This document shows, piece after piece, positions 1 through 64,000 of a DNA stretch of 64,000 nucleotides (positions within the stretch are counted from its first letter, which is position 1; the number at the start of each line of letters is the position of its first letter). Made by a program: the position numbers and the translations under genes. Below the pieces are notes generated by a model. It did no database searches, was not told the DNA's origin, and saw nothing but the letters and a program-made list of their open reading frames with translations. The DNA comes from Geodermatophilus sp. TF02-6 (GTDB taxonomy: Bacteria; Actinomycetota; Actinomycetes; Mycobacteriales; Geodermatophilaceae): the NCBI RefSeq assembly GCF_003319115.1, contig NZ_QOHF01000001.1, forward strand, positions 62,001 through 126,000, read 5' to 3'.

Positions 1-239
1 CCGGCGTGGTCTTCGCCGACGAACCCACCGGTGCCCTGGACGCCGCGACCAGCGCCGAGGTCATGGGCGTGCTGGTCGGCGCCACCTGGACAGCGGGTGC
101 GGCGCTGGTCGTGGTGACCCACGACGAGGACGTGGCCCGCTGGTGCGGGCGGGTCCTCACCATGGGCGACGGCCGGCTGGTCGCCGAACGCTCCTACCGT
201 CCGGCGTCCGCCGCGTTCCCGGGCGGCGGTGCCCGGTGA
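1..239 (+). CDS. ABC transporter ATP-binding protein, C-terminal fragment
   Basis: This is the end of an ATPase gene whose start lies before the window; the reading frame is open from base 3. The visible 78 residues hold the Walker B/D-loop (VFADEPTGALD) and the H-loop (VVVTHDEDVA), typical of LolD/MacB-type ATPases that drive FtsX-like permeases. The TGA overlaps the GTG of the permease gene by 4 bp, so the two are translationally coupled and probably form one exporter or peptide-sensing complex in the cytoplasmic membrane. Walker A and the signature motif cannot be checked because they are outside the window. Confidence 0.9.
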   Translation, partial: GVVFADEPTGALDAATSAEVMGVLVGATWTAGAALVVVTHDEDVARWCGRVLTMGDGRLVAERSYRPASAAFPGGGAR

Positions 240-1324
240 CCGCGGCGCTGCGGCTGTGGTGGCTGTTCGCCCGCCGGCAGGGGCCCGACCGGCTGACCAC
301 CGGTCTGGCCGTTCTCGCCTTCACCGTGGCGACCTGGGTGCTGCTGACCGTCCTGGGCGGGGTCCGGGCCTTCCTCCTGCGCAGCGACGCCGCGGGCAGC
401 GAGGACGGCGGGGTCTACGCGGTGCTCGCCGTGACCGCCGCGGCCTTGGTCCTCGTGCCGGTGGTGACCCTGGGTGGCGCGGCGGCCCGGTTGGCGGTGG
501 CCCGGCGCCACGCCCGCCTGGCCGCCCTGCGGCTGACCGGCGCGACCACCGGCCAGGTGGCGAGCCTGGCGGTGGCCGACGCACTGGCCCAGGCGGTCGC
601 CGGAGCCCTCGCCGGAGCGGCTCTGTACGGCGCGACCCTGCCGCTCGTCGCCCTGCTGCACTTCCAGGGCAGGGCCTTCGGCGTCTCGGAGCTGTGGCTG
701 GGGGCGCAGGGGCTGGCGGCGCTCCCGGCGGGCCCGCTGGTGGCCCTGGTCTCGGTGCTCGGCCGACGCGTCGTCCGCGCCGCGCGCACCGTGCCGACCC
801 TGCTGGCCGGCCGGCGCATGCTCGCCGACCCCAAGAGCGTGTGGCGCAGCGTCGGCGGGGTGGCGCTGGTCGCCTTCGTCGCCGGTGTGCTCTGCGTCAG
901 CCCGGGGATGGCCGCGGCCGGGGAGGGAGCGGGGCAGCTGGGCACCGACATCGCCACCGGGACGACGGTCACCCTGGTGATCGCCTCGCTGCTCGCGGCC
1001 GTCTCCACCGGGGTGACCCAGGCCGCGCGGGTGCTCGACCAGGCCGCCGAGTACCGCAGCCTCCACCTGGCCGGTACCGAGGTGGGCGTGCTGCATGCCG
1101 CCCGCCTGCGCGAGACGTGGATCCCGCTCGGAGCCTGCGTCGGCGGGGCCTCGCTGGCCGCGCTGCTGCTCATCACCCTGTTCGTCCAGGTCCTGCTGCG
1201 GGCGCCGTCCGGGACGGTGCTCTTCCTCGGCTCGGTGGGCGCGGGGTGCTCCCTGGTGGTGGGTGGGACCGTGGCCAGCCGGCGGCTGGTGGACCAGGCG
1301 GCGCGGTCGCCCGGGGCTGTCTGA
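236..1324 (+). CDS. FtsX-like ABC transporter permease
   Basis: The product is 362 residues with about eight hydrophobic segments, including ones near residues 25-50, 62-85, 110-160, 210-235, 245-265 and 290-360. There is no large extracytoplasmic domain, and the hydrophobic pattern resembles the FtsX/MacB permease family. The GTG start at 236 is chosen because it overlaps the stop of the ATPase gene (GTGA); an upstream in-frame start would lie deep inside that gene. Actinobacterial pairs of this kind often export antibiotics or answer cell-envelope stress, but the substrate cannot be read from the sequence. Confidence 0.82.
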   Translation: MTAALRLWWLFARRQGPDRLTTGLAVLAFTVATWVLLTVLGGVRAFLLRSDAAGSEDGGVYAVLAVTAAALVLVPVVTLGGAAARLAVARRHARLAALRLTGATTGQVASLAVADALAQAVAGALAGAALYGATLPLVALLHFQGRAFGVSELWLGAQGLAALPAGPLVALVSVLGRRVVRAARTVPTLLAGRRMLADPKSVWRSVGGVALVAFVAGVLCVSPGMAAAGEGAGQLGTDIATGTTVTLVIASLLAAVSTGVTQAARVLDQAAEYRSLHLAGTEVGVLHAARLRETWIPLGACVGGASLAALLLITLFVQVLLRAPSGTVLFLGSVGAGCSLVVGGTVASRRLVDQAARSPGAV

Positions 1325-1481
1325 CGTCGCCGGTCCGGGCCCGGGCGGCGGCACCGGCCGGGTCGACGGCGATCCACCGGTGAGCCGGCGACCGGCGGCC
1401 CTCGCCCGGCTCCGCTCCTCCGAGACGGCCTCGTCGACGCCGTGGCCGCCGCCTGCCGGTGACGCCGTGGGCCTGCGAGGC

Positions 1482-1580
1482 GGCCCCTCGCAGGGGCCCG
1501 CCGCGAGCTCGTGAGCGGTGGGGCGAGGGGTCCTTCGAGGGGTCCTTCTCCGAGTGGTGAGGGGCAGGAGGGCCCTCTTC
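1482..1580. repeat. Dispersed GC-rich palindromic repeat, copy 1
   Basis: About 100 bp of GC-rich repeat ends exactly at the stop codon of the minus-strand NhaA-fusion gene. Its left part (GGCCCCTCGCAGGGGCCCGC, then GCGAGCTCGTGAG) nearly matches the copy inside iolB. Its right part has the recurring GGGGTCCTTC words. The 256 bp between the permease and the NhaA fusion hold nothing else recognisable, so this copy may also act as the terminator between two convergent genes. Confidence 0.75.
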
Positions 1581-4214
1581 TCAGTCGGCCGCGTCCACCG
1601 CGGCGTCCACCTCGGCGTCGGTCGGGTTGCGCAGCACCTGACCGCGCCGGCCGACCACCACCGGCAGGTCCTCCTCCGAGACGCCCAGCTCGGCCAGCAG
1701 CGCGGCGCCGTCACCGGTGGTGTCGAGGTCGACGAACGTGGCCGCCAGCCGGCGGGCGCGGGCGTAGTCCTGCAGCCGGCGGCTGTCCGGCGACCCGGCC
1801 CGCCCGACGATGCGCAGGTCGGCGGCGGCCTCGAGCAGCATGGACCGGCGCACGAGGAAGGCCCGCAGCACCAGTTCCTTCAGCGCCGGGTCGGCGGCGA
1901 ACACCCGGCGCATCCGGTCGTGGTCGAGCAGGAGCGTCTCGGCCGGCCGCAGCACCAGCGCGGTCAACGACACCGGCTGGCCGCCGAACAGGTCCAGCTC
2001 GCCGAGGAACCGTCGGGGTCCGTGCACGGAGAGCACCCGCTGGTCGGCGCGCCCGTGGTCTTCGACGATCGCGACCGCGCCGGAGAGCACGACGTGGAAG
2101 TCGTAGCCGGGGTCGCCCTCGCGGAACAGGGTGTCGCCGGGCTCGTGGCGTCGACGGGTCCCGGAGCGTTCCAGCAGGGCCAGCTGGGCGTCGTCCAACC
2201 GCGGGAAGGCGCCGTCCCGGTCCGGGGTCTCGGGCAGGTCCTCGGGCACCGTCACCGCGTCGTCCGCCGCCGCCCGCCGGTCCTCGCCGCGCCGCGGCCC
2301 CAGGACCGGCAGCGCCAGCCCGGCCGCGCCGTCGTCCGCAGGTGCCGCGGCGCCGTCCTCCCCCGCGGCGGCGAGCAGCTCGGCGGCGAGGGTGTCGGTG
2401 TCGTACGGGCCGGTGTGCCGCCGTCCGCCGACGAAGAAGGTGGGCGTGCCGGCGACCCCGCTGGCCTCGGCGGAGGCCACGTCCTCCTGCACCCGGCGGG
2501 CGTAGCGGCCGGACCCGAGGTCGCGGGCGAAGCGCTGGACGTCGAGGCCGATGGCGGCGGCGGAGTCGAGCAGGTCGGAGGCGGTCAGCCGGTCCTGCGT
2601 GTCGAAGAGCCGGTCGTGCATGTCCCAGAACCGGTCCTGGGCCGCGGCCGCCTCGCTGGCCTCGGCGGCCAGCTCGGCGTGCGGGTGGACGTCGACCAGC
2701 GGGACGTGCCGGAAGACGTAGCGCAGCCGGTCGCCAAACCGGGCGCGCAGCTCCTCGACCGTCCCGGTGGCCCGGCCGCAGAACGGGCACTCGAAGTCGC
2801 CGTACTCGACCAGCGTCAGCGGCGCGTCGGCCGGGCCGCGGACGTGGTCGCGGGCCGGGTCGACCGGCGGGTCGAGCAGCACCGGCCGCCCACCGGTACC
2901 GGGCGGGCGGCGGTGGTCGGCCAGCCGGAACAGCGCCCAGCCGAGCAGGGCGGCCAGCACCGAGGCGGCCAGGACGCCGACCCGGGCCTGGTCGGCGGTG
3001 CGCTCGTCGCCGCCGAGAGCGAGATCGACGATGAACAGCGCGATGGTGAACCCGATGCCCGACAGCGCGGCGCCGCCGGCCAGCTGCAGGCCGCCCAGGC
3101 CGGGGGCGAGCGCGCCGAGGCGCAGCCGCACGGCCAGCCCGGTGCCGAGCAGGATGCCGGCCAGCTTGCCGAGGACCAGCCCGGCGACCACGCCGAGCGT
3201 CACCGGCGAGGTCGCCGCGGTGCGCAGGGTGTCGCCGGTGAGCGCGACACCGGCGTTGGCCAGGGCGAACACCGGCACGATCACGAAGCTGGTCCACGGC
3301 TGCCACAGCTGCTGCAGCCGCTCGCTGGCCGACACCGACCGGTCGATGGACAGCCGCGCCGCGCGGGCGAACTCGGGGTTGGGCGACTGCTGGTAGGCCC
3401 GGGTCCGTCGGGCGGCCACCTCCACCTCCTCCCGGCGCGCCGGGTAGGCCGGGGTGAACAGGGCCATCACCACCCCCGCGAGGGTCGGGTGCACGCCGGA
3501 CTCGTAGGCCGCCACCCACACCGCGATGCCCAGGACCAGGTAGGCCGGGCCGCGCCAGACGTTGAGGTAGCGCAGGCCGAGCATCAGCGCCAGCCCGAGC
3601 AGCGCCAGCGCGAGCGGGCCCACCGCGAGGTCCTCGGTGTAGAAGAGCGCGATGACGCTGAGCGCGCCGACGTCGTCGGCGATGGCCAGGGTGAGCAGGA
3701 ACAGCCGCAGCTGCGCGGGGCAGGCCGGCCCGACCAGCGCCAGCACGCCCAGCAGGAAGGCGGTGTCGGTGGAGATGACCACGCCCCACGCCGACACCGC
3801 CTCGGTGCCGAGATTGAACGCCGCGTAGACCAGCGCGGGCACGGCCAGGCCGGTGAGCGCGGCGACCGCCGGCACCGCGGCCCGCCGCCGGTCGGTGAGC
3901 TCGCCCATGACCAGCTCGCGCTTGATCTCCAGCCCGACGACGAAGAAGAAGAACACCATCAGGCCGTCGTTGACCCAGTGCTGCAGGTTCAGGGAGAGCT
4001 CGGCGTCGCCCAGCCGGACGGCGAACTCGGTGTGCCAGAAGGTGTCGTAGCTGTCCCCGAACGGGGAGTTGGCCCACAGCAGCGCGGCCACGGTGGCCAG
4101 CAGCAGCAGCCCGGCGCTGCCCGCCTCGCTGCGCAGCCGCCGGCGCAGCGGGGCCACCCGGGCGAGCAGGCCGCGCCCGCCGGCCGGGGTCTGCCGCGCG
4201 ACGCTCGCGCTCAC
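1581..4214 (-). CDS. nhaA: NhaA Na+/H+ antiporter fused to DsbA-like, cNMP-binding and glutaredoxin-like domains
   Basis: The product is 877 residues, about twice a normal NhaA. Residues ~15-425 form NhaA, with the STDTAFLLG and IADDVGA motifs that include the paired aspartates used for ion exchange. Residues ~450-620 form a DsbA/thioredoxin_4 domain with C476-P-F-C479 and a GVAGTPTFFVGG cis-Pro loop. Residues ~670-790 form a CRP-like cyclic-nucleotide-binding domain (REGDPGYDFHVVLSG, FLGELDLFGG). The last ~75 residues resemble the glutaredoxin-like segment (LRIVGRAGSPDSRRLQDY, then VLRNP) found ahead of thioredoxin reductase in some actinobacterial cNMP-TrxR proteins, but no reductase follows. 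The GTG start overlaps the MFS stop by 4 bp. NhaA-thioredoxin fusions are known; the cNMP and glutaredoxin-like parts are unusual. One unbroken frame spans all four domains. Confidence 0.88.
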   Translation of the reverse strand: MSASVARQTPAGGRGLLARVAPLRRRLRSEAGSAGLLLLATVAALLWANSPFGDSYDTFWHTEFAVRLGDAELSLNLQHWVNDGLMVFFFFVVGLEIKRELVMGELTDRRRAAVPAVAALTGLAVPALVYAAFNLGTEAVSAWGVVISTDTAFLLGVLALVGPACPAQLRLFLLTLAIADDVGALSVIALFYTEDLAVGPLALALLGLALMLGLRYLNVWRGPAYLVLGIAVWVAAYESGVHPTLAGVVMALFTPAYPARREEVEVAARRTRAYQQSPNPEFARAARLSIDRSVSASERLQQLWQPWTSFVIVPVFALANAGVALTGDTLRTAATSPVTLGVVAGLVLGKLAGILLGTGLAVRLRLGALAPGLGGLQLAGGAALSGIGFTIALFIVDLALGGDERTADQARVGVLAASVLAALLGWALFRLADHRRPPGTGGRPVLLDPPVDPARDHVRGPADAPLTLVEYGDFECPFCGRATGTVEELRARFGDRLRYVFRHVPLVDVHPHAELAAEASEAAAAQDRFWDMHDRLFDTQDRLTASDLLDSAAAIGLDVQRFARDLGSGRYARRVQEDVASAEASGVAGTPTFFVGGRRHTGPYDTDTLAAELLAAAGEDGAAAPADDGAAGLALPVLGPRRGEDRRAAADDAVTVPEDLPETPDRDGAFPRLDDAQLALLERSGTRRRHEPGDTLFREGDPGYDFHVVLSGAVAIVEDHGRADQRVLSVHGPRRFLGELDLFGGQPVSLTALVLRPAETLLLDHDRMRRVFAADPALKELVLRAFLVRRSMLLEAAADLRIVGRAGSPDSRRLQDYARARRLAATFVDLDTTGDGAALLAELGVSEEDLPVVVGRRGQVLRNPTDAEVDAAVDAAD

Positions 4215-5740
4215 CGCGACGCCTCCGCCGCGGGCTGCCGGGGGTGCACCTGGGGTCCGGTCACCCCGCAGTGGGCGCAGCGCTCGAGCGCGAGGCGGGG
4301 AGCCGGCTCGGCCTCTCCGGCGTCCAGCGGACGGCGGACGAGGACGGCGGCCACCAGCGCCCCGGCGACCAGCAGCCCGGCGCAGATGAGCACCGCCGTC
4401 CGGAAGCCAGCCCCGAAGGCCGCCGGGTCGGTGTAGTCGCTGCCGCCCAGGCCGGCCGCGACCGGCACCACGGCCACCGCGAGCAGCCCGGCGGCCCGCG
4501 CGACGGCGTTGTTCACCCCGGAGGCGATGCCGGCGTAGCGGTCGGCGGCCGAGTCGAGGACCGTCGCGGTCAAGGGCGCCACCAGCAGCGTCAGCCCGGC
4601 CCCGAACACGGTGGCCGCGGGCAGCACGTCGACGACGTAGGAGGCGTCCGGGCCGATCCGCAGCATGAGCAGCACCCCGCCGGCGGCGACCAGCGGACCG
4701 GCGGTCAGCAGCGGCCGCGGGCCGATCCGCTGGGCCAGCGCGCCGACGCGGGAGGAGAACAGCAGCATGAGCACGGTCACCGGCAGCAGGGCGGTGCCGG
4801 CCAGCAGCGGGGTGAAGCCCGCGACGATCTGCAGGTGCAGCACGAGCAGCACGAACACCACACCCAGCGCGGCGTAGACCAGCAGGGTCACCACGTTGGC
4901 GGCGCTGAACTGCCCGGACGCGAACAGCGCCGGCGGCACCAGCGGGTGCGTCGAGCGCCGCTGCACGACGGCGAAGGCGGCCAGCGCCACCACCCCGGCG
5001 GCGCCCCAGACCAGCACCGCCGGACCGCGGCCGGGCTCGCCCGCCGCGGTCAGCGCGTAGGTCAGGCAGCCCAGGCCGACGACGACGAGCAGCGTCCCCG
5101 GCCAGTCCAGCCGGGACGCCGCCTGCGGGTTGCGCGACTCGGGCACGTACCGCACCGCCACGGCCACGACCACCGCGGCCAGCGGCAGGTTGAGCAGGAA
5201 CACGGTGCGCCAGTTCCACTGCACCAGCCAGCCGCCGACGAACGGCCCGACCGCCCCGGCCACGCCGCCCAGCCCCGACCACGCACCGACCGCCGCGGCC
5301 CGGTCTGACCCGTGGAAGGACGCCGAGATGATCGCCAGGCTGCCCGGCGTCAGCAGCGCGCCGCCGACGCCCTGCAGCGCGCGGGCGGCGATCAGCGTGC
5401 CGACGTCGGGCGCCAGGCCGCACAGCAGGGACGCCACGGCGAACCAGACCACGCCGATCAGGAACACCCGCCGCCGGCCGAACCGGTCGCCCAGGGAGCC
5501 GCCCATGAGGATCAGCGAGGCCAGCGTCAGCGTGTAGGCGTTGACCGTCCACTGCAGGTCGGAGAATCCGGCGTCCAGGTCGGTGCCGATCCGCTCCAGG
5601 GCCACGTTGACGACGGTCGCGTCGAGCATCGCCAGGCTCGAGCCCAGCACGGTGGTCAGCAGCACCCACCGCGCGCGGGGCGTGCCCATCCGCAGGCCTC
5701 CGTCGGCGGCGACCTCCGCTCGGGCCATCGCGCCTCCCAC
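4211..5740 (-). CDS. MFS transporter, DHA2 (14-TM drug exporter) family
   Basis: The product is 509 residues with about 14 predicted membrane segments. It carries the family's N-terminal motif C region (VLGSSLAMLDATVVNVALERIG), the QWTVNAYTLTLASL helix and the loop 2-3 motif GGSLGDRFGRRR. It is probably a proton-coupled exporter of drugs or metabolites. It lies upstream of and overlaps the NhaA-fusion gene, so the two are one minus-strand operon that may link multidrug and cation/pH stress. The tail after the last helix contains CAHCGVTGP, a small CxxC motif not usual in the family. A second ATG 12 bp downstream is an alternative start. Confidence 0.88.
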   Translation of the reverse strand: MGGAMARAEVAADGGLRMGTPRARWVLLTTVLGSSLAMLDATVVNVALERIGTDLDAGFSDLQWTVNAYTLTLASLILMGGSLGDRFGRRRVFLIGVVWFAVASLLCGLAPDVGTLIAARALQGVGGALLTPGSLAIISASFHGSDRAAAVGAWSGLGGVAGAVGPFVGGWLVQWNWRTVFLLNLPLAAVVVAVAVRYVPESRNPQAASRLDWPGTLLVVVGLGCLTYALTAAGEPGRGPAVLVWGAAGVVALAAFAVVQRRSTHPLVPPALFASGQFSAANVVTLLVYAALGVVFVLLVLHLQIVAGFTPLLAGTALLPVTVLMLLFSSRVGALAQRIGPRPLLTAGPLVAAGGVLLMLRIGPDASYVVDVLPAATVFGAGLTLLVAPLTATVLDSAADRYAGIASGVNNAVARAAGLLAVAVVPVAAGLGGSDYTDPAAFGAGFRTAVLICAGLLVAGALVAAVLVRRPLDAGEAEPAPRLALERCAHCGVTGPQVHPRQPAAEASR

Positions 5741-6098
5741 CGTCGCCTGCGCGCCTGCGAGTCTGCTCCCCCCGCGGGCGTCCGGAGAAGGGAGACCGCC
5801 CGGCCGGCACCCTCACCGACGCCGACACCTGCTTCCGGGCGCCCGCCTGTTGCCGCGGTCGACATCCCGGGCCGGACGGCGACCGGGCTGCGGCCCGCCC
5901 GACCCCGCCGGAGCACCGAGCCCGGGAACCGATCCCCGGCGTGGGCCCGCTCCTGCTCGCCGGTGAGCACGAGATCGGTCCCCGGCGGATCGGCCCGGCG
6001 CCGCTCGACCAGCAGCCGGGTGTCCCGAGTGGGCGCCAGGTCCAGCAGGCCGGCGGCGACCTGCGACGGTGCGCGAGTGCGCGCGGTGGCAGCCCCGC
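5741..6098. other. Intergenic stretch without a convincing gene
   Basis: These 358 bp lie between the start of the MFS gene and the 3' end of the decayed MarR gene. One minus-strand frame stays open (LLDLAPTRDTRLLVERRRA and so on) but matches no family I recognise and has no start or ribosome binding site. The MFS promoter must be here; no clear -10/-35 was found. Confidence 0.5.
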
Positions 6099-6430
6099 TC
6101 AGCTGTCCGGCGTCAGGTCGGAGGAGTTCGTGAGCAGCCGGGTCATGGCACGGTGGACTCCGCTCGCTGGCCGTCCAGTCCTGGGTGAGGGCCGTGAAGA
6201 TCGCGTCCTGCCACTGGTGCGCGGCCTCGAGCAGGGCCAGGCCGGCGGGGGTCAGGCGAACGAGCCGTCGACGGGCATCGGACGGCGACGGACGGGTCGT
6301 GAGCAAGCCGTGGTCGACGGCGTGCGCGATCATCCGCGACGCTCCGGGACTGGTCGAGGGCCAGCTCGGCGGCCACGTCGTTGACGGTCACCTCCTGCCG
6401 TCACCGAAGAGGACGAGACGACTGGGTCGC
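6099..6430 (-). pseudogene. Decayed MarR-family regulator
   Basis: Pieces of a MarR winged-helix protein appear in order on the minus strand but in different frames. TVNDVAAELALDQ (recognition helix region) is in one frame. SRMIAHAVDHGLLTTRPSPSDARRRLVRLTPAGLALL (wing and dimerisation helix) is in a second. TRLLTNSSDLTPDS, then TGA, is in a third. At least two indels are needed to join them, and the N-terminal dimerisation helices are missing. It lies just downstream of the NmrA-like gene on the same strand and may once have regulated it. Sequencing error is an alternative, but two separate shifts plus a missing start favour real decay. Confidence 0.7.
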
Positions 6431-6462
6431 GTGCCCGGGTCGTGCGAGTCGCTCGTGCGTCC

Positions 6463-7323
6463 TCACTGCGCCGTGGCGGCCTGCAGGGTCGAGCGGATCG
6501 GCTGCGGCGCGCGACCGAGGAGTGTCTGGAGGGCCGGGTCGGTGACCGCGAACTCGCCCTGACGGGCGGCGTGGAACATGGTGAGGAACAGGCGCGCGGC
6601 GTGTTCGGGCACCCCACGGCCGACCTGAGCGGCGACGTAGTCGTCGTCGTCGACCACCACACGGCGGATGGTGCGGCCGGTCAGCTCCGAGAGGAGGTCG
6701 GCGACGCCGTGCAGGTCGACGGCCTCGGCTGCGGTGAGGGTCAGGTGGTCGTCGTCGGGCCGGCTGGCGTCGGTGAGGACGACCGCGGCGGCCTCGGCGA
6801 GGTCGGCGTGGGTGGTCCATGACACCGGCCCGTCGGCCGGGGCGACGAGCTCGCCGGTCTCGAGAGCCTGCCCGAGGAGGTTGGGGACGGTCGCGGCGTG
6901 GAAGCCGTCGCGAAGCGCGGTGAACGGCCGGCCGGAGGCGGCCAGGTACGCCTCGGTGGCGGCGTGGTCGCGCGCCGGCGCGAACACCGAGTCCGGGTTG
7001 GCCGCCTGGTGGCTGGTGTAGAACACTCGCCGCGCGCCGGCGCGGTAGGCGGCGTCGATGGCGCTCTGGTGCTGCCGGACGGCCTCCTCGCCGAGCCGGT
7101 CGACCGAGACGACGAGCACCTGCTCGGCGCCCTCGAACGCCGAGGCCAGGCTGCCCGGATCGGCGAAGTCCCCGCGCCGCACCCGTACCCCGCGGGTGCT
7201 CAGCTCGGCGGCGCGGTCGAGGTCGCGGACGCTGACGGCGACCTGGTCGGCCGGGATCCGCTCGAGCAGTCGCTGGACGATCTGCGAACCGAGCCGGCCG
7301 GTCGCGCCGGTGACGACGATCAT
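6463..7323 (-). CDS. NmrA-like NAD(P)-binding reductase (atypical SDR)
   Basis: The product is 286 residues from the ATG at 7323. The N-terminal Rossmann motif is VTGATGRLGSQIV, followed by the family's RGDFADPGSLASAFEGAEQVLVVS segment and a substrate-side C-terminal half. The family includes QOR2-like quinone reductases and NmrA redox sensors. An in-frame codon 24 bp upstream lacks a ribosome binding site, whereas GGGAG sits 6-7 nt before 7323. Base composition is slightly less GC-rich than that of its neighbours. Remnants of a MarR and a TetR gene on either side suggest it has lost its regulator. The exact substrate is unknown. Confidence 0.85.
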   Translation of the reverse strand: MIVVTGATGRLGSQIVQRLLERIPADQVAVSVRDLDRAAELSTRGVRVRRGDFADPGSLASAFEGAEQVLVVSVDRLGEEAVRQHQSAIDAAYRAGARRVFYTSHQAANPDSVFAPARDHAATEAYLAASGRPFTALRDGFHAATVPNLLGQALETGELVAPADGPVSWTTHADLAEAAAVVLTDASRPDDDHLTLTAAEAVDLHGVADLLSELTGRTIRRVVVDDDDYVAAQVGRGVPEHAARLFLTMFHAARQGEFAVTDPALQTLLGRAPQPIRSTLQAATAQ

Positions 7324-7339
7324 CAGTGGGAGCTCCCTT

Positions 7340-7368
7340 GTTACCATCGAATCGATGTACGTAGTAAC
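7340..7368. promoter_or_regulatory. Possible operator in front of the NmrA-like gene
   Basis: Inverted pentamers GTTAC (7340-7344) and GTAAC (7364-7368) flank an AT-richer core containing ATCGAATCGAT. This is one of the few low-GC spots nearby and lies 17-45 bp upstream of the start, so a promoter/operator role is likely. Which regulator bound it, and whether it still exists, is unknown. Confidence 0.35.
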
Positions 7369-7437
7369 GGTGGAAACCAGACGCTAACGGCATGGCGCTA
7401 TCATTGGCAACACGATCGAGGTTGGGCCGCGGAGGGC

Positions 7438-7530
7438 CGGCTGACGCGACTGCGGATGCGCATCGTGCAAGCGGCGACGCGACTGCTGCACGAGGAGGGC
7501 CGACCTGGGACGACGGCCGGGACACGGGCA
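7438..7530 (+). pseudogene. TetR-family regulator remnant
   Basis: The translated segment LTRLRMRIVQAATRLLHEEG matches the first helix of TetR HTH domains (RxRIVxAATRLLxEEG). The frame then degenerates, and no HTH recognition helix or ligand-binding domain follows before the amidotransferase gene. It is divergent to the NmrA-like reductase, the usual place for its regulator. The remaining bases up to 7594 show nothing else. Confidence 0.5.
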
Positions 7531-7594
7531 ACGGCTCAACGCCAGCCGGGGACAGCTCCTGGCCGCGGTGTCGTCCGGCAGGACGACGATGTGA

Positions 7595-8347
7595 TCACCC
7601 GTACCGGGCGGCGAAGTTGGCCAGCATCCGGCTCGGCTCGGTGACCACGGCGAGCGACATCCGGGCGATCAGCTCCTCCAGCTCGTCGGGCGGGAAGTAG
7701 CCGGCGTGCCGGTACACCCGCACGCGGGTCACCACTCCGGCCACGTCGAGCTCCGGGTGGAACTGGGTCGCGTAGACGTTGCGCCCGACCCGGAACATCT
7801 GCACCGGGCAGGCCGCGGAGGTGGCCAGCAGCACCGCCGAGGGCGGGAGCACGCGGCAGGCCTCCTTGTGGCCGACGAGCGCGTCGAACACCTCGGGCAG
7901 ACCGGCGAGGACGGGGTCGGCCCGGCCGGCCCGGGTCAGCCGGACCGGCACGCAGGAGATCGGCTCGCCGTGGGTCCGGTCGACCACCCCACCCTGGTGC
8001 ACGCCGAGGGTGCCGATGCCGTAGCAGGCCCCGAAGAAGGGGTGGTCGCGGGCCACCACCTCGTCCAGCAGCGCGGACAGCTCCGCCTCGACCCGGCGCT
8101 GCACCGACGACTTGCTCTGCGGCGGATCGCTGGAGGTGAACGGCCCGCCGCCGAGGAGGACCCCCGCGTAGTCGTCGAGGTCCAACTCCGGCAGCGGCGC
8201 GGCCTCCACGCGGATGCGCCGCAGCCGCCGCTCCTCCAGCCCGGTCGCCCGCAGGAACGCCACGTACTCGTCGTCCGCGGCCGTGTCCTCGCCTCGGGTG
8301 GCCAACAGCAGGAACGGCCGTCCTCGTCCGGTGCCCGCAAGCGTCAT
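7595..8347 (-). CDS. Class I glutamine amidotransferase-like protein (GMP synthase-type GATase domain)
   Basis: The product is 250 residues. It has the glutaminase nucleophile elbow FGACYGIGTLGVHQGG (normally GxCxGxQ; here CYG with I in place of the usual Q) and the downstream QFHPELD catalytic His/Glu motif. It is therefore a stand-alone amidotransferase-like protein of the type often annotated as GMP synthase-like or glutamine amidotransferase. Substrate and partner are unknown. The ATG at 8347 overlaps the stop of the PPOX gene (ATGA), so the two are co-translated. Confidence 0.82.
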   Translation of the reverse strand: MTLAGTGRGRPFLLLATRGEDTAADDEYVAFLRATGLEERRLRRIRVEAAPLPELDLDDYAGVLLGGGPFTSSDPPQSKSSVQRRVEAELSALLDEVVARDHPFFGACYGIGTLGVHQGGVVDRTHGEPISCVPVRLTRAGRADPVLAGLPEVFDALVGHKEACRVLPPSAVLLATSAACPVQMFRVGRNVYATQFHPELDVAGVVTRVRVYRHAGYFPPDELEELIARMSLAVVTEPSRMLANFAARYG

Positions 8348-8757
8348 CCCATGATGGTCTGGCGCTCCGGCTCGATGTACACGGTGACGCGCTCGGTCTT
8401 GATGCTCTCCGGCGGGTAGGGGCGGCCGTCGTACTTCTGGGACAGCTCGTCGATCTGGTCGCGGGCCCGCTGGCCGCCCTCGGTGCCGACGACGCGGCCC
8501 CGGACCTCCGCGTAGTGGTAGGGGTTCTGCTCGTCCCGGATCGCCAGCGTCACCCGGCCGTCGCGCTGCATGTCCTGGAACTTGCGGCGGTGCGCCTCGG
8601 TGTTGACGAACAACCGGTCGCCGTCGACGCCGACCCAGATGTACTGCGTCTGGATGCGCCCGCTGGGCAACAGGGTGCTGATGGCGGCGTAGTTGGGGCC
8701 GCCGGCCAGCTCGCGGGTGACCGGGTGCAGCTCGGGACCGTCCTTGGTGTCTGCCAC
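8344..8757 (-). CDS. PPOX-class flavin/F420-dependent enzyme
   Basis: The product is 137 residues with the split beta-barrel pattern of the pyridoxamine-5'-phosphate-oxidase-like superfamily: NYAAISTLLPSGRIQTQYIWVGVDGDRLFVNTE, then KFQDMQRDGRVTLAI and YAEVRGRVVG. Length and motifs fit the actinobacterial F420-binding reductase subgroup rather than true PdxH. It is the first gene of a two-gene minus-strand unit with the amidotransferase-like protein. The cofactor (F420 or FMN) is an inference from family habits. Confidence 0.85.
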   Translation of the reverse strand: MADTKDGPELHPVTRELAGGPNYAAISTLLPSGRIQTQYIWVGVDGDRLFVNTEAHRRKFQDMQRDGRVTLAIRDEQNPYHYAEVRGRVVGTEGGQRARDQIDELSQKYDGRPYPPESIKTERVTVYIEPERQTIMG

Positions 8758-8964
8758 TGTGACGCGCTACCCGGGGGACGACGCCGGTACGCACACGGCA
8801 CCGCCGCCGCAAGCCCCTTCCCCCAGCCCGGAGTCCGTGGTCGACTGCGCACCTCCGCCGCGCCGGCGGCGCCAGCACCTGGAGGCAGCGATGTCCCTGG
8901 AGCAGCACGGAGCGGCGCACGCGGCCGCCCGGCGACCCGGTATCGGCCCGGCCCCCGTGACGTC

Positions 8965-9795
8965 GTGACCACGACCGCATCCCGAGGCTCCGGCGCGGTC
9001 AGCGCGGGACGCGGGAAGGGCGAGGCCGCCCCGGGCCGGGCGGCGATCGCAGCCCGGACGCTGCGCACCGACCGGTGGTGGGTCGCCCCGCTGATCACCG
9101 TCGTCGTGCTGGTGGCGTTCGTCGCCTACTCGTCGTTGCGCGCCTTCCAGAACGCCCACTACTTCTCCGAGCCCTACATCTCGCCGTTCTACTCGCCGTG
9201 CCTCACCACGGCGTGCGAGGGCGACACCTTCCCGGAGCTGTTCACCGGGCCGGCGTGGATCTCGCCGGCCATCTACATCCTCCTGGTGCCGCTGGGCTTC
9301 CGGCTGACCTGCTACTACTACCGCAAGGCCTACTACCGGTCGTTCTGGCTCTCGCCCCCGGCGTGCGCGGTCGCCGAACCGCACCGGCGCTACACCGGCG
9401 AGACCCGGTTCCCGCTCATCCTGCAGAACGCGCACCGCTACTTCTTCTACCTGGGCCTGGTCTTCAACGTCATCCTGACCTACGACGCCGTCCTCGCCTT
9501 CCGCGACGGGGAGGGCCGGTGGGGGCACATGGGCCTGGGCACCCTGGTGCTGCTGGCCAACGCCGTCCTGCTGTGGCTGTACTCGCTGTCCTGCCACTCC
9601 TGCCGGCACATCGTCGGCGGCCGGCTCAACTCCTTCTCCCGGCACCCGCTGCGGTACCGGTACTGGACCGTCGTCTCGCGGCTGAACGCCCACCACATGC
9701 GGTGGGCCTGGATCTCGCTGTTCGGCGTCGCGTTCGCCGACCTCTACGTCCTCCTGCTGGCCACCGGCACACTCACCGACCCCCGGTTCTTCTGA
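8965..9795 (+). CDS. sdhC: Succinate dehydrogenase membrane anchor, Sdh1 type
   Basis: The product is 276 residues with five hydrophobic segments: residues ~42-62, 100-115, 155-180, 190-210 and 245-265. It carries conserved CYYYRKAYYR, QNAHRYFFYLG, SCHSCRHIVGGR and NAHHMRWAW stretches. The protein resembles the membrane subunit of the mycobacterial Sdh1 complex (the Rv0249c type). Its position directly before sdhA and sdhB supports this. Several histidines in the helices could bind heme or quinone. The GTG start gives a family-sized protein with a charged N-terminus; the 207 bp upstream, divergent from the PPOX gene, must carry the operon promoter. Confidence 0.85.
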   Translation: MTTTASRGSGAVSAGRGKGEAAPGRAAIAARTLRTDRWWVAPLITVVVLVAFVAYSSLRAFQNAHYFSEPYISPFYSPCLTTACEGDTFPELFTGPAWISPAIYILLVPLGFRLTCYYYRKAYYRSFWLSPPACAVAEPHRRYTGETRFPLILQNAHRYFFYLGLVFNVILTYDAVLAFRDGEGRWGHMGLGTLVLLANAVLLWLYSLSCHSCRHIVGGRLNSFSRHPLRYRYWTVVSRLNAHHMRWAWISLFGVAFADLYVLLLATGTLTDPRFF

Positions 9796-9811
9796 TCACG
9801 GAGTTCTTCTG

Positions 9812-11608
9812 ATGGAGCTCGAGAGGCACACCTACGACGTCGTCGTCGTGGGAGCCGGCGGCGCCGGCCTGCGGGCCGCGATCGCCGCCCACGAGGCCGG
9901 AGCCCGCACGGCCGTCGTCTGCAAGTCGCTGCTCGGCAAGGCGCACACCGTCATGGCCGAGGGCGGCATCGCCGCGGCGATGGCCAACCTCTACCCGGAG
10001 GACAACTGGCAGGTGCACTTCCGGGACACCATGCGCGGCGGGAAGATGCTCAACCACTGGCGGATGGCCCAGCTGCACGCCCAGGAGGCGCCGGACCGGG
10101 TCCGCGAGCTCGAGGACTGGGGCGCGCTGTTCGACCGCACCCCCGACGGGCTGATCAGCCAGCGCGACTTCGGCGGCCACCGGTTCGCCCGGCTGGCGCA
10201 CGTCGGCGACCGCACCGGGCTGGAACTGATCCGCACCCTGCAGCAGCGCACCGTCGCCCTCGGCGTCGACGTGTTCATGGAGTGCACGGTCACCCGGCTG
10301 CTCACCGACGCCGAGGGGATCACCGGCGCGTTCGGCTACTGGCGCGAGTCCGGCCGGTTCGTGGCCTGGCAGGCGCCGTCGGTCGTGCTGGCCACCGGCG
10401 GGATCGGCAAGGCGTACAAGGTCACCTCGAACTCGTGGGAGTACACCGGCGACGGGCACTCGCTGGCCCTGCAGGCCGGCGCCGGGCTGGTGAACATGGA
10501 GTTCGTCCAGTTCCACCCCACCGGGATGGTGTGGCCGCCGTCGGTGCGCGGGATCCTGGTGACCGAGAGCGTCCGCGGGGACGGCGGCGTGCTGCGCAAC
10601 TCGGCCGGCAACCGGTTCATGTTCGACTACATCCCCGACTTCTTCCGCAAGGAGACCGCGGAGACCGAGGACGAGGCCGACCGCTGGTACACCGACAAGA
10701 AGAACAACCGGCGCCCGCCGGAGCTGCTGCCCCGCGACGAGGTGGCCCGGGCGATCAACAGCGAGGTCAAGGCCGGGCGCGGCTCCCCGCACGGCGGCGT
10801 CTTCCTCGACATCGCCTCCCGCCGTCCGGCCGACTACATCCGCCGGCGGCTGCCGTCGATGTACCACCAGTTCAAGGAGCTGGCCGACGTCGACATCACC
10901 GCCGAGCCGATGGAGGTCGGCCCCACCTGCCACTACGTGATGGGCGGGGTCGAGGTCGACCCGGACACCGCCGCCGCCCGGGTGCCGGGCCTGTTCGCCG
11001 CGGGCGAGGTCGCCGGCGGCATGCACGGGTCCAACCGGCTGGGCGGCAACTCGCTGTCGGACCTGCTGGTCTTCGGCCGGCGCGCGGGCGCGGCCGCCGC
11101 CGAGCACGCCGAGAAGCGCGCCGGGCTGGTGGAGCTGGCCGAGCAGGCGCTGGCCGACGCGCGGACGGCGGCGCTCGCCCCGTTCGAACGGGAGGGCGGC
11201 GAGAACCCGTACGCGGTGCAGTCGGACCTGCAGCAGACGATGCAGGAACTGGTCGGCATCATCCGGACCGCCCCGGAGCTGGAGCGGGCGCTGGAGCGCA
11301 TCGCCGTGCTGCGCCGGCGGGTGGCCGCCCTCTCCGTGGAGGGCCACCGGCAGTACAACCCCGGCTGGCACCTGGCGCTGGACCTGCCGCACGTGCTGCT
11401 GGTCAGCGAGTGCATCGCCCGCGCCGCGCTCGCCCGAGAGGAGAGCCGGGGCGGGCACACCCGCGACGACTTCCCGGCCACCGACCCGGAGTGGGGCCAC
11501 ATCACCCTCGTCTGCACGCGAGCGGCCGACGGCGGGGTGACCCTGTCCCGCCAGCCGCTGCCCCAGATGCCGCCGGAGCTCGCCGAGATCTTCGCGGAGG
11601 CACCGTGA
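9812..11608 (+). CDS. sdhA: Succinate dehydrogenase / fumarate reductase flavoprotein subunit
   Basis: The product is 598 residues. It has the FAD-binding GAGGAG (residues 14-19), then KAHTVMAEGG with the histidine (H45) that carries covalent FAD. VNMEFVQFHPTG, the SHGGVFLDI-like segment (SPHGGVFLDIASR), the HYVMGGVEVD active-site loop and GSNRLGGNSLSDLLVFG all fit. It oxidises succinate to fumarate and passes electrons to SdhB. It starts 16 bp after sdhC. Sequence style matches the mycobacterial Sdh1 flavoprotein more than the shorter-looped E. coli enzyme. Confidence 0.95.
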   Translation: MELERHTYDVVVVGAGGAGLRAAIAAHEAGARTAVVCKSLLGKAHTVMAEGGIAAAMANLYPEDNWQVHFRDTMRGGKMLNHWRMAQLHAQEAPDRVRELEDWGALFDRTPDGLISQRDFGGHRFARLAHVGDRTGLELIRTLQQRTVALGVDVFMECTVTRLLTDAEGITGAFGYWRESGRFVAWQAPSVVLATGGIGKAYKVTSNSWEYTGDGHSLALQAGAGLVNMEFVQFHPTGMVWPPSVRGILVTESVRGDGGVLRNSAGNRFMFDYIPDFFRKETAETEDEADRWYTDKKNNRRPPELLPRDEVARAINSEVKAGRGSPHGGVFLDIASRRPADYIRRRLPSMYHQFKELADVDITAEPMEVGPTCHYVMGGVEVDPDTAAARVPGLFAAGEVAGGMHGSNRLGGNSLSDLLVFGRRAGAAAAEHAEKRAGLVELAEQALADARTAALAPFEREGGENPYAVQSDLQQTMQELVGIIRTAPELERALERIAVLRRRVAALSVEGHRQYNPGWHLALDLPHVLLVSECIARAALAREESRGGHTRDDFPATDPEWGHITLVCTRAADGGVTLSRQPLPQMPPELAEIFAEAP

Positions 11609-11681
11609 GCGGCCTCGCGAGCTCACCCGGGGGCACGGCAGGTGCGCGACCGCGGCCGACGATCGCGAGCGAGGAGGACCG

Positions 11682-12437
11682 GTGAGCTACGACGCGACGT
11701 TCCGGGTGTGGCGCGGCGACGCCTCGGGCGGCGACCTGCAGACCTACACGGTGCCGGTGAACGAGGGCGAGGTCGTGCTCGACGTCATCCACCGGCTGCA
11801 GGCGACCCAGGCCGGCGACCTCGCCGTCCGGTGGAACTGCAAGGCCGGCAAGTGCGGCTCGTGCAGCGCGGAGGTCAACGGGCGCCCGCGGTTGATGTGC
11901 CTGACCCGGATGAACACCTTCACCGAGGACGAGACGGTGACGGTCACCCCGCTGCGCACCTTCCCAGTCGTCCGCGACCTGGTCACCGACGTGTCCTACA
12001 ACTACCAGAAGGCCGCGCAGATCCCGGCGTTCACGCCGCGGCCGCGTGACGCCGACGGCAACCACCGGATGCAGCAGGTCGACGTCGAGCGGCCGCAGGA
12101 GTTCCGCAAGTGCATCGAGTGCTGGCTGTGCCAGGACACCTGCCACGTCATCCGCGACCACGACGAGAACAAGCGGGCCTTCGCCGGGCCCCGCTTCCTC
12201 ATCCGGCTGGCCGAGCTGGACATGCACCCGCTGGACGTGCGCGACCGCCGCGACGCCGCGCAGGAGGAGTTCGGGCTCGGCTACTGCAACATCACCAAGT
12301 GCTGCTCCGAGGTGTGCCCCGAGGGCATCCACCTCACCGACAACGGGATCATCCCGCTCAAGGAGCGGGTGGTCGACCGCCGTTACGACCCGATCACCTG
12401 GCTCGGGTCCAAGATCCGGCGGCGCCCGCGGGACTGA
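11682..12437 (+). CDS. sdhB: Succinate dehydrogenase iron-sulfur subunit
   Basis: The product is 251 residues. The [2Fe-2S] ligands C53, C58, C61 and C73 lie in the N-terminal plant-ferredoxin-like domain. The [4Fe-4S]/[3Fe-4S] ligands are in CIECWLCQDTC and CNITKCCSEVCPEG. It carries electrons from SdhA to the membrane subunit. GTG at 11682 follows GAGGAGGACCG. It is the last gene of the sdhCAB operon; a GC-rich repeat lies 31 bp after the stop and may end the transcript. Confidence 0.95.
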   Translation: MSYDATFRVWRGDASGGDLQTYTVPVNEGEVVLDVIHRLQATQAGDLAVRWNCKAGKCGSCSAEVNGRPRLMCLTRMNTFTEDETVTVTPLRTFPVVRDLVTDVSYNYQKAAQIPAFTPRPRDADGNHRMQQVDVERPQEFRKCIECWLCQDTCHVIRDHDENKRAFAGPRFLIRLAELDMHPLDVRDRRDAAQEEFGLGYCNITKCCSEVCPEGIHLTDNGIIPLKERVVDRRYDPITWLGSKIRRRPRD

Positions 12438-12467
12438 AGCAGCGTCCCCTCCGGCCTCTCTGCAGGT

Positions 12468-12546
12468 AGAAGGACCCCGTCCTCCCCGCCCCTCACGAGC
12501 TCGGGGCGGTGCCCTGGACGGGGCCGAGGGGCAAGGGGGTCCTTGT
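12468..12546. repeat. Dispersed GC-rich palindromic repeat, copy 2
   Basis: About 79 bp with inverted ends AAGGACCCC (12470) and GGGGTCCTT (up to 12545). The internal words CCCCGCCCCTCACGAGCTCG and GGGGCGG can form a hairpin. It abuts the stop codon of the minus-strand small gene and lies 30 bp after sdhB, so it separates two convergent genes and could serve as a bidirectional terminator. Confidence 0.75.
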
Positions 12547-12768
12547 TCAGTCGTCCTGCTGGGCGGCGGCCCGTCGCTCGGCGCCGGTCTCCCCGGCGTA
12601 GCCGACGTCCTGGCCGGCCACCCGCCCGACGAACTCGCCGGACTCGCCGGTGCCCGTCGTGGCCACCGCGTCCGGGGCGTCGCTGCCGCCGCCACCGCTC
12701 GCCCGCGTCAGCGCCTGCGCGTCGTCGCGGTCGACGTCGTCCTCACCGGGCCGGGGATCGGGCTGCAT
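12547..12768 (-). CDS. Small acidic protein of unknown function
   Basis: The product is 73 residues, rich in Asp, Gly and Ala (MQPDPRPGEDDVDRDD and so on), with no hydrophobic segment and probably disordered. CGGAGGACGACC gives a good ribosome binding site just before the ATG, which is the main support for calling it a gene. No family is recognised. The 3' end touches a repeat copy. Confidence 0.55.
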   Translation of the reverse strand: MQPDPRPGEDDVDRDDAQALTRASGGGGSDAPDAVATTGTGESGEFVGRVAGQDVGYAGETGAERRAAAQQDD

Positions 12769-12924
12769 GGTCGTCCTCCGCGTCGACGGGTCGGGGCATC
12801 CCAGGGGACCACGGCGCCGGGCGGCTGTCACCCCCAGACACCGCCGTTCATCGAGGAGTGCCACCACCGCACGGCGCCGTTCGCGACCTGGCGCACACCG
12901 GCTGGCCGGTCGGGACACCCGCGG

Positions 12925-13332
12925 TCAGTCCACCAGGTCGAGGCTGGCGACCAGCTCGGGGACGCGAGAGCGCAACGACTCCCAGACGAACTCGTCGAGC
13001 ACCCGGTCGTAGTGATGGGCGATGATGTTGCGCATCCGTTGGATCTTGGCCCACTCGACGTCGGGGTACTGCGCCTTGAACGACTCGGGGAGCTTCTCCA
13101 CCACGGTGGCGACCTGGAGGACCAGCGCTCGACCAGCCAAGCGCAGGGTCTGTCCGGCGAAGTCCTCGGCGAGGTAGGCCTCCAGACCCCGGGCGACGAG
13201 GGCGTCGGCGAGCCGGGCCATCTCCACGAGGTCGGCCAGGCGGCGCACCACCCGTTCGTCGGCTCCACCGGTCGGCCTCACCGGAGCCCGGTTCGGCTCC
13301 TGACGGCGGACGTCCCGATCTCCGCCGTTCAC
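12925..13332 (-). CDS. hepT: HepT-like HEPN-domain toxin (DUF86 family)
   Basis: The product is 135 residues and all-helical. It ends its core with R101-N-I-I-A-H106-H-Y108, an exact RX4HXY motif. In the HepT family this is the RNase active site, and its Tyr is the residue AMPylated by MntA. It overlaps the antitoxin stop by 4 bp (GTGA), the standard antitoxin-first layout. The first ~25 residues are low-complexity and longer than usual. The local DNA is less GC-rich than the surroundings, consistent with a mobile toxin-antitoxin module. Confidence 0.85.
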   Translation of the reverse strand: MNGGDRDVRRQEPNRAPVRPTGGADERVVRRLADLVEMARLADALVARGLEAYLAEDFAGQTLRLAGRALVLQVATVVEKLPESFKAQYPDVEWAKIQRMRNIIAHHYDRVLDEFVWESLRSRVPELVASLDLVD

Positions 13333-13799
13333 AACGGCACCGCCTCGTGCCGGGCCCGCTCCACGACCGGACCTCCGGCGCGGCCGGAGATGACCTCCAC
13401 CCGGACTCCGGTGATCTCCTCCAGTTCCTCGACCAGCTCCAGCAGATCGGCCAGATCGGTGGTGCCCGGTTCGAACGTCACCATGAGGTCGAGGTCGGAT
13501 TCCACGGTGTCCTCACCACGCGCGACGGACCCGAAGACCATGGGATCAGCGCCCCGATGGCGCTCGATCACGGCACGCACCTGGTCCCGGTGGATGTGCA
13601 GCGCCTCCGAAGGTCGCAGGCGGACGGCGGCCACCAAGGCCGACCGCACCGTCTCGGTCGGCCGGCGTCGGCCGGTCTCGATCGCCGCGATCGTCGGTTG
13701 ATGGACGCCGGACAGTTGAGCGAGTGCACGCTGGGTCATGCCACGTCGTCGTCGCGCGTTACGCAAGAAGCGTCCGAAGTCTCCGTCCACACCAGGCAC
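13329..13799 (-). CDS. mntA: XRE HTH-nucleotidyltransferase fusion, MntA-type antitoxin
   Basis: The product is 156 residues. Residues ~8-63 are a Cro/C1 helix-turn-helix (MTQRALAQLSGVHQPTIAAIETGRRRPT). Residues 80-150 are a minimal nucleotidyltransferase with G90-S91 followed by ten residues and D102-x-D104, the GSX10DXD motif. MntA enzymes AMPylate HepT to silence it; the added HTH suggests this one also represses its own promoter. It starts with GTG. A GATA...TATC inverted repeat lies between the start and about 13820 and is a candidate operator. Confidence 0.85.
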   Translation of the reverse strand: MPGVDGDFGRFLRNARRRRGMTQRALAQLSGVHQPTIAAIETGRRRPTETVRSALVAAVRLRPSEALHIHRDQVRAVIERHRGADPMVFGSVARGEDTVESDLDLMVTFEPGTTDLADLLELVEELEEITGVRVEVISGRAGGPVVERARHEAVPL

Positions 13800-13972
13800 G
13801 ATAACGCTCCTGCTATCAGGTTGATCGGCCTGAGATCGGCTGTCGCGGTCAGGACCGATGGGTCACCACCCGCGCGGCCGCGAGCCGTTCGTCGAGGATC
13901 GCCATCCCCGGACGGGGGAGTTGGTGACCCACGCCACGACAGTCGCGGCGTCCGCCTGCCGATGGAGCCTCC

Positions 13973-15604
13973 ATGGCACGCCGGCTCTCCACCGCGAGGA
14001 CCCAGCCCCAGCACGGGGTCGCTCCCGCACCCGCGCCGTCCCCCTGGTGGCGGGACGCGGTCGTCTACCAGGTCTACCTGCGCTCGTTCGCCGACAGCGA
14101 CGGCGACGGCATCGGCGACCTGCGCGGCCTGCGGCAGCGGCTGCCCTACCTGGCCTGGCTCGGCGTCGACGCGGTGTGGATCAACCCGCACTACCCCTCG
14201 GGCGGCGCCGACGGCGGCTACGACGTCGTCGACTACCGCGCGGTCGACCCCGACTACGGCGACGTGGCCGACCTCGAGGCGCTGGTGGACGACGCCCGCC
14301 GGCTCGGGCTCAAGGTCGTGCTCGACGTCGTCCCCAACCACACCTCCGACCGGCACCCCTGGTTCCGGAGGGCGCTGGCCGACCCCGACTCCCCCGAGGC
14401 CGCCCGCTACCACTTCGCCCCGCCGTCGGAGGAGCCGCCGAACAACTGGCGCTCGCTGTTCGGCGGGCCGGCATGGTCACGCACCCCGGACGGGCGCTGG
14501 TACCTGCACCTGTTCGCCCCGGAGCAGCCCGACCTGAACTGGCGGGACCCCACCGTGGCGGAGGACTTCGAGCGGACCCTGCGGTTCTGGCTGGACCGGG
14601 GCGTGGCCGGCTTCCGGGTCGACGTCGCCTACGGGCTGTTCAAGGACGCCGGGCTGCGGGACAACCCGGGCTCCTACTCCCCCACCCTGTTCGGCCACGG
14701 GCCCGAGCAGGCCATGACCTGGAACCAGCCCGAGGTGCACGACGTGTGGCGCCGCTGGCGGGCGGTCTGCGACGAGTACCCCGACACCCTGCTGGTCGGC
14801 GAGGTCTGCCTGGCCGACCTGGGCCAGGTGGCGCTCTACTCGCGGCCCGACGAGCTGCACCAGTCGCTGTCGTTCCGGCTGCTGAAGTCACCGTGGGACG
14901 CCGGGTCGTTCGCCGAGGCCATCACCGGCGCGCTCGGCGCCTTCGGCCGGGTGGGGGCGCCGGTGTCGTGGGTGCTCGGCAACCACGACAAGGAGCGGCA
15001 GGTGACCCGCTTCGGCGGCGGGGCCGTGGGCGCCGCCCGCGCCCGCGCCGCGGCCCTGCTCGTGCTCGGGCTGCCGGGCTCGGCCTACCTCTACGCCGGG
15101 GACGAGCTCGGCCTGCCCCAGGCACACGTTCCCGACCAGGCCAGGCGCGACCCGATCTTCCACCGCAGCGGCGGCGCCCGCGCCGGCCGCGACGGCTGCC
15201 GCGTCCCGGTGCCGTGGAACACCACGCCCGGCGTCGGCTTCTCCCCCGACGGCGCTGCCGAGCCCTGGCTGCCGATCCCGGCGGACTGGGGCCGGTACGC
15301 GGTGTCGGTGCAGGCCGGGCAGGGCGGCTCGGTGCTCACCCTGCACCGGCGGGCGCTGGCGCTGCGCAAGGCGCATCCGGCGTTCGGCTCCGGCGAGGCG
15401 ACGGTGACCACCCGCGGCGACGTCCTGACCGTCCGCTCCGTCGGCGGGGGCGAGGCCGTCCGCTGCGTGGTCAACATGGGCGGCGAGACGGTGCTGGTCG
15501 GCTGCCCGGGCTCGGTGCTGCTGGCCTCGACCGCGCGGCTCCGCCGCACCGGCGCCACGCTCGCCCTGCCGCCGGACAGCGCGGTCTGGGTGCTGGAGGA
15601 CTGA
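13973..15604 (+). CDS. GH13 alpha-glucosidase
   Basis: The product is 543 residues. It shows the GH13 conserved regions in order: DVVPNHTSDRHPWF, GFRVDVAYG with nucleophile D217, GEV with acid/base E277, and GNHDKERQ with D339. The YQVYLRSFADSDGDGIGDLRG opening and the catalytic signature point to the oligo-1,6-glucosidase/alpha-glucosidase subfamily, probably acting on trehalose- or malto/isomalto-type oligosaccharides in the cytosol (no signal peptide). It stands alone, with about 170 bp upstream divergent from the toxin-antitoxin pair. The first ~23 residues are a proline-rich extension. Confidence 0.93.
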   Translation: MARRLSTARTQPQHGVAPAPAPSPWWRDAVVYQVYLRSFADSDGDGIGDLRGLRQRLPYLAWLGVDAVWINPHYPSGGADGGYDVVDYRAVDPDYGDVADLEALVDDARRLGLKVVLDVVPNHTSDRHPWFRRALADPDSPEAARYHFAPPSEEPPNNWRSLFGGPAWSRTPDGRWYLHLFAPEQPDLNWRDPTVAEDFERTLRFWLDRGVAGFRVDVAYGLFKDAGLRDNPGSYSPTLFGHGPEQAMTWNQPEVHDVWRRWRAVCDEYPDTLLVGEVCLADLGQVALYSRPDELHQSLSFRLLKSPWDAGSFAEAITGALGAFGRVGAPVSWVLGNHDKERQVTRFGGGAVGAARARAAALLVLGLPGSAYLYAGDELGLPQAHVPDQARRDPIFHRSGGARAGRDGCRVPVPWNTTPGVGFSPDGAAEPWLPIPADWGRYAVSVQAGQGGSVLTLHRRALALRKAHPAFGSGEATVTTRGDVLTVRSVGGGEAVRCVVNMGGETVLVGCPGSVLLASTARLRRTGATLALPPDSAVWVLED

Positions 15605-15620
15605 GGAAGGACCCCGTCCT
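15605..15620. repeat. Short end of the dispersed repeat
   Basis: GGAAGGACCCCGTCCT directly follows the TGA of the alpha-glucosidase, as it does after iolA. Only the terminal word of the repeat family is present; the rest of the 106-bp gap shows nothing recognisable. Confidence 0.5.
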
Positions 15621-15710
15621 CACGCCGCTGACCGCGCCCCGGGCAGGTGCGCCGCACCGTGCCGCCGCAGGCGTCCCTGCGGGAACCTGATCGAGCGGCG
15701 AGCCGGCCGG

Positions 15711-16163
15711 TCAGCCGCCCGCCACCGCGGCGGCCGGGGTCCGCAGGCGGACGGCGTCGACGGCGAGCAGCGCGCCGAGCTCGTCGGCGACCATGACGAT
15801 GTCGGCGATCCGGCCGTCACCGGCGAGGGTCAGCACGTCGACCACGCGCAGCACGACTCCGCGGCCGGTGGGCGGCACCGGCCCGGCGGACGTCGTCCAG
15901 GTGCCCACCTGCGGCCCGCCCATCCGGAAGGCGACGGCGACCCGGTCCCCGCCGTCGACCACGGACACCACCTCCCGCTCCAGCGGGTGGAAGGTGGACT
16001 GCACCGCGCGGGCGCGGACCACCAGGTCGGCCACGGCCAGCGGGGTGCCGTTGACCGTCACCGGATCGGTGTAGAGCTCGCGGAAGGCCGCCGCGGCCGC
16101 GTCGTCGTCCTCGGGCAGGGCGTCGGTCCACAGCCGCAGCAGCCGCTCGACGTCGAAGGGCAT
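15711..16163 (-). CDS. SnoaL-like / ester cyclase-type small protein
   Basis: The product is 150 residues of alpha+beta cone fold (NTF2-like) type: RLLRLWTDALPEDDDAAAAAFRELYTDPVTVNG, then VRARAVQSTFHPLEREV and PPTGRGVVLRVVDVLTLAGDGRIADIVMVAD. This pattern is typical of SnoaL-like polyketide cyclase or ester cyclase relatives, most of which have no known substrate. It is divergent from the FAD/Fe-S gene by 107 bp; the two may share a regulatory region. Confidence 0.75.
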   Translation of the reverse strand: MPFDVERLLRLWTDALPEDDDAAAAAFRELYTDPVTVNGTPLAVADLVVRARAVQSTFHPLEREVVSVVDGGDRVAVAFRMGGPQVGTWTTSAGPVPPTGRGVVLRVVDVLTLAGDGRIADIVMVADELGALLAVDAVRLRTPAAAVAGG

Positions 16164-16270
16164 CTCCCCATGCTGGACGCACCCGCCCGGCCCGGACAGG
16201 GGCGGACGGCCCGCCGGGGAGGAGGGTGTAGAAGGGAGTCGCCGCACGCCGGCCCCGAACGAGGAGCGAG

Positions 16271-19183
16271 ATGGCCCCCCAGGCAACCGACACCGACGCC
16301 GACCTCCTGGCCGCGCTGCGCCGGGCGGGCGTGGGCGACGTCGACGACTCGGGCCTGGCGCGGGCGCTGTACTCCTCCGACGGCTCGCTCTACCGGGTGC
16401 TGCCGCGGGCGGTGGTGCGGCCACGGCACCCCGACGAGATCGAGGCCGCCCTCGCCGTCTGCCGGGAGTCGGGCGTGCCGCTGACCGCCCGCGGCGCCGG
16501 CACCTCGATCGCCGGCAACGCCGTCGGCCCCGGCGTCGTCGTGGACACCAGCCGGTACCTGTCCCGGGTGCACGCCGTCGACCCCGAGGCCCGGACGGCA
16601 AGCGTCGACCCCGGCGTGGTGCAGGCGGCGCTGCAGACGGCGGCCCGGCCGCACGGGCTGCGCTTCGGCCCCGACCCGAGCACCCACAACCGCTGCACGA
16701 TCGGCGGGATGATCGGCAACAACGCCTGCGGCTCCCGCGCCCTGGGCTACGGCCGGACGTCGGACAACGTGGTCGGCCTCGACGTGGTCACCGGCGGCGG
16801 CGAGCGGCTGCGGCTCGCCTCCCCGGGGGCCTTCGTGGCCACGAGGGCCCCCGCCGACGGCGGGGTGCTGGGTGGACTGCGCCGGCTGGTGGACGGCGAG
16901 CTGGCGGCGATCCGCACCGAGCTCGGCCGCTTCGGCCGGCAGGTGTCGGGCTACTCGCTGGAGCACCTGCTGCCCGAGCGCGGCTTCGACGTCGCCCGCG
17001 CGCTGGTCGGCAGCGAGGGCACCCTCGCCCTGGTGCTCGGCGCCACCGTGCGGCTGGTCGCCGACGCGCCGTACCGGGGGCTGGTGGTGCTCGGCTACCC
17101 GTCGATGGCCGAGGCCGCCGACGCCACCCCGGGCCTGCTGCGCCACGAGCCGACCGCCGTCGAGGGGCTGGACAGCCGCATCGTGCAGCGGCTGCGCGAC
17201 GTCCCGGCCGCGGTCGTACCCGACCTGCCCCGCGGCGAGGGCTGGCTGATCGTCGAACTCACCGGCGACACCGTCGCCGAGGTCGAGTCGAAGGCGGCCG
17301 GCGTGCTCGCCGACGCCGGCGCGCTGGACTCCCTGGTGGTCACCGACCCCGCCCACACGGCGGCGATCTGGCGGATCCGCGAGGACGGCGCGGGCCTGGC
17401 CGCCCGCACCTCCGACGGACGCCCCGCGCACGCCGGCTGGGAGGACGCGGCGGTGCCGGCCGAGCAGCTGGGCGCCTACCTGCGCGGATTCGAGGCGCTG
17501 CTGGCCGGGCACGGGCTGCAGGGGGTGCCCTACGGTCACTTCGGCGACGGCTGCGTGCACGTGCGCATCGACTTCCCGTTCGGGCACGGACCCGACGACC
17601 GTTCCCCCACCCACCCCGACCGGGGCCGGGCCGCCTACCGCGCCTTCGTGACCGACGCCGCCGCGCTGGTGGCCCGCTTCGGCGGGTCGATGTCCGGCGA
17701 GCACGGGGACGGGCGGGCCCGCAGCGAGCTGCTCGCGCACATGTACTCCCCCGAGGTGCTGGGGCTGTTCGAGCGGGTCAAGGGGGTGTTCGACCCGGAC
17801 GACGTGCTCAACCCCGGGGTGCTGGTGCGCCCGGCGCGGGTCGAGGACGACGTCCGGGTGGCCGCCGCGCCGCGCCGGACCGCCGGCCTGGCGCTGGCCT
17901 ACCGGCACGACGGCGGCGACTTCTCCGCCGCGGTGCACCGCTGCACCGGCGTCGGCAAGTGCCGGGCCGACCTGCCGGCGAGCGGGGCGGTGATGTGCCC
18001 GTCCTGGCCGGCGACCCGGGAGGAGAAGGACACCACCCGCGGCCGGGCCCGGGTGCTGCAGGAGCTGCTGGCGCCGGGCGGGCCGGTGCGCGACTGGCGC
18101 TCACCGGAGGTGCACGACGCCCTCGACCTGTGCCTGTCCTGCAAGGGCTGCTCGCGCGACTGCCCGACCGGGGTGGACATGGCCGCCTACAAGGCCGAGG
18201 TGCTGCACCAGTCCTACCGGCGGCGCATCCGGCCCCGCTCGCACTACACGCTGGGCCGGCTGCCGCGCTGGGCCGACCTGGCCGCCCGCGCGCCCCGGGT
18301 GGTCAACGCGGTCACGACCTCCCGGCTGGGCGGCCGGCTGGCCAGGTTCACCGCCGGGGTCGACCTGCGCCGCGACCTGCCGCCGTTCGCGACGAGCACC
18401 TTTCGCCAGCGGTGGGCTGCACGACCCGAGAGCCGAGGCGGCCGGCCGCTCGCGCTGTGGGTGGACTCGTTCACCGACCACTTCGCCCCCGAGGTCGCCG
18501 AGGCCGCCGCCGCCGTGCTCGAGGACGCCGGCTACCGGGTGCAGGTGCCGCCCGCGGAGGCCTGCTGCGGGCTGACCTGGATCACCACCGGCCAGCTCGA
18601 CGCCGCCCGGCGCACCCTCGGGCGCACCGTCGAGCTGCTCGCGCCGCTGGCCGACGCCGGCATCCCGGTGGTCGGGGTCGAGCCCTCGTGCACCGCGGTG
18701 CTGCGCGGGGAGGCCCTGGAGCTCGTGGGCGGGCCGGCCGCCGAGCGCGTCGCCGCGGCCACCCGAACCCTCGCCGAGGTGCTGCGGCAGACCCCCGGCT
18801 GGACGCCGCCGTCCCTCGCCGGGGTGGAGGTGGTCGCCCAGCCGCACTGCCACCACCACGCCGTCCTGGGCTGGGCGACCGACGAGCGGCTGCTGCGCGA
18901 CGCCGGCGCCACCGTCACGCGGGTCGGCGGCTGCTGCGGCCTGGCCGGCAACTGGGGCGTGGAACGCGGCCACCACGACGTGTCGGTCGCCATCGCCGAG
19001 CAGCAGCTGCTGCCCGCCGTCCGCGCCGCCGGGCCGGACGCCGTCGTGCTCGCCGACGGCTTCTCCTGCCGCACCCAGCTCGACCAGCTGGCCGGCCGCC
19101 GCGGCCTGCACCTGGCGCAGCTGCTGGCCGCCGCGGGCCGGACCCGGACGGACCGTCCCGCCGCTCGGGCAGCCCTCGCGTGA
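16271..19183 (+). CDS. FAD-binding and Fe-S-binding oxidoreductase (D-lactate/2-hydroxyacid dehydrogenase type)
   Basis: The 970-residue protein combines a FAD_binding_4 domain (ARGAGTSIAGNAVGPGVVVD near residue 80), a FAD-oxidase C-terminal domain (MSGEHGDGRARSELL near 475), a ferredoxin-like region with CLSCKGCSRDCPTG near 625, and a C-terminal CCG domain pair (EACCGLTW and GGCCGLAGNWG). It is a GlcD-GlpC style fusion, as found in membrane-associated D-lactate or D-2-hydroxyglutarate dehydrogenases; the substrate is inferred. The first expected cluster motif reads CTGVGKCRADLPASGAVMCPS, which fits an altered Cys set. A strong hairpin follows the stop. Confidence 0.88.
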   Translation: MAPQATDTDADLLAALRRAGVGDVDDSGLARALYSSDGSLYRVLPRAVVRPRHPDEIEAALAVCRESGVPLTARGAGTSIAGNAVGPGVVVDTSRYLSRVHAVDPEARTASVDPGVVQAALQTAARPHGLRFGPDPSTHNRCTIGGMIGNNACGSRALGYGRTSDNVVGLDVVTGGGERLRLASPGAFVATRAPADGGVLGGLRRLVDGELAAIRTELGRFGRQVSGYSLEHLLPERGFDVARALVGSEGTLALVLGATVRLVADAPYRGLVVLGYPSMAEAADATPGLLRHEPTAVEGLDSRIVQRLRDVPAAVVPDLPRGEGWLIVELTGDTVAEVESKAAGVLADAGALDSLVVTDPAHTAAIWRIREDGAGLAARTSDGRPAHAGWEDAAVPAEQLGAYLRGFEALLAGHGLQGVPYGHFGDGCVHVRIDFPFGHGPDDRSPTHPDRGRAAYRAFVTDAAALVARFGGSMSGEHGDGRARSELLAHMYSPEVLGLFERVKGVFDPDDVLNPGVLVRPARVEDDVRVAAAPRRTAGLALAYRHDGGDFSAAVHRCTGVGKCRADLPASGAVMCPSWPATREEKDTTRGRARVLQELLAPGGPVRDWRSPEVHDALDLCLSCKGCSRDCPTGVDMAAYKAEVLHQSYRRRIRPRSHYTLGRLPRWADLAARAPRVVNAVTTSRLGGRLARFTAGVDLRRDLPPFATSTFRQRWAARPESRGGRPLALWVDSFTDHFAPEVAEAAAAVLEDAGYRVQVPPAEACCGLTWITTGQLDAARRTLGRTVELLAPLADAGIPVVGVEPSCTAVLRGEALELVGGPAAERVAAATRTLAEVLRQTPGWTPPSLAGVEVVAQPHCHHHAVLGWATDERLLRDAGATVTRVGGCCGLAGNWGVERGHHDVSVAIAEQQLLPAVRAAGPDAVVLADGFSCRTQLDQLAGRRGLHLAQLLAAAGRTRTDRPAARAALA

Positions 19184-19261
19184 TCAGCTGAGCTGGTCGT
19201 GCGACGTCCTGGCTCACCGTCGGAGGTGAGCCAGGACGCGTCAGGGTGAGCTCAGCTGATC
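19182..19261. terminator. Nested bidirectional hairpin terminator
   Basis: A perfect 14-bp inner stem (CGTCCTGGCTCACC, 19205-19218, with GGTGAGCCAGGACG, 19225-19238) has a 6-nt loop. It is wrapped by a second perfect 13-bp inverted repeat (GATCAGCTGAGCT, 19182-19194, with AGCTCAGCTGATC, 19249-19261). It lies between two convergent genes; the outer arm overlaps the stop codon of the FAD/Fe-S gene. Confidence 0.85.
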
Positions 19262-19296
19262 GTGCGACACCGGCGGGCGGGCCGGAACCGGCGGCG

Positions 19297-19710
19297 CTAC
19301 AGCCGGCCGATGTGCACCACCTGCTCGGCGACGTCGCGCAGCTTGCGGTTGCGCCAGGAGCTCTCCTGGCGGAGGGCGGCGAACGCCTGGTCCTCGGTGT
19401 AGCCGTGGCGCGCCATCAGGATGCCCATGGCCATGCCGATGCGGCGGTTGCTGCGCAGCGCCCGCTCGAGGTGCACGGCCCGCTGCTCGGCGGCGGACAG
19501 CCGCCGGCACAGCGCCGCCACGTTCCGCCTACAGGTGGCCAGCGCCGGCCGGAGGGCCAGCTGCAGGTCGGTCGCCCGTGCCATCGCGGTGGCGGCCCGC
19601 TGCCGCAGCAGCTGCGCACGGGCCCGGCCGGAACTCGACCGGTCGCAGAGGGCACCGGCCCGGCCGCCGACGTCCGGCCGGACCTGGTCCTCGACCCTCG
19701 CCACGGCCAT
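19297..19710 (-). CDS. ANTAR-domain protein (RNA-binding antiterminator type)
   Basis: The product is 137 residues. The C-terminal ~60 residues (RRLSAAEQRAVHLERALRSNRRIGMAMGILMARHGYTEDQAFAALRQ and on to QVVHIG) are an ANTAR domain, a three-helix fold that binds dual-hairpin RNA to prevent termination. The N-terminal half is helical with no recognised sensor (no GAF or receiver domain). The ATG at 19710 is preceded by GGGAGGCG; the longer in-frame start at 19773 lacks a ribosome binding site. The RNA target is unknown. Confidence 0.8.
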   Translation of the reverse strand: MAVARVEDQVRPDVGGRAGALCDRSSSGRARAQLLRQRAATAMARATDLQLALRPALATCRRNVAALCRRLSAAEQRAVHLERALRSNRRIGMAMGILMARHGYTEDQAFAALRQESSWRNRKLRDVAEQVVHIGRL

Positions 19711-19921
19711 CGCCTCCCACCCCGTGTCGCCACGGACGGCCCGCTGATCCGCCGAGGATCGTGATCGAACCACCGGACCGGGTCGGCCACCAGCCGTTGC
19801 GGCGCGGCGCGCCCCGGCACCCGGGCGGGTCGACCGCTGCGGGTGCCCGCCGGGCCCCGACGGTGGTTAGGGTCGCACCCACCGCCCGGACTGCCGAGGC
19901 GGGTACGACGGGAGGACTGTC

Positions 19922-21985
19922 GTGTCCGACGGGTTGTACGTGACCGGCTGCGAGCCGGCCACCGGCAAGTCCGCGGTCGCGCTCGGCATCTTCGACCTGC
20001 TCGCCCGGCGGGTCGGCCGCCTGGGCGTCTTCCGGCCGGTCGTGCAGACGCGGGACGGCACCGACCCGGTCGTCGACCTGCTGCTCCCCCGCGCTCCGGA
20101 GCCGCAGCCCTACGAGGCGTGCCTCGGGGTGGCGTACGCCGAGGTGCTCGACGACGAGGAGCGCGCGCTGTCGGAGATCGTGGCCCGCTACCGGGCGCTG
20201 GCGGCCCGCTGCGAGCGGGTGCTGGTGGTCGGCACCGACTTCACCGAGGCCGGCGCCGCCCGGGAGCTCACGCTCAACGCCCGCATCGCCGTCAACCTGG
20301 GGCTGCCCGTCCTGTGCGTCGTCTCCGGGCACGACCGGGACGCCGGCGGCGTCCGGACCGCCGTCGACGTCGGCACCGCCGCGATGCGCGCCGCGGGGTG
20401 CGAGGTGGTCGCCGTCGTCGCCAACCGCGTGGCCGAGCGCGACCTCGCCGCGGTGCGGGCGCACGACGGCGACGTCCCCGTATTCGCGCTGCCGGAGGCC
20501 CCGGTGCTCACCGCCCCGACGATGGCCGAGGTCGCCGGCGCCTGCGACGGGCGCGTGCTGGCCGGCGACGCCGCGACCCTCGGCCGGGAGACGACCGGGG
20601 TCCTGGTGGCCGCCATGACGATCCCCAACCTGCTCGACCGGCTGGTCGACGACGCGGTCGTGATCACGCCCGGCGACCGCGCCGACGTCGTCCTGGGCGT
20701 GCTCGCCGCTCACCTGGCCGGCGGCCTGCCGGCGCCCGCGGGGCTGGTCCTCACCGGCGGCATCGAGCCGGCGCCCAAGCTGCTCGAGCTGGTGCAGCGG
20801 CTGCCCACCGTCGTCCCCGTGGTGCTGACCGAGCACGACACGTACGCGACCACGACCGAGGCCGACTCGGTGTCGGGACGGATCACCCCGGACGCCTCCC
20901 GGAAGATCGACACCGCGCTCGCGCTGGTCGAGGCCCACGTCGACGGCGAGCAGCTGCTGGACCGGGCCGCGGTGGCGCACCCGCGGGTCACCACGCCGCT
21001 GATGTTCGAGTACGAGCTGCTCGACCGGGCGCGCGCCGACCGGCGCTCCATCGTGCTGCCCGAGGGGACCGACGAGCGCGTGCTGCACGCGGCCGAGCGG
21101 CTGCTGCGGCGCGGCATGGTCGACCTGACGCTGCTCGGGGACGCCGACGAGATCCGGGCCGCGGCCGCCCGCGCCGGCGTGGACGTCGCCGGCGCGTGCC
21201 TGCTCGACCCGTTCGACGAGGAGCTGCGGGAGCGGTTCGCCGTCGAGTACGCCCGGCGGCGGGCGCACCGCGGCGTGACCATGGACGCCGCCCGTGACCT
21301 GGTCGTCGACGTGTCCTACGCCGGCACGCTGATGGTGGCGCTCGGCATGGCCGACGGCATGGTCTCCGGCGCCACGCACACCACGGCGCAGACGATCCGG
21401 CCGGCCCTCGAGCTGATCAGGACCGTCGACGGGGTGTCGATCGTCTCCAGCGTCTTCTTCATGTGCCTGGCCGACCGGGTGCTGGTGTACGGCGACTGCG
21501 CGGTCAACGTGCACCCGACCGCCGAGCAGCTGGCCGAGATCGCGATCTCCTCGGCCGGCACGGCCGCCCGCTTCGGCGTCGACCCGCGGGTGGCGATGCT
21601 GTCGTACTCGACCGGCCGGTCGGGCAGCGGCGAGGAGGTCGAGCGGGTGCGCGCGGCGACGGAGATGGTGCGCGAGCGGGCGCCGTCGGTGTCCGTGGAG
21701 GGGCCGATCCAGTACGACGCCGCCGTGGACGTCAGCGTCGCGCGCACCAAGCTGCCCGACAGCGAGGTGGCCGGCCGGGCGACGGTGTTCGTCTTCCCCG
21801 ACCTCAACACCGGCAACAACACCTACAAGGCGGTGCAGCGCAGCGCGGGCGCGGTCGCGGTGGGCCCGGTGCTGCAGGGGCTGCGCCAGCCGGTCAACGA
21901 CCTCTCCCGCGGCGCGACCGTGCAGGACATCGTCAACACCGTGGCGATCACGGCGGTCCAGGCGCAGGGCGGGGGGGCGCGGTGA
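19922..21985 (+). CDS. pta: Phosphate acetyltransferase
   Basis: The product is 687 residues, the long form. It has an N-terminal P-loop-like domain (GCEPATGKSAVALGIFDLL), a central DRTGG domain (residues ~220-330) and a C-terminal PTA_PTB catalytic domain (residues ~365-687), with MVSGATHTTAQTIRPALELI, SVFFM and NVHPTAEQLAEIAISSA motifs. It interconverts acetyl-CoA and acetyl phosphate. It begins with GTG and is followed after 51 bp by ackA, forming the usual acetate overflow/assimilation operon. Confidence 0.96.
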   Translation: MSDGLYVTGCEPATGKSAVALGIFDLLARRVGRLGVFRPVVQTRDGTDPVVDLLLPRAPEPQPYEACLGVAYAEVLDDEERALSEIVARYRALAARCERVLVVGTDFTEAGAARELTLNARIAVNLGLPVLCVVSGHDRDAGGVRTAVDVGTAAMRAAGCEVVAVVANRVAERDLAAVRAHDGDVPVFALPEAPVLTAPTMAEVAGACDGRVLAGDAATLGRETTGVLVAAMTIPNLLDRLVDDAVVITPGDRADVVLGVLAAHLAGGLPAPAGLVLTGGIEPAPKLLELVQRLPTVVPVVLTEHDTYATTTEADSVSGRITPDASRKIDTALALVEAHVDGEQLLDRAAVAHPRVTTPLMFEYELLDRARADRRSIVLPEGTDERVLHAAERLLRRGMVDLTLLGDADEIRAAAARAGVDVAGACLLDPFDEELRERFAVEYARRRAHRGVTMDAARDLVVDVSYAGTLMVALGMADGMVSGATHTTAQTIRPALELIRTVDGVSIVSSVFFMCLADRVLVYGDCAVNVHPTAEQLAEIAISSAGTAARFGVDPRVAMLSYSTGRSGSGEEVERVRAATEMVRERAPSVSVEGPIQYDAAVDVSVARTKLPDSEVAGRATVFVFPDLNTGNNTYKAVQRSAGAVAVGPVLQGLRQPVNDLSRGATVQDIVNTVAITAVQAQGGGAR

Positions 21986-22036
21986 GCGGCTCTGTCGTCG
22001 ACCGGCTCCGCCGGGCGGTGGCGAAGAGGTGATGTC

Positions 22037-23239
22037 GTGAGCGGCCGGGTCCTGGTGGTCAACTGCGGCTCCTCGTCGCTGAAGTACCGGGTGGTCGACG
22101 TCGACTCGGGGACGTCGGTCGCCTCGGGCCTGGCCGAGCGCATCGGCCAGCCCGCAGGGAGGCTGACCCACCGCAGCCCGGACGGCGAGCAGCACGTCGT
22201 CGAGCGGCCGCTGCCCGACCACGGGGCCGCGCTGGCCGCCGTCCTCGCGGCCTTCGACTCCTGCGGGCCGCAGCTGACCGACGTCGGCCTGACCGCGGTG
22301 GCGCACCGCGTCGTCCACGGCGGCGAGCGGTTCTCCGCCCCGGTGCTCGTCGACGACGACGTCCTGGCCGCCATCCGGGACCTCTCCGCGCTCGCCCCGC
22401 TGCACAACCCGGTGAACGCGGAGGGCATCGAGGTCGCCCGGCGCGCCTTCCCCGACCTGCCGCACGTGGCGGTGTTCGACACGGCCTTCCACCAGACGCT
22501 GCCGCCGCACGCCTACACCTACGCGGTGCCGCCGCAGTGGGCACGCGACCACGGGGTGCGCCGCTACGGCTTCCACGGGACCTCCCACGCCTACGTCTCG
22601 CGCCGGGTCGCCGAGCTGCTCGGGCGTCCGGTCGAGGAGGTCAACACCATCGTGCTGCACCTGGGCAACGGCGCCAGCGCGACCGCCGTGGCCGGCGGGC
22701 GCAGCGTGGAGACCTCGATGGGGCTCACCCCGCTGGAGGGCCTGGTGATGGGCACCCGGTCCGGGGACGTCGACCCGGCGATCGTCGCGCACCTGCGCCG
22801 CACCGCCGGCCTCGACCCCGACGCCGTCGACCGGGCGCTGAACTCCTCGAGCGGGATGCTGGCGCTGGCCGGGCACAGCGACCTGCGCGAGGTGCACCGC
22901 CGGGTGGCCGACGGCGACGAGCGGGCCGCGCTGGCGCTGGAGGTCTTCTGCCACCGGGTGCGCAAGTACGTCGGCGCGTACCTGGCGGTGCTCGGCCGCA
23001 CCGACGCCATCGCCTTCACCGCCGGGATCGGGGAGAACGACGCGGTGGTCCGGCAGAAGACGCTGGCCGGGCTGGAGCGCCTGGGCATCGTGCTCGACGA
23101 GCGGCGCAACGCGCAGCGGTCGGACGACGCCCGCCGGATCTCCGCCGACGACAGCCCGGTCGCGGTCCTCGTCGTCCCCACCGACGAGGAGCTGGAGATG
23201 GCCCGGCAGGCGCTCGACCTGCTCGACGGCGGGGCCTGA
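22037..23239 (+). CDS. ackA: Acetate kinase
   Basis: The product is 400 residues with the ASKHA signatures VVNCGSSSLKYRVVD at the N-terminus, FDTAFHQTLPPHAYTYAVP, RRYGFHGTSHAYVS, HLGNGASATAVAGG and FTAGIGEND. It transfers phosphate between acetyl phosphate and ADP, completing the pathway begun by pta. The GTG at 22037 is used; an overlapping 16-codon frame in the gap has no features of a gene. The normal family length indicates it is intact. Confidence 0.96.
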   Translation: MSGRVLVVNCGSSSLKYRVVDVDSGTSVASGLAERIGQPAGRLTHRSPDGEQHVVERPLPDHGAALAAVLAAFDSCGPQLTDVGLTAVAHRVVHGGERFSAPVLVDDDVLAAIRDLSALAPLHNPVNAEGIEVARRAFPDLPHVAVFDTAFHQTLPPHAYTYAVPPQWARDHGVRRYGFHGTSHAYVSRRVAELLGRPVEEVNTIVLHLGNGASATAVAGGRSVETSMGLTPLEGLVMGTRSGDVDPAIVAHLRRTAGLDPDAVDRALNSSSGMLALAGHSDLREVHRRVADGDERAALALEVFCHRVRKYVGAYLAVLGRTDAIAFTAGIGENDAVVRQKTLAGLERLGIVLDERRNAQRSDDARRISADDSPVAVLVVPTDEELEMARQALDLLDGGA

Positions 23240-23277
23240 CCCCGGTCGGTCGTCGGCGCCCGGCAGCACGCCGCCGG

Positions 23278-24327
23278 TCAGGCTCCGGGGGCGGCGGGCG
23301 GCGGGCCGCTCGGCGGCGTGCCGCCCGGCCCGCCGGAGGGCGGCGCACCGCCGGGTGCGCCGGACGGCGCGCCGTCGCCGGCGAGCTGCCCGCCGGTCGG
23401 GGTGGTCGTGGTGTCGACGCCGACGGCGAGGGAGACGGTGTAGCCGTTCGTGACGTCGCCGGTCACGGTGGCCAGTTGGGAGGCGCCGCCGTCGTCCCCG
23501 AACACGTTGTCGCTGGCCAGGCTGATCTTCGCCAGGTTGGCGACCGACGCCTCGTAGCCGCTCGTGGCGTACACCGCGTCGCAGGCGTCCTGCGGCAGGG
23601 CGACCTGCGAGGTGGCGATGGCGTTGGTGGAATCGGTGGTGCTGGCCTGGTCGGAGTACACCTCGAAGTGGACGTGCGGCCAGCGCCCGCTGTAGCAGGC
23701 CGGGAAGATGCTGGTGAAGCGCACCTGTCCGGCCGCGTCGGCGACCTGCACGCCGCGCAGGTAGTTCTGGTCGGTGATGCCCTGCGAGTACATCGAGTAC
23801 CCGCCCTCGCGGTTGCAGTGCCACACGTAGACGGCCACTCCCTGGAACGGGACGCCGCCGCCCGCGAGGTCGGAGATCGTGAGCTCGAGGGTCATGGGGA
23901 CGCCCTCGGCCGTGCCGCTCGACCCGCCGAAGCTGGACCGGATGTCGCTGCGCACGATGCCGCTCTGCTCGAGCACGTCCGGCCCGTTGGACCCGTCCCC
24001 CGGGTAGGGCCCGGCCGTCTCGTCGGGGATCTCCCCGGACGCCGCGGTCGCCGCCACCGAGGACGACGCCGACGACGCAGCCGACGAGGACGACGCCGAT
24101 GAGGACGACGCCGATGAGGACGACGCCGACGGGGACGACGAGTCGGACCCGCAGGCCGCCAGGCCCACGGTCGCGGCACCCAGGCCGAGCACCTGCAGCA
24201 GCCTCCGCCGGCTCAGCAGGGTGCCGACGTCGAAGCCCAGACCCTGGTCGACGAGCTCCTCGTCGGGCCGGGCGAGGGGGCGGCCCTCGTAGGTCGGGGT
24301 CCGGTCCTGGTGGGCGGGCTGGTGCAC
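23278..24327 (-). CDS. Tat-exported intradiol-dioxygenase-like lipoprotein
   Basis: The product is 349 residues. A twin-arginine leader SRRRLLQVLGLGAATVGLAAC ends in a lipobox Cys, so the protein is probably exported and lipidated. A Ser/Ala linker of about 35 residues follows. The core (ETAGPYPGDGSNGPDVL, then GVPFQGVAVYVWHCNREGGYSMYS and FPACYSGRWPHVHFEVYSD) matches the extracellular intradiol ring-cleavage dioxygenase-like family; HVHFEV holds the metal-site histidines. The C-terminus is a Gly/Pro-rich tail. It is convergent with ackA. The true substrate of these surface proteins is unclear. Confidence 0.85.
   Translation of the reverse strand: MHQPAHQDRTPTYEGRPLARPDEELVDQGLGFDVGTLLSRRRLLQVLGLGAATVGLAACGSDSSSPSASSSSASSSSASSSSAASSASSSVAATAASGEIPDETAGPYPGDGSNGPDVLEQSGIVRSDIRSSFGGSSGTAEGVPMTLELTISDLAGGGVPFQGVAVYVWHCNREGGYSMYSQGITDQNYLRGVQVADAAGQVRFTSIFPACYSGRWPHVHFEVYSDQASTTDSTNAIATSQVALPQDACDAVYATSGYEASVANLAKISLASDNVFGDDGGASQLATVTGDVTNGYTVSLAVGVDTTTTPTGGQLAGDGAPSGAPGGAPPSGGPGGTPPSGPPPAAPGA
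24086..24130. repeat. Tandem 15-bp repeat coding for the Ser-rich linker
   Basis: Three head-to-tail copies of GAGGACGACGCCGAT (the last with one change) encode the serine blocks of the lipoprotein linker on the minus strand. The copy number is likely to vary between strains by slippage, without shifting the frame. Confidence 0.8.
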
Positions 24328-24366
24328 GGGATCTCCGGGGGTCGCGGGGACGCTGTCGGAGCCCGA

Positions 24367-24537
24367 CGGTAGGCAGCCCAGCGGGGGACGCCGGTGAGCG
24401 CCACCTGGGAGTTCCCTGTGCGGCCGGCGGCGCCCGAAGCGAGCCGCGACCTCATTGATCGGCCACCCGTCGTCGACGACGGGACGAGCGGCGGCGAGAC
24501 GGTGTCGAGGAGTCAGAGCAGCGTTGACGTGGGACAT
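24367..24537 (-). mobile_element. IS481-family transposase remnant
   Basis: The first ~35 residues of an IS481-type transposase are readable on the minus strand (MSHVNAALTPRHRLAAARPVVDDGWPINEVAARF, close to the family's usual opening and HTH). The frame then loses similarity and no DDE domain follows. It runs up to the lipoprotein start. No clear inverted repeat ends were found, so it is a scrap, not an intact element. Confidence 0.7.
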
Positions 24538-24607
24538 CGGCAACCTCCCTCTCCACCGGCGAGTTGCGGTGAAGCGCCGGAAGAGAAGGGCGCACGTGGC
24601 TCCGGCC

Positions 24608-25390
24608 TCACGGGTGCGCCTGCTTCGGCAAGGTGAGGATCTCGGCTCCGTCGCAGGTGATGGCGATCGTGTGTTCACTGTGGGCTGTCCGGCAGCCGGT
24701 CGCGCTTCGGAGCGTCCAGCCATCGGCATCGGTGACGAGTTCGGCGGTGTCCGCCATGACCCACGGCTCCAGTGCCAGCAGCAGCCCAGGGCGCAGTTTG
24801 TATCCACGACCGGGCCTCCCAGCATTTGGGACGTGCGGGTCCTGGTGCATCGTCGATCCGACGCCATGACCGCCGAACTCGGTGTTGATCGGGTACCCCG
24901 CTTCGCTCAGGACCGAGCCGATGGCATGGGAGATGTCACCGATGCGAGCTCCAGGCCCGGCAGCAGCGATCCCCGCGTGCAATGCGCGTTCGGTCGCGCT
25001 GATCATCGCAACGCTCTCCGAGGGCTTCGAGTCGCCCACGATGAAGCTGATGGCAGAGTCCGCGACGACTCCGCCTGTGGAGACGGCGAGGTCGAGTGAC
25101 AGCAGGTCGCCGTCGGCAAGCGTGTAGTCGTGTGGCAGCCCGTGGAGCACGGCGTCGTTGACGGACGTGCAGATGTAGTGACCGAATGGCCCGCGTCCGA
25201 AGGATGGCTCGTAGTCGACGTAGCAGGACAGCGCTCCGGCCTCGGCGATCATGGCCTCGGCCCACCGGTCGATGTCTTGGAGGTTCGTGCCAACCGCGCT
25301 GCGGCTCTTCAGGGTCTGCAAGATGTCGGCGACCAGGGCGCCTGCGTCCTTCGCCCGTGGCAGGTCGGCGGGGTTCAGGATCTCGATCAT
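24608..25390 (-). CDS. map: Type I methionine aminopeptidase
   Basis: The product is 260 residues of pita-bread fold with the metal ligands placed as in MetAP: DLLSLDLAVSTGGVVADSA (two Asp), GHGVGSTMHQDPHVPN (His), LALEPWV (Glu) and SEHTIAI (Glu at HSEHT). It lacks the N-terminal SH3-binding zinc finger. GAGGAGGGCGCCAG before the ATG at 25390 fixes the start. It is less GC-rich than its surroundings and divergent from an XRE regulator. As a second MetAP beside a regulator, it is probably an accessory, not the essential housekeeping copy; that is an inference. Confidence 0.92.
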   Translation of the reverse strand: MIEILNPADLPRAKDAGALVADILQTLKSRSAVGTNLQDIDRWAEAMIAEAGALSCYVDYEPSFGRGPFGHYICTSVNDAVLHGLPHDYTLADGDLLSLDLAVSTGGVVADSAISFIVGDSKPSESVAMISATERALHAGIAAAGPGARIGDISHAIGSVLSEAGYPINTEFGGHGVGSTMHQDPHVPNAGRPGRGYKLRPGLLLALEPWVMADTAELVTDADGWTLRSATGCRTAHSEHTIAITCDGAEILTLPKQAHP

Positions 25391-25418
25391 CTGGCGCCCT
25401 CCTCGCACAACAAACAAC

Positions 25419-25442
25419 TATCCCGGTAATGGTATCCCGGTA
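25419..25442. promoter_or_regulatory. Direct-repeat operator between map and the XRE gene
   Basis: TATCCCGGTA occurs twice (25419-25428 and 25433-25442), 14 bp apart start to start, between the divergent genes. Repeats on one helical face with AT-rich flanks in otherwise GC-rich DNA suggest a binding site for the adjacent XRE protein and overlapping promoters. Confidence 0.6.
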
Positions 25443-25456
25443 CTAGAATCGGAGCC

Positions 25457-25759
25457 ATGGTCAGGTTGCCGCTCACTCCCGCAGAGGTCGAGCGCGGGCA
25501 GCGCCTCGGTGCCCTGCTGCGTCGCGCCAGGGGGGAACGCTCGATGCTCGACACCGCGCTCGATGCAGGTGTCTCGCCGGAGACCCTTCGGAAGATCGAG
25601 TCTGGTCGCGTAGCCACCCCTGCCTTCCCGACCATCGCGGCAATCGCCGATGTCCTCGGCCTCTCCCTCGATGCAGTGTGGGCCGAGATCAACCAACCCG
25701 AACGTGGTGCTGAACCGACCGGCTCTGGTCGCAACGCACGTGCACGGTTGGCCTCGTGA
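25457..25759 (+). CDS. XRE-family transcriptional regulator
   Basis: The product is 100 residues, almost entirely one Cro/C1-type HTH domain: GQRLGALLRRARGERSMLDTALDAGVSPETLRKIESGRVATPAFPTIAAIADVLGLSLDAVWAEI, residues ~15-80. The short C-terminal tail has no domain. It is divergent from the aminopeptidase gene, with paired TATCCCGGTA repeats between them, so it probably represses itself and map. The ATG is 14 bp after the second repeat. Nothing recognisable lies in the 246 bp that follow. Confidence 0.85.
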   Translation: MVRLPLTPAEVERGQRLGALLRRARGERSMLDTALDAGVSPETLRKIESGRVATPAFPTIAAIADVLGLSLDAVWAEINQPERGAEPTGSGRNARARLAS

Positions 25760-26005
25760 GTCTCGAACCCGCAGGTGCGTTGGAGGCGTCGACGAAGGGG
25801 AACGCGGGGACGCGGCTCTCCATCGACGTCCTCGGTCAGTAGAGCCAGCTCGATCGCCACCGCGCCGGCGAGCACGTGAGCGGGGTCCGTGCGGGCCTCC
25901 GCTGGAGAGCCGGCGGGTGCAGGATGACCCGCGGCCCCGAGCGGCGTGCTGGCCGCTGCGGGATGGGCACACCAGGGCGGCGGTCTCGGGACGAGGAGGT
26001 GCGGG

Positions 26006-26266
26006 ATGGCGCGGCGAGCGCGCTCCGGCCTGCAGGAGGAGCTGCTGCGGTTCCTGCAGCCGCCCGCGCCCCGGCGGGCCCGGTTGCTCAGTGAGCGGAT
26101 CGCCCCGGCACTGGCCGAGGTGGGCCGGGACCTGGCCGGCCGCCCCGCGCAGGAGGTGCTGGCGGCGCTGGACGCCACGGTTCGCGCCGCCGGGGGGACG
26201 CCGGACCGGGCGGCGCTGCAGGAGTTCGCCGAGCAGATCGAGGCCGGGGAGAACCCCTTCGCGTGA
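26006..26266 (+). CDS. Hypothetical 86-residue helical protein
   Basis: The product is 86 residues, basic at the N-terminus (MARRARSGLQEELLRFLQPPAPRRARLLSERI) and then amphipathic helices; no domain is recognised. Support is the ribosome binding site GGAGGTGCGGG just before the ATG and normal high-GC third positions. It stands alone between the XRE gene and a repeat copy. Confidence 0.55.
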   Translation: MARRARSGLQEELLRFLQPPAPRRARLLSERIAPALAEVGRDLAGRPAQEVLAALDATVRAAGGTPDRAALQEFAEQIEAGENPFA

Positions 26267-26343
26267 GCGAGGACGGCTCGCCGGTGCGGACCCCAGGTCT
26301 CCTGCAGGGTCGCCCCGTCCCGAGGCCCCCTCCCGGCTTCCGC

Positions 26344-26404
26344 CGGCCCCTCTGCAGGGTCCCGCTGCGAGCCTGCGAGCAGTGGGGGGCAGAGGGGTCC
26401 TCCC
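26344..26404. repeat. Dispersed GC-rich palindromic repeat, copy 3
   Basis: GGCCCCTCTGCAGGGTCCCG, then GCGAGCCTGCGAGC and GGGGGGCAGAGGGGTCCT end exactly at the stop codon of the next minus-strand gene. The order of words is the same as in the iolB and Gfo/Idh copies. A degenerate extra stretch extends left to about 26290. Confidence 0.7.
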
Positions 26405-26647
26405 TCAACCGAGGCGGAAGAGCTCTCGGCGGGTCTGCCGGTCGAGGATGGCGGCCGCGTCGCTCCCGGTCGGGGCGCGGTCGGTGATCAGGGCGACGAG
26501 GTCGTCACGGTCGGCGGCGGTCGCGTAGTCGGCGAGTTCGCGCTCGAGGACGCGGCGGGCGCGCCGCTGCACGAGGCGACGGCGCAGCGCAGCCGGGAGG
26601 CCCAGGTCGGGGGTGGTGGCGGCGATGGCGAACCCGGTGCCCTGCAT
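26405..26647 (-). CDS. Hypothetical 80-residue protein
   Basis: The product is 80 residues with an Arg-rich helical middle (LRRRLVQRRARRVLERELADYATAADRDDLVALI). No domain is recognised. It follows the GntR gene by 47 bp on the same strand and could be co-transcribed with it. The call rests on frame length, composition and neighbourhood only. Confidence 0.5.
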   Translation of the reverse strand: MQGTGFAIAATTPDLGLPAALRRRLVQRRARRVLERELADYATAADRDDLVALITDRAPTGSDAAAILDRQTRRELFRLG

Positions 26648-26694
26648 GGCTGGATCGTGCCGAGCCCGCGTCCGCGGCGACGGGCTCCGGCTCC

Positions 26695-27432
26695 TCAGCG
26701 CCCGACGAGCGTCGTCTCGAAGTCGTAGCGGGAGGCGCGGTAGACGTGCCGGCCGTATTCGACGGCGACGCCCTGGTCGTCGAAGGCGGTCCGCTGCATG
26801 GTGAGCAGGGCCGCGCGCGGCGGCTCGTCGAGCAGCCGCGCCTCCTCCGCCCGCGCCAGTCGTGCGCCGATGCGTTGGTGGGCGACCCGCAGGTGCACCC
26901 CCTGGGCTCGCAGGTGCTGGTAGAGCCCCCGCTCGGTCAGCTCCTCGACGGTCGGGTCGAAGCGGCCGGGCAGGTGGTTGGTCAGCAGCGCCAGCGGCTC
27001 GCCGCGTGAGCGCCGCAGCCGGCGCACCACCACGATCTCGTCGCCCTCGGTCAGGTCGAGCTCCGCGGCGACGTCGGCGGGGGCGGGCACCCGCTCCAGC
27101 GACAGCACCTCGGTCGTCGGCGCCTCCCCGGCACGGGACAGGTCGTCGTAGAGGCTGGTCAGCTCGACCGAGCGCCGCACGTGGGGCTGGATCACCTGGG
27201 TGCCGACCCCGCGCTTGCGGACCAGCAGCCCCTTGTCGACCAGCTCCTGGACCGCCCGCCGCACCGTCGGCCGGGACAACCCGTAGCGCTGGGCGAGCAG
27301 GATCTCGTTCTCCAGCCGGGAGCCCGCGGGCAGTGCGCCGCCGGCGATGGCTCCTTCGATGGCCTGGGCGAGCTGGAAGTACAGCGGCGTCGGGCTGGAG
27401 CGGTCGATGTCGAAGGTGAGCACGGGTGTCAC
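26695..27432 (-). CDS. GntR-family (HutC/UTRA) regulator, probable inositol repressor
   Basis: The product is 245 residues. Residues ~10-75 are a GntR winged helix (LPAGSRLENEILLAQRYGLSRPTVRRAVQELVDKGLLVRKRGVGTQV). Residues ~95-240 are a UTRA ligand-binding domain (GDEIVVVRRLRRSRGEPLALLTNHLP). It is divergent from the iol operon, 221 bp from iolC, and is most likely the repressor of inositol catabolism that responds to a pathway intermediate. A site TGTCCTGACA in the gap, and a related palindrome before the ABC importer at 58729, are its likely targets. Confidence 0.85.
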   Translation of the reverse strand: MTPVLTFDIDRSSPTPLYFQLAQAIEGAIAGGALPAGSRLENEILLAQRYGLSRPTVRRAVQELVDKGLLVRKRGVGTQVIQPHVRRSVELTSLYDDLSRAGEAPTTEVLSLERVPAPADVAAELDLTEGDEIVVVRRLRRSRGEPLALLTNHLPGRFDPTVEELTERGLYQHLRAQGVHLRVAHQRIGARLARAEEARLLDEPPRAALLTMQRTAFDDQGVAVEYGRHVYRASRYDFETTLVGR

Positions 27433-27566
27433 GGATCCCTCCTCGGCTGCCGGCGCCGCGCGGGCTCGGCCCGACTCGTCGCCCGCGGCGTCATGATCGC
27501 ACCTCTTGCGCCCCTCTTGTCCTCACCTCATCGGGGTAAGCCGACATGAGTACGTCCGTATGCCTT

Positions 27567-27589
27567 TATGTCCTGACAAAGTATTGACA
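27567..27589. promoter_or_regulatory. Putative IolR-type operator and -35 box before iolC
   Basis: TATGTCCTGACAAA (27567-27580) contains TGTCCTGACA, which fits the KGWCHTRACA consensus I recall for Corynebacterium IolR, also a GntR protein. TTGACA follows at 27584-27589 as a -35 candidate; no strong -10 is evident. A further TACGTCCGTA lies at 27551. The same half-site TATGTCC reappears as a perfect palindrome at 58729. Confidence 0.6.
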
Positions 27590-27653
27590 CTCTCCTGTGT
27601 CGGGGAGCACAGTTCTCTCGGACGTGCACGACGAGCGGGAGGACGGGAGCGCC

Positions 27654-28628
27654 GTGGCACACGCCGTCGACGTGCTGGTGATGGGGCGCAGCGGGGTGGA
27701 CGTCTACCCCCTGCAGATCGGCGTCGGGCTCGAGGACGTCGAGACGTTCGGCAAGTTCCTCGGCGGCAGCGCCGCCAACGTGGCGGTCGCGGCCGCGCGC
27801 CTCGGGCGTCGCACCGCCCTGGTCACCGGGGTCGGCGACGACCCCTTCGGCCGGTTCGTGCGCCGGGCGCTGCGCGACCTCGGCGTCGACGACCGCCACG
27901 TCGTGGTCGACCCCGCCCACCCGACGCCGGTCACCTTCTGCGAGGTCTTCCCGCCCGACGACTTCCCGCTGTACTTCTACCGCCGGCCCACCGCGCCGGA
28001 CCTGCAGCTGCACCCGGAGGACCTCGACCTGGACGCGGCCCGGGACGCCGGCCTGTTCTGGGCGACGGTGACCGGCCTGTCCGAGGAGCCGAGCCGCTCG
28101 GCGCACCACGCCGCGTGGGAGGCCCGGGGTCGACGCCGGCACACCGTGCTCGACCTGGACTACCGGCCGATGTTCTGGGTCTCGCGCGAGGAGGCGACCG
28201 CCCAGGTCCGCGCGGCCCTCCCGTACGTGACCGTCGCCGTCGGCAACCGCGAGGAGTGCGAGGTCGCCGTCGGCGAGACCGACCCCGACCGGGCCGCCGA
28301 CGCGCTGCTCGATGCCGGGGTGGAGCTGGCCGTCGTCAAGCAGGGGCCCCGGGGCGTCCTCGGCCGGACCCGCACCGAGCGGGTCGTCGTCCCGCCCACG
28401 CCGGTCGAGGTGGTCAACGGCCTCGGCGCCGGCGACGCCTTCGGCGGGTCGCTGTGCCACGGGCTGCTCGCCGGCCTCCCGCTGGAGCACCTCCTGCGCA
28501 ACGCCAACGCCGCCGGCGCCATCGTCGCCTCCCGGCTGGAGTGCTCCACCGCCATGCCGACCACGGCCGAGATCGACGCCCATGTCAAGGCCTCCGTCGC
28601 CGCCTCCCTGGAGAGCACCCGTGTCTGA
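27654..28628 (+). CDS. iolC: 5-dehydro-2-deoxygluconokinase
   Basis: The product is 324 residues of the PfkB/ribokinase family. It has VLVMGRSGVDVYPLQIGVGLEDVETFGKFLGGSAANVAVAAARLG at the N-terminus, the hallmark of IolC, and GLGAGDAFGGSLCHGLL with the catalytic Asp near the C-terminus. It phosphorylates 5-dehydro-2-deoxy-D-gluconate. The GTG at 27654, right before the conserved core and after GGAGGACGGGAG, is preferred; GTG at 27597 would overlap the promoter. It is the first gene of the iol operon and overlaps the next gene by 8 bp. Confidence 0.93.
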   Translation: MAHAVDVLVMGRSGVDVYPLQIGVGLEDVETFGKFLGGSAANVAVAAARLGRRTALVTGVGDDPFGRFVRRALRDLGVDDRHVVVDPAHPTPVTFCEVFPPDDFPLYFYRRPTAPDLQLHPEDLDLDAARDAGLFWATVTGLSEEPSRSAHHAAWEARGRRRHTVLDLDYRPMFWVSREEATAQVRAALPYVTVAVGNREECEVAVGETDPDRAADALLDAGVELAVVKQGPRGVLGRTRTERVVVPPTPVEVVNGLGAGDAFGGSLCHGLLAGLPLEHLLRNANAAGAIVASRLECSTAMPTTAEIDAHVKASVAASLESTRV

Positions 28629-29535
28629 CACCGTCCTGTCCCCCGCCCCGGTCCGCCCGCTGTGCACGACCTGTGCCGAGGTCACCGAGCTGCGCAGCCG
28701 GCACCCGGAGGCCATCGGTCGTGCACTGGCCGCCCGCCGACGCCGGCCGGCCTTCCTCCCCGAGGACGGACGGCTGATGCTCGTCGCCGCCGACCACCCC
28801 GCCCGCGGGGCGCTGTCGGCCCAGGGACGGCCGACCGCGATGAACAGCCGCACCGACATGCTCGACCGGCTGCAGACCGCCCTGGCCCGCCCCGGCGTCG
28901 ACGGCCTGCTGGCCACCGCCGACATCGCCGAGGACCTGCTGCTCCTGGGCGCGCTCGAGGACAAGGTCGTGGTCGCCTCGATGAACCGCGGCGGGCTGGC
29001 CGGTGCCAGCTTCGAGCTGGACGACCGCATGACCGGCTACGACGTCGCCGGCGTGGTGGAGGCCCGCTTCGACGCGGCCAAGATGCTCAACCGGATCGAC
29101 CTCGACGACCCGGGCACGGTCGGGATGCTGGAGCGCTCCGGCCGGGCGGTCACCGACCTGGCCCGCGCCGGGGTCGTGGCGATGCTCGAGCCGTTCCTGT
29201 CCCGGCGGGTCGACGGCCGGGTCACCAACGACCTGTCCCCCGACGCGGTCATCAAGTCCGTGCACATCGCGCAGGGGCTCGGGGCCACCTCGGCCTACAC
29301 CTGGCTGAAGCTGCCGGTGGTCGCCGAGATGGAGCGGGTCATGGACGCCACCACCCTGCCCACGCTGCTGCTGGGTGGAGACCCCTCCCGCCGGCCCGAG
29401 GAGACCTACGCCAGCTGGCGCGAGGCCCTCGCCCTGCCGGCCGTGCGCGGCCTCGTCGTCGGCCGCACGCTCCTCTACCCGCCGGACGGCGACGTCGCGG
29501 GCGCCGTGGACACCGCCGTCGCCCTCGTGCATTGA
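28621..29535 (+). CDS. Cgl0158-type (beta/alpha)8-barrel aldolase of inositol catabolism
   Basis: The product is 304 residues of the DhnA/class I aldolase type: LMLVAADHPARGALSAQGRPTAMNSR, then VVVASMNRGGLAGASFELDDRMTGYDV and SAYTWLKLPVV with the probable Schiff-base Lys. The family is found in actinobacterial iol clusters, in the place taken by IolJ in Bacillus. It presumably splits the phosphorylated 2-deoxy-5-keto-gluconate into dihydroxyacetone phosphate and malonate semialdehyde. It overlaps iolC by 8 bp. Confidence 0.82.
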   Translation: MSDTVLSPAPVRPLCTTCAEVTELRSRHPEAIGRALAARRRRPAFLPEDGRLMLVAADHPARGALSAQGRPTAMNSRTDMLDRLQTALARPGVDGLLATADIAEDLLLLGALEDKVVVASMNRGGLAGASFELDDRMTGYDVAGVVEARFDAAKMLNRIDLDDPGTVGMLERSGRAVTDLARAGVVAMLEPFLSRRVDGRVTNDLSPDAVIKSVHIAQGLGATSAYTWLKLPVVAEMERVMDATTLPTLLLGGDPSRRPEETYASWREALALPAVRGLVVGRTLLYPPDGDVAGAVDTAVALVH

Positions 29536-29545
29536 GGAGCCGTCG

Positions 29546-30532
29546 ATGAAGGCACGGGCCGACGGCCCCCTTGCAGGGGCCCGCCGCGAGCTTGCGAGGG
29601 ATGAGGAGGACGGGGTCCTTCTGGGGGGGCAAGGGGGTCCTTCAACGCTGCACCTGCCCGCCGGCACCGCCGCCGCCGGCCCGTACGCCCTCGAGGTGAC
29701 ACCGGAGTCCGCCGGCTGGGGGCACTCGAGCCTGCGCGTGCTCGACCTGCCCGCCGGCGGGGAGCACACCCTGGACACCGGCCCCGACGAGGTCGTCGTC
29801 GTCCCGCTGGAGGGCGGCCTGACCGTCGAGTGCGACGGGGAGGTGTTGACCCTCGCCGGGCGCAGCGGCGTCTTCGCCGGCCCCACCGACTTCGCCTACC
29901 TGCCCCTCGGGGCCACGGCGACGCTGTCCAGCCGGGACGGCGGGCGCTTCGCGCTCTGCGGCGCCCGCGCCCGCCGGCGGCTGCCGGTGCGCTACGGTCC
30001 CGCCGCGGACGTCCCGGTCGAGCTGCGCGGCGCCGGCCGGTGCAGCCGCCAGGTGAACAACTTCGCCACCGCCGACGTCTTCGCGGCCGACGCGCTCATC
30101 GCCTGCGAGGTCATCACCCCCGGCGGCAACTGGTCGTCCTACCCGCCGCACAAGCACGACGAGACCTCCGAGACCGAGACCGAGCTCGAGGAGATCTACT
30201 ACTTCGAGGTCGCGCCCGGGCCGCAGGGCCAGCCCGGTATGGCCTACCAGCGGGTCTACGGGACTCCCGAGCGGCCGATCGACGTGCTGGCCGAGGTGCG
30301 CGACCGCGACGTCGTCCTCATCCCCCACGGGTGGCACGGCCCGTCGATCGCCGCCCCCGGCCACGACCTCTACTACCTCAACGTCATGGCCGGCCCCGGG
30401 CCCGAGCGCGCCTGGCGGATCGTCGACGACCCCGAGCACGCGTGGATCCGCGGCACCTGGGCGGCCGAGGACGTCGACCCGCGCCTGCCCCTGCACGCCC
30501 CTGTCAACCCGAACGGAGGGCCCCGACCGTGA
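29546..30532 (+). CDS. iolB: 5-deoxy-glucuronate isomerase with repeat-encoded N-terminus
   Basis: The product is 328 residues of bicupin. The conserved core begins at about residue 34 (LHLPAGTAAAGPYALEVTPESAGWGHSSLRVLDLPAG) and includes NWSSYPPHKHDETSETETELEEIYYFEV with the metal ligands and PHGWHGPSIAAPGHDLYYLNVMAGP. It isomerises 5-deoxy-glucuronate to 5-dehydro-2-deoxygluconate. Residues ~7-33 are not part of the family; they are read through a copy of the dispersed repeat. The ATG at 29546 follows GAGGAGC. No good start exists between the repeat and the core. It overlaps iolD by 4 bp. Confidence 0.9.
   Translation: MKARADGPLAGARRELARDEEDGVLLGGQGGPSTLHLPAGTAAAGPYALEVTPESAGWGHSSLRVLDLPAGGEHTLDTGPDEVVVVPLEGGLTVECDGEVLTLAGRSGVFAGPTDFAYLPLGATATLSSRDGGRFALCGARARRRLPVRYGPAADVPVELRGAGRCSRQVNNFATADVFAADALIACEVITPGGNWSSYPPHKHDETSETETELEEIYYFEVAPGPQGQPGMAYQRVYGTPERPIDVLAEVRDRDVVLIPHGWHGPSIAAPGHDLYYLNVMAGPGPERAWRIVDDPEHAWIRGTWAAEDVDPRLPLHAPVNPNGGPRP
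29564..29645. repeat. Dispersed repeat copy inside iolB
   Basis: GGCCCCCTTGCAGGGGCCCGC and the following GCGAGCTTGCGAG, GACGGGGTCCTTC and GGGGGTCCTTC words match the intergenic copies, above all the one at 1482. The 82-bp copy has no stop in the iolB frame and ends directly before the conserved IolB core, so it supplies the protein's N-terminus. Confidence 0.85.
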
Positions 30533-32457
30533 GCGAGTACCCGCCGCCGGCAGCTCCTGAGACCGTGCGGCTGACTGTCTCCCAGGCCGTCGTCCGCTTC
30601 CTCGCCGCGCAGTACACCGAGCGCGACGGACAGCGGCAGCGGCTGTTCGCCGGCTGCCTGGGCATCTTCGGCCACGGCAACGTCGCCGGCCTGGGCCAGG
30701 CGCTGCTGCAGGCCGAGCTGGAAGACCCCGGCGCGCTCCCGTACGTGCTGGGCCGCAACGAGCAGGCCATGGTGCACACCGCGGTCGCCTACGCGCGGAC
30801 CAAGGACCGGCTGCAGACCTGGGCGGTGTCCACCAGCATCGGGCCGGGCTCGACCAACATGGTCACGGGCGCCGCGCTGGCCACGGTCAACCGGCTGCCG
30901 GTCCTGCTGCTGCCCGCCGACACCTTCGCCACGCGCAGCGCCGGGGCGCTGCTGCAGGAGCTGGAGCGCCCCGACTCCGGCGACGTCAGCGTCAACGACG
31001 CCTTCCGCCCGGTGTCGCGCTACTTCGACCGGGTGCACCGGCCCGAGGAGCTGCCCGGCGCGCTGCTCTCGGCGATGCGGGTGCTCACCGACCCGGCCGA
31101 GACCGGCGCGGTCACCGTCTGCCTGCCGCAGGACGTGCAGGCCGAGGCGTTCGACTGGCCGGTCGAGCTGTTCGCCGAGCGCACCTGGCACGTGGCCCGC
31201 CCCGTGCCCGAGCCCGCCGCGCTGGCCCGCGCGGTCGAGGTCATCCGCTCCGCCCGCCGGCCGCTGGTCGTCGCCGGCGGCGGGGTGATCTACTCGCACG
31301 CCACCGAGGCGCTGGACGCCTTCGTCTCGGCCACCGGCATCCCGGTCGGGCAGACCCAGGCCGGCAAGGGGGCCCTGGCCTACGACCACCCGCAGTCGGT
31401 GGGCGCCATCGGCTCGACCGGGACGACGGCGGCCAACGCGCTGGCCCGCCAGGCCGACGTGGTCATCGGCATCGGCACCCGCTACCAGGACTTCACCACC
31501 GCCTCGCGCACCGCGTTCAACGACCCGGACGTGCGGTTCGTCAACGTCAACGTCGCCGCGATGGACGCGGTCAAGCACGCCGGCGTCATGGTGCAGGCCG
31601 ACGCCCGCGAGACGCTGACCGCGCTGACCGACGCGCTCGCCGGCTGGTCGGTCGACGACGCCCACCGGCAGCGCACCGCCGAGCTGAGAGACGCCTGGGA
31701 GGCCACCGTCGAGGCCGCCTACCACCCCGAGGTGCCCAGCGCCGGCGAAGGCGGGCTCACCCAGAACGAGGTCATCGGCATCGTCAACGCCGTCTCCGCG
31801 CCCCGCGACGTGGTGGTCTGCGCCGCCGGGTCGATGCCCGGCGACCTGCACAAGATGTGGCGGGTCCGCGACCCCAAGGGCTACCACGTCGAGTACGGCT
31901 ACTCGTGCATGGGCTACGAGATCCCCGGCGGCATCGGCATCCGGATGGCCGCCCCCGACCGCGACGTCTTCGTCATGATCGGCGACGGCTCGTACCTGAT
32001 GATGCCGACCGAGCTGGTCACCGCCGTCCAGGAGGGCGTCAAGATCGTCGTCGTCCTGGTGCAGAACCACGGGTTCGCCTCCATCGGCGCGCTGTCCGAG
32101 ATGCTCGGCTCGCAGCGCTTCGGCACCCGCTACCGGTACCGCGCGGCCAACGGCCGGCTCGAGGGCGACGTGCTCCCGGTCGACCTGGCCGCCAACGCGG
32201 CCAGCCTCGGCGTCGACGTCCTCGTCGCCCAGGACGGGCCCAGCTTCGAGGCCGCCCTGCGCAAGGCCAAGGCCGGCGACCGGACGACGGTGGTGCACGT
32301 CGAGACCGACCCGCTCGTCGACGCGCCGTCGAGCGAGTCGTGGTGGGACGTGCCGGTCGGCGAGGTCTCCACGCTGGAGAGCACGCAGGAGGCCCGCGCC
32401 GTCTACGACCGCTGGAAGGCCGTCCAGCGTCCCTTCCTGAACCCGTCCCAGCCCTGA
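30529..32457 (+). CDS. iolD: 3D-(3,5/4)-trihydroxycyclohexane-1,2-dione hydrolase
   Basis: The product is 642 residues of a ThDP-dependent enzyme. The N-terminal PYR domain has [22 protein letters not shown] and [15 protein letters not shown]. The central domain is around residues 215-350. The C-terminal PP domain carries [19 protein letters not shown], then [18 protein letters not shown], the GDG...N cofactor motif. It opens the diketo ring to 5-deoxy-glucuronate. GTG at 30529 overlaps the iolB stop (GTGA). Confidence 0.95.
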
Positions 32458-32481
32458 CCCACCGTCCCAGAGGAGGAATGC

Positions 32482-33483
32482 ATGAGCGCGGACAGCCAGG
32501 TGGCGCCTACACCGCAGCAGGAGACCGGCCACACCCCGAGCCGCAGCCGGATCCGGGTCGGGTCGGCACCCGACTCGTGGGGCGTCTGGTTCCCCGACGA
32601 CCCGGCACAGGTGCCCTGGCAGCGCTTCCTCGACGAGGTCAGCGCCTGCGGCTACGAGTGGATCGAACTCGGCCCCTACGGCTACCTGCCCACCGACCCT
32701 TCCCGGCTGTCCGACGAGCTCACCGCCCGCGGTCTGCAGGTGTCGGCCGGCACCGTCTTCGAGCACCTCCACCGACCCGACTCCTGGGACGCCGTGTGGA
32801 GCCAGGTCAAGGACGTCGCCGCGCTGACCCAGGCCATGGGCGGCACCCACGTCGTCGTCATCCCCGACACCTTCCGCGACCAGAAGACCGGGGCCGACGT
32901 CGAGTCCCGCGACCTGACCCCCGAGCAGTGGCAGGCCAAGACCACCGGCGTGACCCGGCTCGGGAAGGCGGTGCAGGAGGAGTACGGGCTGTCCATCGCC
33001 TTCCACCCGCACGCCGAGACGCACGTGGGCTGGCAGCGCGACATCGAGCGGTTCCTCGCCGACACCGACCCGCAGTACGTGCCGCTGTGCCTGGACACCG
33101 GGCACGTCAGCTACTACCGCGGGGACAACCTCGAGCTGATCAACCGCTACCCGGAGCGGATCGGCTACCTGCACCTCAAGCAGGTCGACCCGGCCGTCAT
33201 CGACCGCGTCCTGGAGGAGGACATCGTCTGGCCCGAGGCGGTGCGGATGGGCGCGATGACCGAGCCGCCGAACGGCGTCCCGGCCTACCCGCCGCTGTTC
33301 GAGGCGATCGAGGAGCACGGGCTGGACGTCTTCGCCATCGTCGAGCACGACCTGTACCCGTGCCCGCCCGACGTGCCCCTCCCCATCGCCCGGCGCACCC
33401 ACCGCTACATCGGCTCCTGTGGCTTCCCGTCGCTGCAGGTCGGCATCCCGAGGACCCCGACCGCCGAGGAGGGCCGCGCGTGA
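32482..33483 (+). CDS. iolE: myo-Inosose-2 dehydratase
   Basis: The product is 333 residues of an AP-endonuclease-2-type TIM barrel with [17 protein letters not shown] at the start, [25 protein letters not shown] (metal ligands), [11 protein letters not shown] and [12 protein letters not shown]. It dehydrates 2-keto-myo-inositol to the trihydroxycyclohexanedione. The ATG follows AGAGGAGGAATGC. It overlaps the downstream dehydrogenase by 4 bp. The first ~25 residues are a non-conserved polar extension. Confidence 0.94.
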
Positions 33484-34553
33484 CCACCACCGAGACACAG
33501 GCCGGGGTCCTCCCGGCGATGGCCGAGGTACCCGCCGCCGAGCTGCGCGTCGCCGTGCTGGGCGTGGGGCTCATGGGCGCCGACCACGTGGCCCGGCTGT
33601 ACAGCCGCACGTCCGGCGCCCGGGTCGTCGCGGTCAGCGACGCGTTCGAGGACAAGGCCGCGTCCGTGGCCGCCGAGGTGCCCGGCTGCCGGGTGGTCGC
33701 CGACCCGCTGGCCGCGATCGCCGACGACGAGGTCGACGCCGTCGTCGTCGCCACGCCCGGGCAGTTCCACGAGCAGCAGGTGCTCGCCTGCATCGAGCAG
33801 GGCAAGCCGGTGCTCTGCGAGAAGCCGCTGACCATGGACGCGGACAGCTCGCTGCGGCTCGTGCGGGCCGAGGAGGAGCACGCCGCCCGCACCGGACGCC
33901 GGCTCGTGCAGGTCGGCTTCATGCGGCGCTTCGACCCCGAGTACGCCGAGCTCAAGGCGCTGATCGCCTCCGGGGGGATCGGCGAGCCGCTGGTCGTGCA
34001 CTGCGCGCACCGCAACGCCGGCGTCCACCCGCACTTCACCACCGAGATGATGATCAGCGACTCGGTCGTGCACGAGGTCGACGTCACCCGGTTCCTGCTC
34101 GACGAGGAGATCGCTGCGGTGACCGTGCTGCGGCCCCGGGCCAGCCGGCACGCGGCGGCCGGGCGGTCCGACCCGCTGCTGGTGCTGCTCGAGACCACGA
34201 GCGGCCGCGTGGTCGACGTCGAGTGCTTCGTCGGCACCGGCGTGGGCTACGAGGTGCGCACCGAGGTGGTCGGCGAGGACGGCAGCGCGATGATCGGCCT
34301 GGACGCCGGCCTGGTCCGCACCGCCGGCGGCTCGTCGGGGGCGACCCGGTCGACGGGCATCGCGCCGGACTTCCGCCAGCGCTTCGGCCGGGCCTACGAC
34401 ATCGAGCTGCAGCGGTGGGTCGACGCCGCCCGCCGCGGCACCGTCGACGGCCCGGGCGCGTGGGACGGCTACGCCGCCCAGGCCGTCTGCGCGGCCGGTG
34501 TGGAGGCGCTGCGCTCCGGGCAGCGCACGGAGGTCCGGATGGAGGCACGGTGA
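33480..34553 (+). CDS. iolG: Gfo/Idh/MocA dehydrogenase, inositol 2-dehydrogenase-like
   Basis: The product is 357 residues. The Rossmann motif is [17 protein letters not shown] near residue 22, followed by LCEKPLTMD with the catalytic Lys, [19 protein letters not shown] and [14 protein letters not shown], then [13 protein letters not shown] with Asp/His catalytic positions. This pattern is typical of actinobacterial inositol 2-dehydrogenases, which oxidise myo-inositol to 2-keto-myo-inositol. It sits between iolE and a TIM-barrel isomerase with 4-bp overlaps on both sides. Which of the island's six related dehydrogenases is the main IolG is not certain, but this one lies in the core operon. 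Confidence 0.85.
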
Positions 34554-35425
34554 GGATCGCCCTCGACCCGCAGATGCTGCGCACCACGTCCCTGCTGGAG
34601 CTGCCCGACGTGGTCGCCGGGATGGGCTACGAGTGGATCGAGCTCTCCCCGCGCGAGGACTTCGTCCCGTTCTTCAAGCACCCGCGGGTCGACCTGGCCA
34701 CCGTGCGGGCGTTCCGCGGGAAGCTGGCCGACGCCGGCGTCGGCGTCACCTCGGTGCTGCCGGTGATGCGCTGGTCGGGCCCCGGTGAGGCGGAGCGGGA
34801 GGCCGCCGTCCGCTACTGGAAGCGGGCCATCGAGATCACCGCCGAGCTGGGCGTGGACACGATGAACTCGGAGTTCAACGGCCGCCCCGAGGCCCCGGAG
34901 CTGGCCGAGGCGATGTTCTGGCGGTCGATGGAGGAGCTGCTGCCGGTCTTCGAGCGGGAGGGCGTCAAGCTCGCCCTCGAGCCGCACCCGGACGACTTCA
35001 TCGAGCTCGGCTCCCCGGCGGTCGACATGGTGCGCGGCATCGACTCGCCGAACGTGAGCTTCCTGTACTGCCTGCCGCACACGTTCCACCAGGGCGACGA
35101 CGCCCCGGGGATCATCGCGCACGCCGGCGACCTGCTCACCCACGTGCACGTCGCCGACTCGATGGACCACCGGGCCTCCGACGGGCTGCGCTACATCACC
35201 AACCCGCCGGGCAACACCACCCGCGTCCACCAGCACATGGAGATCGGCCGCGGGGACGTCGACTTCGACGAGGCCTTCGCCGCGCTGGCGGGGATCGGCT
35301 TCGACGGCGTCCTGACCACCTGCGTCTTCGGCTGGGACGACCAGGCCCGCGAGTCGGGCACCCGCATGCTCGCGGCCATCCGCGAGCTGGTCGCCAAGCA
35401 CTTCCCCGACACGACCCTCACCTGA
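34550..35425 (+). CDS. TIM-barrel sugar isomerase/epimerase (IolH/IolI-like)
   Basis: The product is 291 residues of the AP-endonuclease-2-like family: [41 protein letters not shown], then [22 protein letters not shown] and [13 protein letters not shown] with the expected metal-binding Glu, His and Asp. Such proteins in iol operons include IolI (inosose isomerase) and IolH. Which reaction applies is not resolved here. GTG overlaps the dehydrogenase stop (GTGA); iolA follows after 11 bp. Confidence 0.83.
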
Positions 35426-35436
35426 GGAGGACACCC

Positions 35437-36930
35437 ATGCCTGCCCACATCCCGCACTGGATCGACGGCGCCCGGCGCGAGGGTGCCAGCGGCCGCACCG
35501 GCGACGTGACCGACTCGGCGACCGGCGAGGTCATCGGCGAGGTCGCGCTGGCTTCTCCCGAGGAGGTCGACGCGGCGGTCGCCGCCGCCACCGCCGCCTT
35601 CCCCGCCTGGCGGGACATGTCGCTCACCAGGCGGACCGCGGTGCTCTTCCGCTTCCGCGAGCTGCTCAACGCCCGCAAGCCCGAGCTGGCCGCGATCATC
35701 ACCGCCGAGCACGGCAAGGTCCTCGACGACGCCCTCGGTGAGGTCTCCCGCGGCCAGGAGGTCGTGGAGTACGCCTGCGGCATCCCGTCGCTGATGCGCG
35801 GCGGGTTCACCGAGAACGCCTCCACCAACGTCGACGTGCACTCGATCCGCCAGCCGCTCGGCCCGGTGGCCATCATCAGCCCGTTCAACTTCCCGGCGAT
35901 GGTGCCGATGTGGTTCTTCCCCATCGCGATCGCCACGGGCAACACCGTCGTCCTCAAGCCCAGCGAGCAGGACCCGTCGGCAGCGCTGTGGATGGCCGAG
36001 CTGTGGAAGGAGGCCGGGCTGCCCGACGGCGTGTTCAACGTCGTCCAGGGCGACAAGGTCGCCGTCGACCGGCTGCTCGAGCACCCCGACATCAAGGCGG
36101 TGTCCTTCGTCGGGTCCACCGCGATCGCCCGCTACGTGTACGAGACCGGCACGCGGACCGGCAAGCGGGTGCAGGCCCTCGGCGGCGCGAAGAACCACAT
36201 GGTCGTCCTGCCCGACGCCGACCTGGACCTGGCCGCCGACGCCGCGGTGAACTCCGGGTTCGGCTCGGCCGGTGAGCGCTGCATGGCGATCAGCGCGGTG
36301 CTCGCCGTCGGCGGGGTCGGCGACGACCTGGTCGCGCGCATCGCCCAGCGCACCGCCACCCTGCGCACCGGGGACGGCCGCAAGGGCTGCGACATGGGGC
36401 CGCTGATCAGCAAGCGGCACCGCGACCGCGTCGCCTCCTACGTCGAGGCCGGCGAGAAGGAGGGCGCCAAGCTCGTCGTCGACGGCCGCCGGGTGCAGCC
36501 CGACGGCGGTGCGGACGGCTTCTGGCTCGGCCCGACGCTGGTCGACCACGTCGAGCCGGACATGAGCGTCTACACCGACGAGATCTTCGGCCCGGTGCTG
36601 TCGGTGCTGCGGGTGGACAGCTACGAGCACGCCGTCGAGCTGATCAACTGCAACGAGTACGGCAACGGCACCGCGATCTTCACCAACGACGGCGGCGCCG
36701 CCCGCCGGTTCCAGCACGAGGTGGAGGTCGGGATGATCGGCATCAACGTGCCGATCCCGGTGCCGATGGCCTACTACTCCTTCGGCGGGTGGAAGAACAG
36801 CCTCTTCGGCGACACCCACGCCCACGGCGCCGAGGGCGTGCACTTCTTCACCCGGGGCAAGGTGGTCACCAGCCGCTGGCTCGACCCCAGCCACGGCGGC
36901 CTCAACCTCGGCTTCCCGCAGAACGCCTGA
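35437..36930 (+). CDS. iolA: CoA-acylating methylmalonate-semialdehyde dehydrogenase
   Basis: The product is 497 residues of aldehyde dehydrogenase. It has SPFNFPAMVPMWFFPIAIA, GSTAIARYVYETG, LGGAKNHMVVLPDADL and the catalytic C282 in GSAGERCMAISAV, the exact MmsA/IolA signature. It lacks the usual general-base glutamate of hydrolytic ALDHs, as expected for the CoA-dependent enzyme. It turns malonate semialdehyde into acetyl-CoA, ending the inositol pathway. It is the last gene of the iolC-A operon; a repeat begins at the base after the stop. Confidence 0.95.
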   Translation: MPAHIPHWIDGARREGASGRTGDVTDSATGEVIGEVALASPEEVDAAVAAATAAFPAWRDMSLTRRTAVLFRFRELLNARKPELAAIITAEHGKVLDDALGEVSRGQEVVEYACGIPSLMRGGFTENASTNVDVHSIRQPLGPVAIISPFNFPAMVPMWFFPIAIATGNTVVLKPSEQDPSAALWMAELWKEAGLPDGVFNVVQGDKVAVDRLLEHPDIKAVSFVGSTAIARYVYETGTRTGKRVQALGGAKNHMVVLPDADLDLAADAAVNSGFGSAGERCMAISAVLAVGGVGDDLVARIAQRTATLRTGDGRKGCDMGPLISKRHRDRVASYVEAGEKEGAKLVVDGRRVQPDGGADGFWLGPTLVDHVEPDMSVYTDEIFGPVLSVLRVDSYEHAVELINCNEYGNGTAIFTNDGGAARRFQHEVEVGMIGINVPIPVPMAYYSFGGWKNSLFGDTHAHGAEGVHFFTRGKVVTSRWLDPSHGGLNLGFPQNA

Positions 36931-37110
36931 GGAAGGACCCCGTCCCAGGTGGCCCCGCCCCAGCGGCTCGCCACCGGCCCTCCTGCAGGGCCCCCGGCCC
37001 CGTCCCGGGTCCCGCCCCGAGCCTGCGAGGGGCGGGGAGGACGGGGTCCTTCTCCGCATGGTGGGGGGCAGGAGGGTCCTTCTCCGGCGAGGGGGGACGG
37101 GGTCCTGCGA
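36931..37110. repeat. Dispersed GC-rich palindromic repeat, copy 4 (compound)
   Basis: GGAAGGACCCCGTCC follows the iolA stop. From about 36977 a full copy in the other direction runs through CTGCAGGGC, CCGCCCCGAGCCTGCGAGGG, GGACGGGGTCCTT and GGAGGGTCCTTCTCC, so the ends are inverted AAGGACCCCGTCC and GGACGGGGTCCTT. Some further GACGGGGTCCT words lie up to 37110. It probably also ends iol transcription. Confidence 0.8.
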
Positions 37111-37155
37111 GGGGCCGGCGGCCACGAGGCCGGCCGACGCCGCCCGGAGGGGGCC

Positions 37156-37623
37156 ATGACGGAGTACGGAACTCACGGCCGCTGCCAGCTGCCGGCCGAT
37201 CCCGTGGCTCCCGGGGACGTGGGCACTCGCTCTCCTGAGCTGGTCAGGCACCTGGCGGTCGCGCTGTCCCGCCACGTCCGCGACCTGCGTCAGACGGGTG
37301 TCGCCGTGCCCGCCGAGGTCGAGGAGCTGGCGGGCTTCCTGGCGCGGTGCGTCAGCACGCGCCCGAGGACGACACCGGTGGACGACGGCAGTGACGCCGC
37401 GCACTCTCGGCACGTGGCGGATCGCCTGCTGGTGACCAAGGGGGAGGCCGCGCAGCGACTCAGCGTCTCGGTCAGGACCATCGAGCGTCTCGTGGCGGCC
37501 GGTCGGCTCCCCCTGGTGCACGTCGAACGCGCGGCCCGCTTCCGCGTGAGCGACCTCGAGACGTACGTGCACGAACTGTCCGAGATGCCGGCGCCGCAGC
37601 CCGGAGCCGGCGACCCGTCATGA
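37156..37623 (+). CDS. Helix-turn-helix (excisionase/MerR-type) DNA-binding protein
   Basis: The product is 155 residues. The C-terminal part LLVTKGEAAQRLSVSVRTIERLVAAGRLPLVHVERAARFRVSDLETYVHEL (residues ~92-142) is an HTH_17/excisionase-like domain. The N-terminal ~90 residues are helical without a known domain. The ATG is preceded by GGAGGGGGCC. It lies between iolA and an IolT-like importer, and both it and the importer have lower GC3 than the iol operon. It could regulate the importer; there is no sign of an adjacent integrase. Confidence 0.72.
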   Translation: MTEYGTHGRCQLPADPVAPGDVGTRSPELVRHLAVALSRHVRDLRQTGVAVPAEVEELAGFLARCVSTRPRTTPVDDGSDAAHSRHVADRLLVTKGEAAQRLSVSVRTIERLVAAGRLPLVHVERAARFRVSDLETYVHELSEMPAPQPGAGDPS

Positions 37624-37731
37624 CCCCATGGACGACGGAACCGCACCGGGCGCCGCGGTGATGGCGCCGCGGATTCGCCCGCCGGGCAAGCGCGTTCGTC
37701 GAAGTACCCGACGTTGACGAGAGAGAAGGCC

Positions 37732-39150
37732 ATGGACACCCGCAAGCCCGGCGGCGTGACGCTGCCACCCCTCACGGCAGGTCCGCACCAGCGACGGCTC
37801 GACCTGATCGCGGTCGTCGCGACCTTCGGGGGCCTGCTCTTCGGTTACGACACCGGCGTCATCAACGGCGCGCTGGAGCCGATGAAGGAGGACCTGGGGC
37901 TGACCCCGGTGACCGAGGGTCTGGTCACCGCCAGTTTGCTGGTCGGCGCTGCGATCGGCGCGGTCGTCGGCGGCCGCATCAACGACACCATCGGCCGGAA
38001 GAAGACGCTGACCATCCTGGCCGTCCTGTTCTTCGTCGGGACCCTGGGCTGTGTGTTCGCGCCGAACCTCGGGGTGATGATGCCGGCGCGGGCGGTCCTC
38101 GGCTTGGCGGTCGGCGGTGCGTCGGTCACCGTGCCGGTGTACCTGGCCGAGTTGGCTCCCACCGAGCGCCGGGGCAGCCTCGCTGGTCGCAACGAACTGG
38201 CGATCGTCGTCGGCCAGATGCTGGCGTTCATCATCAACGCCATCATCGGCAGCGTCTGGGGTGAGCACGCCGGGGTGTGGCGCTACATGCTCGCGGTCGC
38301 CGCCGTCCCCGCGGTCGCCCTGTTCGTCGGGATGATGCGGATGCCGGAGTCTCCGCGTTGGCTCATCTCGAAGGACCGGCACGACGAGGCGCTTGCCGTC
38401 CTCATGCAGGTCCGGGACGAACCGCGTGCCCGCGCCGAGATGGCCGAGGTCGAGGTTCTGGCCGAAGAAGAGGAACAGGCGAACACGGGGGGTTGGCGGG
38501 AGCTCAGGATCCCTTGGGTCCGCCGCCTCATGACCATCGGCATCGGCCTCGCCGTCGCCCAGCAGTGCACTGGCATCAACTCGATCATGTACTACGGGAC
38601 CCAGGTGCTGAACACGGCCGGCTTCTCGCAGGACGCGGCGCTGATCGCGAACGTCGCGAACGGCGTTCTCGCTGTCGTCGGTTCGGCCATCTGTCTGTTC
38701 GTCCTGATGGACCGGGTGCCGCGCCGCACGCTGATCGTCGGCGGCTTCATCGCCACCACGACGTTTCACGCGCTCATCGTCATCTCCTCGTACCTGCTGC
38801 CGGAGGGCACCACGCAGGCTGTCGTGATCCTCATCTTCATGGTGAGCTTCGTCTTCTCCATGCAGCTCGCCCTCAACGTCCCGGTGTGGGTCGTGCTGTC
38901 CGAACTGTTCCCGCTGGACATGCGCGGCTTCGGGATGGGCGTGAGCGTGCTGTGCCTCTGGGTGGCCAACGCGATCATCGCGTTCACCTTCCCGGTGATG
39001 GTCGCCACCATCCAGATCCAGGGCGCGTTCCTGGTCTTCGTCGTCCTCGGACTGATCGCGATCGTCTTCCTCAACAAGATGCTCCCCGAGACCGGCAAGC
39101 GCTCCCTGGAGGAACTGGAGGAGGCGTTCTCGGCGGGGAACTTCCGCTAG
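37732..39150 (+). CDS. iolT: MFS sugar porter, probable myo-inositol importer
   Basis: The product is 472 residues with 12 predicted helices. It has the sugar-porter motifs GGLLFGYDTGVINGAL, GGRINDTIGRKK, PVYLAELAPTERRGSL, MPESPRWL, QQCTGINSIMYYGTQVL and ETGKRSLEELE. The family includes IolT proton-coupled inositol transporters and galactose/xylose porters; the location next to the iol operon points to inositol. ATG at 37732 follows GAGAGAAGG. It has more A/T-ending codons than its neighbours, hinting at separate acquisition. Confidence 0.87.
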   Translation: MDTRKPGGVTLPPLTAGPHQRRLDLIAVVATFGGLLFGYDTGVINGALEPMKEDLGLTPVTEGLVTASLLVGAAIGAVVGGRINDTIGRKKTLTILAVLFFVGTLGCVFAPNLGVMMPARAVLGLAVGGASVTVPVYLAELAPTERRGSLAGRNELAIVVGQMLAFIINAIIGSVWGEHAGVWRYMLAVAAVPAVALFVGMMRMPESPRWLISKDRHDEALAVLMQVRDEPRARAEMAEVEVLAEEEEQANTGGWRELRIPWVRRLMTIGIGLAVAQQCTGINSIMYYGTQVLNTAGFSQDAALIANVANGVLAVVGSAICLFVLMDRVPRRTLIVGGFIATTTFHALIVISSYLLPEGTTQAVVILIFMVSFVFSMQLALNVPVWVVLSELFPLDMRGFGMGVSVLCLWVANAIIAFTFPVMVATIQIQGAFLVFVVLGLIAIVFLNKMLPETGKRSLEELEEAFSAGNFR

Positions 39151-39192
39151 TCGCTCCCCGCCCGCTCCCGCGCGGCAGCGAGGAGACCGGGA

Positions 39193-39224
39193 CGGCCGGC
39201 GCGCCCTCCGGGGTGTGCCGGCCG
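39193..39224. terminator. Hairpin after the MFS importer
   Basis: CGGCCGGCGC (39193-39202) can pair with GTGCCGGCCG (39215-39224), with one G-T pair. It lies about 45 bp after the importer stop. There is no T-tract, as is common in high-GC actinobacteria. Nothing else is seen in the 256-bp gap. Confidence 0.45.
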
Positions 39225-39406
39225 CCCGCGTGTCCTGGCCCGCCCGGACGGTCGACCCCCGCACCGGGACCCCCCAGCAGGTCCGGGCTCCGGCGCTGCC
39301 TCGCAGCGCTCGTGCCCTCCTCCCGGTCCCGCCACGACCGGCTCGCTCGCCCAGGTGCGCCGACCCCGACGGCCTGCGGCCCGGTCCGGGGATGGAGGAT
39401 GACGAG

Positions 39407-40741
39407 GTGACCGGTCGCAGCACGGGGACCGGGACGCGCGCCCGGCGCGCGGTGACCGGGACGCGCGCCCGGCGCACGGCGGCCGGGCTGGCGCTCCGCG
39501 TCCGGGCGCAGAGCCGGCCCGCGGCCTCCCGCGCGGCCCGGCTGACCGGCGCCACCGTGGCCGCCTTCCTCGTCGCCGAGCTCGTGGGCCTGCGCGAGCC
39601 GCCGCCGATCATCGCCGCGCTGACCGCGCTGCTCGTGGTGCAGGCCACCCTGACCAGCACCCTGCTCAACGGGGTGCAGCGGGTGGCCAGCGTCGTGGCC
39701 GGCGTGGCCCTCGCGGTGTTGGTCGCCGCCACGGTGGGGCTGACCTGGTGGAGCCTGGCGGTCCTCGTCGCGACGTCCATCGTCGTCGGCCAGCTGCTCC
39801 GGTTGGGTCCGCACCTGGTGGAGGTGCCGATCAGCGCGATGCTGGTCCTCGCCGTCGGCTCGGCCGGCGCGGAGTCGGTCGCGGTCAACCGGGTCGTGGA
39901 GACGCTGATCGGCGCGGCGGTCGGCATGCTGGTCAACGTCGTCGTCCCGCCCGCCGTGCAGACCCGGTACGCCGGGCGGGCCGTGCACCGGTTCGCCGGC
40001 GAGATCGCCGGTCTCCTCGACGACGCCGCCGCCGCGCTGGCCGCGGGGCCGGTTCCCGCCGAGCAGTCGACGCGCTGGCTGGAGGACTCCCGGCGGCTGA
40101 ACCGGCACGCACCGCGGGTGGACCGGGCACTGGCGCACGCCGAGGAGAGCCGCCGGCTCAACGTGCGAGCGCTGCGGACGCCGCGGATCGGCCCGGGGAT
40201 GCGACGGGGCCTGGACGCCCTCGAGCACACCTCGGTGTCGCTGCGGACGCTGTTCCGCGCGGTCGACGACGCCACCCGGGGGCGGACGGGGGTGGCCGCC
40301 GACCCGGGCTACGCCGCCGAGGTGCAGCGGACCACCGCCAGTCTGCTGGCGCGCATGGCCACCGCCGTGCGCGAGTTCGGGGGCCTGCTCCTGCGCGAGG
40401 TGGGCGCCGGTGCGGGGTGGGAGCGGCAGCGGCTGGCCGCGGCGCTGGAGGCGCTGCGCAGCGGGCGGACCCTGGTGCAGGACCTGCTCCTGAACGACCC
40501 GCGCAGCCGCTCGGGTCTGTGGGAGCTCAACTCCGCCCTGGTGACGACGGTCGACCGCATGCTCGCCGAGCTCGACCCGACCGGCTGGAACCGGGCGCCG
40601 CAGCCGCCCGCGGAGCCCGCACGCGCCCGCCGCGCGGCCGGCTCGGTGGCCGAGCGACGGCGGGTGCTGCGCCGCCTGCCCGCCGGCCCCGCCGGGAGCA
40701 CCGCCGTCCCGCCACCGGCGCCGGACCACGACCCGCGCTGA
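39407..40741 (+). CDS. FUSC/aromatic-acid-exporter-like membrane protein
   Basis: The product is 444 residues from the GTG at 39407, which is 8 nt after GGAGG; ATG at 39392 is the alternative. About six hydrophobic segments lie in residues 35-180, followed by a long helical, Arg-rich cytosolic region (residues ~185-400). The layout resembles FUSC/ArAE family members. Substrate is unknown. The N-terminus contains a 27-bp direct repeat encoding TGTRARR twice. It is not obviously tied to inositol use and lies convergent with the isomerase gene. Confidence 0.75.
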   Translation: MTGRSTGTGTRARRAVTGTRARRTAAGLALRVRAQSRPAASRAARLTGATVAAFLVAELVGLREPPPIIAALTALLVVQATLTSTLLNGVQRVASVVAGVALAVLVAATVGLTWWSLAVLVATSIVVGQLLRLGPHLVEVPISAMLVLAVGSAGAESVAVNRVVETLIGAAVGMLVNVVVPPAVQTRYAGRAVHRFAGEIAGLLDDAAAALAAGPVPAEQSTRWLEDSRRLNRHAPRVDRALAHAEESRRLNVRALRTPRIGPGMRRGLDALEHTSVSLRTLFRAVDDATRGRTGVAADPGYAAEVQRTTASLLARMATAVREFGGLLLREVGAGAGWERQRLAAALEALRSGRTLVQDLLLNDPRSRSGLWELNSALVTTVDRMLAELDPTGWNRAPQPPAEPARARRAAGSVAERRRVLRRLPAGPAGSTAVPPPAPDHDPR

Positions 40742-40787
40742 CGCCCGTCGTTGCCGCCCCGGGCTGCCGACCCGCGCTGCCGGATCG

Positions 40788-41591
40788 TCAGCGGGCCGGC
40801 GTGGTGGTGGTGGTGGTGGTGAAGGCGGCCCGGAACCTCTCCAGCGCCTCGGCCGGATCGCCGGACGCCCAACCCTCGAGCGCGACGACGCCGTCGTAGC
40901 CGAGCCGGTCCAGGGCGGCGGCGATCGCCGGGTAGGAGATCTCCCCCGTGCCCGGCTCGCACCGGCCGGGGACGTCGGCCACCTGGATCTCCCCGACCAG
41001 CGGCAGTGCCCGCTCGACCAGTTGGACGAGGTTCCCCTCCCCGATCTGCGCGTGGTACAGGTCGAGGTTGAGCCGTAGGTGCGGGCTGTCCACGGCCTCC
41101 ACCAGGGCGATCGTGTCCGCGGCGCGGGCGAACGGCGTACCCGGGTGGTCGACGGCGGTGTTGAGGTTCTCCAGGGTGAAGACCCGCCCGGCGCGTTCGC
41201 CCAGCGCGGCCAGCCGCTCCAGCGTGCGAGCGGCGGCCAGCCACATCGTGGGAGTCACCGTCTCGCTGGGGACCACGGGCAGGCCGCGGCCGTCGAGCCC
41301 GGTGCCGTGCACGTTCAGCCGCGGGCAGTCCAGCCGTCCGGCGACGGCGAGGGACTGCTCGGCGGTGCGCAGCAGCTCCGCGGCGCCGTCGCGGTCGGCG
41401 AGCGTCCCGGTGACGTAACCGGTCATCGAGGAGAACGTCGCGCCGGTCCTCGTGAGCTCGTCGACGTCCTTCGCCGTCCAGTCCCAGATCTCCACCTCGA
41501 AGCCGGCGTCGGCGATCCGCCGTACCCGCTCGGCGAACGGCAGGTCGAGGAAGAGCATCTCGGCCGAGGCGGCCAACCGGTACGCCGTCAC
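40788..41591 (-). CDS. Hydroxypyruvate-isomerase-like TIM-barrel protein
   Basis: The product is 267 residues: AASAEMLFLDLPFAERVRRIADAGFEVEIWDW, then LNVHGTGLDG, VFTLENLN, HLRLNLDLYHAQIGEGNL and GEIQVADVPGRCEPGTGEISY, matching the Hyi/AP-endonuclease-like isomerases with Glu, Asp, His and Glu metal ligands. It acts with the upstream Gfo/Idh dehydrogenase, overlapping it by GTGA; such pairs oxidise a polyol or sugar and then isomerise the keto product. The last codons are a run of seven threonines from an ACC microsatellite. Confidence 0.85.
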   Translation of the reverse strand: MTAYRLAASAEMLFLDLPFAERVRRIADAGFEVEIWDWTAKDVDELTRTGATFSSMTGYVTGTLADRDGAAELLRTAEQSLAVAGRLDCPRLNVHGTGLDGRGLPVVPSETVTPTMWLAAARTLERLAALGERAGRVFTLENLNTAVDHPGTPFARAADTIALVEAVDSPHLRLNLDLYHAQIGEGNLVQLVERALPLVGEIQVADVPGRCEPGTGEISYPAIAAALDRLGYDGVVALEGWASGDPAEALERFRAAFTTTTTTTPAR

Positions 41592-42592
41592 TTCTCCACC
41601 CGCACCGGGCGGCCGGTGCGCACCGACTCCGCCGCGGCCAGCGCGATCGCCAGGGCCGCGCGGGCGTCCTCACCGGCCACCGGGGCCGGCGCCCCCGCGC
41701 GGACGGCGTCGACGAACGCAGCCAGCTCGGCGGTGTACGCCTCGGGGAAGAGCTCCTGGTCCCCGCGGACGGTCTCGACCAGCCGGCCGGCGGGCCCGGA
41801 GAAGGCCATCCCGCTGCGCCGGCCGTCGCCCATGGCGGCCATGCCGCCGGAGCCGAGCACCTCCCCGCGGACGTCGTAGCCGTAGGCGGCCTCGAAGCAG
41901 GCCTCGGCGACGGCCATCGCGCCGTTGTCGAACCGGATCGTGACCACCGCGGTGTCCAGCAGCCCGCGGTCCCGCCAGCCCGGCTCGACCAGCGCGTCGG
42001 CGATCGCGGACACCTCGACGGCCGTCGCACCCGGGTTGAGGAAGCGCAGGGTGTCGAAGTCGTGGATGAGCGTCTCGAGGAAGATCGTGTCCGGCAGGAC
42101 CCGGGACGGGTCGAAGCCACCGGGGTCGCGGGTCAGCGAGCGCAGCAGCCGAGGCGTGCCGAGGGTGCCGGCGTCCAGCAGCGCCCGGGCGGCCCGCCAG
42201 TCGGCGGCGAACCGGCGGTTGAACCCGACCTGCAGGACGACGCCGGCGGTACGCGCCGCGTCGATCGCGCGGTCGGCGTCGGCCAGGGTGACCGCCATCG
42301 GCTTCTCGCAGAACACGTGCCGGCCCGCGGCCGCGGCGGCGACGACCAGGTCGGCGTGCGACCGGGCCGGTGCCGCGATCACGACCGCCTGGACCGCCGG
42401 GTCGTCCCAGGCCTGCGCCACGTCGGTGTACGCCCGACCGGTCCCGAGCGCGCCGACCAACCGCTCGGCGGCGCCCGGCGCGGGGTCGACCACGGCGGCC
42501 AGCCGGGCGTGCGGCAGGCGCAGCGCCAGCGTCTGCGCGTGGAAGGCGCCCATGCGCCCCGACCCGACGAGGGCCACACCCACGGTCTGCAT
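41588..42592 (-). CDS. Gfo/Idh/MocA dehydrogenase, inositol 2-dehydrogenase-like
   Basis: The product is 334 residues with VGVALVGSGRMGAFHAQTL at the start, FCEKPMAVT (catalytic Lys), QVGFNRRFAADWRAARALL and FLETLIHDFDTLRFL. It is close in pattern to IolG-type dehydrogenases. AGGAGTCCGG precedes the ATG. It is the first gene of a two-gene unit, 16 bp from a perfect CTAGAACGTTCTAG palindrome, and divergent from the LacI regulator, so it is very likely the regulator's target. The exact polyol is not identifiable. Confidence 0.87.
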   Translation of the reverse strand: MQTVGVALVGSGRMGAFHAQTLALRLPHARLAAVVDPAPGAAERLVGALGTGRAYTDVAQAWDDPAVQAVVIAAPARSHADLVVAAAAAGRHVFCEKPMAVTLADADRAIDAARTAGVVLQVGFNRRFAADWRAARALLDAGTLGTPRLLRSLTRDPGGFDPSRVLPDTIFLETLIHDFDTLRFLNPGATAVEVSAIADALVEPGWRDRGLLDTAVVTIRFDNGAMAVAEACFEAAYGYDVRGEVLGSGGMAAMGDGRRSGMAFSGPAGRLVETVRGDQELFPEAYTAELAAFVDAVRAGAPAPVAGEDARAALAIALAAAESVRTGRPVRVEK

Positions 42593-42607
42593 CCGGACTC
42601 CTCGGCG

Positions 42608-42683
42608 CTAGAACGTTCTAGGTCCGTATCAGCGTGACGGTCACCATGCCCCCCGTCAAGGGGAACCGCCTAGAACGTTCAAG
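42608..42683. promoter_or_regulatory. Paired LacI operators in a divergent promoter
   Basis: CTAGAACGTTCTAG (42608-42621, perfect palindrome) and CTAGAACGTTCAAG (42670-42683, one arm changed) lie 62 bp apart, about six helical turns, between the dehydrogenase gene and the LacI gene. Both have the central CG step typical of LacI-family sites, and the spacing would allow looping. Confidence 0.85.
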
Positions 42684-42705
42684 CCTGCCGGGTTAGGGTC
42701 GCCGG

Positions 42706-43707
42706 GTGGCACCTGCGGGCCCGGTCAGGCGACCGACCCTGGCCGACGTCGCCGTCCGCGCCGGGGTCTCCACCGCCCTGGTCTCCATCGTCATGCGCGA
42801 CGCCCCGGGGGCCAGCGCCGCCACGCGGGACCGGGTGCGGGCGGCCGCCGACGAGATCGGCTACCGGCCGGACAGCCGCGCCCGGCTGCTGCGCAGCTCC
42901 CGCAGCCGGCTGCTCGGCGTGGTGTTCGGCGTCCAGCACACGTTCCACGGTGACCTGGTGAGCGGGCTGTACGCCGCGGCCGAGCGCGCCGGGTACGAGC
43001 TGGCGCTGTCCGCCGTCACCCCGGGGCGGGACGAGCGGCGCGCCGTGGGCACCCTGCTCCAGGACCGCTGCGAGGCGCTGGTGCTGCTCGGCCCCTCGTC
43101 CCCCACCGCCGCGCTGGCCGACCTGGCGACCCGCCTGCCGGTGGTCGTGGTCGCCCGCTCGGTCCGCTCCGCCGCGGTGGACGTCGTCCGCACCGCCGAC
43201 GACGAGGGCATCCGCCTGGCCGTCGACCACCTGCTGGGGCTCGGCCACCGCGACGTCGTCCACGTCGACGGCGGCCAGGCGCCCGGCGCGGCGGAGCGGC
43301 GCCGGGGGTATCGCGAGGCGCTGCGCGCCGGCGGCCTGACGCCACGGGTCGTGCCGGGCGGGCTCGGCGAGGACGACGGCGCCGCCGCCGCCCGGGCACT
43401 CCTGGTCAGGACCCTGCCCACCGCCGTCACCGTCTTCAACGACCGCTGCGCCCTCGGGGTGCTCGACGTGCTGCGGCGCGCGGGCCGCGGCGTGCCGGAG
43501 GAGGTGAGCGTGGTGGGCTACGACGACAGCCGGATCGCGCGGCTGTCCTCGGTCGACCTGACCTCCGTGGCCCAGGACGTCGAGCAGCTGACCGCGCTGG
43601 CGGTCCAGCGCGCCCTCGACCGGCTCGACGGCCGCCCCGTCGGCCGGCGCGAGCTCGTCGTCCCCCCGCACCTGGTCGTCCGGAGCAGCACCGCCCCACC
43701 CCGCTGA
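42706..43707 (+). CDS. LacI-family transcriptional regulator
   Basis: The product is 333 residues. Residues ~9-60 are the LacI HTH (RPTLADVAVRAGVSTALVSIVMRDAPGASAATRDRVRAAADEIGYRPD). The rest is a periplasmic-binding-protein-like ligand domain ending in VVGYDDSRIARLSSVDLTSVAQD. It is divergent from the dehydrogenase/isomerase unit. GTG at 42706 has no ribosome binding site, and TTAGGGT lies 7 bp before it, so the mRNA may be leaderless. The second operator would overlap its promoter, implying autoregulation. Confidence 0.9.
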   Translation: MAPAGPVRRPTLADVAVRAGVSTALVSIVMRDAPGASAATRDRVRAAADEIGYRPDSRARLLRSSRSRLLGVVFGVQHTFHGDLVSGLYAAAERAGYELALSAVTPGRDERRAVGTLLQDRCEALVLLGPSSPTAALADLATRLPVVVVARSVRSAAVDVVRTADDEGIRLAVDHLLGLGHRDVVHVDGGQAPGAAERRRGYREALRAGGLTPRVVPGGLGEDDGAAAARALLVRTLPTAVTVFNDRCALGVLDVLRRAGRGVPEEVSVVGYDDSRIARLSSVDLTSVAQDVEQLTALAVQRALDRLDGRPVGRRELVVPPHLVVRSSTAPPR

Positions 43708-43730
43708 AGCTCGCACCCCGCTGTGTCGAT

Positions 43731-43791
43731 CATGGGGTTCGTGCCAGGGACACGCGCCGACACGCCGACGAGGCCGGCTCCAACCCCATGA
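43731..43791. terminator. Inverted repeat between convergent genes
   Basis: CATGGGGTT (43731-43739) and AACCCCATG (43783-43791) are perfect inverted arms around a 43-nt GC-rich loop. The position between the LacI stop and the P450-fusion stop favours a bidirectional terminator, though the long loop weakens the call. Confidence 0.4.
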
Positions 43792-43831
43792 CCAACTCTC
43801 ACGAGGGCCGGGGGGACACGGAGGCCCGGTT

Positions 43832-46120
43832 TCACAGGTCGAGCACCAGGCGGTCGGTGCAGCTGCGGGAGACGCAGATCATCATGCAGTCGCCGGCCCG
43901 CCGCTCCTCGTCGCTGAGGACGGAGTCCCGGTGGTCGGGCACGCCCTCGAGGACGGCGGTCTCGCAGGTGCCGCAGGTGCCCTCCGTGCAGGAGGACAGG
44001 ACCCCGACCCCGGCCTCCTCGACCACCGACAGGATCGATCGGTCCGGCGGCACGGTCAGCGTGCGCTCGCTCTGCCGCAGCACCACCTCGAAGGCCTCGC
44101 TGCGCACCGGCTCGGTCAGCGGTCGGGCCGAGAACCGCTCGACGTGCAGGGACCCGGCCGGCCACCCTCCCGGCAGCCCAGGGGCGCACCGCTGCTCGAC
44201 GGCGGCCAACAGCGGCTCGGGCCCGCAGCAGTACACCCGGGTGTCCTCCTGCGGCGTGCCGAGCAGGGTGTCGAGGTCGAGCAGCCCGACCTCGTCCTGC
44301 GGGCAGACGGTGACCCGGTCGCCGTAGCGGGTCAGCTCGTCGAGGAACGCCATCGAGGCCCGCCGGCGACCGCCGTAGACCAGCCGCCAGTCGGCGCCGG
44401 CGGCCTCGGCGGCGGCGATCATCGGCAGGATCGGCGTGATGCCGATGCCGCCGGCGACGAACAGGTACCGGGGCGAGTCGACGAGCGGGAAGTTGTTGCG
44501 CGGACCGCGGACCCGGACGACGTCGCCGGCCTGCAGCCGGTCGTGGACGGAGGAGGAGGTGCCCCGGCTCTCCGGCTCACGCAGGACGCCGACCCGCCAG
44601 ACGTGGTGATCTGCCGGGTCGCCGCACAGCGAGTACTGCCGGGTCGGCGCGCCCTCCAGCGCGGGGTCGTCGAGCAGCAGGTCGACGTGCGCGCCCGGCT
44701 CCCACGGCGGCAGCGGGGTGTCGCCGACCGACCGCAGCGTCAGGCCGACCACTCCGTCGGCCACCGAGCGCTTGTCCTCGACGCGGACGTCGGCCTCGAA
44801 CTCGCTGGTCACCACGGTCATCGACGTCGTCCGGTGCTGCACGGTCTCGACGTGCACCGGGGAGCCGGCACCCCGCGCCGACCCTCCGGCGACGGGGAAG
44901 GACAGCGGCACGGAGTCCCACACGTACATGTTCGGCGTGGTCTTGTAGCGCACCGCAGGGCCGGCGAGGGTGTAGTCGCCGAGCACCGGGAGCGCCTCCT
45001 CGAGGGCCACCTTGGCCTCGAGCCGGGCCAGCGGGGCGCCCAGGCAGCCGTGCCGTCCCTCCCCGAACCCGAGGTGGCGCGTCATGCCGCGGGTGACGTC
45101 GAAGCGGTCGGGGTCGGCGTACTGCCGCTCGTCGCGGTTGGCCGCGCCGTAGACCAGGACCACCCGGCCGCCCTCGGGGATGGTCACGCCGTGCAGGGTG
45201 ACCTCGCGGGTGGTCGTGCGGCCCACCAGCTGCAGCGGGCTCGAGTGGCGGACGGTCTCCTCGACGGCGGCCGGGATCAGCGACGGGTCCCGGCGCAGCA
45301 GCTCGCGCTGGTCGGGGTTCTCGGCGAGCAGCTTGAACAGCGAGCCGGTCAGCCCCGCGGTGCTCTCCACGCCGCCGAGGAAGAGCACCATCATCAGGCC
45401 GAGGATCTCCGAGGCCGGGGTGAGGTGCTCGTCGGCGAAGGGCACGCCGTCGATCTCGGCCTGGACGAGGGCGCTGACGACGTCGTCCCGGGGGTGCGCC
45501 CGGCGGTCCTCGAGCAGCTCGACGAAGTAGCGCTGGATGCCCTCGGTGGCGGCCCGGGCGACCGGGGTGAGCCGGGGGTCGTCGGGACGGCGGTCCTTGA
45601 GCTCGTGCACCCAGCGGTCCAGCTGCGAGCGCCCCTCCTCCTCGGCGCTCGGCAGCCCGAGCACCGTGAAGAAGACCTCGTTGGGCATCGGCCAGGCCAG
45701 CTCCTGGGCGATGTCCACCATGCCCCTGTCGACGGTCCCCCGGTCCCGCCACCGCGCCACGAGCCCGCGGACGACGTCGCGGACGGCTGCCTCCTTCTCG
45801 GCGATGCGACGCGGGAGGAAGTGCGGCTGGATGACCGCGCGCACCTGGTCGTGGCGGGGGTTGTCGATGTCGGGCAGGAAACCGGGGCCGCTCTGGTCCT
45901 TGGCGGTGTCGTCGATGTCGATGCCCTCGAAGCTGGCGAAGGTGTCCGGGTCGGTGGCCGCCGCGCGGACGTCCTCGAACCGGGACAGCGCCCACCAGTT
46001 CCACTTCTCGCTGTGGAAGACCGGGGCCTCCTCCCGCATCCACCGGTACACCGGGTAGGGGTCGGCCTGGAACTCCGGGCTGAACGGGTCGTACTCCATC
46101 GCGACGGGGGTCGTGGTCAT
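43832..46120 (-). CDS. Self-sufficient cytochrome P450-reductase-ferredoxin fusion
   Basis: The product is 762 residues. Residues ~1-400 are a P450 (ETVRHSSPLQLVGRTTTREV; heme loop GFGEGRHGCLG with C359). Residues ~430-650 are a flavin reductase of the phthalate-dioxygenase-reductase kind (RQYSLCGDP, VAGGIGITPILPMI). The last ~85 residues are a [2Fe-2S] ferredoxin with CTEGTCGTCE. The order is that of CYP116B/class VII enzymes, which hydroxylate or O-demethylate small molecules using NAD(P)H. ATG at 46120 follows GGAGACCGCC; a longer frame to 46201 would run through an operator. TTAAAGCGCTTCAA lies 68 bp upstream, tying it to the neighbouring LacI protein. Confidence 0.9.
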   Translation of the reverse strand: MTTTPVAMEYDPFSPEFQADPYPVYRWMREEAPVFHSEKWNWWALSRFEDVRAAATDPDTFASFEGIDIDDTAKDQSGPGFLPDIDNPRHDQVRAVIQPHFLPRRIAEKEAAVRDVVRGLVARWRDRGTVDRGMVDIAQELAWPMPNEVFFTVLGLPSAEEEGRSQLDRWVHELKDRRPDDPRLTPVARAATEGIQRYFVELLEDRRAHPRDDVVSALVQAEIDGVPFADEHLTPASEILGLMMVLFLGGVESTAGLTGSLFKLLAENPDQRELLRRDPSLIPAAVEETVRHSSPLQLVGRTTTREVTLHGVTIPEGGRVVLVYGAANRDERQYADPDRFDVTRGMTRHLGFGEGRHGCLGAPLARLEAKVALEEALPVLGDYTLAGPAVRYKTTPNMYVWDSVPLSFPVAGGSARGAGSPVHVETVQHRTTSMTVVTSEFEADVRVEDKRSVADGVVGLTLRSVGDTPLPPWEPGAHVDLLLDDPALEGAPTRQYSLCGDPADHHVWRVGVLREPESRGTSSSVHDRLQAGDVVRVRGPRNNFPLVDSPRYLFVAGGIGITPILPMIAAAEAAGADWRLVYGGRRRASMAFLDELTRYGDRVTVCPQDEVGLLDLDTLLGTPQEDTRVYCCGPEPLLAAVEQRCAPGLPGGWPAGSLHVERFSARPLTEPVRSEAFEVVLRQSERTLTVPPDRSILSVVEEAGVGVLSSCTEGTCGTCETAVLEGVPDHRDSVLSDEERRAGDCMMICVSRSCTDRLVLDL

Positions 46121-46187
46121 GGCGGTCTCCGCGGGCGCGTGGTCGGCGACAGGGGTCTCCGGCAGAGCCGGTGGCGACCCGCCGTCC

Positions 46188-46201
46188 TTAAAGCGCTTCA
46201 A
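46188..46201. promoter_or_regulatory. LacI operator before the P450 fusion
   Basis: TTAAAGCGCTTCAA differs by one base from the perfect palindrome at 47371. It lies 68-81 bp upstream of the P450-fusion start and 91 bp beyond the 3' end of the LacI gene, as expected for an operator of the P450 transcript. Confidence 0.75.
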
Positions 46202-46291
46202 GCGTCCGGCGTGACCCCGCTCACTGTCAACCGCCCGCCGGGTCGGATCGCAGACGACGACGCGGCGGCACCGCCCGGACCCCCGGCACGG

Positions 46292-47314
46292 TCAGCCCTC
46301 GACGGCTGCCGGGCCGGTCGTCCCCCGCACCACGAGGCGCGGGGGGACGACGACCTCGCGGTGCTCGGTGCGCCCGCCGTCGAGCCGCTCGACCACGGCG
46401 GCCACCGCGTGCCGCACCAGCTGCGGGGAGTCCTGGCTGACCGTGGTCAGGTCGATGTGCGCCAGCCGCGCGAGCGGGCTGTCGTCGTAGCCCACGACGG
46501 AGACCGCGCCGGGGACGTCGATGCCGCTGCGCAGCAGCGCGTCGAGCAGGCCCACCGCGGAGTGGTCGTTGTAGGTGGCGACGGCCGTGGGCGGCAGGTC
46601 GGACCCGAACAGCGCCCGCGCCGCGCGCGCCCCGGACTCCTCGGTGTGGTTCCCGCGCACCACCTGCAGGTGGGCTCCCAGCCGATGGCGGCGCATCGCC
46701 CGCTGGTAGCCGCGTCGCCGGCCGGCGGCGATGACCCCCGCGCCGCCGTCGACGTAGGCGATGCGGCGGTGACCGAGGTCGACCAGGTGGTCCACGGCCA
46801 GGGCCACACCGTCGTCGTCCGCGGCCCGGACGACGTCCACACCGGCGGAGGGCACCGGGCGCCCGACGGCCACCACGGGCAGCTGCCGGTCGAGGGCGGT
46901 CAGCCGGGCGGCGGGGGCCTCCGGGCCGAGGAGGACCAGCGCCTCGCACCGCGAGTCGAGCAGCGTCTCGACCGCGCGCGCCTCGTCCCGGGTGCGGGTG
47001 ACCGTGCTGAGCACCAGGTCGTAACCGTGCCCCTCGGCCGCCTCGTGGACGTCCTCGACGAGCTGGGCGTGGAAGGTGCTGCGGACGTCCATCAGGACGC
47101 CGATGAGCCGGCTGCGCCGGCGGGCCAGCAGGCTGGCGGCGCGGTCGGGCCGGTAGCCCAGGCGAGCCGCGGCCTCGAGCACGCGCTCGCGGGTGGCGCT
47201 GCCGGGGCCGGGGGCGCCGCGCAGCACCAGGGACGCCGACGCCGTCGAGACCCCTGCCGCGGTCGCCACGTCCTGCAGCCGTGGCCGGCGCACCGACTCC
47301 TCCGTGCTCACCAC
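46292..47314 (-). CDS. LacI-family transcriptional regulator
   Basis: The product is 340 residues. HTH: RPRLQDVATAAGVSTASASLVLRGAPGPGSATRERVLEAAARLGYRPD. Ligand domain: LIGVLMDVRSTFHAQLVEDVHEAAEGHGYDLVLSTV, through to VVGYDDSPLARLAHIDLTTVSQD. It is about 40% like the regulator at 42706 by eye, so the two are paralogues. It lies between the P450 gene and a divergent dehydrogenase/isomerase pair, with matching TTAAAGCGCTTTAA-type sites in front of both. GTG codons at 47314 and 47311 are both possible starts. Confidence 0.9.
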   Translation of the reverse strand: MVSTEESVRRPRLQDVATAAGVSTASASLVLRGAPGPGSATRERVLEAAARLGYRPDRAASLLARRRSRLIGVLMDVRSTFHAQLVEDVHEAAEGHGYDLVLSTVTRTRDEARAVETLLDSRCEALVLLGPEAPAARLTALDRQLPVVAVGRPVPSAGVDVVRAADDDGVALAVDHLVDLGHRRIAYVDGGAGVIAAGRRRGYQRAMRRHRLGAHLQVVRGNHTEESGARAARALFGSDLPPTAVATYNDHSAVGLLDALLRSGIDVPGAVSVVGYDDSPLARLAHIDLTTVSQDSPQLVRHAVAAVVERLDGGRTEHREVVVPPRLVVRGTTGPAAVEG

Positions 47315-47370
47315 GGCCCACCCCGCTCCCTTGACACCTCGGCCGACCCCTGGTGTGATCGGCGCCAGTA

Positions 47371-47384
47371 TTAAAGCGCTTTAA
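47371..47384. promoter_or_regulatory. LacI operator (perfect palindrome) in divergent promoter
   Basis: TTAAAGCGCTTTAA is a perfect 14-bp palindrome with a central GC step, lying 57 bp upstream of the LacI gene and about 100 bp upstream of the divergent dehydrogenase. A near-identical copy is found before the P450 fusion. Confidence 0.85.
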
Positions 47385-47485
47385 GAGCGCTCGGCCCACC
47401 CCGCCCGCCGCGCGGAGCGTGCCACGTCCGCAGGGACGGCCTCCTGCCCACCGCGGCCCGTCCACCGCACGTGAGGAGAACAGCG

Positions 47486-48673
47486 ATGCCGCAGCAGCCA
47501 CTGTCGGTGGCGGTGATCGGTGCCGGGATGGCCGGCCGCAGCCACGCCGCCGGCTACCGCTCGGTGAACACCGTCTTCGGCGAGGGCCTCCCGCCGGTCC
47601 GGCTGGCCGCGATCGCCGACGCCGACGCCGAGCTCGCCCGGGACGCGGCCCGCCGCTACGGGTTCGAGCAGGCGCTGACCAGCTGGGAGCAGGTCGTCGA
47701 CGACCCCTCGATCGACGCGATCAGCATCGTCGTCGGCAACGCCCTGCACCGGCCGATCGCCGAGGCGGCGATCGCGGCCGGCAAGCACGTGCTGTGCGAG
47801 AAGCCGCTCGCCGGCTCGATCGAGGACGCCCGCGCGATGGTGGCGGCGGAGCAGGGCGCCGACGTCGTCACCGCCGTCGGGTACACCTACCGGCGGTCCC
47901 CGGCGATCGCGGCGGTCCGCGACCACGTGCGCGGCGGCGAGCTCGGCGAGCTCTCCCTGTTCGACGGCCGCTACTGGTGCGACTACGCCTGCGACCCGCG
48001 CATCCCGCTCAGCTGGCGGTACACGGGCGGGCCGGGCAGCGGCGCCCTCGCCGACATCGGCGCGCACGTGATCGACGTCGCCCAGTTCCTCTGCGGGCCG
48101 ATCGTGGCGGTGTCCGGCGCGGCCCTGTCGACCCAGGTCGCCAAGCGGCCGCTGCCGCTCGGGGCGGTGGTCGGGCACACCGCGGCACCGGTGAGCAGCG
48201 AGACCGGCGAGGTCGAGAACGAGGACACCGCCGTGTTCACCGCCCGCTTCGAGTCGGGCCTCACCGGCTCGTTCTCGGTGTCGCGCACCGCGTTCGGCAT
48301 GCCCAACGGGCTGGCCTTCGACGTGTACGGGCTGGGTGGCCGCGCCGGCTTCGACTGGCACCGCCCGGCGGAGTACCTGTTCGACGACGCGCAGCCCGAG
48401 TCGCGCACCCGCGGCGCCCGGCAGGTGATCGTCGGCCCGCAGACGCCGTACTTCGCCGGCGGCTACCCGATGCAGGCCCCCGGCGTCGGCGGCGGCAACG
48501 CGGAGATGTTCGTCTACCAGTGCCGGGCGTTCCTCGACCAGATCACCGGCGGCCCCGACCCGCTGCCGCCGAACGCGACCTTCGCCGACGCCCTCCACAC
48601 CATGGAACTGATCCAGGCCGTCGTCCGCTCCGCCCAGTCCGGTGGGGCCGCCGTCCCCGTCCCCACCGCGTGA
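47486..48673 (+). CDS. Gfo/Idh/MocA family dehydrogenase
   Basis: The product is 395 residues with VAVIGAGMAGRSHAAGY, LCEKPLAGS (catalytic Lys), VGYTYRRSPAIAAVRDHV and SGALADIGAHVIDVAQFLCGP (Asp/His positions). Its longer length (about 390) and insertion pattern place it with sugar or glycoside oxidising members (levoglucosan- or glucoside-3-dehydrogenase-like) rather than the ~335-residue IolG type; this is an inference. GAGGAGAACAGCG precedes the ATG. It forms a two-gene unit with the isomerase 22 bp downstream, controlled by the adjacent LacI regulator. Confidence 0.86.
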   Translation: MPQQPLSVAVIGAGMAGRSHAAGYRSVNTVFGEGLPPVRLAAIADADAELARDAARRYGFEQALTSWEQVVDDPSIDAISIVVGNALHRPIAEAAIAAGKHVLCEKPLAGSIEDARAMVAAEQGADVVTAVGYTYRRSPAIAAVRDHVRGGELGELSLFDGRYWCDYACDPRIPLSWRYTGGPGSGALADIGAHVIDVAQFLCGPIVAVSGAALSTQVAKRPLPLGAVVGHTAAPVSSETGEVENEDTAVFTARFESGLTGSFSVSRTAFGMPNGLAFDVYGLGGRAGFDWHRPAEYLFDDAQPESRTRGARQVIVGPQTPYFAGGYPMQAPGVGGGNAEMFVYQCRAFLDQITGGPDPLPPNATFADALHTMELIQAVVRSAQSGGAAVPVPTA

Positions 48674-48695
48674 TCCGACCGGGAGGTCCCCCGCG

Positions 48696-49694
48696 ATGCC
48701 GCTCAAGCTCGGCGCCTACACCGCCTGCCTGCACGACCGCCCTCTGGCCGAGGCCCTCGACGTGCTGCAGGCCGACGGCCTGACCTCGGTCGAGGTCAAC
48801 ACCGGCGGGTTCATCCCGTCCCCGCACTGCCACGTCGACCTGCTGCTGTCCTCCGAGCAGGCCCGCCGGGACTACCTGGAGACGTTCTCCTCGCGCGGGA
48901 TGGAGCTGACCGGGCTGAACTGCAATGGCAACCCGCTCAACCCGCTCCCCGGCGTCGGCCCGAAGCACGCCGACGACCTGCGCCGCACCATCGAGCTCGC
49001 CGGCCTGCTGGGCGTGCGCAACGTGGTCACGATGTCCGGCACACCCGGCTCGGACCCCGACGCCAAGTACCCCTCCTGGGTGGTCAACCCGTGGGACGGC
49101 GTGTACCTGGACGTCCTGGACTACCAGTGGGACGTCGCGGCCGGCTTCTGGACGGAGATCGACGCGCGCGCCCGCGACGCCGACGTCCGGGTCGCCGTCG
49201 AGATGCACCCGCACAACCTGGTGTTCTCCCCCGTCACCCTGCGCCGGCTGGTGGAGACGATCGGCGCGACGAACGTGGGCGCCGAGATGGACCCGTCGCA
49301 CCTGATGTGGCAGGGCATGGACGTCGTCGCCTGCATCCACGACCTCGGCCCGCTGGTGTTCCACGCCGCGGCCAAGGACGCGACCATCACCCCCGGGGTC
49401 GACGTCCGCGGGGTGCTGGACACCTCGTTCACCCGGGTGCCCGCCGACGCACCGGACAAGGTGCCCACCGGCTACGGCTACTGGTGCACCGCCTGGCCCG
49501 AGAACCCGGCGTGGCGGTTCGTGGCCGTCGGCGTCGGCCACGACGTCGACTGGTGGACCGGGTTCCTCCGGGCGCTGGCCGAGGTCGACCCGGACATGGC
49601 GGTCAACATCGAGCACGAGGACGCCGCCTACGACCGCCTCGACGGCCTGGCCCTGGCCGCCGAGAACCTCAGGGCAGCCGCGGAGAAGCTGTAG
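48696..49694 (+). CDS. TIM-barrel sugar isomerase/epimerase
   Basis: The product is 332 residues of the AP-endonuclease-2-like family: KLGAYTACLHDRPLAEALDVLQADGLTSVEVNTGGFIPSPHCHVDLL, then VAVEMHPHNLVFS, NVGAEMDPSHLMWQGMD, VFHAAAKDATI and AVNIEHEDAAYDRL give the metal-binding Glu, Asp, His and Glu set. It probably handles the keto sugar made by the preceding dehydrogenase. GGGAGGTCCCCCGCG precedes the ATG. Its last 26 bp overlap the 3' end of the convergent Gfo/Idh gene. Confidence 0.86.
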   Translation: MPLKLGAYTACLHDRPLAEALDVLQADGLTSVEVNTGGFIPSPHCHVDLLLSSEQARRDYLETFSSRGMELTGLNCNGNPLNPLPGVGPKHADDLRRTIELAGLLGVRNVVTMSGTPGSDPDAKYPSWVVNPWDGVYLDVLDYQWDVAAGFWTEIDARARDADVRVAVEMHPHNLVFSPVTLRRLVETIGATNVGAEMDPSHLMWQGMDVVACIHDLGPLVFHAAAKDATITPGVDVRGVLDTSFTRVPADAPDKVPTGYGYWCTAWPENPAWRFVAVGVGHDVDWWTGFLRALAEVDPDMAVNIEHEDAAYDRLDGLALAAENLRAAAEKL

Positions 49695-50802
49695 GAACGG
49701 TCAGCCGCGGCCGGGGCGCCAGCCCGGCGAGCTCGTAGCACCGGTCGACCAGCGTCATGGTCGCGACCGCGTCGTCCGCGTCGGTGGGCACCGTAGAAGG
49801 ACCCCCTGTCCCCCCACCGTTCGGGGAAGGACCGCTTCCTTCCCACCCCTCGCAGGCTCGGGGCGGGACCCGGGAGGCGGCCGGGGCCCCTGCAGGGGGC
49901 CGGTGACGGACGGCGGCGGTGAACGCCTCCAGCTGGTACGTGTACGACGAGCGGGTGCCCAGGTGCTCGGTCCGCGCGCCGGCCGGGGTGCGCACCAGCA
50001 CCCGGTCGTCCCGGTTCGGCTCGACGAACGCCGGCGCCGTCGCCTCCCCGCGGGTACCGACGATGCGCAGCGAGAAGTCCCGGTCGGGGTGCACCATGCT
50101 GCAGCGCACCGTGGCCGTGGCGCCGGACGGGAAGCGCAGGTCGACGTCGAGCCACTCGTCGACGCCCGGGGCCCCGGCGCGCTCCCCGGCCCGCGCGGCG
50201 ACCGGCTCCGGTTCGCCGCCGGTCCACGGCGCCAGGTGGCGCGCGGCGTGCAACCCGTAGCAGCCGAGGTCCATCAGGGCGCCGCCGGCGAGCTCGAGCG
50301 ACCAGCGGGGGTCGTCGTCGTCCGGCGGCAGCATGGCGATGGTCGCCTGCACGTGGACGACGTCGCCCAGTTCGCCCGAGTCGACCAGCTCCAGCAGACG
50401 GCGCACCACCGGGTGGTAGAGGTGGTGGAAGCCCTCCATCACCACGAGGCCCGCGCGCTCCGCGGCGTCGCGGACCTCCGCGGCCTCCGCGGCGTTGGCG
50501 GCGAACGGCTTCTCGGACAGCACGTGCTTGCCGGCGGCGACGGCGGCCAGGTTCCAGGGGCCGTGCAGGGCGTTGGGCAGCGGGTCGTAGACCGCCTCCA
50601 CCTCCGGGTCGGCCAGCACGTCCGCGTACGAGGGCAGCACGCGCTCGACGCCGTGCGCGCGGGCGAACTCCTCCGCGCGCGCGGGGTCCCGGGCGGCGAC
50701 GGCGACCAGCCGGGCGCCGGTGGTCCGCGCCGGGACCACGATCCCCCGCTCGCTGATGCGGGCCGCCCCGAGCACCCCGATCCGCAGCGGTCCGCTCGTC
50801 AC
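49669..50802 (-). CDS. Gfo/Idh/MocA dehydrogenase with an in-frame repeat insertion
   Basis: The product is 377 residues: LRIGVLGAARISERGIVVPARTTGARLVAVAARDPARAEEFARAHG, then LSEKPFAANAAEA (catalytic Lys) and GALMDLGCYGLHAARHL. This matches the trans-1,2-dihydrodiol/xylose-dehydrogenase-like branch. Residues ~301-336 (RPPAGAPAASRVPPRA through GGTGGPST) are foreign: the conserved flanks YTYQLEAFTAAVRH and TDADDAVATMTLVDRCYELAGL normally join within a few residues. The insert is a repeat copy read in frame, so the protein is probably still made. GTG at 50802 overlaps the upstream dehydrogenase stop; the 3' end overlaps the convergent isomerase gene. Confidence 0.85.
   Translation of the reverse strand: MTSGPLRIGVLGAARISERGIVVPARTTGARLVAVAARDPARAEEFARAHGVERVLPSYADVLADPEVEAVYDPLPNALHGPWNLAAVAAGKHVLSEKPFAANAAEAAEVRDAAERAGLVVMEGFHHLYHPVVRRLLELVDSGELGDVVHVQATIAMLPPDDDDPRWSLELAGGALMDLGCYGLHAARHLAPWTGGEPEPVAARAGERAGAPGVDEWLDVDLRFPSGATATVRCSMVHPDRDFSLRIVGTRGEATAPAFVEPNRDDRVLVRTPAGARTEHLGTRSSYTYQLEAFTAAVRHRPPAGAPAASRVPPRACEGWEGSGPSPNGGGTGGPSTVPTDADDAVATMTLVDRCYELAGLAPRPRLTVPTASPRLP
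49796..49902. repeat. Dispersed repeat copy inside a Gfo/Idh dehydrogenase gene
   Basis: GAAGGACCCCCTGTCCCCCC, a GGAAGGACCGCTTCC module, CCCCTCGCAGGCTCGGGGCG and GGGGCCCCTGCAGGGGGCC follow in the family's order. The 107-bp copy plus target leaves the host frame open. It has the same coding direction and frame at its GGGGGTCCTTC end (Gly-Gly-Pro-Ser-Thr) as the copy in iolB. Confidence 0.85.
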
Positions 50803-51821
50803 CGCGGCCCGCCCGTCCGGTACAGGTCGGGCTGCTCCGGCAGCTCGACCGCCACCCGGCCGCCGTCGTGCAGCGAGCGCAGCGCCGCGTCGGACACCAC
50901 CTGGGCGGCGTACCCGTCCCAGGCGCCGGGGCCTCGCGGCGGCCGCCCCGCGACGACGTCCTCGACCCACTCGCGCAGCTCGACGTCGTAGGAGAGGGCG
51001 AAGCGCTCGCGCCAGTCGGCCGGGACGAGACCGGCGACGGTCCCCTCCCGGCGGATGGTCACCGGTGCGGGGTCGGCCAGCTCGACGGTGCCGGTCTCGC
51101 CGGAGACCTCGCAGCGGATCTCGTAGCCGTAGTGGACGTTGACCGACACCTCGACGTCGACGAGGACGCCGTCGGCCATCTCGAACAGCACGAGCAGCGG
51201 GTCCTGCAGTTCTCCGCCGCGGCTGCTCTTCCGGGGGGTGAGGACCTGCGCGGCGACGACCTCCTGGCCGAACAGCCAGCGCAGCTCGTCGATCTCGTGG
51301 ACGGCGGTGTCGGCGATGGACATGTCGCGGGTGTAGTGCGGCGGCACGGACGCGTTGCGGTGCGCGCAGTGCACGAGCAGCGGGACGCCGATGGCGCCGC
51401 CGTCCACGGCCTGCTTGAGGGCCCGGTGGGCGGGGTCGTAGCGGCGGTTGAAGCCGACCTGGACCAGCCGGCGGCCGGCGGCCGCCTCGGCGTCGACGAT
51501 CCGCCGGCACGCCTCCTGCGTGGGAGCCAGCGGCTTCTCGCAGAACACCGGCTTGCCGGCGGCGATGCCGGCCAGCACGTACGGCTCGTGCGTCGGTCCC
51601 CAGGAGGTGACGACCACCGCGTCCACCGCATCCGACGCGATCAGCTCCTCCCCGCGGCGGAACGCCTTGGCCGCCGGCAGCTGCCCGGCCACGGTCGCGG
51701 CGCGCTCGGCGTCCGCGTCGACGACCGCGACCACCCGGCTGCCCCCGGGACCGCCGTCCAGCCGGCGGATGTGCTCCTGGCCGATCGTGCCGACCCCGAT
51801 GACCCCCACGTCCAGCGCCAC
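50799..51821 (-). CDS. Gfo/Idh/MocA dehydrogenase, inositol 2-dehydrogenase-like
   Basis: The product is 340 residues with [89 protein letters not shown]. These stretches closely echo the iolG of the core operon ([23 protein letters not shown]), so it may act on another inositol isomer. It is the first gene of a two-gene unit and starts with GTG. A motif shared with two other promoters lies 80-112 bp upstream. Confidence 0.88.
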   Translation of the reverse strand: MALDVGVIGVGTIGQEHIRRLDGGPGGSRVVAVVDADAERAATVAGQLPAAKAFRRGEELIASDAVDAVVVTSWGPTHEPYVLAGIAAGKPVFCEKPLAPTQEACRRIVDAEAAAGRRLVQVGFNRRYDPAHRALKQAVDGGAIGVPLLVHCAHRNASVPPHYTRDMSIADTAVHEIDELRWLFGQEVVAAQVLTPRKSSRGGELQDPLLVLFEMADGVLVDVEVSVNVHYGYEIRCEVSGETGTVELADPAPVTIRREGTVAGLVPADWRERFALSYDVELREWVEDVVAGRPPRGPGAWDGYAAQVVSDAALRSLHDGGRVAVELPEQPDLYRTGGPR

Positions 51822-51900
51822 GACGCTCTCCCCGCCTGTCGTTGCGGCCCCCGTCGCGGGACCGTGCCGTGGCTTGAGGCTGTGGCCTGCACCACGGGGT

Positions 51901-51933
51901 GGTCAACCTCGGGGAGCCCTCAAGGAGCCCTCA
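51901..51933. promoter_or_regulatory. Putative LacI operator, site 1
   Basis: GGTCAACCTCGG followed by GAGCCCTCAAGGAGCCCTCA aligns base for base, with few changes, to the reverse complement of site 2 at 52981. It overlaps the stop codon of the LacI gene and lies upstream of the dehydrogenase unit that starts at 51821. Confidence 0.6.
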
Positions 51934-52969
51934 GGGGCAGCCGGGCCTCGGCCGGGATGTTGTGCGGCGTCACGACCTGGACGCCCGAGTACCAGGAGCG
52001 CGGCGCGCCGGGCAGCGCAGCGTGGGCCTGCATGACGACGTGGCAGGCGCGGCGCAGGTCGAGGGCCAGGTCGTGGTGCAGGACGGCCGAGAGCCGCCCG
52101 TCCTGCAGCAGCGCGAGGTTCTCGGCGTCCAGGTCGTGGGCGACGAACGCCCGGCAGGGCCGTCCGGCGTCGGTGAAGGCGGCCACGGTCGCGGCGTTGC
52201 CGCCCGAGGCGTACATCGAGTAGACGGCGGCGACGTCCGGGGCGGCGGTGAGCGCGTCCCGGACCAGGCGGCGCAGGACCTCGCCGTCCCCGGTCGCGTC
52301 CACCAGGTCGACCTGCCGCCGGCCCGGGTGCAGCGCGCGGGTGGTCGCCCGGAAGCCCATCTCCCGGTCGTCCTCCCCCTGGAAGGAGCCGGTGCCCCGG
52401 GTGACCAGGACGGCGGCGTCGTCCGGCAGCCACTGGTCGAGCAGGTAGGCCGCGGTCGCCCCGGCCGCCCGGTTGTCCAGCCCGACGTAGGCGACCCGCC
52501 GGCTGGTCGGCAGGTCGGTGACCAGGGTGACGACGGGGATCCCGGCCTCGGCCAGCCGCTCCACCGCGGCCACCACCCCGGGGTGGTCCGGGGCCTTGAG
52601 GACGACGCCCTGCGAGCCCCGCCGGGCGATGCCGTCGAGCGTGGCGACCAGCTCCGGGACCGGCGGGGCCTCGGCGAGGTGGAACCGCGCCCGGAAGGTC
52701 GCCGGCCGGACCAGCGGCAGCTGCGACTCCAGCGCCGCCCGCACCGCGGAGGAGAACCGGGCCGGCGCGTCGACGACCAGGTCGAGGAAGAACGTGCGCC
52801 CGGTCAGCCGCACCTGGGAGCGCTGCCGGTGCAGGTCCGCGATGGCCCGGTGGACCTCCTGGACGGTGCTCTCGCGGACCCCGCCCCGCGCGTTGAGGAC
52901 GCGGTCGACGGTCGCCTCGGACAGTCCCGCCTGGCGGGCGATCTCGCGGATCGGATAGGGGTGCGGCAC
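51920..52969 (-). CDS. LacI-family transcriptional regulator
   Basis: The product is 349 residues. The HTH PIREIARQAGLSEATVDRVLNARGGVRESTVQEVHRAIADLHRQ fits the subgroup with EATVDRVLN, often tied to inositol or hydroxylated-ring sugars. The ligand domain (TFFLDLVVDAPARFSSAVRAALESQL, LYSMYASGGNAA-like segment, FVAHDLDAENLALLQDG) is of the ribose-binding type 4 kind. GTG start. It is flanked by two related operator-like motifs, and a third lies before the PhyH gene, so it may control three transcripts and itself. Confidence 0.88.
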   Translation of the reverse strand: MPHPYPIREIARQAGLSEATVDRVLNARGGVRESTVQEVHRAIADLHRQRSQVRLTGRTFFLDLVVDAPARFSSAVRAALESQLPLVRPATFRARFHLAEAPPVPELVATLDGIARRGSQGVVLKAPDHPGVVAAVERLAEAGIPVVTLVTDLPTSRRVAYVGLDNRAAGATAAYLLDQWLPDDAAVLVTRGTGSFQGEDDREMGFRATTRALHPGRRQVDLVDATGDGEVLRRLVRDALTAAPDVAAVYSMYASGGNAATVAAFTDAGRPCRAFVAHDLDAENLALLQDGRLSAVLHHDLALDLRRACHVVMQAHAALPGAPRSWYSGVQVVTPHNIPAEARLPLRAP

Positions 52970-52980
52970 GTCGACCAGTC

Positions 52981-53013
52981 TGAGGGGTTCTCGAGGGATC
53001 GCCGAGGTTGACC
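52981..53013. promoter_or_regulatory. Putative LacI operator, site 2 (divergent promoter)
   Basis: TGAGGGGTTCTCGAGGGATC then GCCGAGGTTGACC is the reverse complement match of site 1, centred on CTCGAG. It sits 12 bp upstream of the LacI start and 30 bp upstream of the aldo-keto reductase start, so it can control both. Confidence 0.65.
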
Positions 53014-53043
53014 GGCTCGTCGACGGTTCACCAGGCTGACGGG

Positions 53044-53880
53044 GTGACCGCTGTCCCCTCCGTGCCGCTGAACAACGGCGTGCAGATCCCCCAGCTCGGA
53101 CTGGGCACCGCCCGGCTCCCCGACGAGGAGACGCGGCGGATCGTCCGCGAGGCCCTCGAGGTCGGCTACCGGTTCGTCGACACCGCGGCCAGCTACGAGA
53201 ACGAGCGCGGCGTCGGCCGGGGCATCGCCGACTCCGGCCTGCCCCGGGAGGAGGTGTTCGTCTCCACCAAGCTGCGCGGCCGCGACCAGGGGTACGACTC
53301 GGCGAAGGAGGCGCTGCGGTCGAGCCTGGAGCGCCTCGGCCTGGACTCCGTCGACCTGTACCTGATCCACTGGCCGCTCCCCCGGCTCGACCGCTACGTC
53401 GAGTCCTGGCTGGCCATGGAGGAGCTCCTCGCCGAGGGCCTCACCCGCGCCATCGGCGTCTCCAACTTCCTGCCCGAGCACCTCGACCGGCTCGCCGCCG
53501 CCTCCCAGACGGTGCCGGCGGTCAACCAGATCGAGTGCCACCCCCGGGAGCCGCAGCTCGAGCAGCGGGCCGACGACGCCCGCCGCGGCATCGTCACGGA
53601 GTCGTGGTCGCCGCTGGCCAACGGCGGGGAGCTGCTGCGAGCTCCGGTGCTCGCCGAGATCGGGCAACGGCACGGCCGGACCCCGGCGCAGGTGGTGCTG
53701 CGCTGGCACGTCCAGCAGGGCCTGGTGACCTTCCCCAAGGCGTCCTCCCGCGGCCGGCTGGTCGAGAACCTCGACGTCTTCGACTTCGCCCTCACCGACG
53801 AGGACCTGGCCGGCATCGCCACGCTCGCCGACGGCACCCGGGTCGACGGCCAGTACCCCGAGACCTGGGAGGAGTTCTGA
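53044..53880 (+). CDS. Aldo/keto reductase
   Basis: The product is 278 residues with LNNGVQIPQLGLGTARLPD, GYRFVDTAASYENERGVG (catalytic Asp and Tyr), VSTKLRGRD (Lys), LYLIHWPLP (His) and VLRWHVQQGLVTFPKASSRGRLVENL. It is a typical bacterial NADPH-dependent AKR of about 275-280 residues. The GTG at 53044 directly precedes the conserved core; only 30 bp separate it from the operator, so a very short leader is likely. Within a polyol-catabolic module it may reduce or oxidise a keto-sugar intermediate. Confidence 0.92.
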   Translation: MTAVPSVPLNNGVQIPQLGLGTARLPDEETRRIVREALEVGYRFVDTAASYENERGVGRGIADSGLPREEVFVSTKLRGRDQGYDSAKEALRSSLERLGLDSVDLYLIHWPLPRLDRYVESWLAMEELLAEGLTRAIGVSNFLPEHLDRLAAASQTVPAVNQIECHPREPQLEQRADDARRGIVTESWSPLANGGELLRAPVLAEIGQRHGRTPAQVVLRWHVQQGLVTFPKASSRGRLVENLDVFDFALTDEDLAGIATLADGTRVDGQYPETWEEF

Positions 53881-53891
53881 GCGCCGCGGGC

Positions 53892-53912
53892 TGACGGGTT
53901 CTTGAGGGATCC
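53892..53912. promoter_or_regulatory. Putative LacI operator, site 3
   Basis: TGACGGGTTCTTGAGGGATC(C) repeats the core of site 2 (GGGTTCTCGAGGGATC) with one base changed. It begins 12 bp after the aldo-keto reductase stop and lies about 80 bp before the PhyH gene. Confidence 0.6.
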
Positions 53913-53993
53913 GTGGCCTTGTCGGCCCGGCACGGACCCGTCAGGCTCGACAGCACCCACCCGCACAGGCAGGAAGGAAGGAGGGACACCGCC

Positions 53994-55181
53994 ATGACCA
54001 CCCTGGCCGCCACCCGCACCACCCCCGGCTGGTTCACCGCGGACGACTGCCGCCTGGAGGACTTCCGCGCCGTCGTCGAGACGTCCACCGACCTGGCCGA
54101 GTACCCCTATGCCGACGAGGTGCGGCAGAACGTCCTCGTCTACGGTTCGCGGCTGCGCAACCACGTCGCCACCCCCGAGGGGCGCCGGGACGTGCAGGCC
54201 GAGCTGGCCCGCGCGCTCACCGACGGCCCGGGCATCGTCGTCTTCGCCGGCGCCTTCCCCGACACCGGCGTCGTCGACCGGGCCACCGCCGTGTTCGCGG
54301 CGATGATCGCCGAGCAGAAGGCGGCCGGCGTCGTCGGCGGCGACCACTTCGCCACACCCGGCGCCAACGACCGCGTCTGGGGGGCGTTGGACAAGTTCGC
54401 CGTCCGCGACCCGCAGGCCTTCGCCGCCTACTACGGCAACGACGTCGTCGCCCTGGTCTCGGAGGCGTGGCTCGGCCGCGGTTACCAGGTCACCAGCCAG
54501 GTCAACGTGGTCAACCCCGGCGGGAAGGCCCAGGTCGCCCACCGCGACTACCACCTCGGCTTCATGTCCGAGGAGCAGGCACTGGCCTACCCCGCGCACG
54601 TGCACCGGCTCTCCCCGGTCATGACCCTGCAGGGCGCGGTGGCGCACTGCGACATGCCCGTCGAGACCGGCCCGACGATGTACCTGCCGCACTCGCAGAA
54701 GTACGCCCCCGGCTACGTCGCCTTCCACCAGCCGGCGTTCACCGCCTACTTCGACGCCCACTTCGTGCAGCTCCCGCTGCAGAAGGGGGACGCCGCGTTC
54801 TTCAACCCGGCGCTGTTCCACGGCGCCGGCACCAACCGCTCGGCCGACGTACGCCGCATGGCCAACCTGCTGCAGGTCTCCTCCGCCTTCGGCCGGGCGA
54901 TGGAGACCGTCGACCGGACGGCGATGTGCCGGGCGCTCTACCCGACGCTGCTAGAGCTGACGGCCGCAGGTGCCGACGAGCGCACCCTGCGCAACGTCGT
55001 CGCCGCCTCGGCCGAGGGCTACGCGTTCCCGACCAACCTCGACCGCGACCAACCGACCGGCGGCCTGGCGCCGGAGACCCAGGCCGAGCTGGTCTGGCGA
55101 GCCCTCGCCGAGCAGTGGCCGGCCGAGGCGTTCGACCGGGAGCTCTCCGCCCAGGCCGCGCGGCGCGGCAGCGCCCTCTGA
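53994..55181 (+). CDS. PhyH-family Fe(II)/2-oxoglutarate dioxygenase
   Basis: The product is 395 residues of the phytanoyl-CoA dioxygenase superfamily. The facial triad is visible as H183-R-D185 (QVAHRDYHLGF) and H276 (LFHGAGTNRS), with the Arg in GTNRS placed to bind 2-oxoglutarate. GGAAGGAAGGAGGG lies 10 nt before the ATG. These enzymes hydroxylate or oxidatively demethylate small molecules. Location after the AKR, under a shared operator motif, suggests it prepares a substituted sugar or cyclitol; the substrate is unknown. A strong hairpin follows. Confidence 0.87.
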   Translation: MTTLAATRTTPGWFTADDCRLEDFRAVVETSTDLAEYPYADEVRQNVLVYGSRLRNHVATPEGRRDVQAELARALTDGPGIVVFAGAFPDTGVVDRATAVFAAMIAEQKAAGVVGGDHFATPGANDRVWGALDKFAVRDPQAFAAYYGNDVVALVSEAWLGRGYQVTSQVNVVNPGGKAQVAHRDYHLGFMSEEQALAYPAHVHRLSPVMTLQGAVAHCDMPVETGPTMYLPHSQKYAPGYVAFHQPAFTAYFDAHFVQLPLQKGDAAFFNPALFHGAGTNRSADVRRMANLLQVSSAFGRAMETVDRTAMCRALYPTLLELTAAGADERTLRNVVAASAEGYAFPTNLDRDQPTGGLAPETQAELVWRALAEQWPAEAFDRELSAQAARRGSAL

Positions 55182-55187
55182 TCGACC

Positions 55188-55235
55188 GACGTCCCGACCC
55201 CGGGCGGCGGACCTGCCGCTCGGGGTCGGGACGTC
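55188..55235. terminator. Strong hairpin after the PhyH gene
   Basis: A perfect 15-bp stem, GACGTCCCGACCCCG (55188-55202) with CGGGGTCGGGACGTC (55221-55235), has an 18-nt loop that itself contains a short GGCGG/CCGC pairing. It begins 7 bp after the stop. Confidence 0.85.
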
Positions 55236-55306
55236 GACCGCGGACCGGGTCCCGTCCCGCGCGCGGGCGGGGCGGGCCGGGGGCGCCGGTCCAGAGGGCG
55301 CGGCAC

Positions 55307-55594
55307 CATGGCGCGGAGTCCGGGCAGGCCCTCGCCGCCCGGGTCCGCGACTCGCTCCAGCGGATCGCGGCGGAGCACGCGGGCGGGCGGGTCGTCGTCG
55401 TCACGCACGGCGGGGTGATCGCCCAGGCCCTCGCCCTGGCCACCGGCTCCGCGCCGTTCGCCTTCCTCCTCAGCAGCGGCAACGGCTCGCTGTCCCAGGC
55501 GGTCCGCGCCGGGGAGCGCTGGGTGGTCCGCCGGTTCAACGACACCGCGCACCTCGCCGACGACCTCTCCCGGGTCGGCGTCCCCCTGACCTGA
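55307..55594 (+). pseudogene. Truncated histidine phosphatase
   Basis: The frame encodes the C-terminal half of a phosphoglycerate-mutase-like histidine phosphatase (ESGQALAARVRDSLQRIAAEHAGGRVVVVTHGGVIAQALALATGS, then GSLSQAVRAGERWVVRRFNDTAHL). The second catalytic His (VTHGG) is present, but the N-terminal RHG phosphohistidine motif is absent, and the upstream bases are the PhyH terminator and unrelated GC-rich DNA. It is a remnant with no start. Confidence 0.75.
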
Positions 55595-55618
55595 CCGGCC
55601 GGGGTGGTCGCACGCCGG

Positions 55619-55658
55619 CGCCCGCCGTCCCGGACCGAGGGGTCCCGGACGGCGGGCG
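55619..55658. terminator. Hairpin terminator of the ABC importer operon
   Basis: An 18-bp stem with one mismatch, CGCCCGCCGTCCCGGACC (55619-55636) and GGTCCCGGACGGCGGGCG (55641-55658), has a GAGG loop. It lies 5 bp past the stop of the minus-strand ABC ATPase gene and would also end read-through from the truncated phosphatase. Confidence 0.85.
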
Positions 55659-55663
55659 GGTCC

Positions 55664-56479
55664 TCACCGCTTGAGCTCGTGCGAGAGCTCGGCGAGCTCC
55701 TGGCCGCCGGCCATCTCGGTGGTGAGCTCCTCGAGGGAGACCTCCGAGCGCCGCTTGTCCAGCACCCGGCGGCCGAGCTTGAGGATGATGAAGTGGTCAC
55801 CCACCAGGTAGGCGTGGTGCGGGTTGTGGGTGATGAAGACGACCCCGAGGCCGGCGTCGCGGGCCGCGGCCGTGTACTTCAGCACCACGCCGGACTGCTT
55901 GACGCCCAGCGCCGCGGTCGGCTCGTCGAGGATCAGCACCCGCGCGCCGAAGTACACCGCCCGGGCGATGGCGACGCACTGGCGCTGGCCGCCCGAGAGC
56001 GTGCCGATCGGCTGGTTAATGTCCTTGACGTGGATGCCCATCTTCTGCAGCTCGGCGTCGGCGATCTCCCGCATGGCCTTGATGTCCAGCGGGGCCATCG
56101 GGTAGCGGCCCTTGCGGATCTCCGAGCCGAGGAAGAAGTTGCGCCAGACCTCCATGAGGCCGACCACCGCGAGGTCCTGGTAGACCGTCGCGATCCCGGC
56201 GTCCAGGGACTCCCGCGGCGAGGAGAAGCGCCGCTCCTGACCGTCGACCCGCAGCGTCCCCTCGGAGTGCGGGTGCAACCCCGAGATGATCTTGATGAGG
56301 GTGGACTTCCCGGCGCCGTTGTCGCCGAGGACGCAGGTGACCTCACCGGCGTTGACCCGCAGGTTGATGCCCTCCAGGGCCCGGATCGCACCGTAGGTCT
56401 TGCCGACGCCCTCCATCTCCACCAGGGGCCGCCCCCGGTGCAGGTCTGCAGCGGCGTGCTGAGCCAGCGTGTCGGTCAC
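55664..56479 (-). CDS. Sugar ABC transporter ATP-binding protein (single NBD)
   Basis: The product is 271 residues with Walker [11 protein letters not shown]-loop [20 protein letters not shown], signature [15 protein letters not shown], Walker [13 protein letters not shown] and H-loop [15 protein letters not shown]. It has one ATPase domain, unlike the tandem RbsA of E. coli, as in the actinobacterial FrcA-like sugar importers. GTG at 56479 starts one base after the permease stop, so the genes are coupled. Energises import by the neighbouring permease and binding lipoprotein. Confidence 0.93.
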
Positions 56480-56480
56480 G

Positions 56481-57560
56481 TCACTTCCTCCGGGCCGCGT
56501 AGTTCTTGATGTAGAGGTTGACCAACACCGCGAGCAGCAGCATGACGCCGAGGAAGGTCCGGAACCAGTTCGGGTCCCAGCCGGCGAAGACGATGCCCTG
56601 GGTGGTCATGCCGAAGATCAGGGCGCCGAGCGCGGAGCCGACCGCCGAGCCGTAGCCGCCGGTGAGCAGCGCGCCGCCGACGACCGCGGCGATGATGTAG
56701 ACGAACTCGTTGCCGACGCCGATGCCGGCCTGCACGGTGCTGAAGTTCATCAGCAGGTGCATCCCGAGGAACCAGGCGAGGAACCCGACGGCCATGAACA
56801 GGCCGATCTTGACCTTGCGCACCGGGACGCCGACCGCGCGGGCGCTGGCCTCGTTGCCACCGGAGGCGAAGACCCAGTTGCCGACCCGGGTGCGCAGGAG
56901 CACCCACGTGCCGACGGCGACGAACAGGATCCACCACAGCACGGTGATCTTCAGGGTCATGAAGCCCAGGTCGACGTCGGCGGCGAAGACGGCGTGGGCG
57001 GAGTCGAAGCCGTCGAGCTGGTTGATGTTGGGCGTGGCCACCGCGCCGGTGATCAGCTTGGTGACACCGAGGTTGAGCCCCTGCAGCACGAAGAAGGTGC
57101 TCAGGGTGACCAGGAAGCTCGGGATGCCGGTGCGCACCACCAGCCACCCGTTGACGAAGCCGATGGCCAGCGCCAGCAGCAGGCTGACCACGACGCCGAC
57201 CCACACATTGAGGCTCAGCTGGTAGCAGAGCATGCCGGCGCACAGCGCCGCGGTGGTCACGGCGACACCGGAGGACAGGTCGAACTCCCCGCCGATCATC
57301 AGCAGCGCCACCCCGACGGCGACGATGCCGATCGTGGAGCTGGCGTACAGGTAGGTCGACGCGGCCGGGAGGGTCCGGAACGTGGGGGCGACCGCGTAGA
57401 AGAACAGGAAGATCGCGATCGCGGCCGCCAGGGCGCCCACCTCGGGACGGGCGAGCACCCGGGACACCAGCGAGCGCTGCGGCCGCGCCGGGGCGGTGGG
57501 TGCGCCGGCGGCGGGTGGGGACGGTTGCGATGAGGACTGTGTCGCCACGGACGAGCTCAT
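56481..57560 (-). CDS. Sugar ABC transporter permease (RbsC/BPD_transp_2 family)
   Basis: The product is 359 residues with about ten hydrophobic segments after a Pro/Ser-rich cytosolic N-terminus of ~35 residues. Family motifs include [60 protein letters not shown] (the EAA-like loop) and [36 protein letters not shown] precedes the ATG. The single permease probably works as a homodimer. Related importers carry ribose, inositol or other polyols. Confidence 0.93.
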
Positions 57561-57584
57561 GGCCTGCTCCCAGGAGGGTGTGGA

Positions 57585-57616
57585 GGGGGAGCCGGGCCCC
57601 GGAGCCCGGCTCCCCC
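57585..57616 (-). terminator. Intercistronic hairpin between binding protein and permease
   Basis: A perfect 13-bp GC stem, GGGGGAGCCGGGC (57585-57597) with GCCCGGCTCCCCC (57604-57616), has a 6-nt loop. It lies 9 bp after the stop of the binding-protein gene, inside the operon. Such structures commonly act as partial terminators or 3' stabilisers that give more binding protein than permease. Confidence 0.8.
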
Positions 57617-57625
57617 CGGGCGGGA

Positions 57626-58615
57626 TTACCGGGTGTTGTTCTCCGTGTAGGGGAGGATCACGTCGATGTTGGACTGGTCGACGATCGACGGGCCGGTCAG
57701 GACGGGGCCGCCACCGCCGATGTCGTTGCCGTTGGTCAGGTTCAGCCACAGCGCGGTCACGGCCATGTAGCCCTGCACGTAGGGCTGCTGGTCGACCGAG
57801 AACGCGATGCCGCCGCTCTGGATCTGCTTGGCGACGTCGTTGTTGAGGTCGAACGTCGCGACGGTGGCCTGGCTGCCGGCGTCCGTCTGGGCCTTCTGCG
57901 CCGCCAGCGCGATGTCCGCGCCCAGCGTCACCACCGCGCTGACCGAGGAGTCCTGCTGCAGCTTGGCCCCGATGGTCTGCTGGACCGACGGCAGGTCGCG
58001 GCCGTTGACGTAGAGGACCTCGGTGTTGGGGTAGGTCTTCTTCACGCCGGCGCAACGGGTCTCCAGCTGGACCTGCCCCTGCTCCTGGATGACGCAGACG
58101 GCCTTGCCGGCGGAGCCGGTCTGGCCGAGCTTGGTGCCCACGGCCTGGCCGGCGAGGTCCTCGTCGGAGCCGAAGTACATCGAGATGCCGTACTGCTGGT
58201 ACTGGTCCTTGCCGGCGTTGAACGCCACCGTCGGGATGCCGGCGTTCACCGCCGCCTGCGCCGCCGGCCCGATCGCGTCGGGCGTGGGCAGGGTGACCGC
58301 CAGGCCGTCGACGTTGCTGTCGATCGCGTTCTGGATGAGCGTGGCCTGCTTGCCGGCGTCCGGGTCCTGCGAGTAGTTCAGCGTGACGCCGAGGTTGTCG
58401 GCGGCCGCCTCGGCCCCGTTGCGGATCTTGTCCCAGAACGTGTCGCCGGGAGCCTCGTGGGTGACCATCGCGATGGTGTAGTCCTCACCACCACCCCCAC
58501 CGCCGCCGCCGCCTGACGTGTTCTGCGCACCCCCTTGACTGCTGCACGCCGCCAGCGCCATGGCGGTGGCGGTCACGGCCACCACCGCTCGCAGCGACCT
58601 ACGGGTGGTCCTCAT
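57626..58615 (-). CDS. Sugar ABC transporter substrate-binding lipoprotein
   Basis: The product is 329 residues. The signal peptide RTTRRSLRAVVAVTATAMALAAC ends in a lipobox Cys, followed by a Gly-rich linker and a periplasmic-binding-protein type 4 domain (YTIAMVTHEAPGDTFWDKIRNGAEAAADNLGVTLNYS, VDGLAVTLPTP, ATFDLNNDVAKQI, FSVDQQPYVQGYMAV). This resembles ribose/inositol-binding proteins. It is the first gene of the SBP-permease-ATPase operon, preceded by a perfect TATGTCCGGACATA palindrome. The ligand is inferred to be an inositol or a related polyol. Confidence 0.92.
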   Translation of the reverse strand: MRTTRRSLRAVVAVTATAMALAACSSQGGAQNTSGGGGGGGGGEDYTIAMVTHEAPGDTFWDKIRNGAEAAADNLGVTLNYSQDPDAGKQATLIQNAIDSNVDGLAVTLPTPDAIGPAAQAAVNAGIPTVAFNAGKDQYQQYGISMYFGSDEDLAGQAVGTKLGQTGSAGKAVCVIQEQGQVQLETRCAGVKKTYPNTEVLYVNGRDLPSVQQTIGAKLQQDSSVSAVVTLGADIALAAQKAQTDAGSQATVATFDLNNDVAKQIQSGGIAFSVDQQPYVQGYMAVTALWLNLTNGNDIGGGGPVLTGPSIVDQSNIDVILPYTENNTR

Positions 58616-58728
58616 GCATCTCTCCTCGTGGATGGGCCACCGTGCTGGTGGCCGCCGGCCTGCTCGGTCCAGGACGTGGTGCGGGTGGTGCGGTCGGACG
58701 GGCGGGAGGCGGCGCCCCTTCGCCGTCC

Positions 58729-58744
58729 CTATGTCCGGACATAG
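58729..58744. promoter_or_regulatory. Palindromic operator before the ABC importer
   Basis: CTATGTCCGGACATAG is a perfect 16-bp palindrome, 114-129 bp upstream of the binding-protein start. Its half TATGTCC and the GACA end match the element in front of iolC (TATGTCCTGACAAA), suggesting the GntR protein controls both. TTGTCAC on the minus strand just upstream could be part of the promoter. Confidence 0.75.
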
Positions 58745-58799
58745 TGACAAGGGGCAATGTGACACGCCTTACAGAGGGCGTCAAGGGTCCTCCCGGTCC

Positions 58800-60020
58800 T
58801 CACGCCGACCGGGGAGCGGCGTCCCCGGCGGGCGCGCCCGCCGGGACGTCGACCCGCCCGCCCCGGGCCGCCGAGGCGACGAGGGCGTCGAGGACGTCGG
58901 CCGCGCGGACGGCGTCGGCCAGGCCGGCGCCGAGGGGCCGGCCCTGCCGGATCGACTCGAGGACGTCGCGCGCCTCCACGACCTTGAGGTCGTCGAAGCC
59001 CATCGCGTTGCCGGCGCCGGGCTGGAAGGCGGCGTACTCCCCCGCCCCCGGCCCGACCAGGACGGTGCTCACCGGCTGGTCCTGCGCGGCCGGCCCCCGG
59101 CTGACCGCGAGCTCGCCCAGGCGGCGGAAGTCCCAGGCCAGCCGGCCGGCGGTGCCGTGGATCTCGAACCCGTAGGCGTTCTGCTCCCCCACCGCCACCC
59201 GGCTCGCCTCGAGCACCACCCGCGCCCCGGAGGTCAGGCGCAGCAGCGCGCCGACGTAGTCGTCGTTCTCCACCTGCCCCGGGACCCCGCCGGCCCCCGA
59301 CGCGTGCCCCGACGTGGGGCCCGCCGGGCGCAGCCGCTCGGGCACGAAGACGGCGGTGTCGGCCAGGACCGAGGCGACGTCGGCGTCGAGCACGTACCGG
59401 GCCAGGTCGACGGCGTGCGAGGCGAGGTCGCCCAGGACGCCGGTGCCGCCGCGGGCCCGCTCGTAGCGCCAGGTCAGCGCCCCCTCCGGCGCGGCGGCGT
59501 AGTCGCTCAGGAAGGCGAAGCGGGCGTGGGTGACCCGGCCGATGGCGCCGCTGGTCACCAGCTCGCGGGCCAGGGCCACCGCGGGGGCGTTGCGGTAGTT
59601 GAACCCCACGACGCCCTGCACGCCGGCGCCGGTCACGGCGGCGGCGACCGCCCGGGCGTCGTCGGCGGTGAGCCCGACCGGCTTCTCGATCCACAGGTGC
59701 CGGCCGGCCTCGGCGACGGCCACGCCGATCTCCCGGTGCAGCCAGTTCGGCGCGGTGACCGACACCAGCTGCACCCGGGGGTCGGCGAGCAGCTCGCGCC
59801 AGTCGCTCGTGGCGTGGGCGAACCCGAACCGGGCGGCGGCCTGCTCGGCCCGGCCGGGCACGTCGTCGGCGACCGCGACCAGCTGCGGGACGAGCCCGAG
59901 GTCGGGGAAGTGGTGCCGCACCCGGGCGTACGCCTGGGCGTGCACCCTCCCCATCCAGCCGAACCCGATGACGCCCACCCCGAGCGTCCCGCTGCGGACC
60001 GGCTGCGTCGTCCCGTCCAT
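58800..60020 (-). CDS. Gfo/Idh/MocA family dehydrogenase
   Basis: The product is 406 residues: VGVIGFGWMGRVHAQAYARVRHHFPDLGLVPQLVAVADDVPGRAEQAAARFGFAHATSDWRELLADPRV, then WIEKPVGLT (catalytic Lys), GFNYRNAPAVALARELV and GGTGVLGDLASHAVDLARYVL. Length and motifs fit the ~390-400-residue glucoside/levoglucosan-oxidising type rather than IolG. It lies directly upstream of the ABC importer on the same strand, with the palindrome in the gap, so it is near but probably not in the same transcript. A poor Gly/Ala insertion near residue 245 (GPTSGHASGAGG) may be a loop. Confidence 0.87.
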   Translation of the reverse strand: MDGTTQPVRSGTLGVGVIGFGWMGRVHAQAYARVRHHFPDLGLVPQLVAVADDVPGRAEQAAARFGFAHATSDWRELLADPRVQLVSVTAPNWLHREIGVAVAEAGRHLWIEKPVGLTADDARAVAAAVTGAGVQGVVGFNYRNAPAVALARELVTSGAIGRVTHARFAFLSDYAAAPEGALTWRYERARGGTGVLGDLASHAVDLARYVLDADVASVLADTAVFVPERLRPAGPTSGHASGAGGVPGQVENDDYVGALLRLTSGARVVLEASRVAVGEQNAYGFEIHGTAGRLAWDFRRLGELAVSRGPAAQDQPVSTVLVGPGAGEYAAFQPGAGNAMGFDDLKVVEARDVLESIRQGRPLGAGLADAVRAADVLDALVASAARGGRVDVPAGAPAGDAAPRSA

Positions 60021-60169
60021 GTCGACCTCCCGTCGTCGAGGCGGGCGCGAGCGTAGGACCTCGGGCGGACCGGCCGCGGAGCGGCCCGCGGTCGAGGGGT
60101 GGCGGCGCTGGCCGCGCGGGTGGAGAGGGGCCACCCTGGACGTGCCGGGACCGGCGGCTGGGAGGGCAC

Positions 60170-60469
60170 ATGGCCGACTCTGCGGGACGTGCGGACGAGC
60201 TCGCCGCCGAGGCGGCCCGGCTGAAGGGAGAGGTCGAGCAGAACGAGGTCCAGCGCAGACGGCTGCGGTCGGCGATCGAGGAGACCGCGCGCACCATCGC
60301 CGCGACGGCGCGCACCATCGCCGAGACCGAGAACCGGCTGGCCGACACCCTGGACCGGCTGGCCGCCGACCGTCCCGAGGCCGCCGAGCGCCTCCGCGGC
60401 GAGGCGCGGCACGCCCGCGACTTCGCGCGGTACGAGCGCGACTGCGGCGAGCAGCGGCCGCCGGGCTGA
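60170..60469 (+). CDS. Small coiled-coil protein of unknown function
   Basis: The product is 99 residues, almost wholly helical with heptad spacing (AARLKGEVEQNEVQRRRLRSAIEETARTIAATARTIAETENRLADTLDRLAAD), Arg/Glu-rich, with no signal peptide. The tandem ARTIAATARTIAETE looks like a short internal duplication. GGGAGGGCAC precedes the ATG. No family is recognised. It lies between the dehydrogenase and the TerC gene with its own promoter space. Confidence 0.65.
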   Translation: MADSAGRADELAAEAARLKGEVEQNEVQRRRLRSAIEETARTIAATARTIAETENRLADTLDRLAADRPEAAERLRGEARHARDFARYERDCGEQRPPG

Positions 60470-60674
60470 CCCGCGACGGCGCGGCGCCGGTCCGCCCGAG
60501 TGGCCCCGGGCGCCCGCCGCGGCGACGATGGACGCCGGACCGCCTGCTCCGGAGCCGCCACCGGCACCCGCGGTCTGCGCTCCCGACCGGGCGCGGCCGC
60601 ACCCGCCCCAGCCCCGGACGACGACCCGGTGCACCACGACGGACAGCGCATCGGACACGGAAGCGAGACGCACC

Positions 60675-61685
60675 ATGCTCGAGATCAGCGGATTGACGTG
60701 GGCGCTGACCATCGCGCTCGTCCTCGGACTGCTGAGCGTCGACCTCGTCCTGGCCGCGGCCCGGCCCCACCGGGTCGGGTTCGGCGAGGCCAGCGCCTGG
60801 TCGGTCTTCTACATCCTGGTCGCGGTGGCCTTCGGGGTGTGGTTCACCGCGCGCCACGGCGGCGAGTACGGCACCCAGTACTTCGCCGGCTACGTCGTCG
60901 AGAAGAGCCTGTCGGTCGACAACCTGTTCGTCTTCGTCATCATCATGACGACCTTCTCGGTGCCCGAGGAGCACCAGCACAAGGTGCTGACCTTCGGGAT
61001 CGTGCTGGCGCTGGCGATGCGGGCGGTGTTCATCGCGCTGGGCGCGACGCTGCTGTCGCTGTTCTCGTTCATGTTCCTGGTCTTCGGCCTGCTGCTGGTC
61101 TACACCGCCGTCCAGCTGTTCCGGCACCGCGACGAGGATCCCGACATCGAGGACAACGCGGTGGTCAAGGCCGCCCGCCGCGTCCTGCCGGTGACCGACG
61201 ACTACGTCGGCGGCAGGCTGGTCACCCGCGTCGACGGCCGCCGCGTGGTCACGCCGCTGTTCATCGTGCTGATCGCCATCGGCAGCGTGGACCTGCTGTT
61301 CGCCCTCGACTCGATCCCGGCGGTCTTCGGCGTGACCGACGAGGCCTACATCGTCTTCGCCGCCAACGCCTTCGCCCTGCTGGGGCTGCGGGCGCTGTTC
61401 TTCCTCGTCAAGGGCCTGCTCGACCGGCTGGTCTACCTCTCCGCCGGGCTGGCGGTCATCCTCGCCTTCATCGGCGTCAAGCTGATCCTGCACTGGGCGC
61501 ACGTCGACATCGACCCGCGCGTGCCCGAGATCAGCACCCCGCTCAGCCTCGTCGTCATCGCCGTCGTGCTGACCGTCGTCACCGTGGCCAGCCTGGTCAA
61601 GACGCGCAAGGAGCCCGCAGCCCGGGCGCACGCCGGGTCCCTGCGCGCCACCGGCACCCGGGACGACGCCGCGCAGCAGCGGTAG
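60675..61685 (+). CDS. TerC-family integral membrane protein
   Basis: The product is 336 residues with about nine membrane segments and the TerC/Alx hallmarks EKSLSVDNLFVFVIIM and LFALDSIPAVFGVTDEAYIVFAANAFALLGLRALFFL, whose acidic residues in the helices are thought to handle metal ions (Mn2+ export in recent models, tellurite resistance historically). The ATG at 60675 starts right at the conserved N-terminal helix; the longer in-frame extension is Pro/Thr-rich junk. No tellurite-resistance partner genes are nearby. Confidence 0.93.
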   Translation: MLEISGLTWALTIALVLGLLSVDLVLAAARPHRVGFGEASAWSVFYILVAVAFGVWFTARHGGEYGTQYFAGYVVEKSLSVDNLFVFVIIMTTFSVPEEHQHKVLTFGIVLALAMRAVFIALGATLLSLFSFMFLVFGLLLVYTAVQLFRHRDEDPDIEDNAVVKAARRVLPVTDDYVGGRLVTRVDGRRVVTPLFIVLIAIGSVDLLFALDSIPAVFGVTDEAYIVFAANAFALLGLRALFFLVKGLLDRLVYLSAGLAVILAFIGVKLILHWAHVDIDPRVPEISTPLSLVVIAVVLTVVTVASLVKTRKEPAARAHAGSLRATGTRDDAAQQR

Positions 61686-61694
61686 GGCGGCCGG

Positions 61695-62552
61695 TCAGCG
61701 CCCGGGGACGACGTCGGGGACGAGGTGCTGGCTCTCCTTGGGGGGCCGGACGTAGTCGTCGTGGACCGGTGGCCGGGGTGGCAGCCGCGGCGGCGCGGCC
61801 GGGGTGAGGTCCTCGTACGGGACCTGGCCCAGCAGGTGGGTGATGACGTTGAGCCGGGCGCGCTTCTTGACGTCGGCCTCGACCACCCACCACGGCGCCT
61901 CGGGGATGTCGGTCGCGGCGAACATCGCATCCTTGGCGCGGGAGAACTCCACCCAGCGGTTGCGGGCCTCGAGGTCCATCGGGCTGAGCTTCCAGCGCTT
62001 GGTCGGGTCTTTGAGCCGCGCCTGGAACCGCTTCTCCTGCTCGGTGTCGCTCACCGAGAACCAGTACTTGACCAGCGTGATGCCGCTGCGGACCAGCATC
62101 CGCTCGAACTCGGGGCAGGAGCGCAGGAAGTCCCAATACTCCTCGTCGGTGCAGAAGCCCATGACCCGCTCGACGCCGGCGCGGTTGTACCAGGAGCGGT
62201 CGAACAGGACCATCTCGCCGCGGGCGGGCAGGTGGGCGACGTAACGCTGGAAGTACCACTGGCCGCGCTCGCGCTCGGTCGGCGCGGCCAGCGCGACCAC
62301 GCGGGCGGCCCGCGGGTTGAGCGGCTCGGTGATCCGCTGGATCGCCCCGCCCTTGCCCGCGGCGTCGCGGCCCTCGAAGACGACGACGACCCGCAGCCCC
62401 TCCGCCCGGATGTACTCCTGCTGTTTGACCAGCTCCTCCTGCAGCCGGGCCAGCTCCCGCTCGTAGTAGGCGTTGTCGACCTTCGCCGTCGCCCGTGGTA
62501 CCTCCTCGGACGAGGTCGAGGGGACACCGGTCGCCGTCCGCGGAGGGGCCAC
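61695..62552 (-). CDS. ppk2: Polyphosphate kinase 2
   Basis: The product is about 285 residues. It has the PPK2 Walker A FEGRDAAGKGGAIQRITEPLNPR, RGQWYFQRYVAHLPARGEMVLFDRSWYNRAGVERVMGF (Walker B-like and lid) and KDPTKRWKLSPMDLEARNRW. It transfers phosphate between polyphosphate and nucleoside di- or triphosphates. The frame stays open to 62831, but upstream of residue 1 as called it is low-complexity; GTG at 62552 gives the usual family size, though it lacks a clear ribosome binding site. It is convergent with terC, 9 bp apart. Confidence 0.92.
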   Translation of the reverse strand: MAPPRTATGVPSTSSEEVPRATAKVDNAYYERELARLQEELVKQQEYIRAEGLRVVVVFEGRDAAGKGGAIQRITEPLNPRAARVVALAAPTERERGQWYFQRYVAHLPARGEMVLFDRSWYNRAGVERVMGFCTDEEYWDFLRSCPEFERMLVRSGITLVKYWFSVSDTEQEKRFQARLKDPTKRWKLSPMDLEARNRWVEFSRAKDAMFAATDIPEAPWWVVEADVKKRARLNVITHLLGQVPYEDLTPAAPPRLPPRPPVHDDYVRPPKESQHLVPDVVPGR

Positions 62553-62988
62553 GGCGGCAGCATCGTCCGCCGGGTCGAGGTGCGACAAGAGGTCGGCGCA
62601 CCGACCCGGGAGCCGCCGGGTCCGACTGTCACGGATGCGTACCGCCCGCGCGTGGTGGGGGGCGCAACGGGTACTCCCGGTCACCGGGGCCGGACGAGGG
62701 CCCGGTCGTCGCGGGAGGTCGAACAACCGGCTCCCCGCACTCGGGACCGCATCCGATCCGGCCCCCTCCCCGCTCCGGGCCGAGCCCAGGCCTGGAGCGG
62801 TGGAGCCGCGGTCCCCGAGGCTTCCCGCCACGTCACCCGCACGGGGGGCCGGGCGTTCAGGACCCGGCCCGGGCGGTCGATGCTGGGGTCGGGCCGGCGA
62901 GTCGCCGGGTGGCGCGCCGGCCCGCCCGACACCGACAGTCCGGGCCGGCCCGACGGCGCGACCGGCCCCTCGCAGGGAGAGACGTGCG
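62553..62988. other. Intergenic region between divergent genes, nothing recognised
   Basis: These 436 bp separate ppk2 from the sensor gene on the other strand. Open frames here are composition-driven shadows. It should contain both promoters; no clear -10/-35 pairs, repeats or small genes were found. AGGGAGAGACG at the right edge is the sensor's ribosome binding site. Confidence 0.5.
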
Positions 62989-64000
62989 ATGCGCAGAGCC
63001 GGCGGCGAGCCCAGCAGCTGGGGCCATGTCGCGGCCGCGGTCGCCGGCGTCGTCGTGGTCGTGTGCCTGCCGCCCGGGCCGGGGCGACCGGCCGTGGAGG
63101 TGGGGGTCTACCTGCTCGGGGTGCTGGCCGTCGGACGGGGACTGCGCCGCCACCGGCCCGGCGCGGGGACCGCCTGGCGGGCCCTCGCCACGGCGCTCCT
63201 CGCGTTCGGCCTGAGCAGCGCCGCGGAGACCGCCGAGCTGGCCGGGGTCGCTCCCGGGGTCACCGGCGCCGTCGAGGCCGGGCTGGACGTCGCCGGCTAC
63301 GGCGCCCTGGTCGTCGCCGCCCTGGCGGCGCTGGTGGCCGGCCGGGGACGCCGCGACCCGGGAGCGTGGACCGACACCGCCTCCCTCCTGCTCGCCGCCG
63401 GGTTGGCCGTGGTGACGTTCGTCAGCGGCACCGTCCGCAACCCGCACGGCCCGGCCGAGCTCGGCATCGGGCTGCCCCTGCTGTGCGCCGTCGTCATCGT
63501 CGCCGGCGTCCGGCTGGCCCTGCCCGGCACCGGTCGGTCCGTGAGCGGGGTGGCCCTGTTCGTCTCCGGCGGGCTCGCCGTGACCGGCTACGCCACGCAG
63601 GTCCTGCGCCTGTCGGGCACCGTGTCGCCGGTCCTCGACGCCCTGCCGCTGCTGGCCGTCGCGCCGGTCGCGCTCGCGGCGCTGCACCCGTCCAGCCGCA
63701 CCGTGGGCGCAGCGCCCGACCCGCAGGGATCGGTCACGGCCGGCCGGGTCGTCGGCCTCGGCGCCGCGCTGCTGGTCAGCCCCGCGCTGGTGCTGCTGTG
63801 GACGGTGCGCCACGGCGGCAACGGCTACGTGCTCGGCACCGGGATCGGGCTGCTCACCGCGCTGGCGCTGTGGCGGCTCGGGCGGCTCAGCAGCGAGCGG
63901 GAGAGCGCCCAGCGGGCCCTGGCCGCCAGCGAGGCGCGGCTGCGGGTGCTGCTGGAGAACGCCGCGGACGTCATCGCGATCGTCGACGGCGCCGGCCGGA
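62989..64000 (+). CDS. Membrane-bound sensor protein with PAS domain, 3' end outside window
   Basis: The frame opens at ATG 62989 (after AGGGAGAGACGTGCG) and runs off the window after 337 residues. Roughly eight to ten hydrophobic segments span residues ~10-300 (for example HVAAAVAGVVVVVCLP, ALVVAALAALVAG, LLCAVVIVAGVRLAL, LGAALLVSPALVLLW). A short helical linker (RLSSERESAQRALAASEARL) and the start of a PAS domain (RVLLENAADVIAIVDGAGR) follow. The output domain is not visible; in this group of bacteria it is often GGDEF/EAL or a histidine kinase, so the signalling role is an inference. Confidence 0.82.
   Translation, partial: MRRAGGEPSSWGHVAAAVAGVVVVVCLPPGPGRPAVEVGVYLLGVLAVGRGLRRHRPGAGTAWRALATALLAFGLSSAAETAELAGVAPGVTGAVEAGLDVAGYGALVVAALAALVAGRGRRDPGAWTDTASLLLAAGLAVVTFVSGTVRNPHGPAELGIGLPLLCAVVIVAGVRLALPGTGRSVSGVALFVSGGLAVTGYATQVLRLSGTVSPVLDALPLLAVAPVALAALHPSSRTVGAAPDPQGSVTAGRVVGLGAALLVSPALVLLWTVRHGGNGYVLGTGIGLLTALALWRLGRLSSERESAQRALAASEARLRVLLENAADVIAIVDGAGR

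Follow-up and report, generated by a model that had tools for sequence, protein, structure and literature searches.

What kind of element is a GC-rich palindrome that recurs along a locus and often abuts a stop codon? The initial annotation of the window, by which we mean the whole stretch of 64,000 nucleotides that was analysed, had proposed either that it belongs to a family of terminators or that it is a small mobile palindrome, targeting stop codons or creating them anew. All copies named there are present in the window, and the 16-bp end at 15605 was confirmed as well. Profile matches delimit six units at 1485-1536(-), 12469-12523(+), 26349-26401(-), 29567-29621(-), 36999-37052(-) and 49826-49877(+), and each of the copies at 12468, 29564, 36931 and 49796 combines at least two units or half units (Table 1). 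Several of the starts that had been assigned to the copies are in fact the far ends of minus-strand units; the end meeting the stop codon is the AAGGACC end. Five copies had been described as directly adjoining a stop, and five do lie at the stops of called genes (anchors 1576(-), 12543(-), 15608(+), 26401(-) and 36934(+)), of which only three are firm because the other two genes are small ORFs lacking any Pfam match. Neither the TAG in front of 12468 nor the TAG in front of 49796 ends a called gene, and next to the anchor at 29641 there is only an ORF on the antisense strand, opposite the KduI/IolB gene and likewise with no Pfam match. Since the GFO/IDH/MocA ORF crosses the element pair at 49796-49899 in its 3' part, the annotated C-terminus of this protein may be coded by the element.

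Table 1: Copies of the repeat in the window (positions counted from the first letter of the window; a point in the strand column marks features with parts on both strands).
Positions	Strand	Composition	Context
1485..1576	-	unit 1485-1536 plus two 5' pieces; AGG anchor 1576	anchor 4 nt past TGA of Na+/H+ antiporter gene 1581-4214(-)
12453..12546	.	nested pair: outer copy on -, anchor 12543, 3' limit judged by eye; inner unit 12469-12526 on +	outer copy reads TGA-ACA-AGGACC after minus ORF 12547-12768 (73 aa, no Pfam match)
15605..15620	+	5' half only (GGAAGGACCCCGTCCT)	adjoins TGA of alpha-amylase-family gene 13973-15604
26345..26403	-	one complete unit	TGA-GGG-AGGACC after minus ORF 26405-26647 (80 aa, no Pfam match)
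29564..29642	-	unit 29564-29621 plus outer 5' piece upstream (anchor 29641)	precedes KduI/IolB gene 29696-30532(+); no confirmed gene stop
36931..37110	.	composite: 5' half on + at 36931; unit 36995-37052 on -; more minus anchors at 37080 and 37106	past TGA of aldehyde dehydrogenase gene 35437-36930
49796..49902	+	nested pair: outer anchor 49798, inner unit 49826-49877	within 3' part of GFO/IDH/MocA ORF 49669-50802(-); no called gene stop

Apart from these copies the window contains an inverted pair at 51894-51934 and 52980-53020 (41 nt, 80% complementary), which carries GGTCAACCTCGG words, flanks the gene 51920-52969 and may be another repeat. A short series of 15-nt repeats (GACGACGCCGATGAG) is found at 24046-24148 inside a called coding region.

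With an iterated profile, 102 units were detected in a sample of 856 kb from the same genome, comprising contigs C42 and C26 as a whole, C13:62001-246000 with the window included and C34:1-100000, and one dinucleotide shuffle of the same 856 kb gave 0 units with the same profile. Chance or GC content as the source of the copies is thereby ruled out, and the objection that a scan might reveal no more copies than chance would supply fails. By extrapolation from the density in this sample, the whole genome (actinobacterial in appearance, 4.73 Mb in 53 contigs, with a GC content of 74% in the window) would hold about 560 units. A BLAST search of the genome with one copy gave at least 62 matches (40 scored of 477 candidates). 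Within the window AAGGACCCC occurs 10 times against 0.36 expected from dinucleotides, GAGCCTGCGAGG and relatives of AAGGACCCC likewise exceed the dinucleotide expectation, and the weakly informative CTGCAGGG occurs 15 times against 3.8 expected. A search of Rfam gave no gathering matches within the window.

The hairpin unit is 55-58 nt long and is built in the order RAAGGACC, arm, loop CTCGCNNGCTCG, arm and GGCC. For an alignment we used 63 of the 102 units, namely those with a bit score of at least 38 and a complete 3' end, and obtained the consensus GAAGGACCCCGTCCTCCCCACCCCTCGCANGCTCGGGGCGGGNCCCTGGACGGGGCCG. In the outer arm CCCCGTCC pairs with GGACGGGG, or CCCCCTGC with GCAGGGGG in other subtypes, and in the inner arm CCCACC pairs with GGCGGG and encloses the loop. 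In this alignment 93.1% of the stem cells are paired compared to 82.1% in shuffles, and the stem covariation amounts to 0.264 compared to 0.102 after shuffling. Stem cells with changes on both sides number 99, against 34.6 when shuffled and 2-25 with the partners slid, the cells being non-independent events and the paired structure beating its slid versions in part because it was taken from the consensus. At two outer pairs both partners have changed, in 25/62 and 21/62 sequences respectively, and the stem is maintained through compensatory changes. Some copies carry a 3' tail, GGCCGTTCCAG[CT]ACGTCACC, which is also found in tandem with steps of 46 nt. At G000 C26:80510-80650 (locus L055) the tandem 46-nt repeats consist of the 3' half of the unit and the tail GTTCCAGTCTGTCACC, with CACC as the point of junction to the loop, and similar 46-nt tandem repeats were seen in genomes G015 and G014.

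With genes called by a custom codon-usage script, the suggested check for enrichment at stop codons gave a sharp peak. The first AGG[AG]CC lies at stop+3 for 47 of the 751 called stops in the 856 kb, and the distances 0, 1, 2, 4, 5, 6, 7 and 8 account for 7, 4, 4, 5, 2, 3, 1 and 1 cases, respectively; a further 15/751 at stop -1 are, by their sequence, element ends mixed with chance words. As a control, 521 positions located 300 nt inside genes resulted in 8 matches, none of them at +3. Using profile matches in 10 segments from 5 species (2.06 Mb), 106/217 unit 5' ends fall within -5..8 of a called stop and form one peak with 65 at a single position, and another 39/217 complete 5' ends are located at 9..60 from the stop, many of them at the spacing of nested copies. 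The corresponding numbers for complete unit 3' ends facing a stop on the opposite strand are 8/184 within -5..8 and 47/184 at 9..60, without a peak. This polarity of 5' versus 3' ends is the best internal control, limited in that 3' ends have access only to stops of convergent genes. In 80 loci from named relatives the +3 register was present in 45/551 stops, followed by 11 at +1, 9 at +4 and 8 at -1, where only the register is informative because the loci had been picked for holding an element. All 45 of these +3 stops are TGA and 38 of them follow a C. The +3 class as defined by the motif has TGA in 109/110 cases against 1180/1327 at empty stops and a C before the stop in 87% against 56% at empty stops, the preferred register mostly reading C-TGA-NNR-AGGACC. 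Taken together, the family is real, specific and structured, and one of its ends is anchored to stop codons.

Among 201 anchored units 100 are at called stops, with 62 at +3, and 101 are found elsewhere. A permissive pattern places 89 of these 101 inside or behind another copy; eight of the 12 that are left follow an uncalled stop triplet that closes a reading frame of 42-284 open codons, one of these eight lying inside another called gene. A stricter pattern counts 54/101 as nested in or behind another copy and leaves 47, 22 of which come after a stop triplet at -1..4 and 25 after none. Depending on the nesting pattern, called stops thus account for 68% to 89% of the un-nested copies, and the share rises to 83% to 96% when copies at stop triplets are included. 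The set contains 1808 called stops, and noncoding element-free DNA contains 4354 stop triplets that are no called stops (3177 TGA, 968 TAG and 209 TAA). As at most 22 un-nested copies follow these triplets, compared to 100 copies at called stops, the use of a bare stop triplet is lower than that of a called stop by a factor of roughly ten, and stops of uncalled genes probably account for a part of the 22. Nested copies on the same strand start 22, 25 or 29-30 nt past the outer anchor in 31/43 cases, which is in or just before the loop, as the loop of an intact unit begins at 21-22 nt, and some of the inner copies are preceded by GTAG. The complement of the outer arm (at least 8 nt) was recovered behind the inner copy in 12/43 cases against 60/860 re-paired controls. 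A different arm-pairing test for nesting did not separate nested copies from those at stops.

A covariance model of the repeat matched 26/26 genomes of the genus, including the one studied here, 8/11 other members of the family, one of them with 3 matches only, and 0/24 genomes from other families of the order. The counts per genome are mostly lower bounds, with 91 candidates scored, and the three genomes of other genera without matches (G029, G032 and G034) are small or fragmented assemblies. The names carried by 80 loci among at least 109 matches are all Geodermatophilus, Blastococcus or Modestobacter, which are soil bacteria of the Geodermatophilaceae, and so far the repeat family has been found only in this bacterial family. 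An origin from plasmids or phages was considered and rejected, as one 58-base unit had no match among 72,556 plasmid records and 50,697 phage records at E 1e-5.

Empty sites in relatives had been proposed as a sign of movement, and we compared the stops of the alpha-amylase-family gene of the window and of two genes that we take to be atpD and rpsB, their protein families having been found by search, across the genus. At one and the same stop some species have a full unit, whose stem subtype varies, others a half unit and still others no copy directly behind the stop. AGGRCC at -1..7 was present in 7/25 loci for the amylase gene, 11/26 for atpD and 10/25 for rpsB, counts that miss variant units and may include a few chance words. 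In the collinear atpD-rpsB region of 5 genomes AGGRCC stands at -1..7 in one or more genomes for 58/170 ortholog groups and is lacking throughout for the other 112, with some of the 58 being chance words (e.g. genes 57, 77 and 79). An orthologous stop can therefore hold a copy in one species and none in another, and the idea of copies that are always at orthologous sites with no sign of movement is contradicted by this comparison, movement itself not having been directly seen. The stop mostly keeps its native position, the protein end being the same in 75/103 occupied-empty pairs and in 721/900 empty-empty pairs. In the remaining occupied-empty pairs the shorter protein is usually that of the occupied stop (22 vs 6). 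TAG was found at 19/61 empty orthologs of +3 sites compared to 30/389 never-occupied sites; for TAG and TAA together the values are 19/61 and 41/389 (Fisher p=7e-5, with non-independent rows) or, counted by site, 13/28 and 16/101. As the empty orthologs are rich in TAG and the +3 class is nearly all TGA, TAG is enriched among likely targets and becomes TGA.

In several cases the element supplies the stop, as for rpsB, which ends with TAAGGACC in three species and with GGC-TGA in most relatives, and for the gene C42:111811-113487. The old end CTGGCTAGGGTGCGG of gene 93 is still found behind the element in two species, the native end of pair 141 is intact downstream, the insertion in pair 32 (G015 vs G024) is located almost exactly behind the stop, and gene 152 represents one case with RTGA on both sides. 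Junctions between these distant species, judged by eye, showed no consistent target duplication and no single rule, and no case of a recent insertion separating near-identical strains turned up. Because the compared genomes belong to different species, gain, loss and replacement look alike at most sites. In the gap behind rpsB (L286-L310) several species without the repeat carry a different GC-rich hairpin directly behind the gene, so a hairpin at this place is itself recurrent.

The search for a mover covered two enzyme families, Y1_Tnp and RVT_1. No match for Y1_Tnp was obtained in the genome itself at E<=1 or in 25 genomes of the genus (own included) at E<=0.001 with positive controls, and Y1/RAYT was rejected as the mover. 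RVT_1 is absent here and in 11/24 other genomes of the genus that were searched and thus does not track the repeat, which led us to reject a reverse transcriptase, too.

Like the REP and BIME elements with RAYT (GTAG superfamily) and the CGTC REPs, the repeat forms short, high-copy, extragenic hairpins in composite arrays, and it agrees with REPs in the broad sense in its high copy number, its palindrome with covariation and the location of about half of its 5' ends directly behind called genes. According to PMC3733652 the ends of GTAG REPs often supply the TAG stop of flanking ORFs, and the words Actinobacteria and Streptomyces are absent from its main text. For E. coli REPs within 15 nt of stops PMC12306157 lists 260/496 from an earlier study and 446/4,072 from a newer scan. 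Our repeat differs from the REP/RAYT systems in its length with its own ends and loop, in the preferred +3 register, in nesting at the loop and in the lack of a Y1/RAYT match in the 25 genomes of the genus. It also differs from GTAG REPs at the foot of the hairpin, where no GTAG is found in the +3 class and TGA followed by NNR precedes AGGACC (109/110). MIRU of mycobacteria, with DTGA as its target, is likewise a short actinobacterial repeat at gene borders. It is apparently mobile and inserts at start codons with -4 spacing (PMC12548453). MIRU couples to the start of the next gene and inserts where stop and start overlap, with one of its ends on the start codon, whereas the 3' ends of our repeat have no preferred distance to starts in the 45 copies for which a start on the same strand follows in the next 100 nt, so that a MIRU-like coupling was rejected; the two are set apart here by description. 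MITEs and Correia-type elements, ERIC and RUP are non-autonomous, palindromic, intergenic and dispersed, as is our repeat, which in contrast to MITE-type elements shows no constant target duplication (by eye) and no autonomous partner among the two enzyme families searched. The attC site of integrons is an imperfect palindrome behind a stop codon as well, but the repeat is dispersed behind conserved chromosomal genes, e.g. atpD and rpsB. Overall it resembles REPs in kind and MIRU in living at gene borders, and it fails the tests for RAYT/GTAG and for start coupling. No description of it was found in the open-access literature searched, including the accessible parts of PMC9686282, PMC3035280, PMC3733652, PMC12320835, PMC12306157, PMC2734929 and PMC12548453. 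A second apparent dispersed palindrome, with the words TGATCAGCTGAGCTGATC and GGCTCAC..GTGAGCC, was seen behind some stops or between genes (G000 C42 near 208863, with orthologs in G008, G014 and G024; L109 and L103).

Strong GC hairpins directly behind genes, with stems conserved by compensation, would be expected from intrinsic, possibly bidirectional terminators that belong natively to their genes and owe their spread to descent and gene conversion alone. On the sense strand, however, the 8 nt behind the hairpin contain 0-1 T in 111/153 units and 3 T in 9/153, and a GC hairpin followed by a U-tract is thus absent, which leaves room for terminators lacking a U-tract. The antisense side is richer in T (70/201 with 3-4 T in 8 nt) and speaks for terminators, as does the slightly higher share of stops before a convergent gene among occupied (36/100) than among unoccupied genes (502/1703). 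This is no clear excess of copies between convergent genes, however, which together with the missing U-tract argues against plain terminators. The remaining 64/100 occupied stops precede a gene on the same strand (1201/1703 for unoccupied genes), which argues against terminators together with the copies behind rpsB, where the next gene is presumably tsf, and with a separate hairpin CGGCCGG..CCGGCCG that is located within 400 nt behind atpD in 24/26 species, repeat present or not. Furthermore, termination needs neither the +3 register nor nesting. Judged by these sequence features the copies appear unlike a terminator set, which weakens the terminator half of the initial proposal, and we regard terminators as an unlikely explanation. 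Even less can be said for RAYT-mobilised REP elements of the GTAG type or a relative of IS200/IS605, which would account for the copy number, the hairpin, the intergenic place, the composite arrays and the GTAG before some inner copies: no Y1_Tnp was found in the genomes searched, the +3 class reads TGA-NNR and not GTAG, and this origin is very improbable.

If the repeat inserted at a plain DNA motif C-T-R-R (e.g. CTGA or CTAG) and copies elsewhere were purged, stops would merely be tolerated places. The frequent C before the stop, the TAG at empty orthologs and up to 22 copies after non-called stop triplets would fit such a model, which is rendered rather doubtful by the far more frequent use of called stops, as insertion at the other triplets should be no more harmful. 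Tentatively, insertion may also have been broad, with copies near stops kept by selection as a useful hairpin for mRNA 3' protection or translation damping. This is a possibility that we would keep in mind without expecting it to hold, and it agrees with the compensatory stem changes, the different subtypes held at one stop and the other hairpin behind rpsB in species without the repeat. E. coli REPs less than 16 nt from a stop can lower translation, as reported in PMC12306157, and the first paired base of our repeat, about 5 nt behind the stop, is inside this reach. The single-nucleotide register is nevertheless tighter than such a role seems to need, and un-nested copies off stops are few (25/201 anchored units with the stricter pattern). 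We favour, as the probable explanation, a non-autonomous REP-like palindromic family that is inserted, or retained, at stop codons and would have spread by insertion at or just behind them through an activity other than Y1/RAYT. Polar anchoring, empty orthologous sites, differing subtypes and element-supplied stops argue for it and lend support to the earlier idea of a mobile palindrome targeting or recreating stops. Insertion would be driven by a host or trans-acting activity and would bring or restore TGA, by which the protein end would be preserved. In the mRNA the hairpin, starting so close to the stop, might then influence the ribosome during termination or the decay from the 3' end and not serve mainly as a terminator, an effect on termination or decay being plausible but inferred. 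Against this explanation stands that the searches gave no transposase, that target duplications of constant length were not seen and that no recent insertion was found to set near-identical strains apart. A register kept by functional selection would look much like targeted insertion; the register favours targeting, and the missing mover, the lack of clean junctions and the off-stop minority leave it unproven.

A more far-reaching version, improbable in our opinion, is that the repeat homes to stops as such, with insertion coupled to termination (for instance through mRNA or DNA that is accessible where the ribosome terminates), showing no dependence on the codon other than the C-T-R-R bias and writing its own TGA when needed. 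If this were true, the repeat would colonise about a tenth of the gene ends with little harm to the proteins. Palindromic repeats near stops are known; this family is marked by the one orientation, the mostly single register and the occurrence across a bacterial family with no detected RAYT, which points to a kind of stop-codon-anchored repeat that is undescribed so far. A practical pitfall is that units can alter annotated C-termini and intergenic lengths. The repeat family makes two questions accessible to testing, namely by what means REP-like repeats are moved in the absence of a RAYT, and whether a hairpin placed at the stop codon adjusts translation termination or mRNA decay across the genome.
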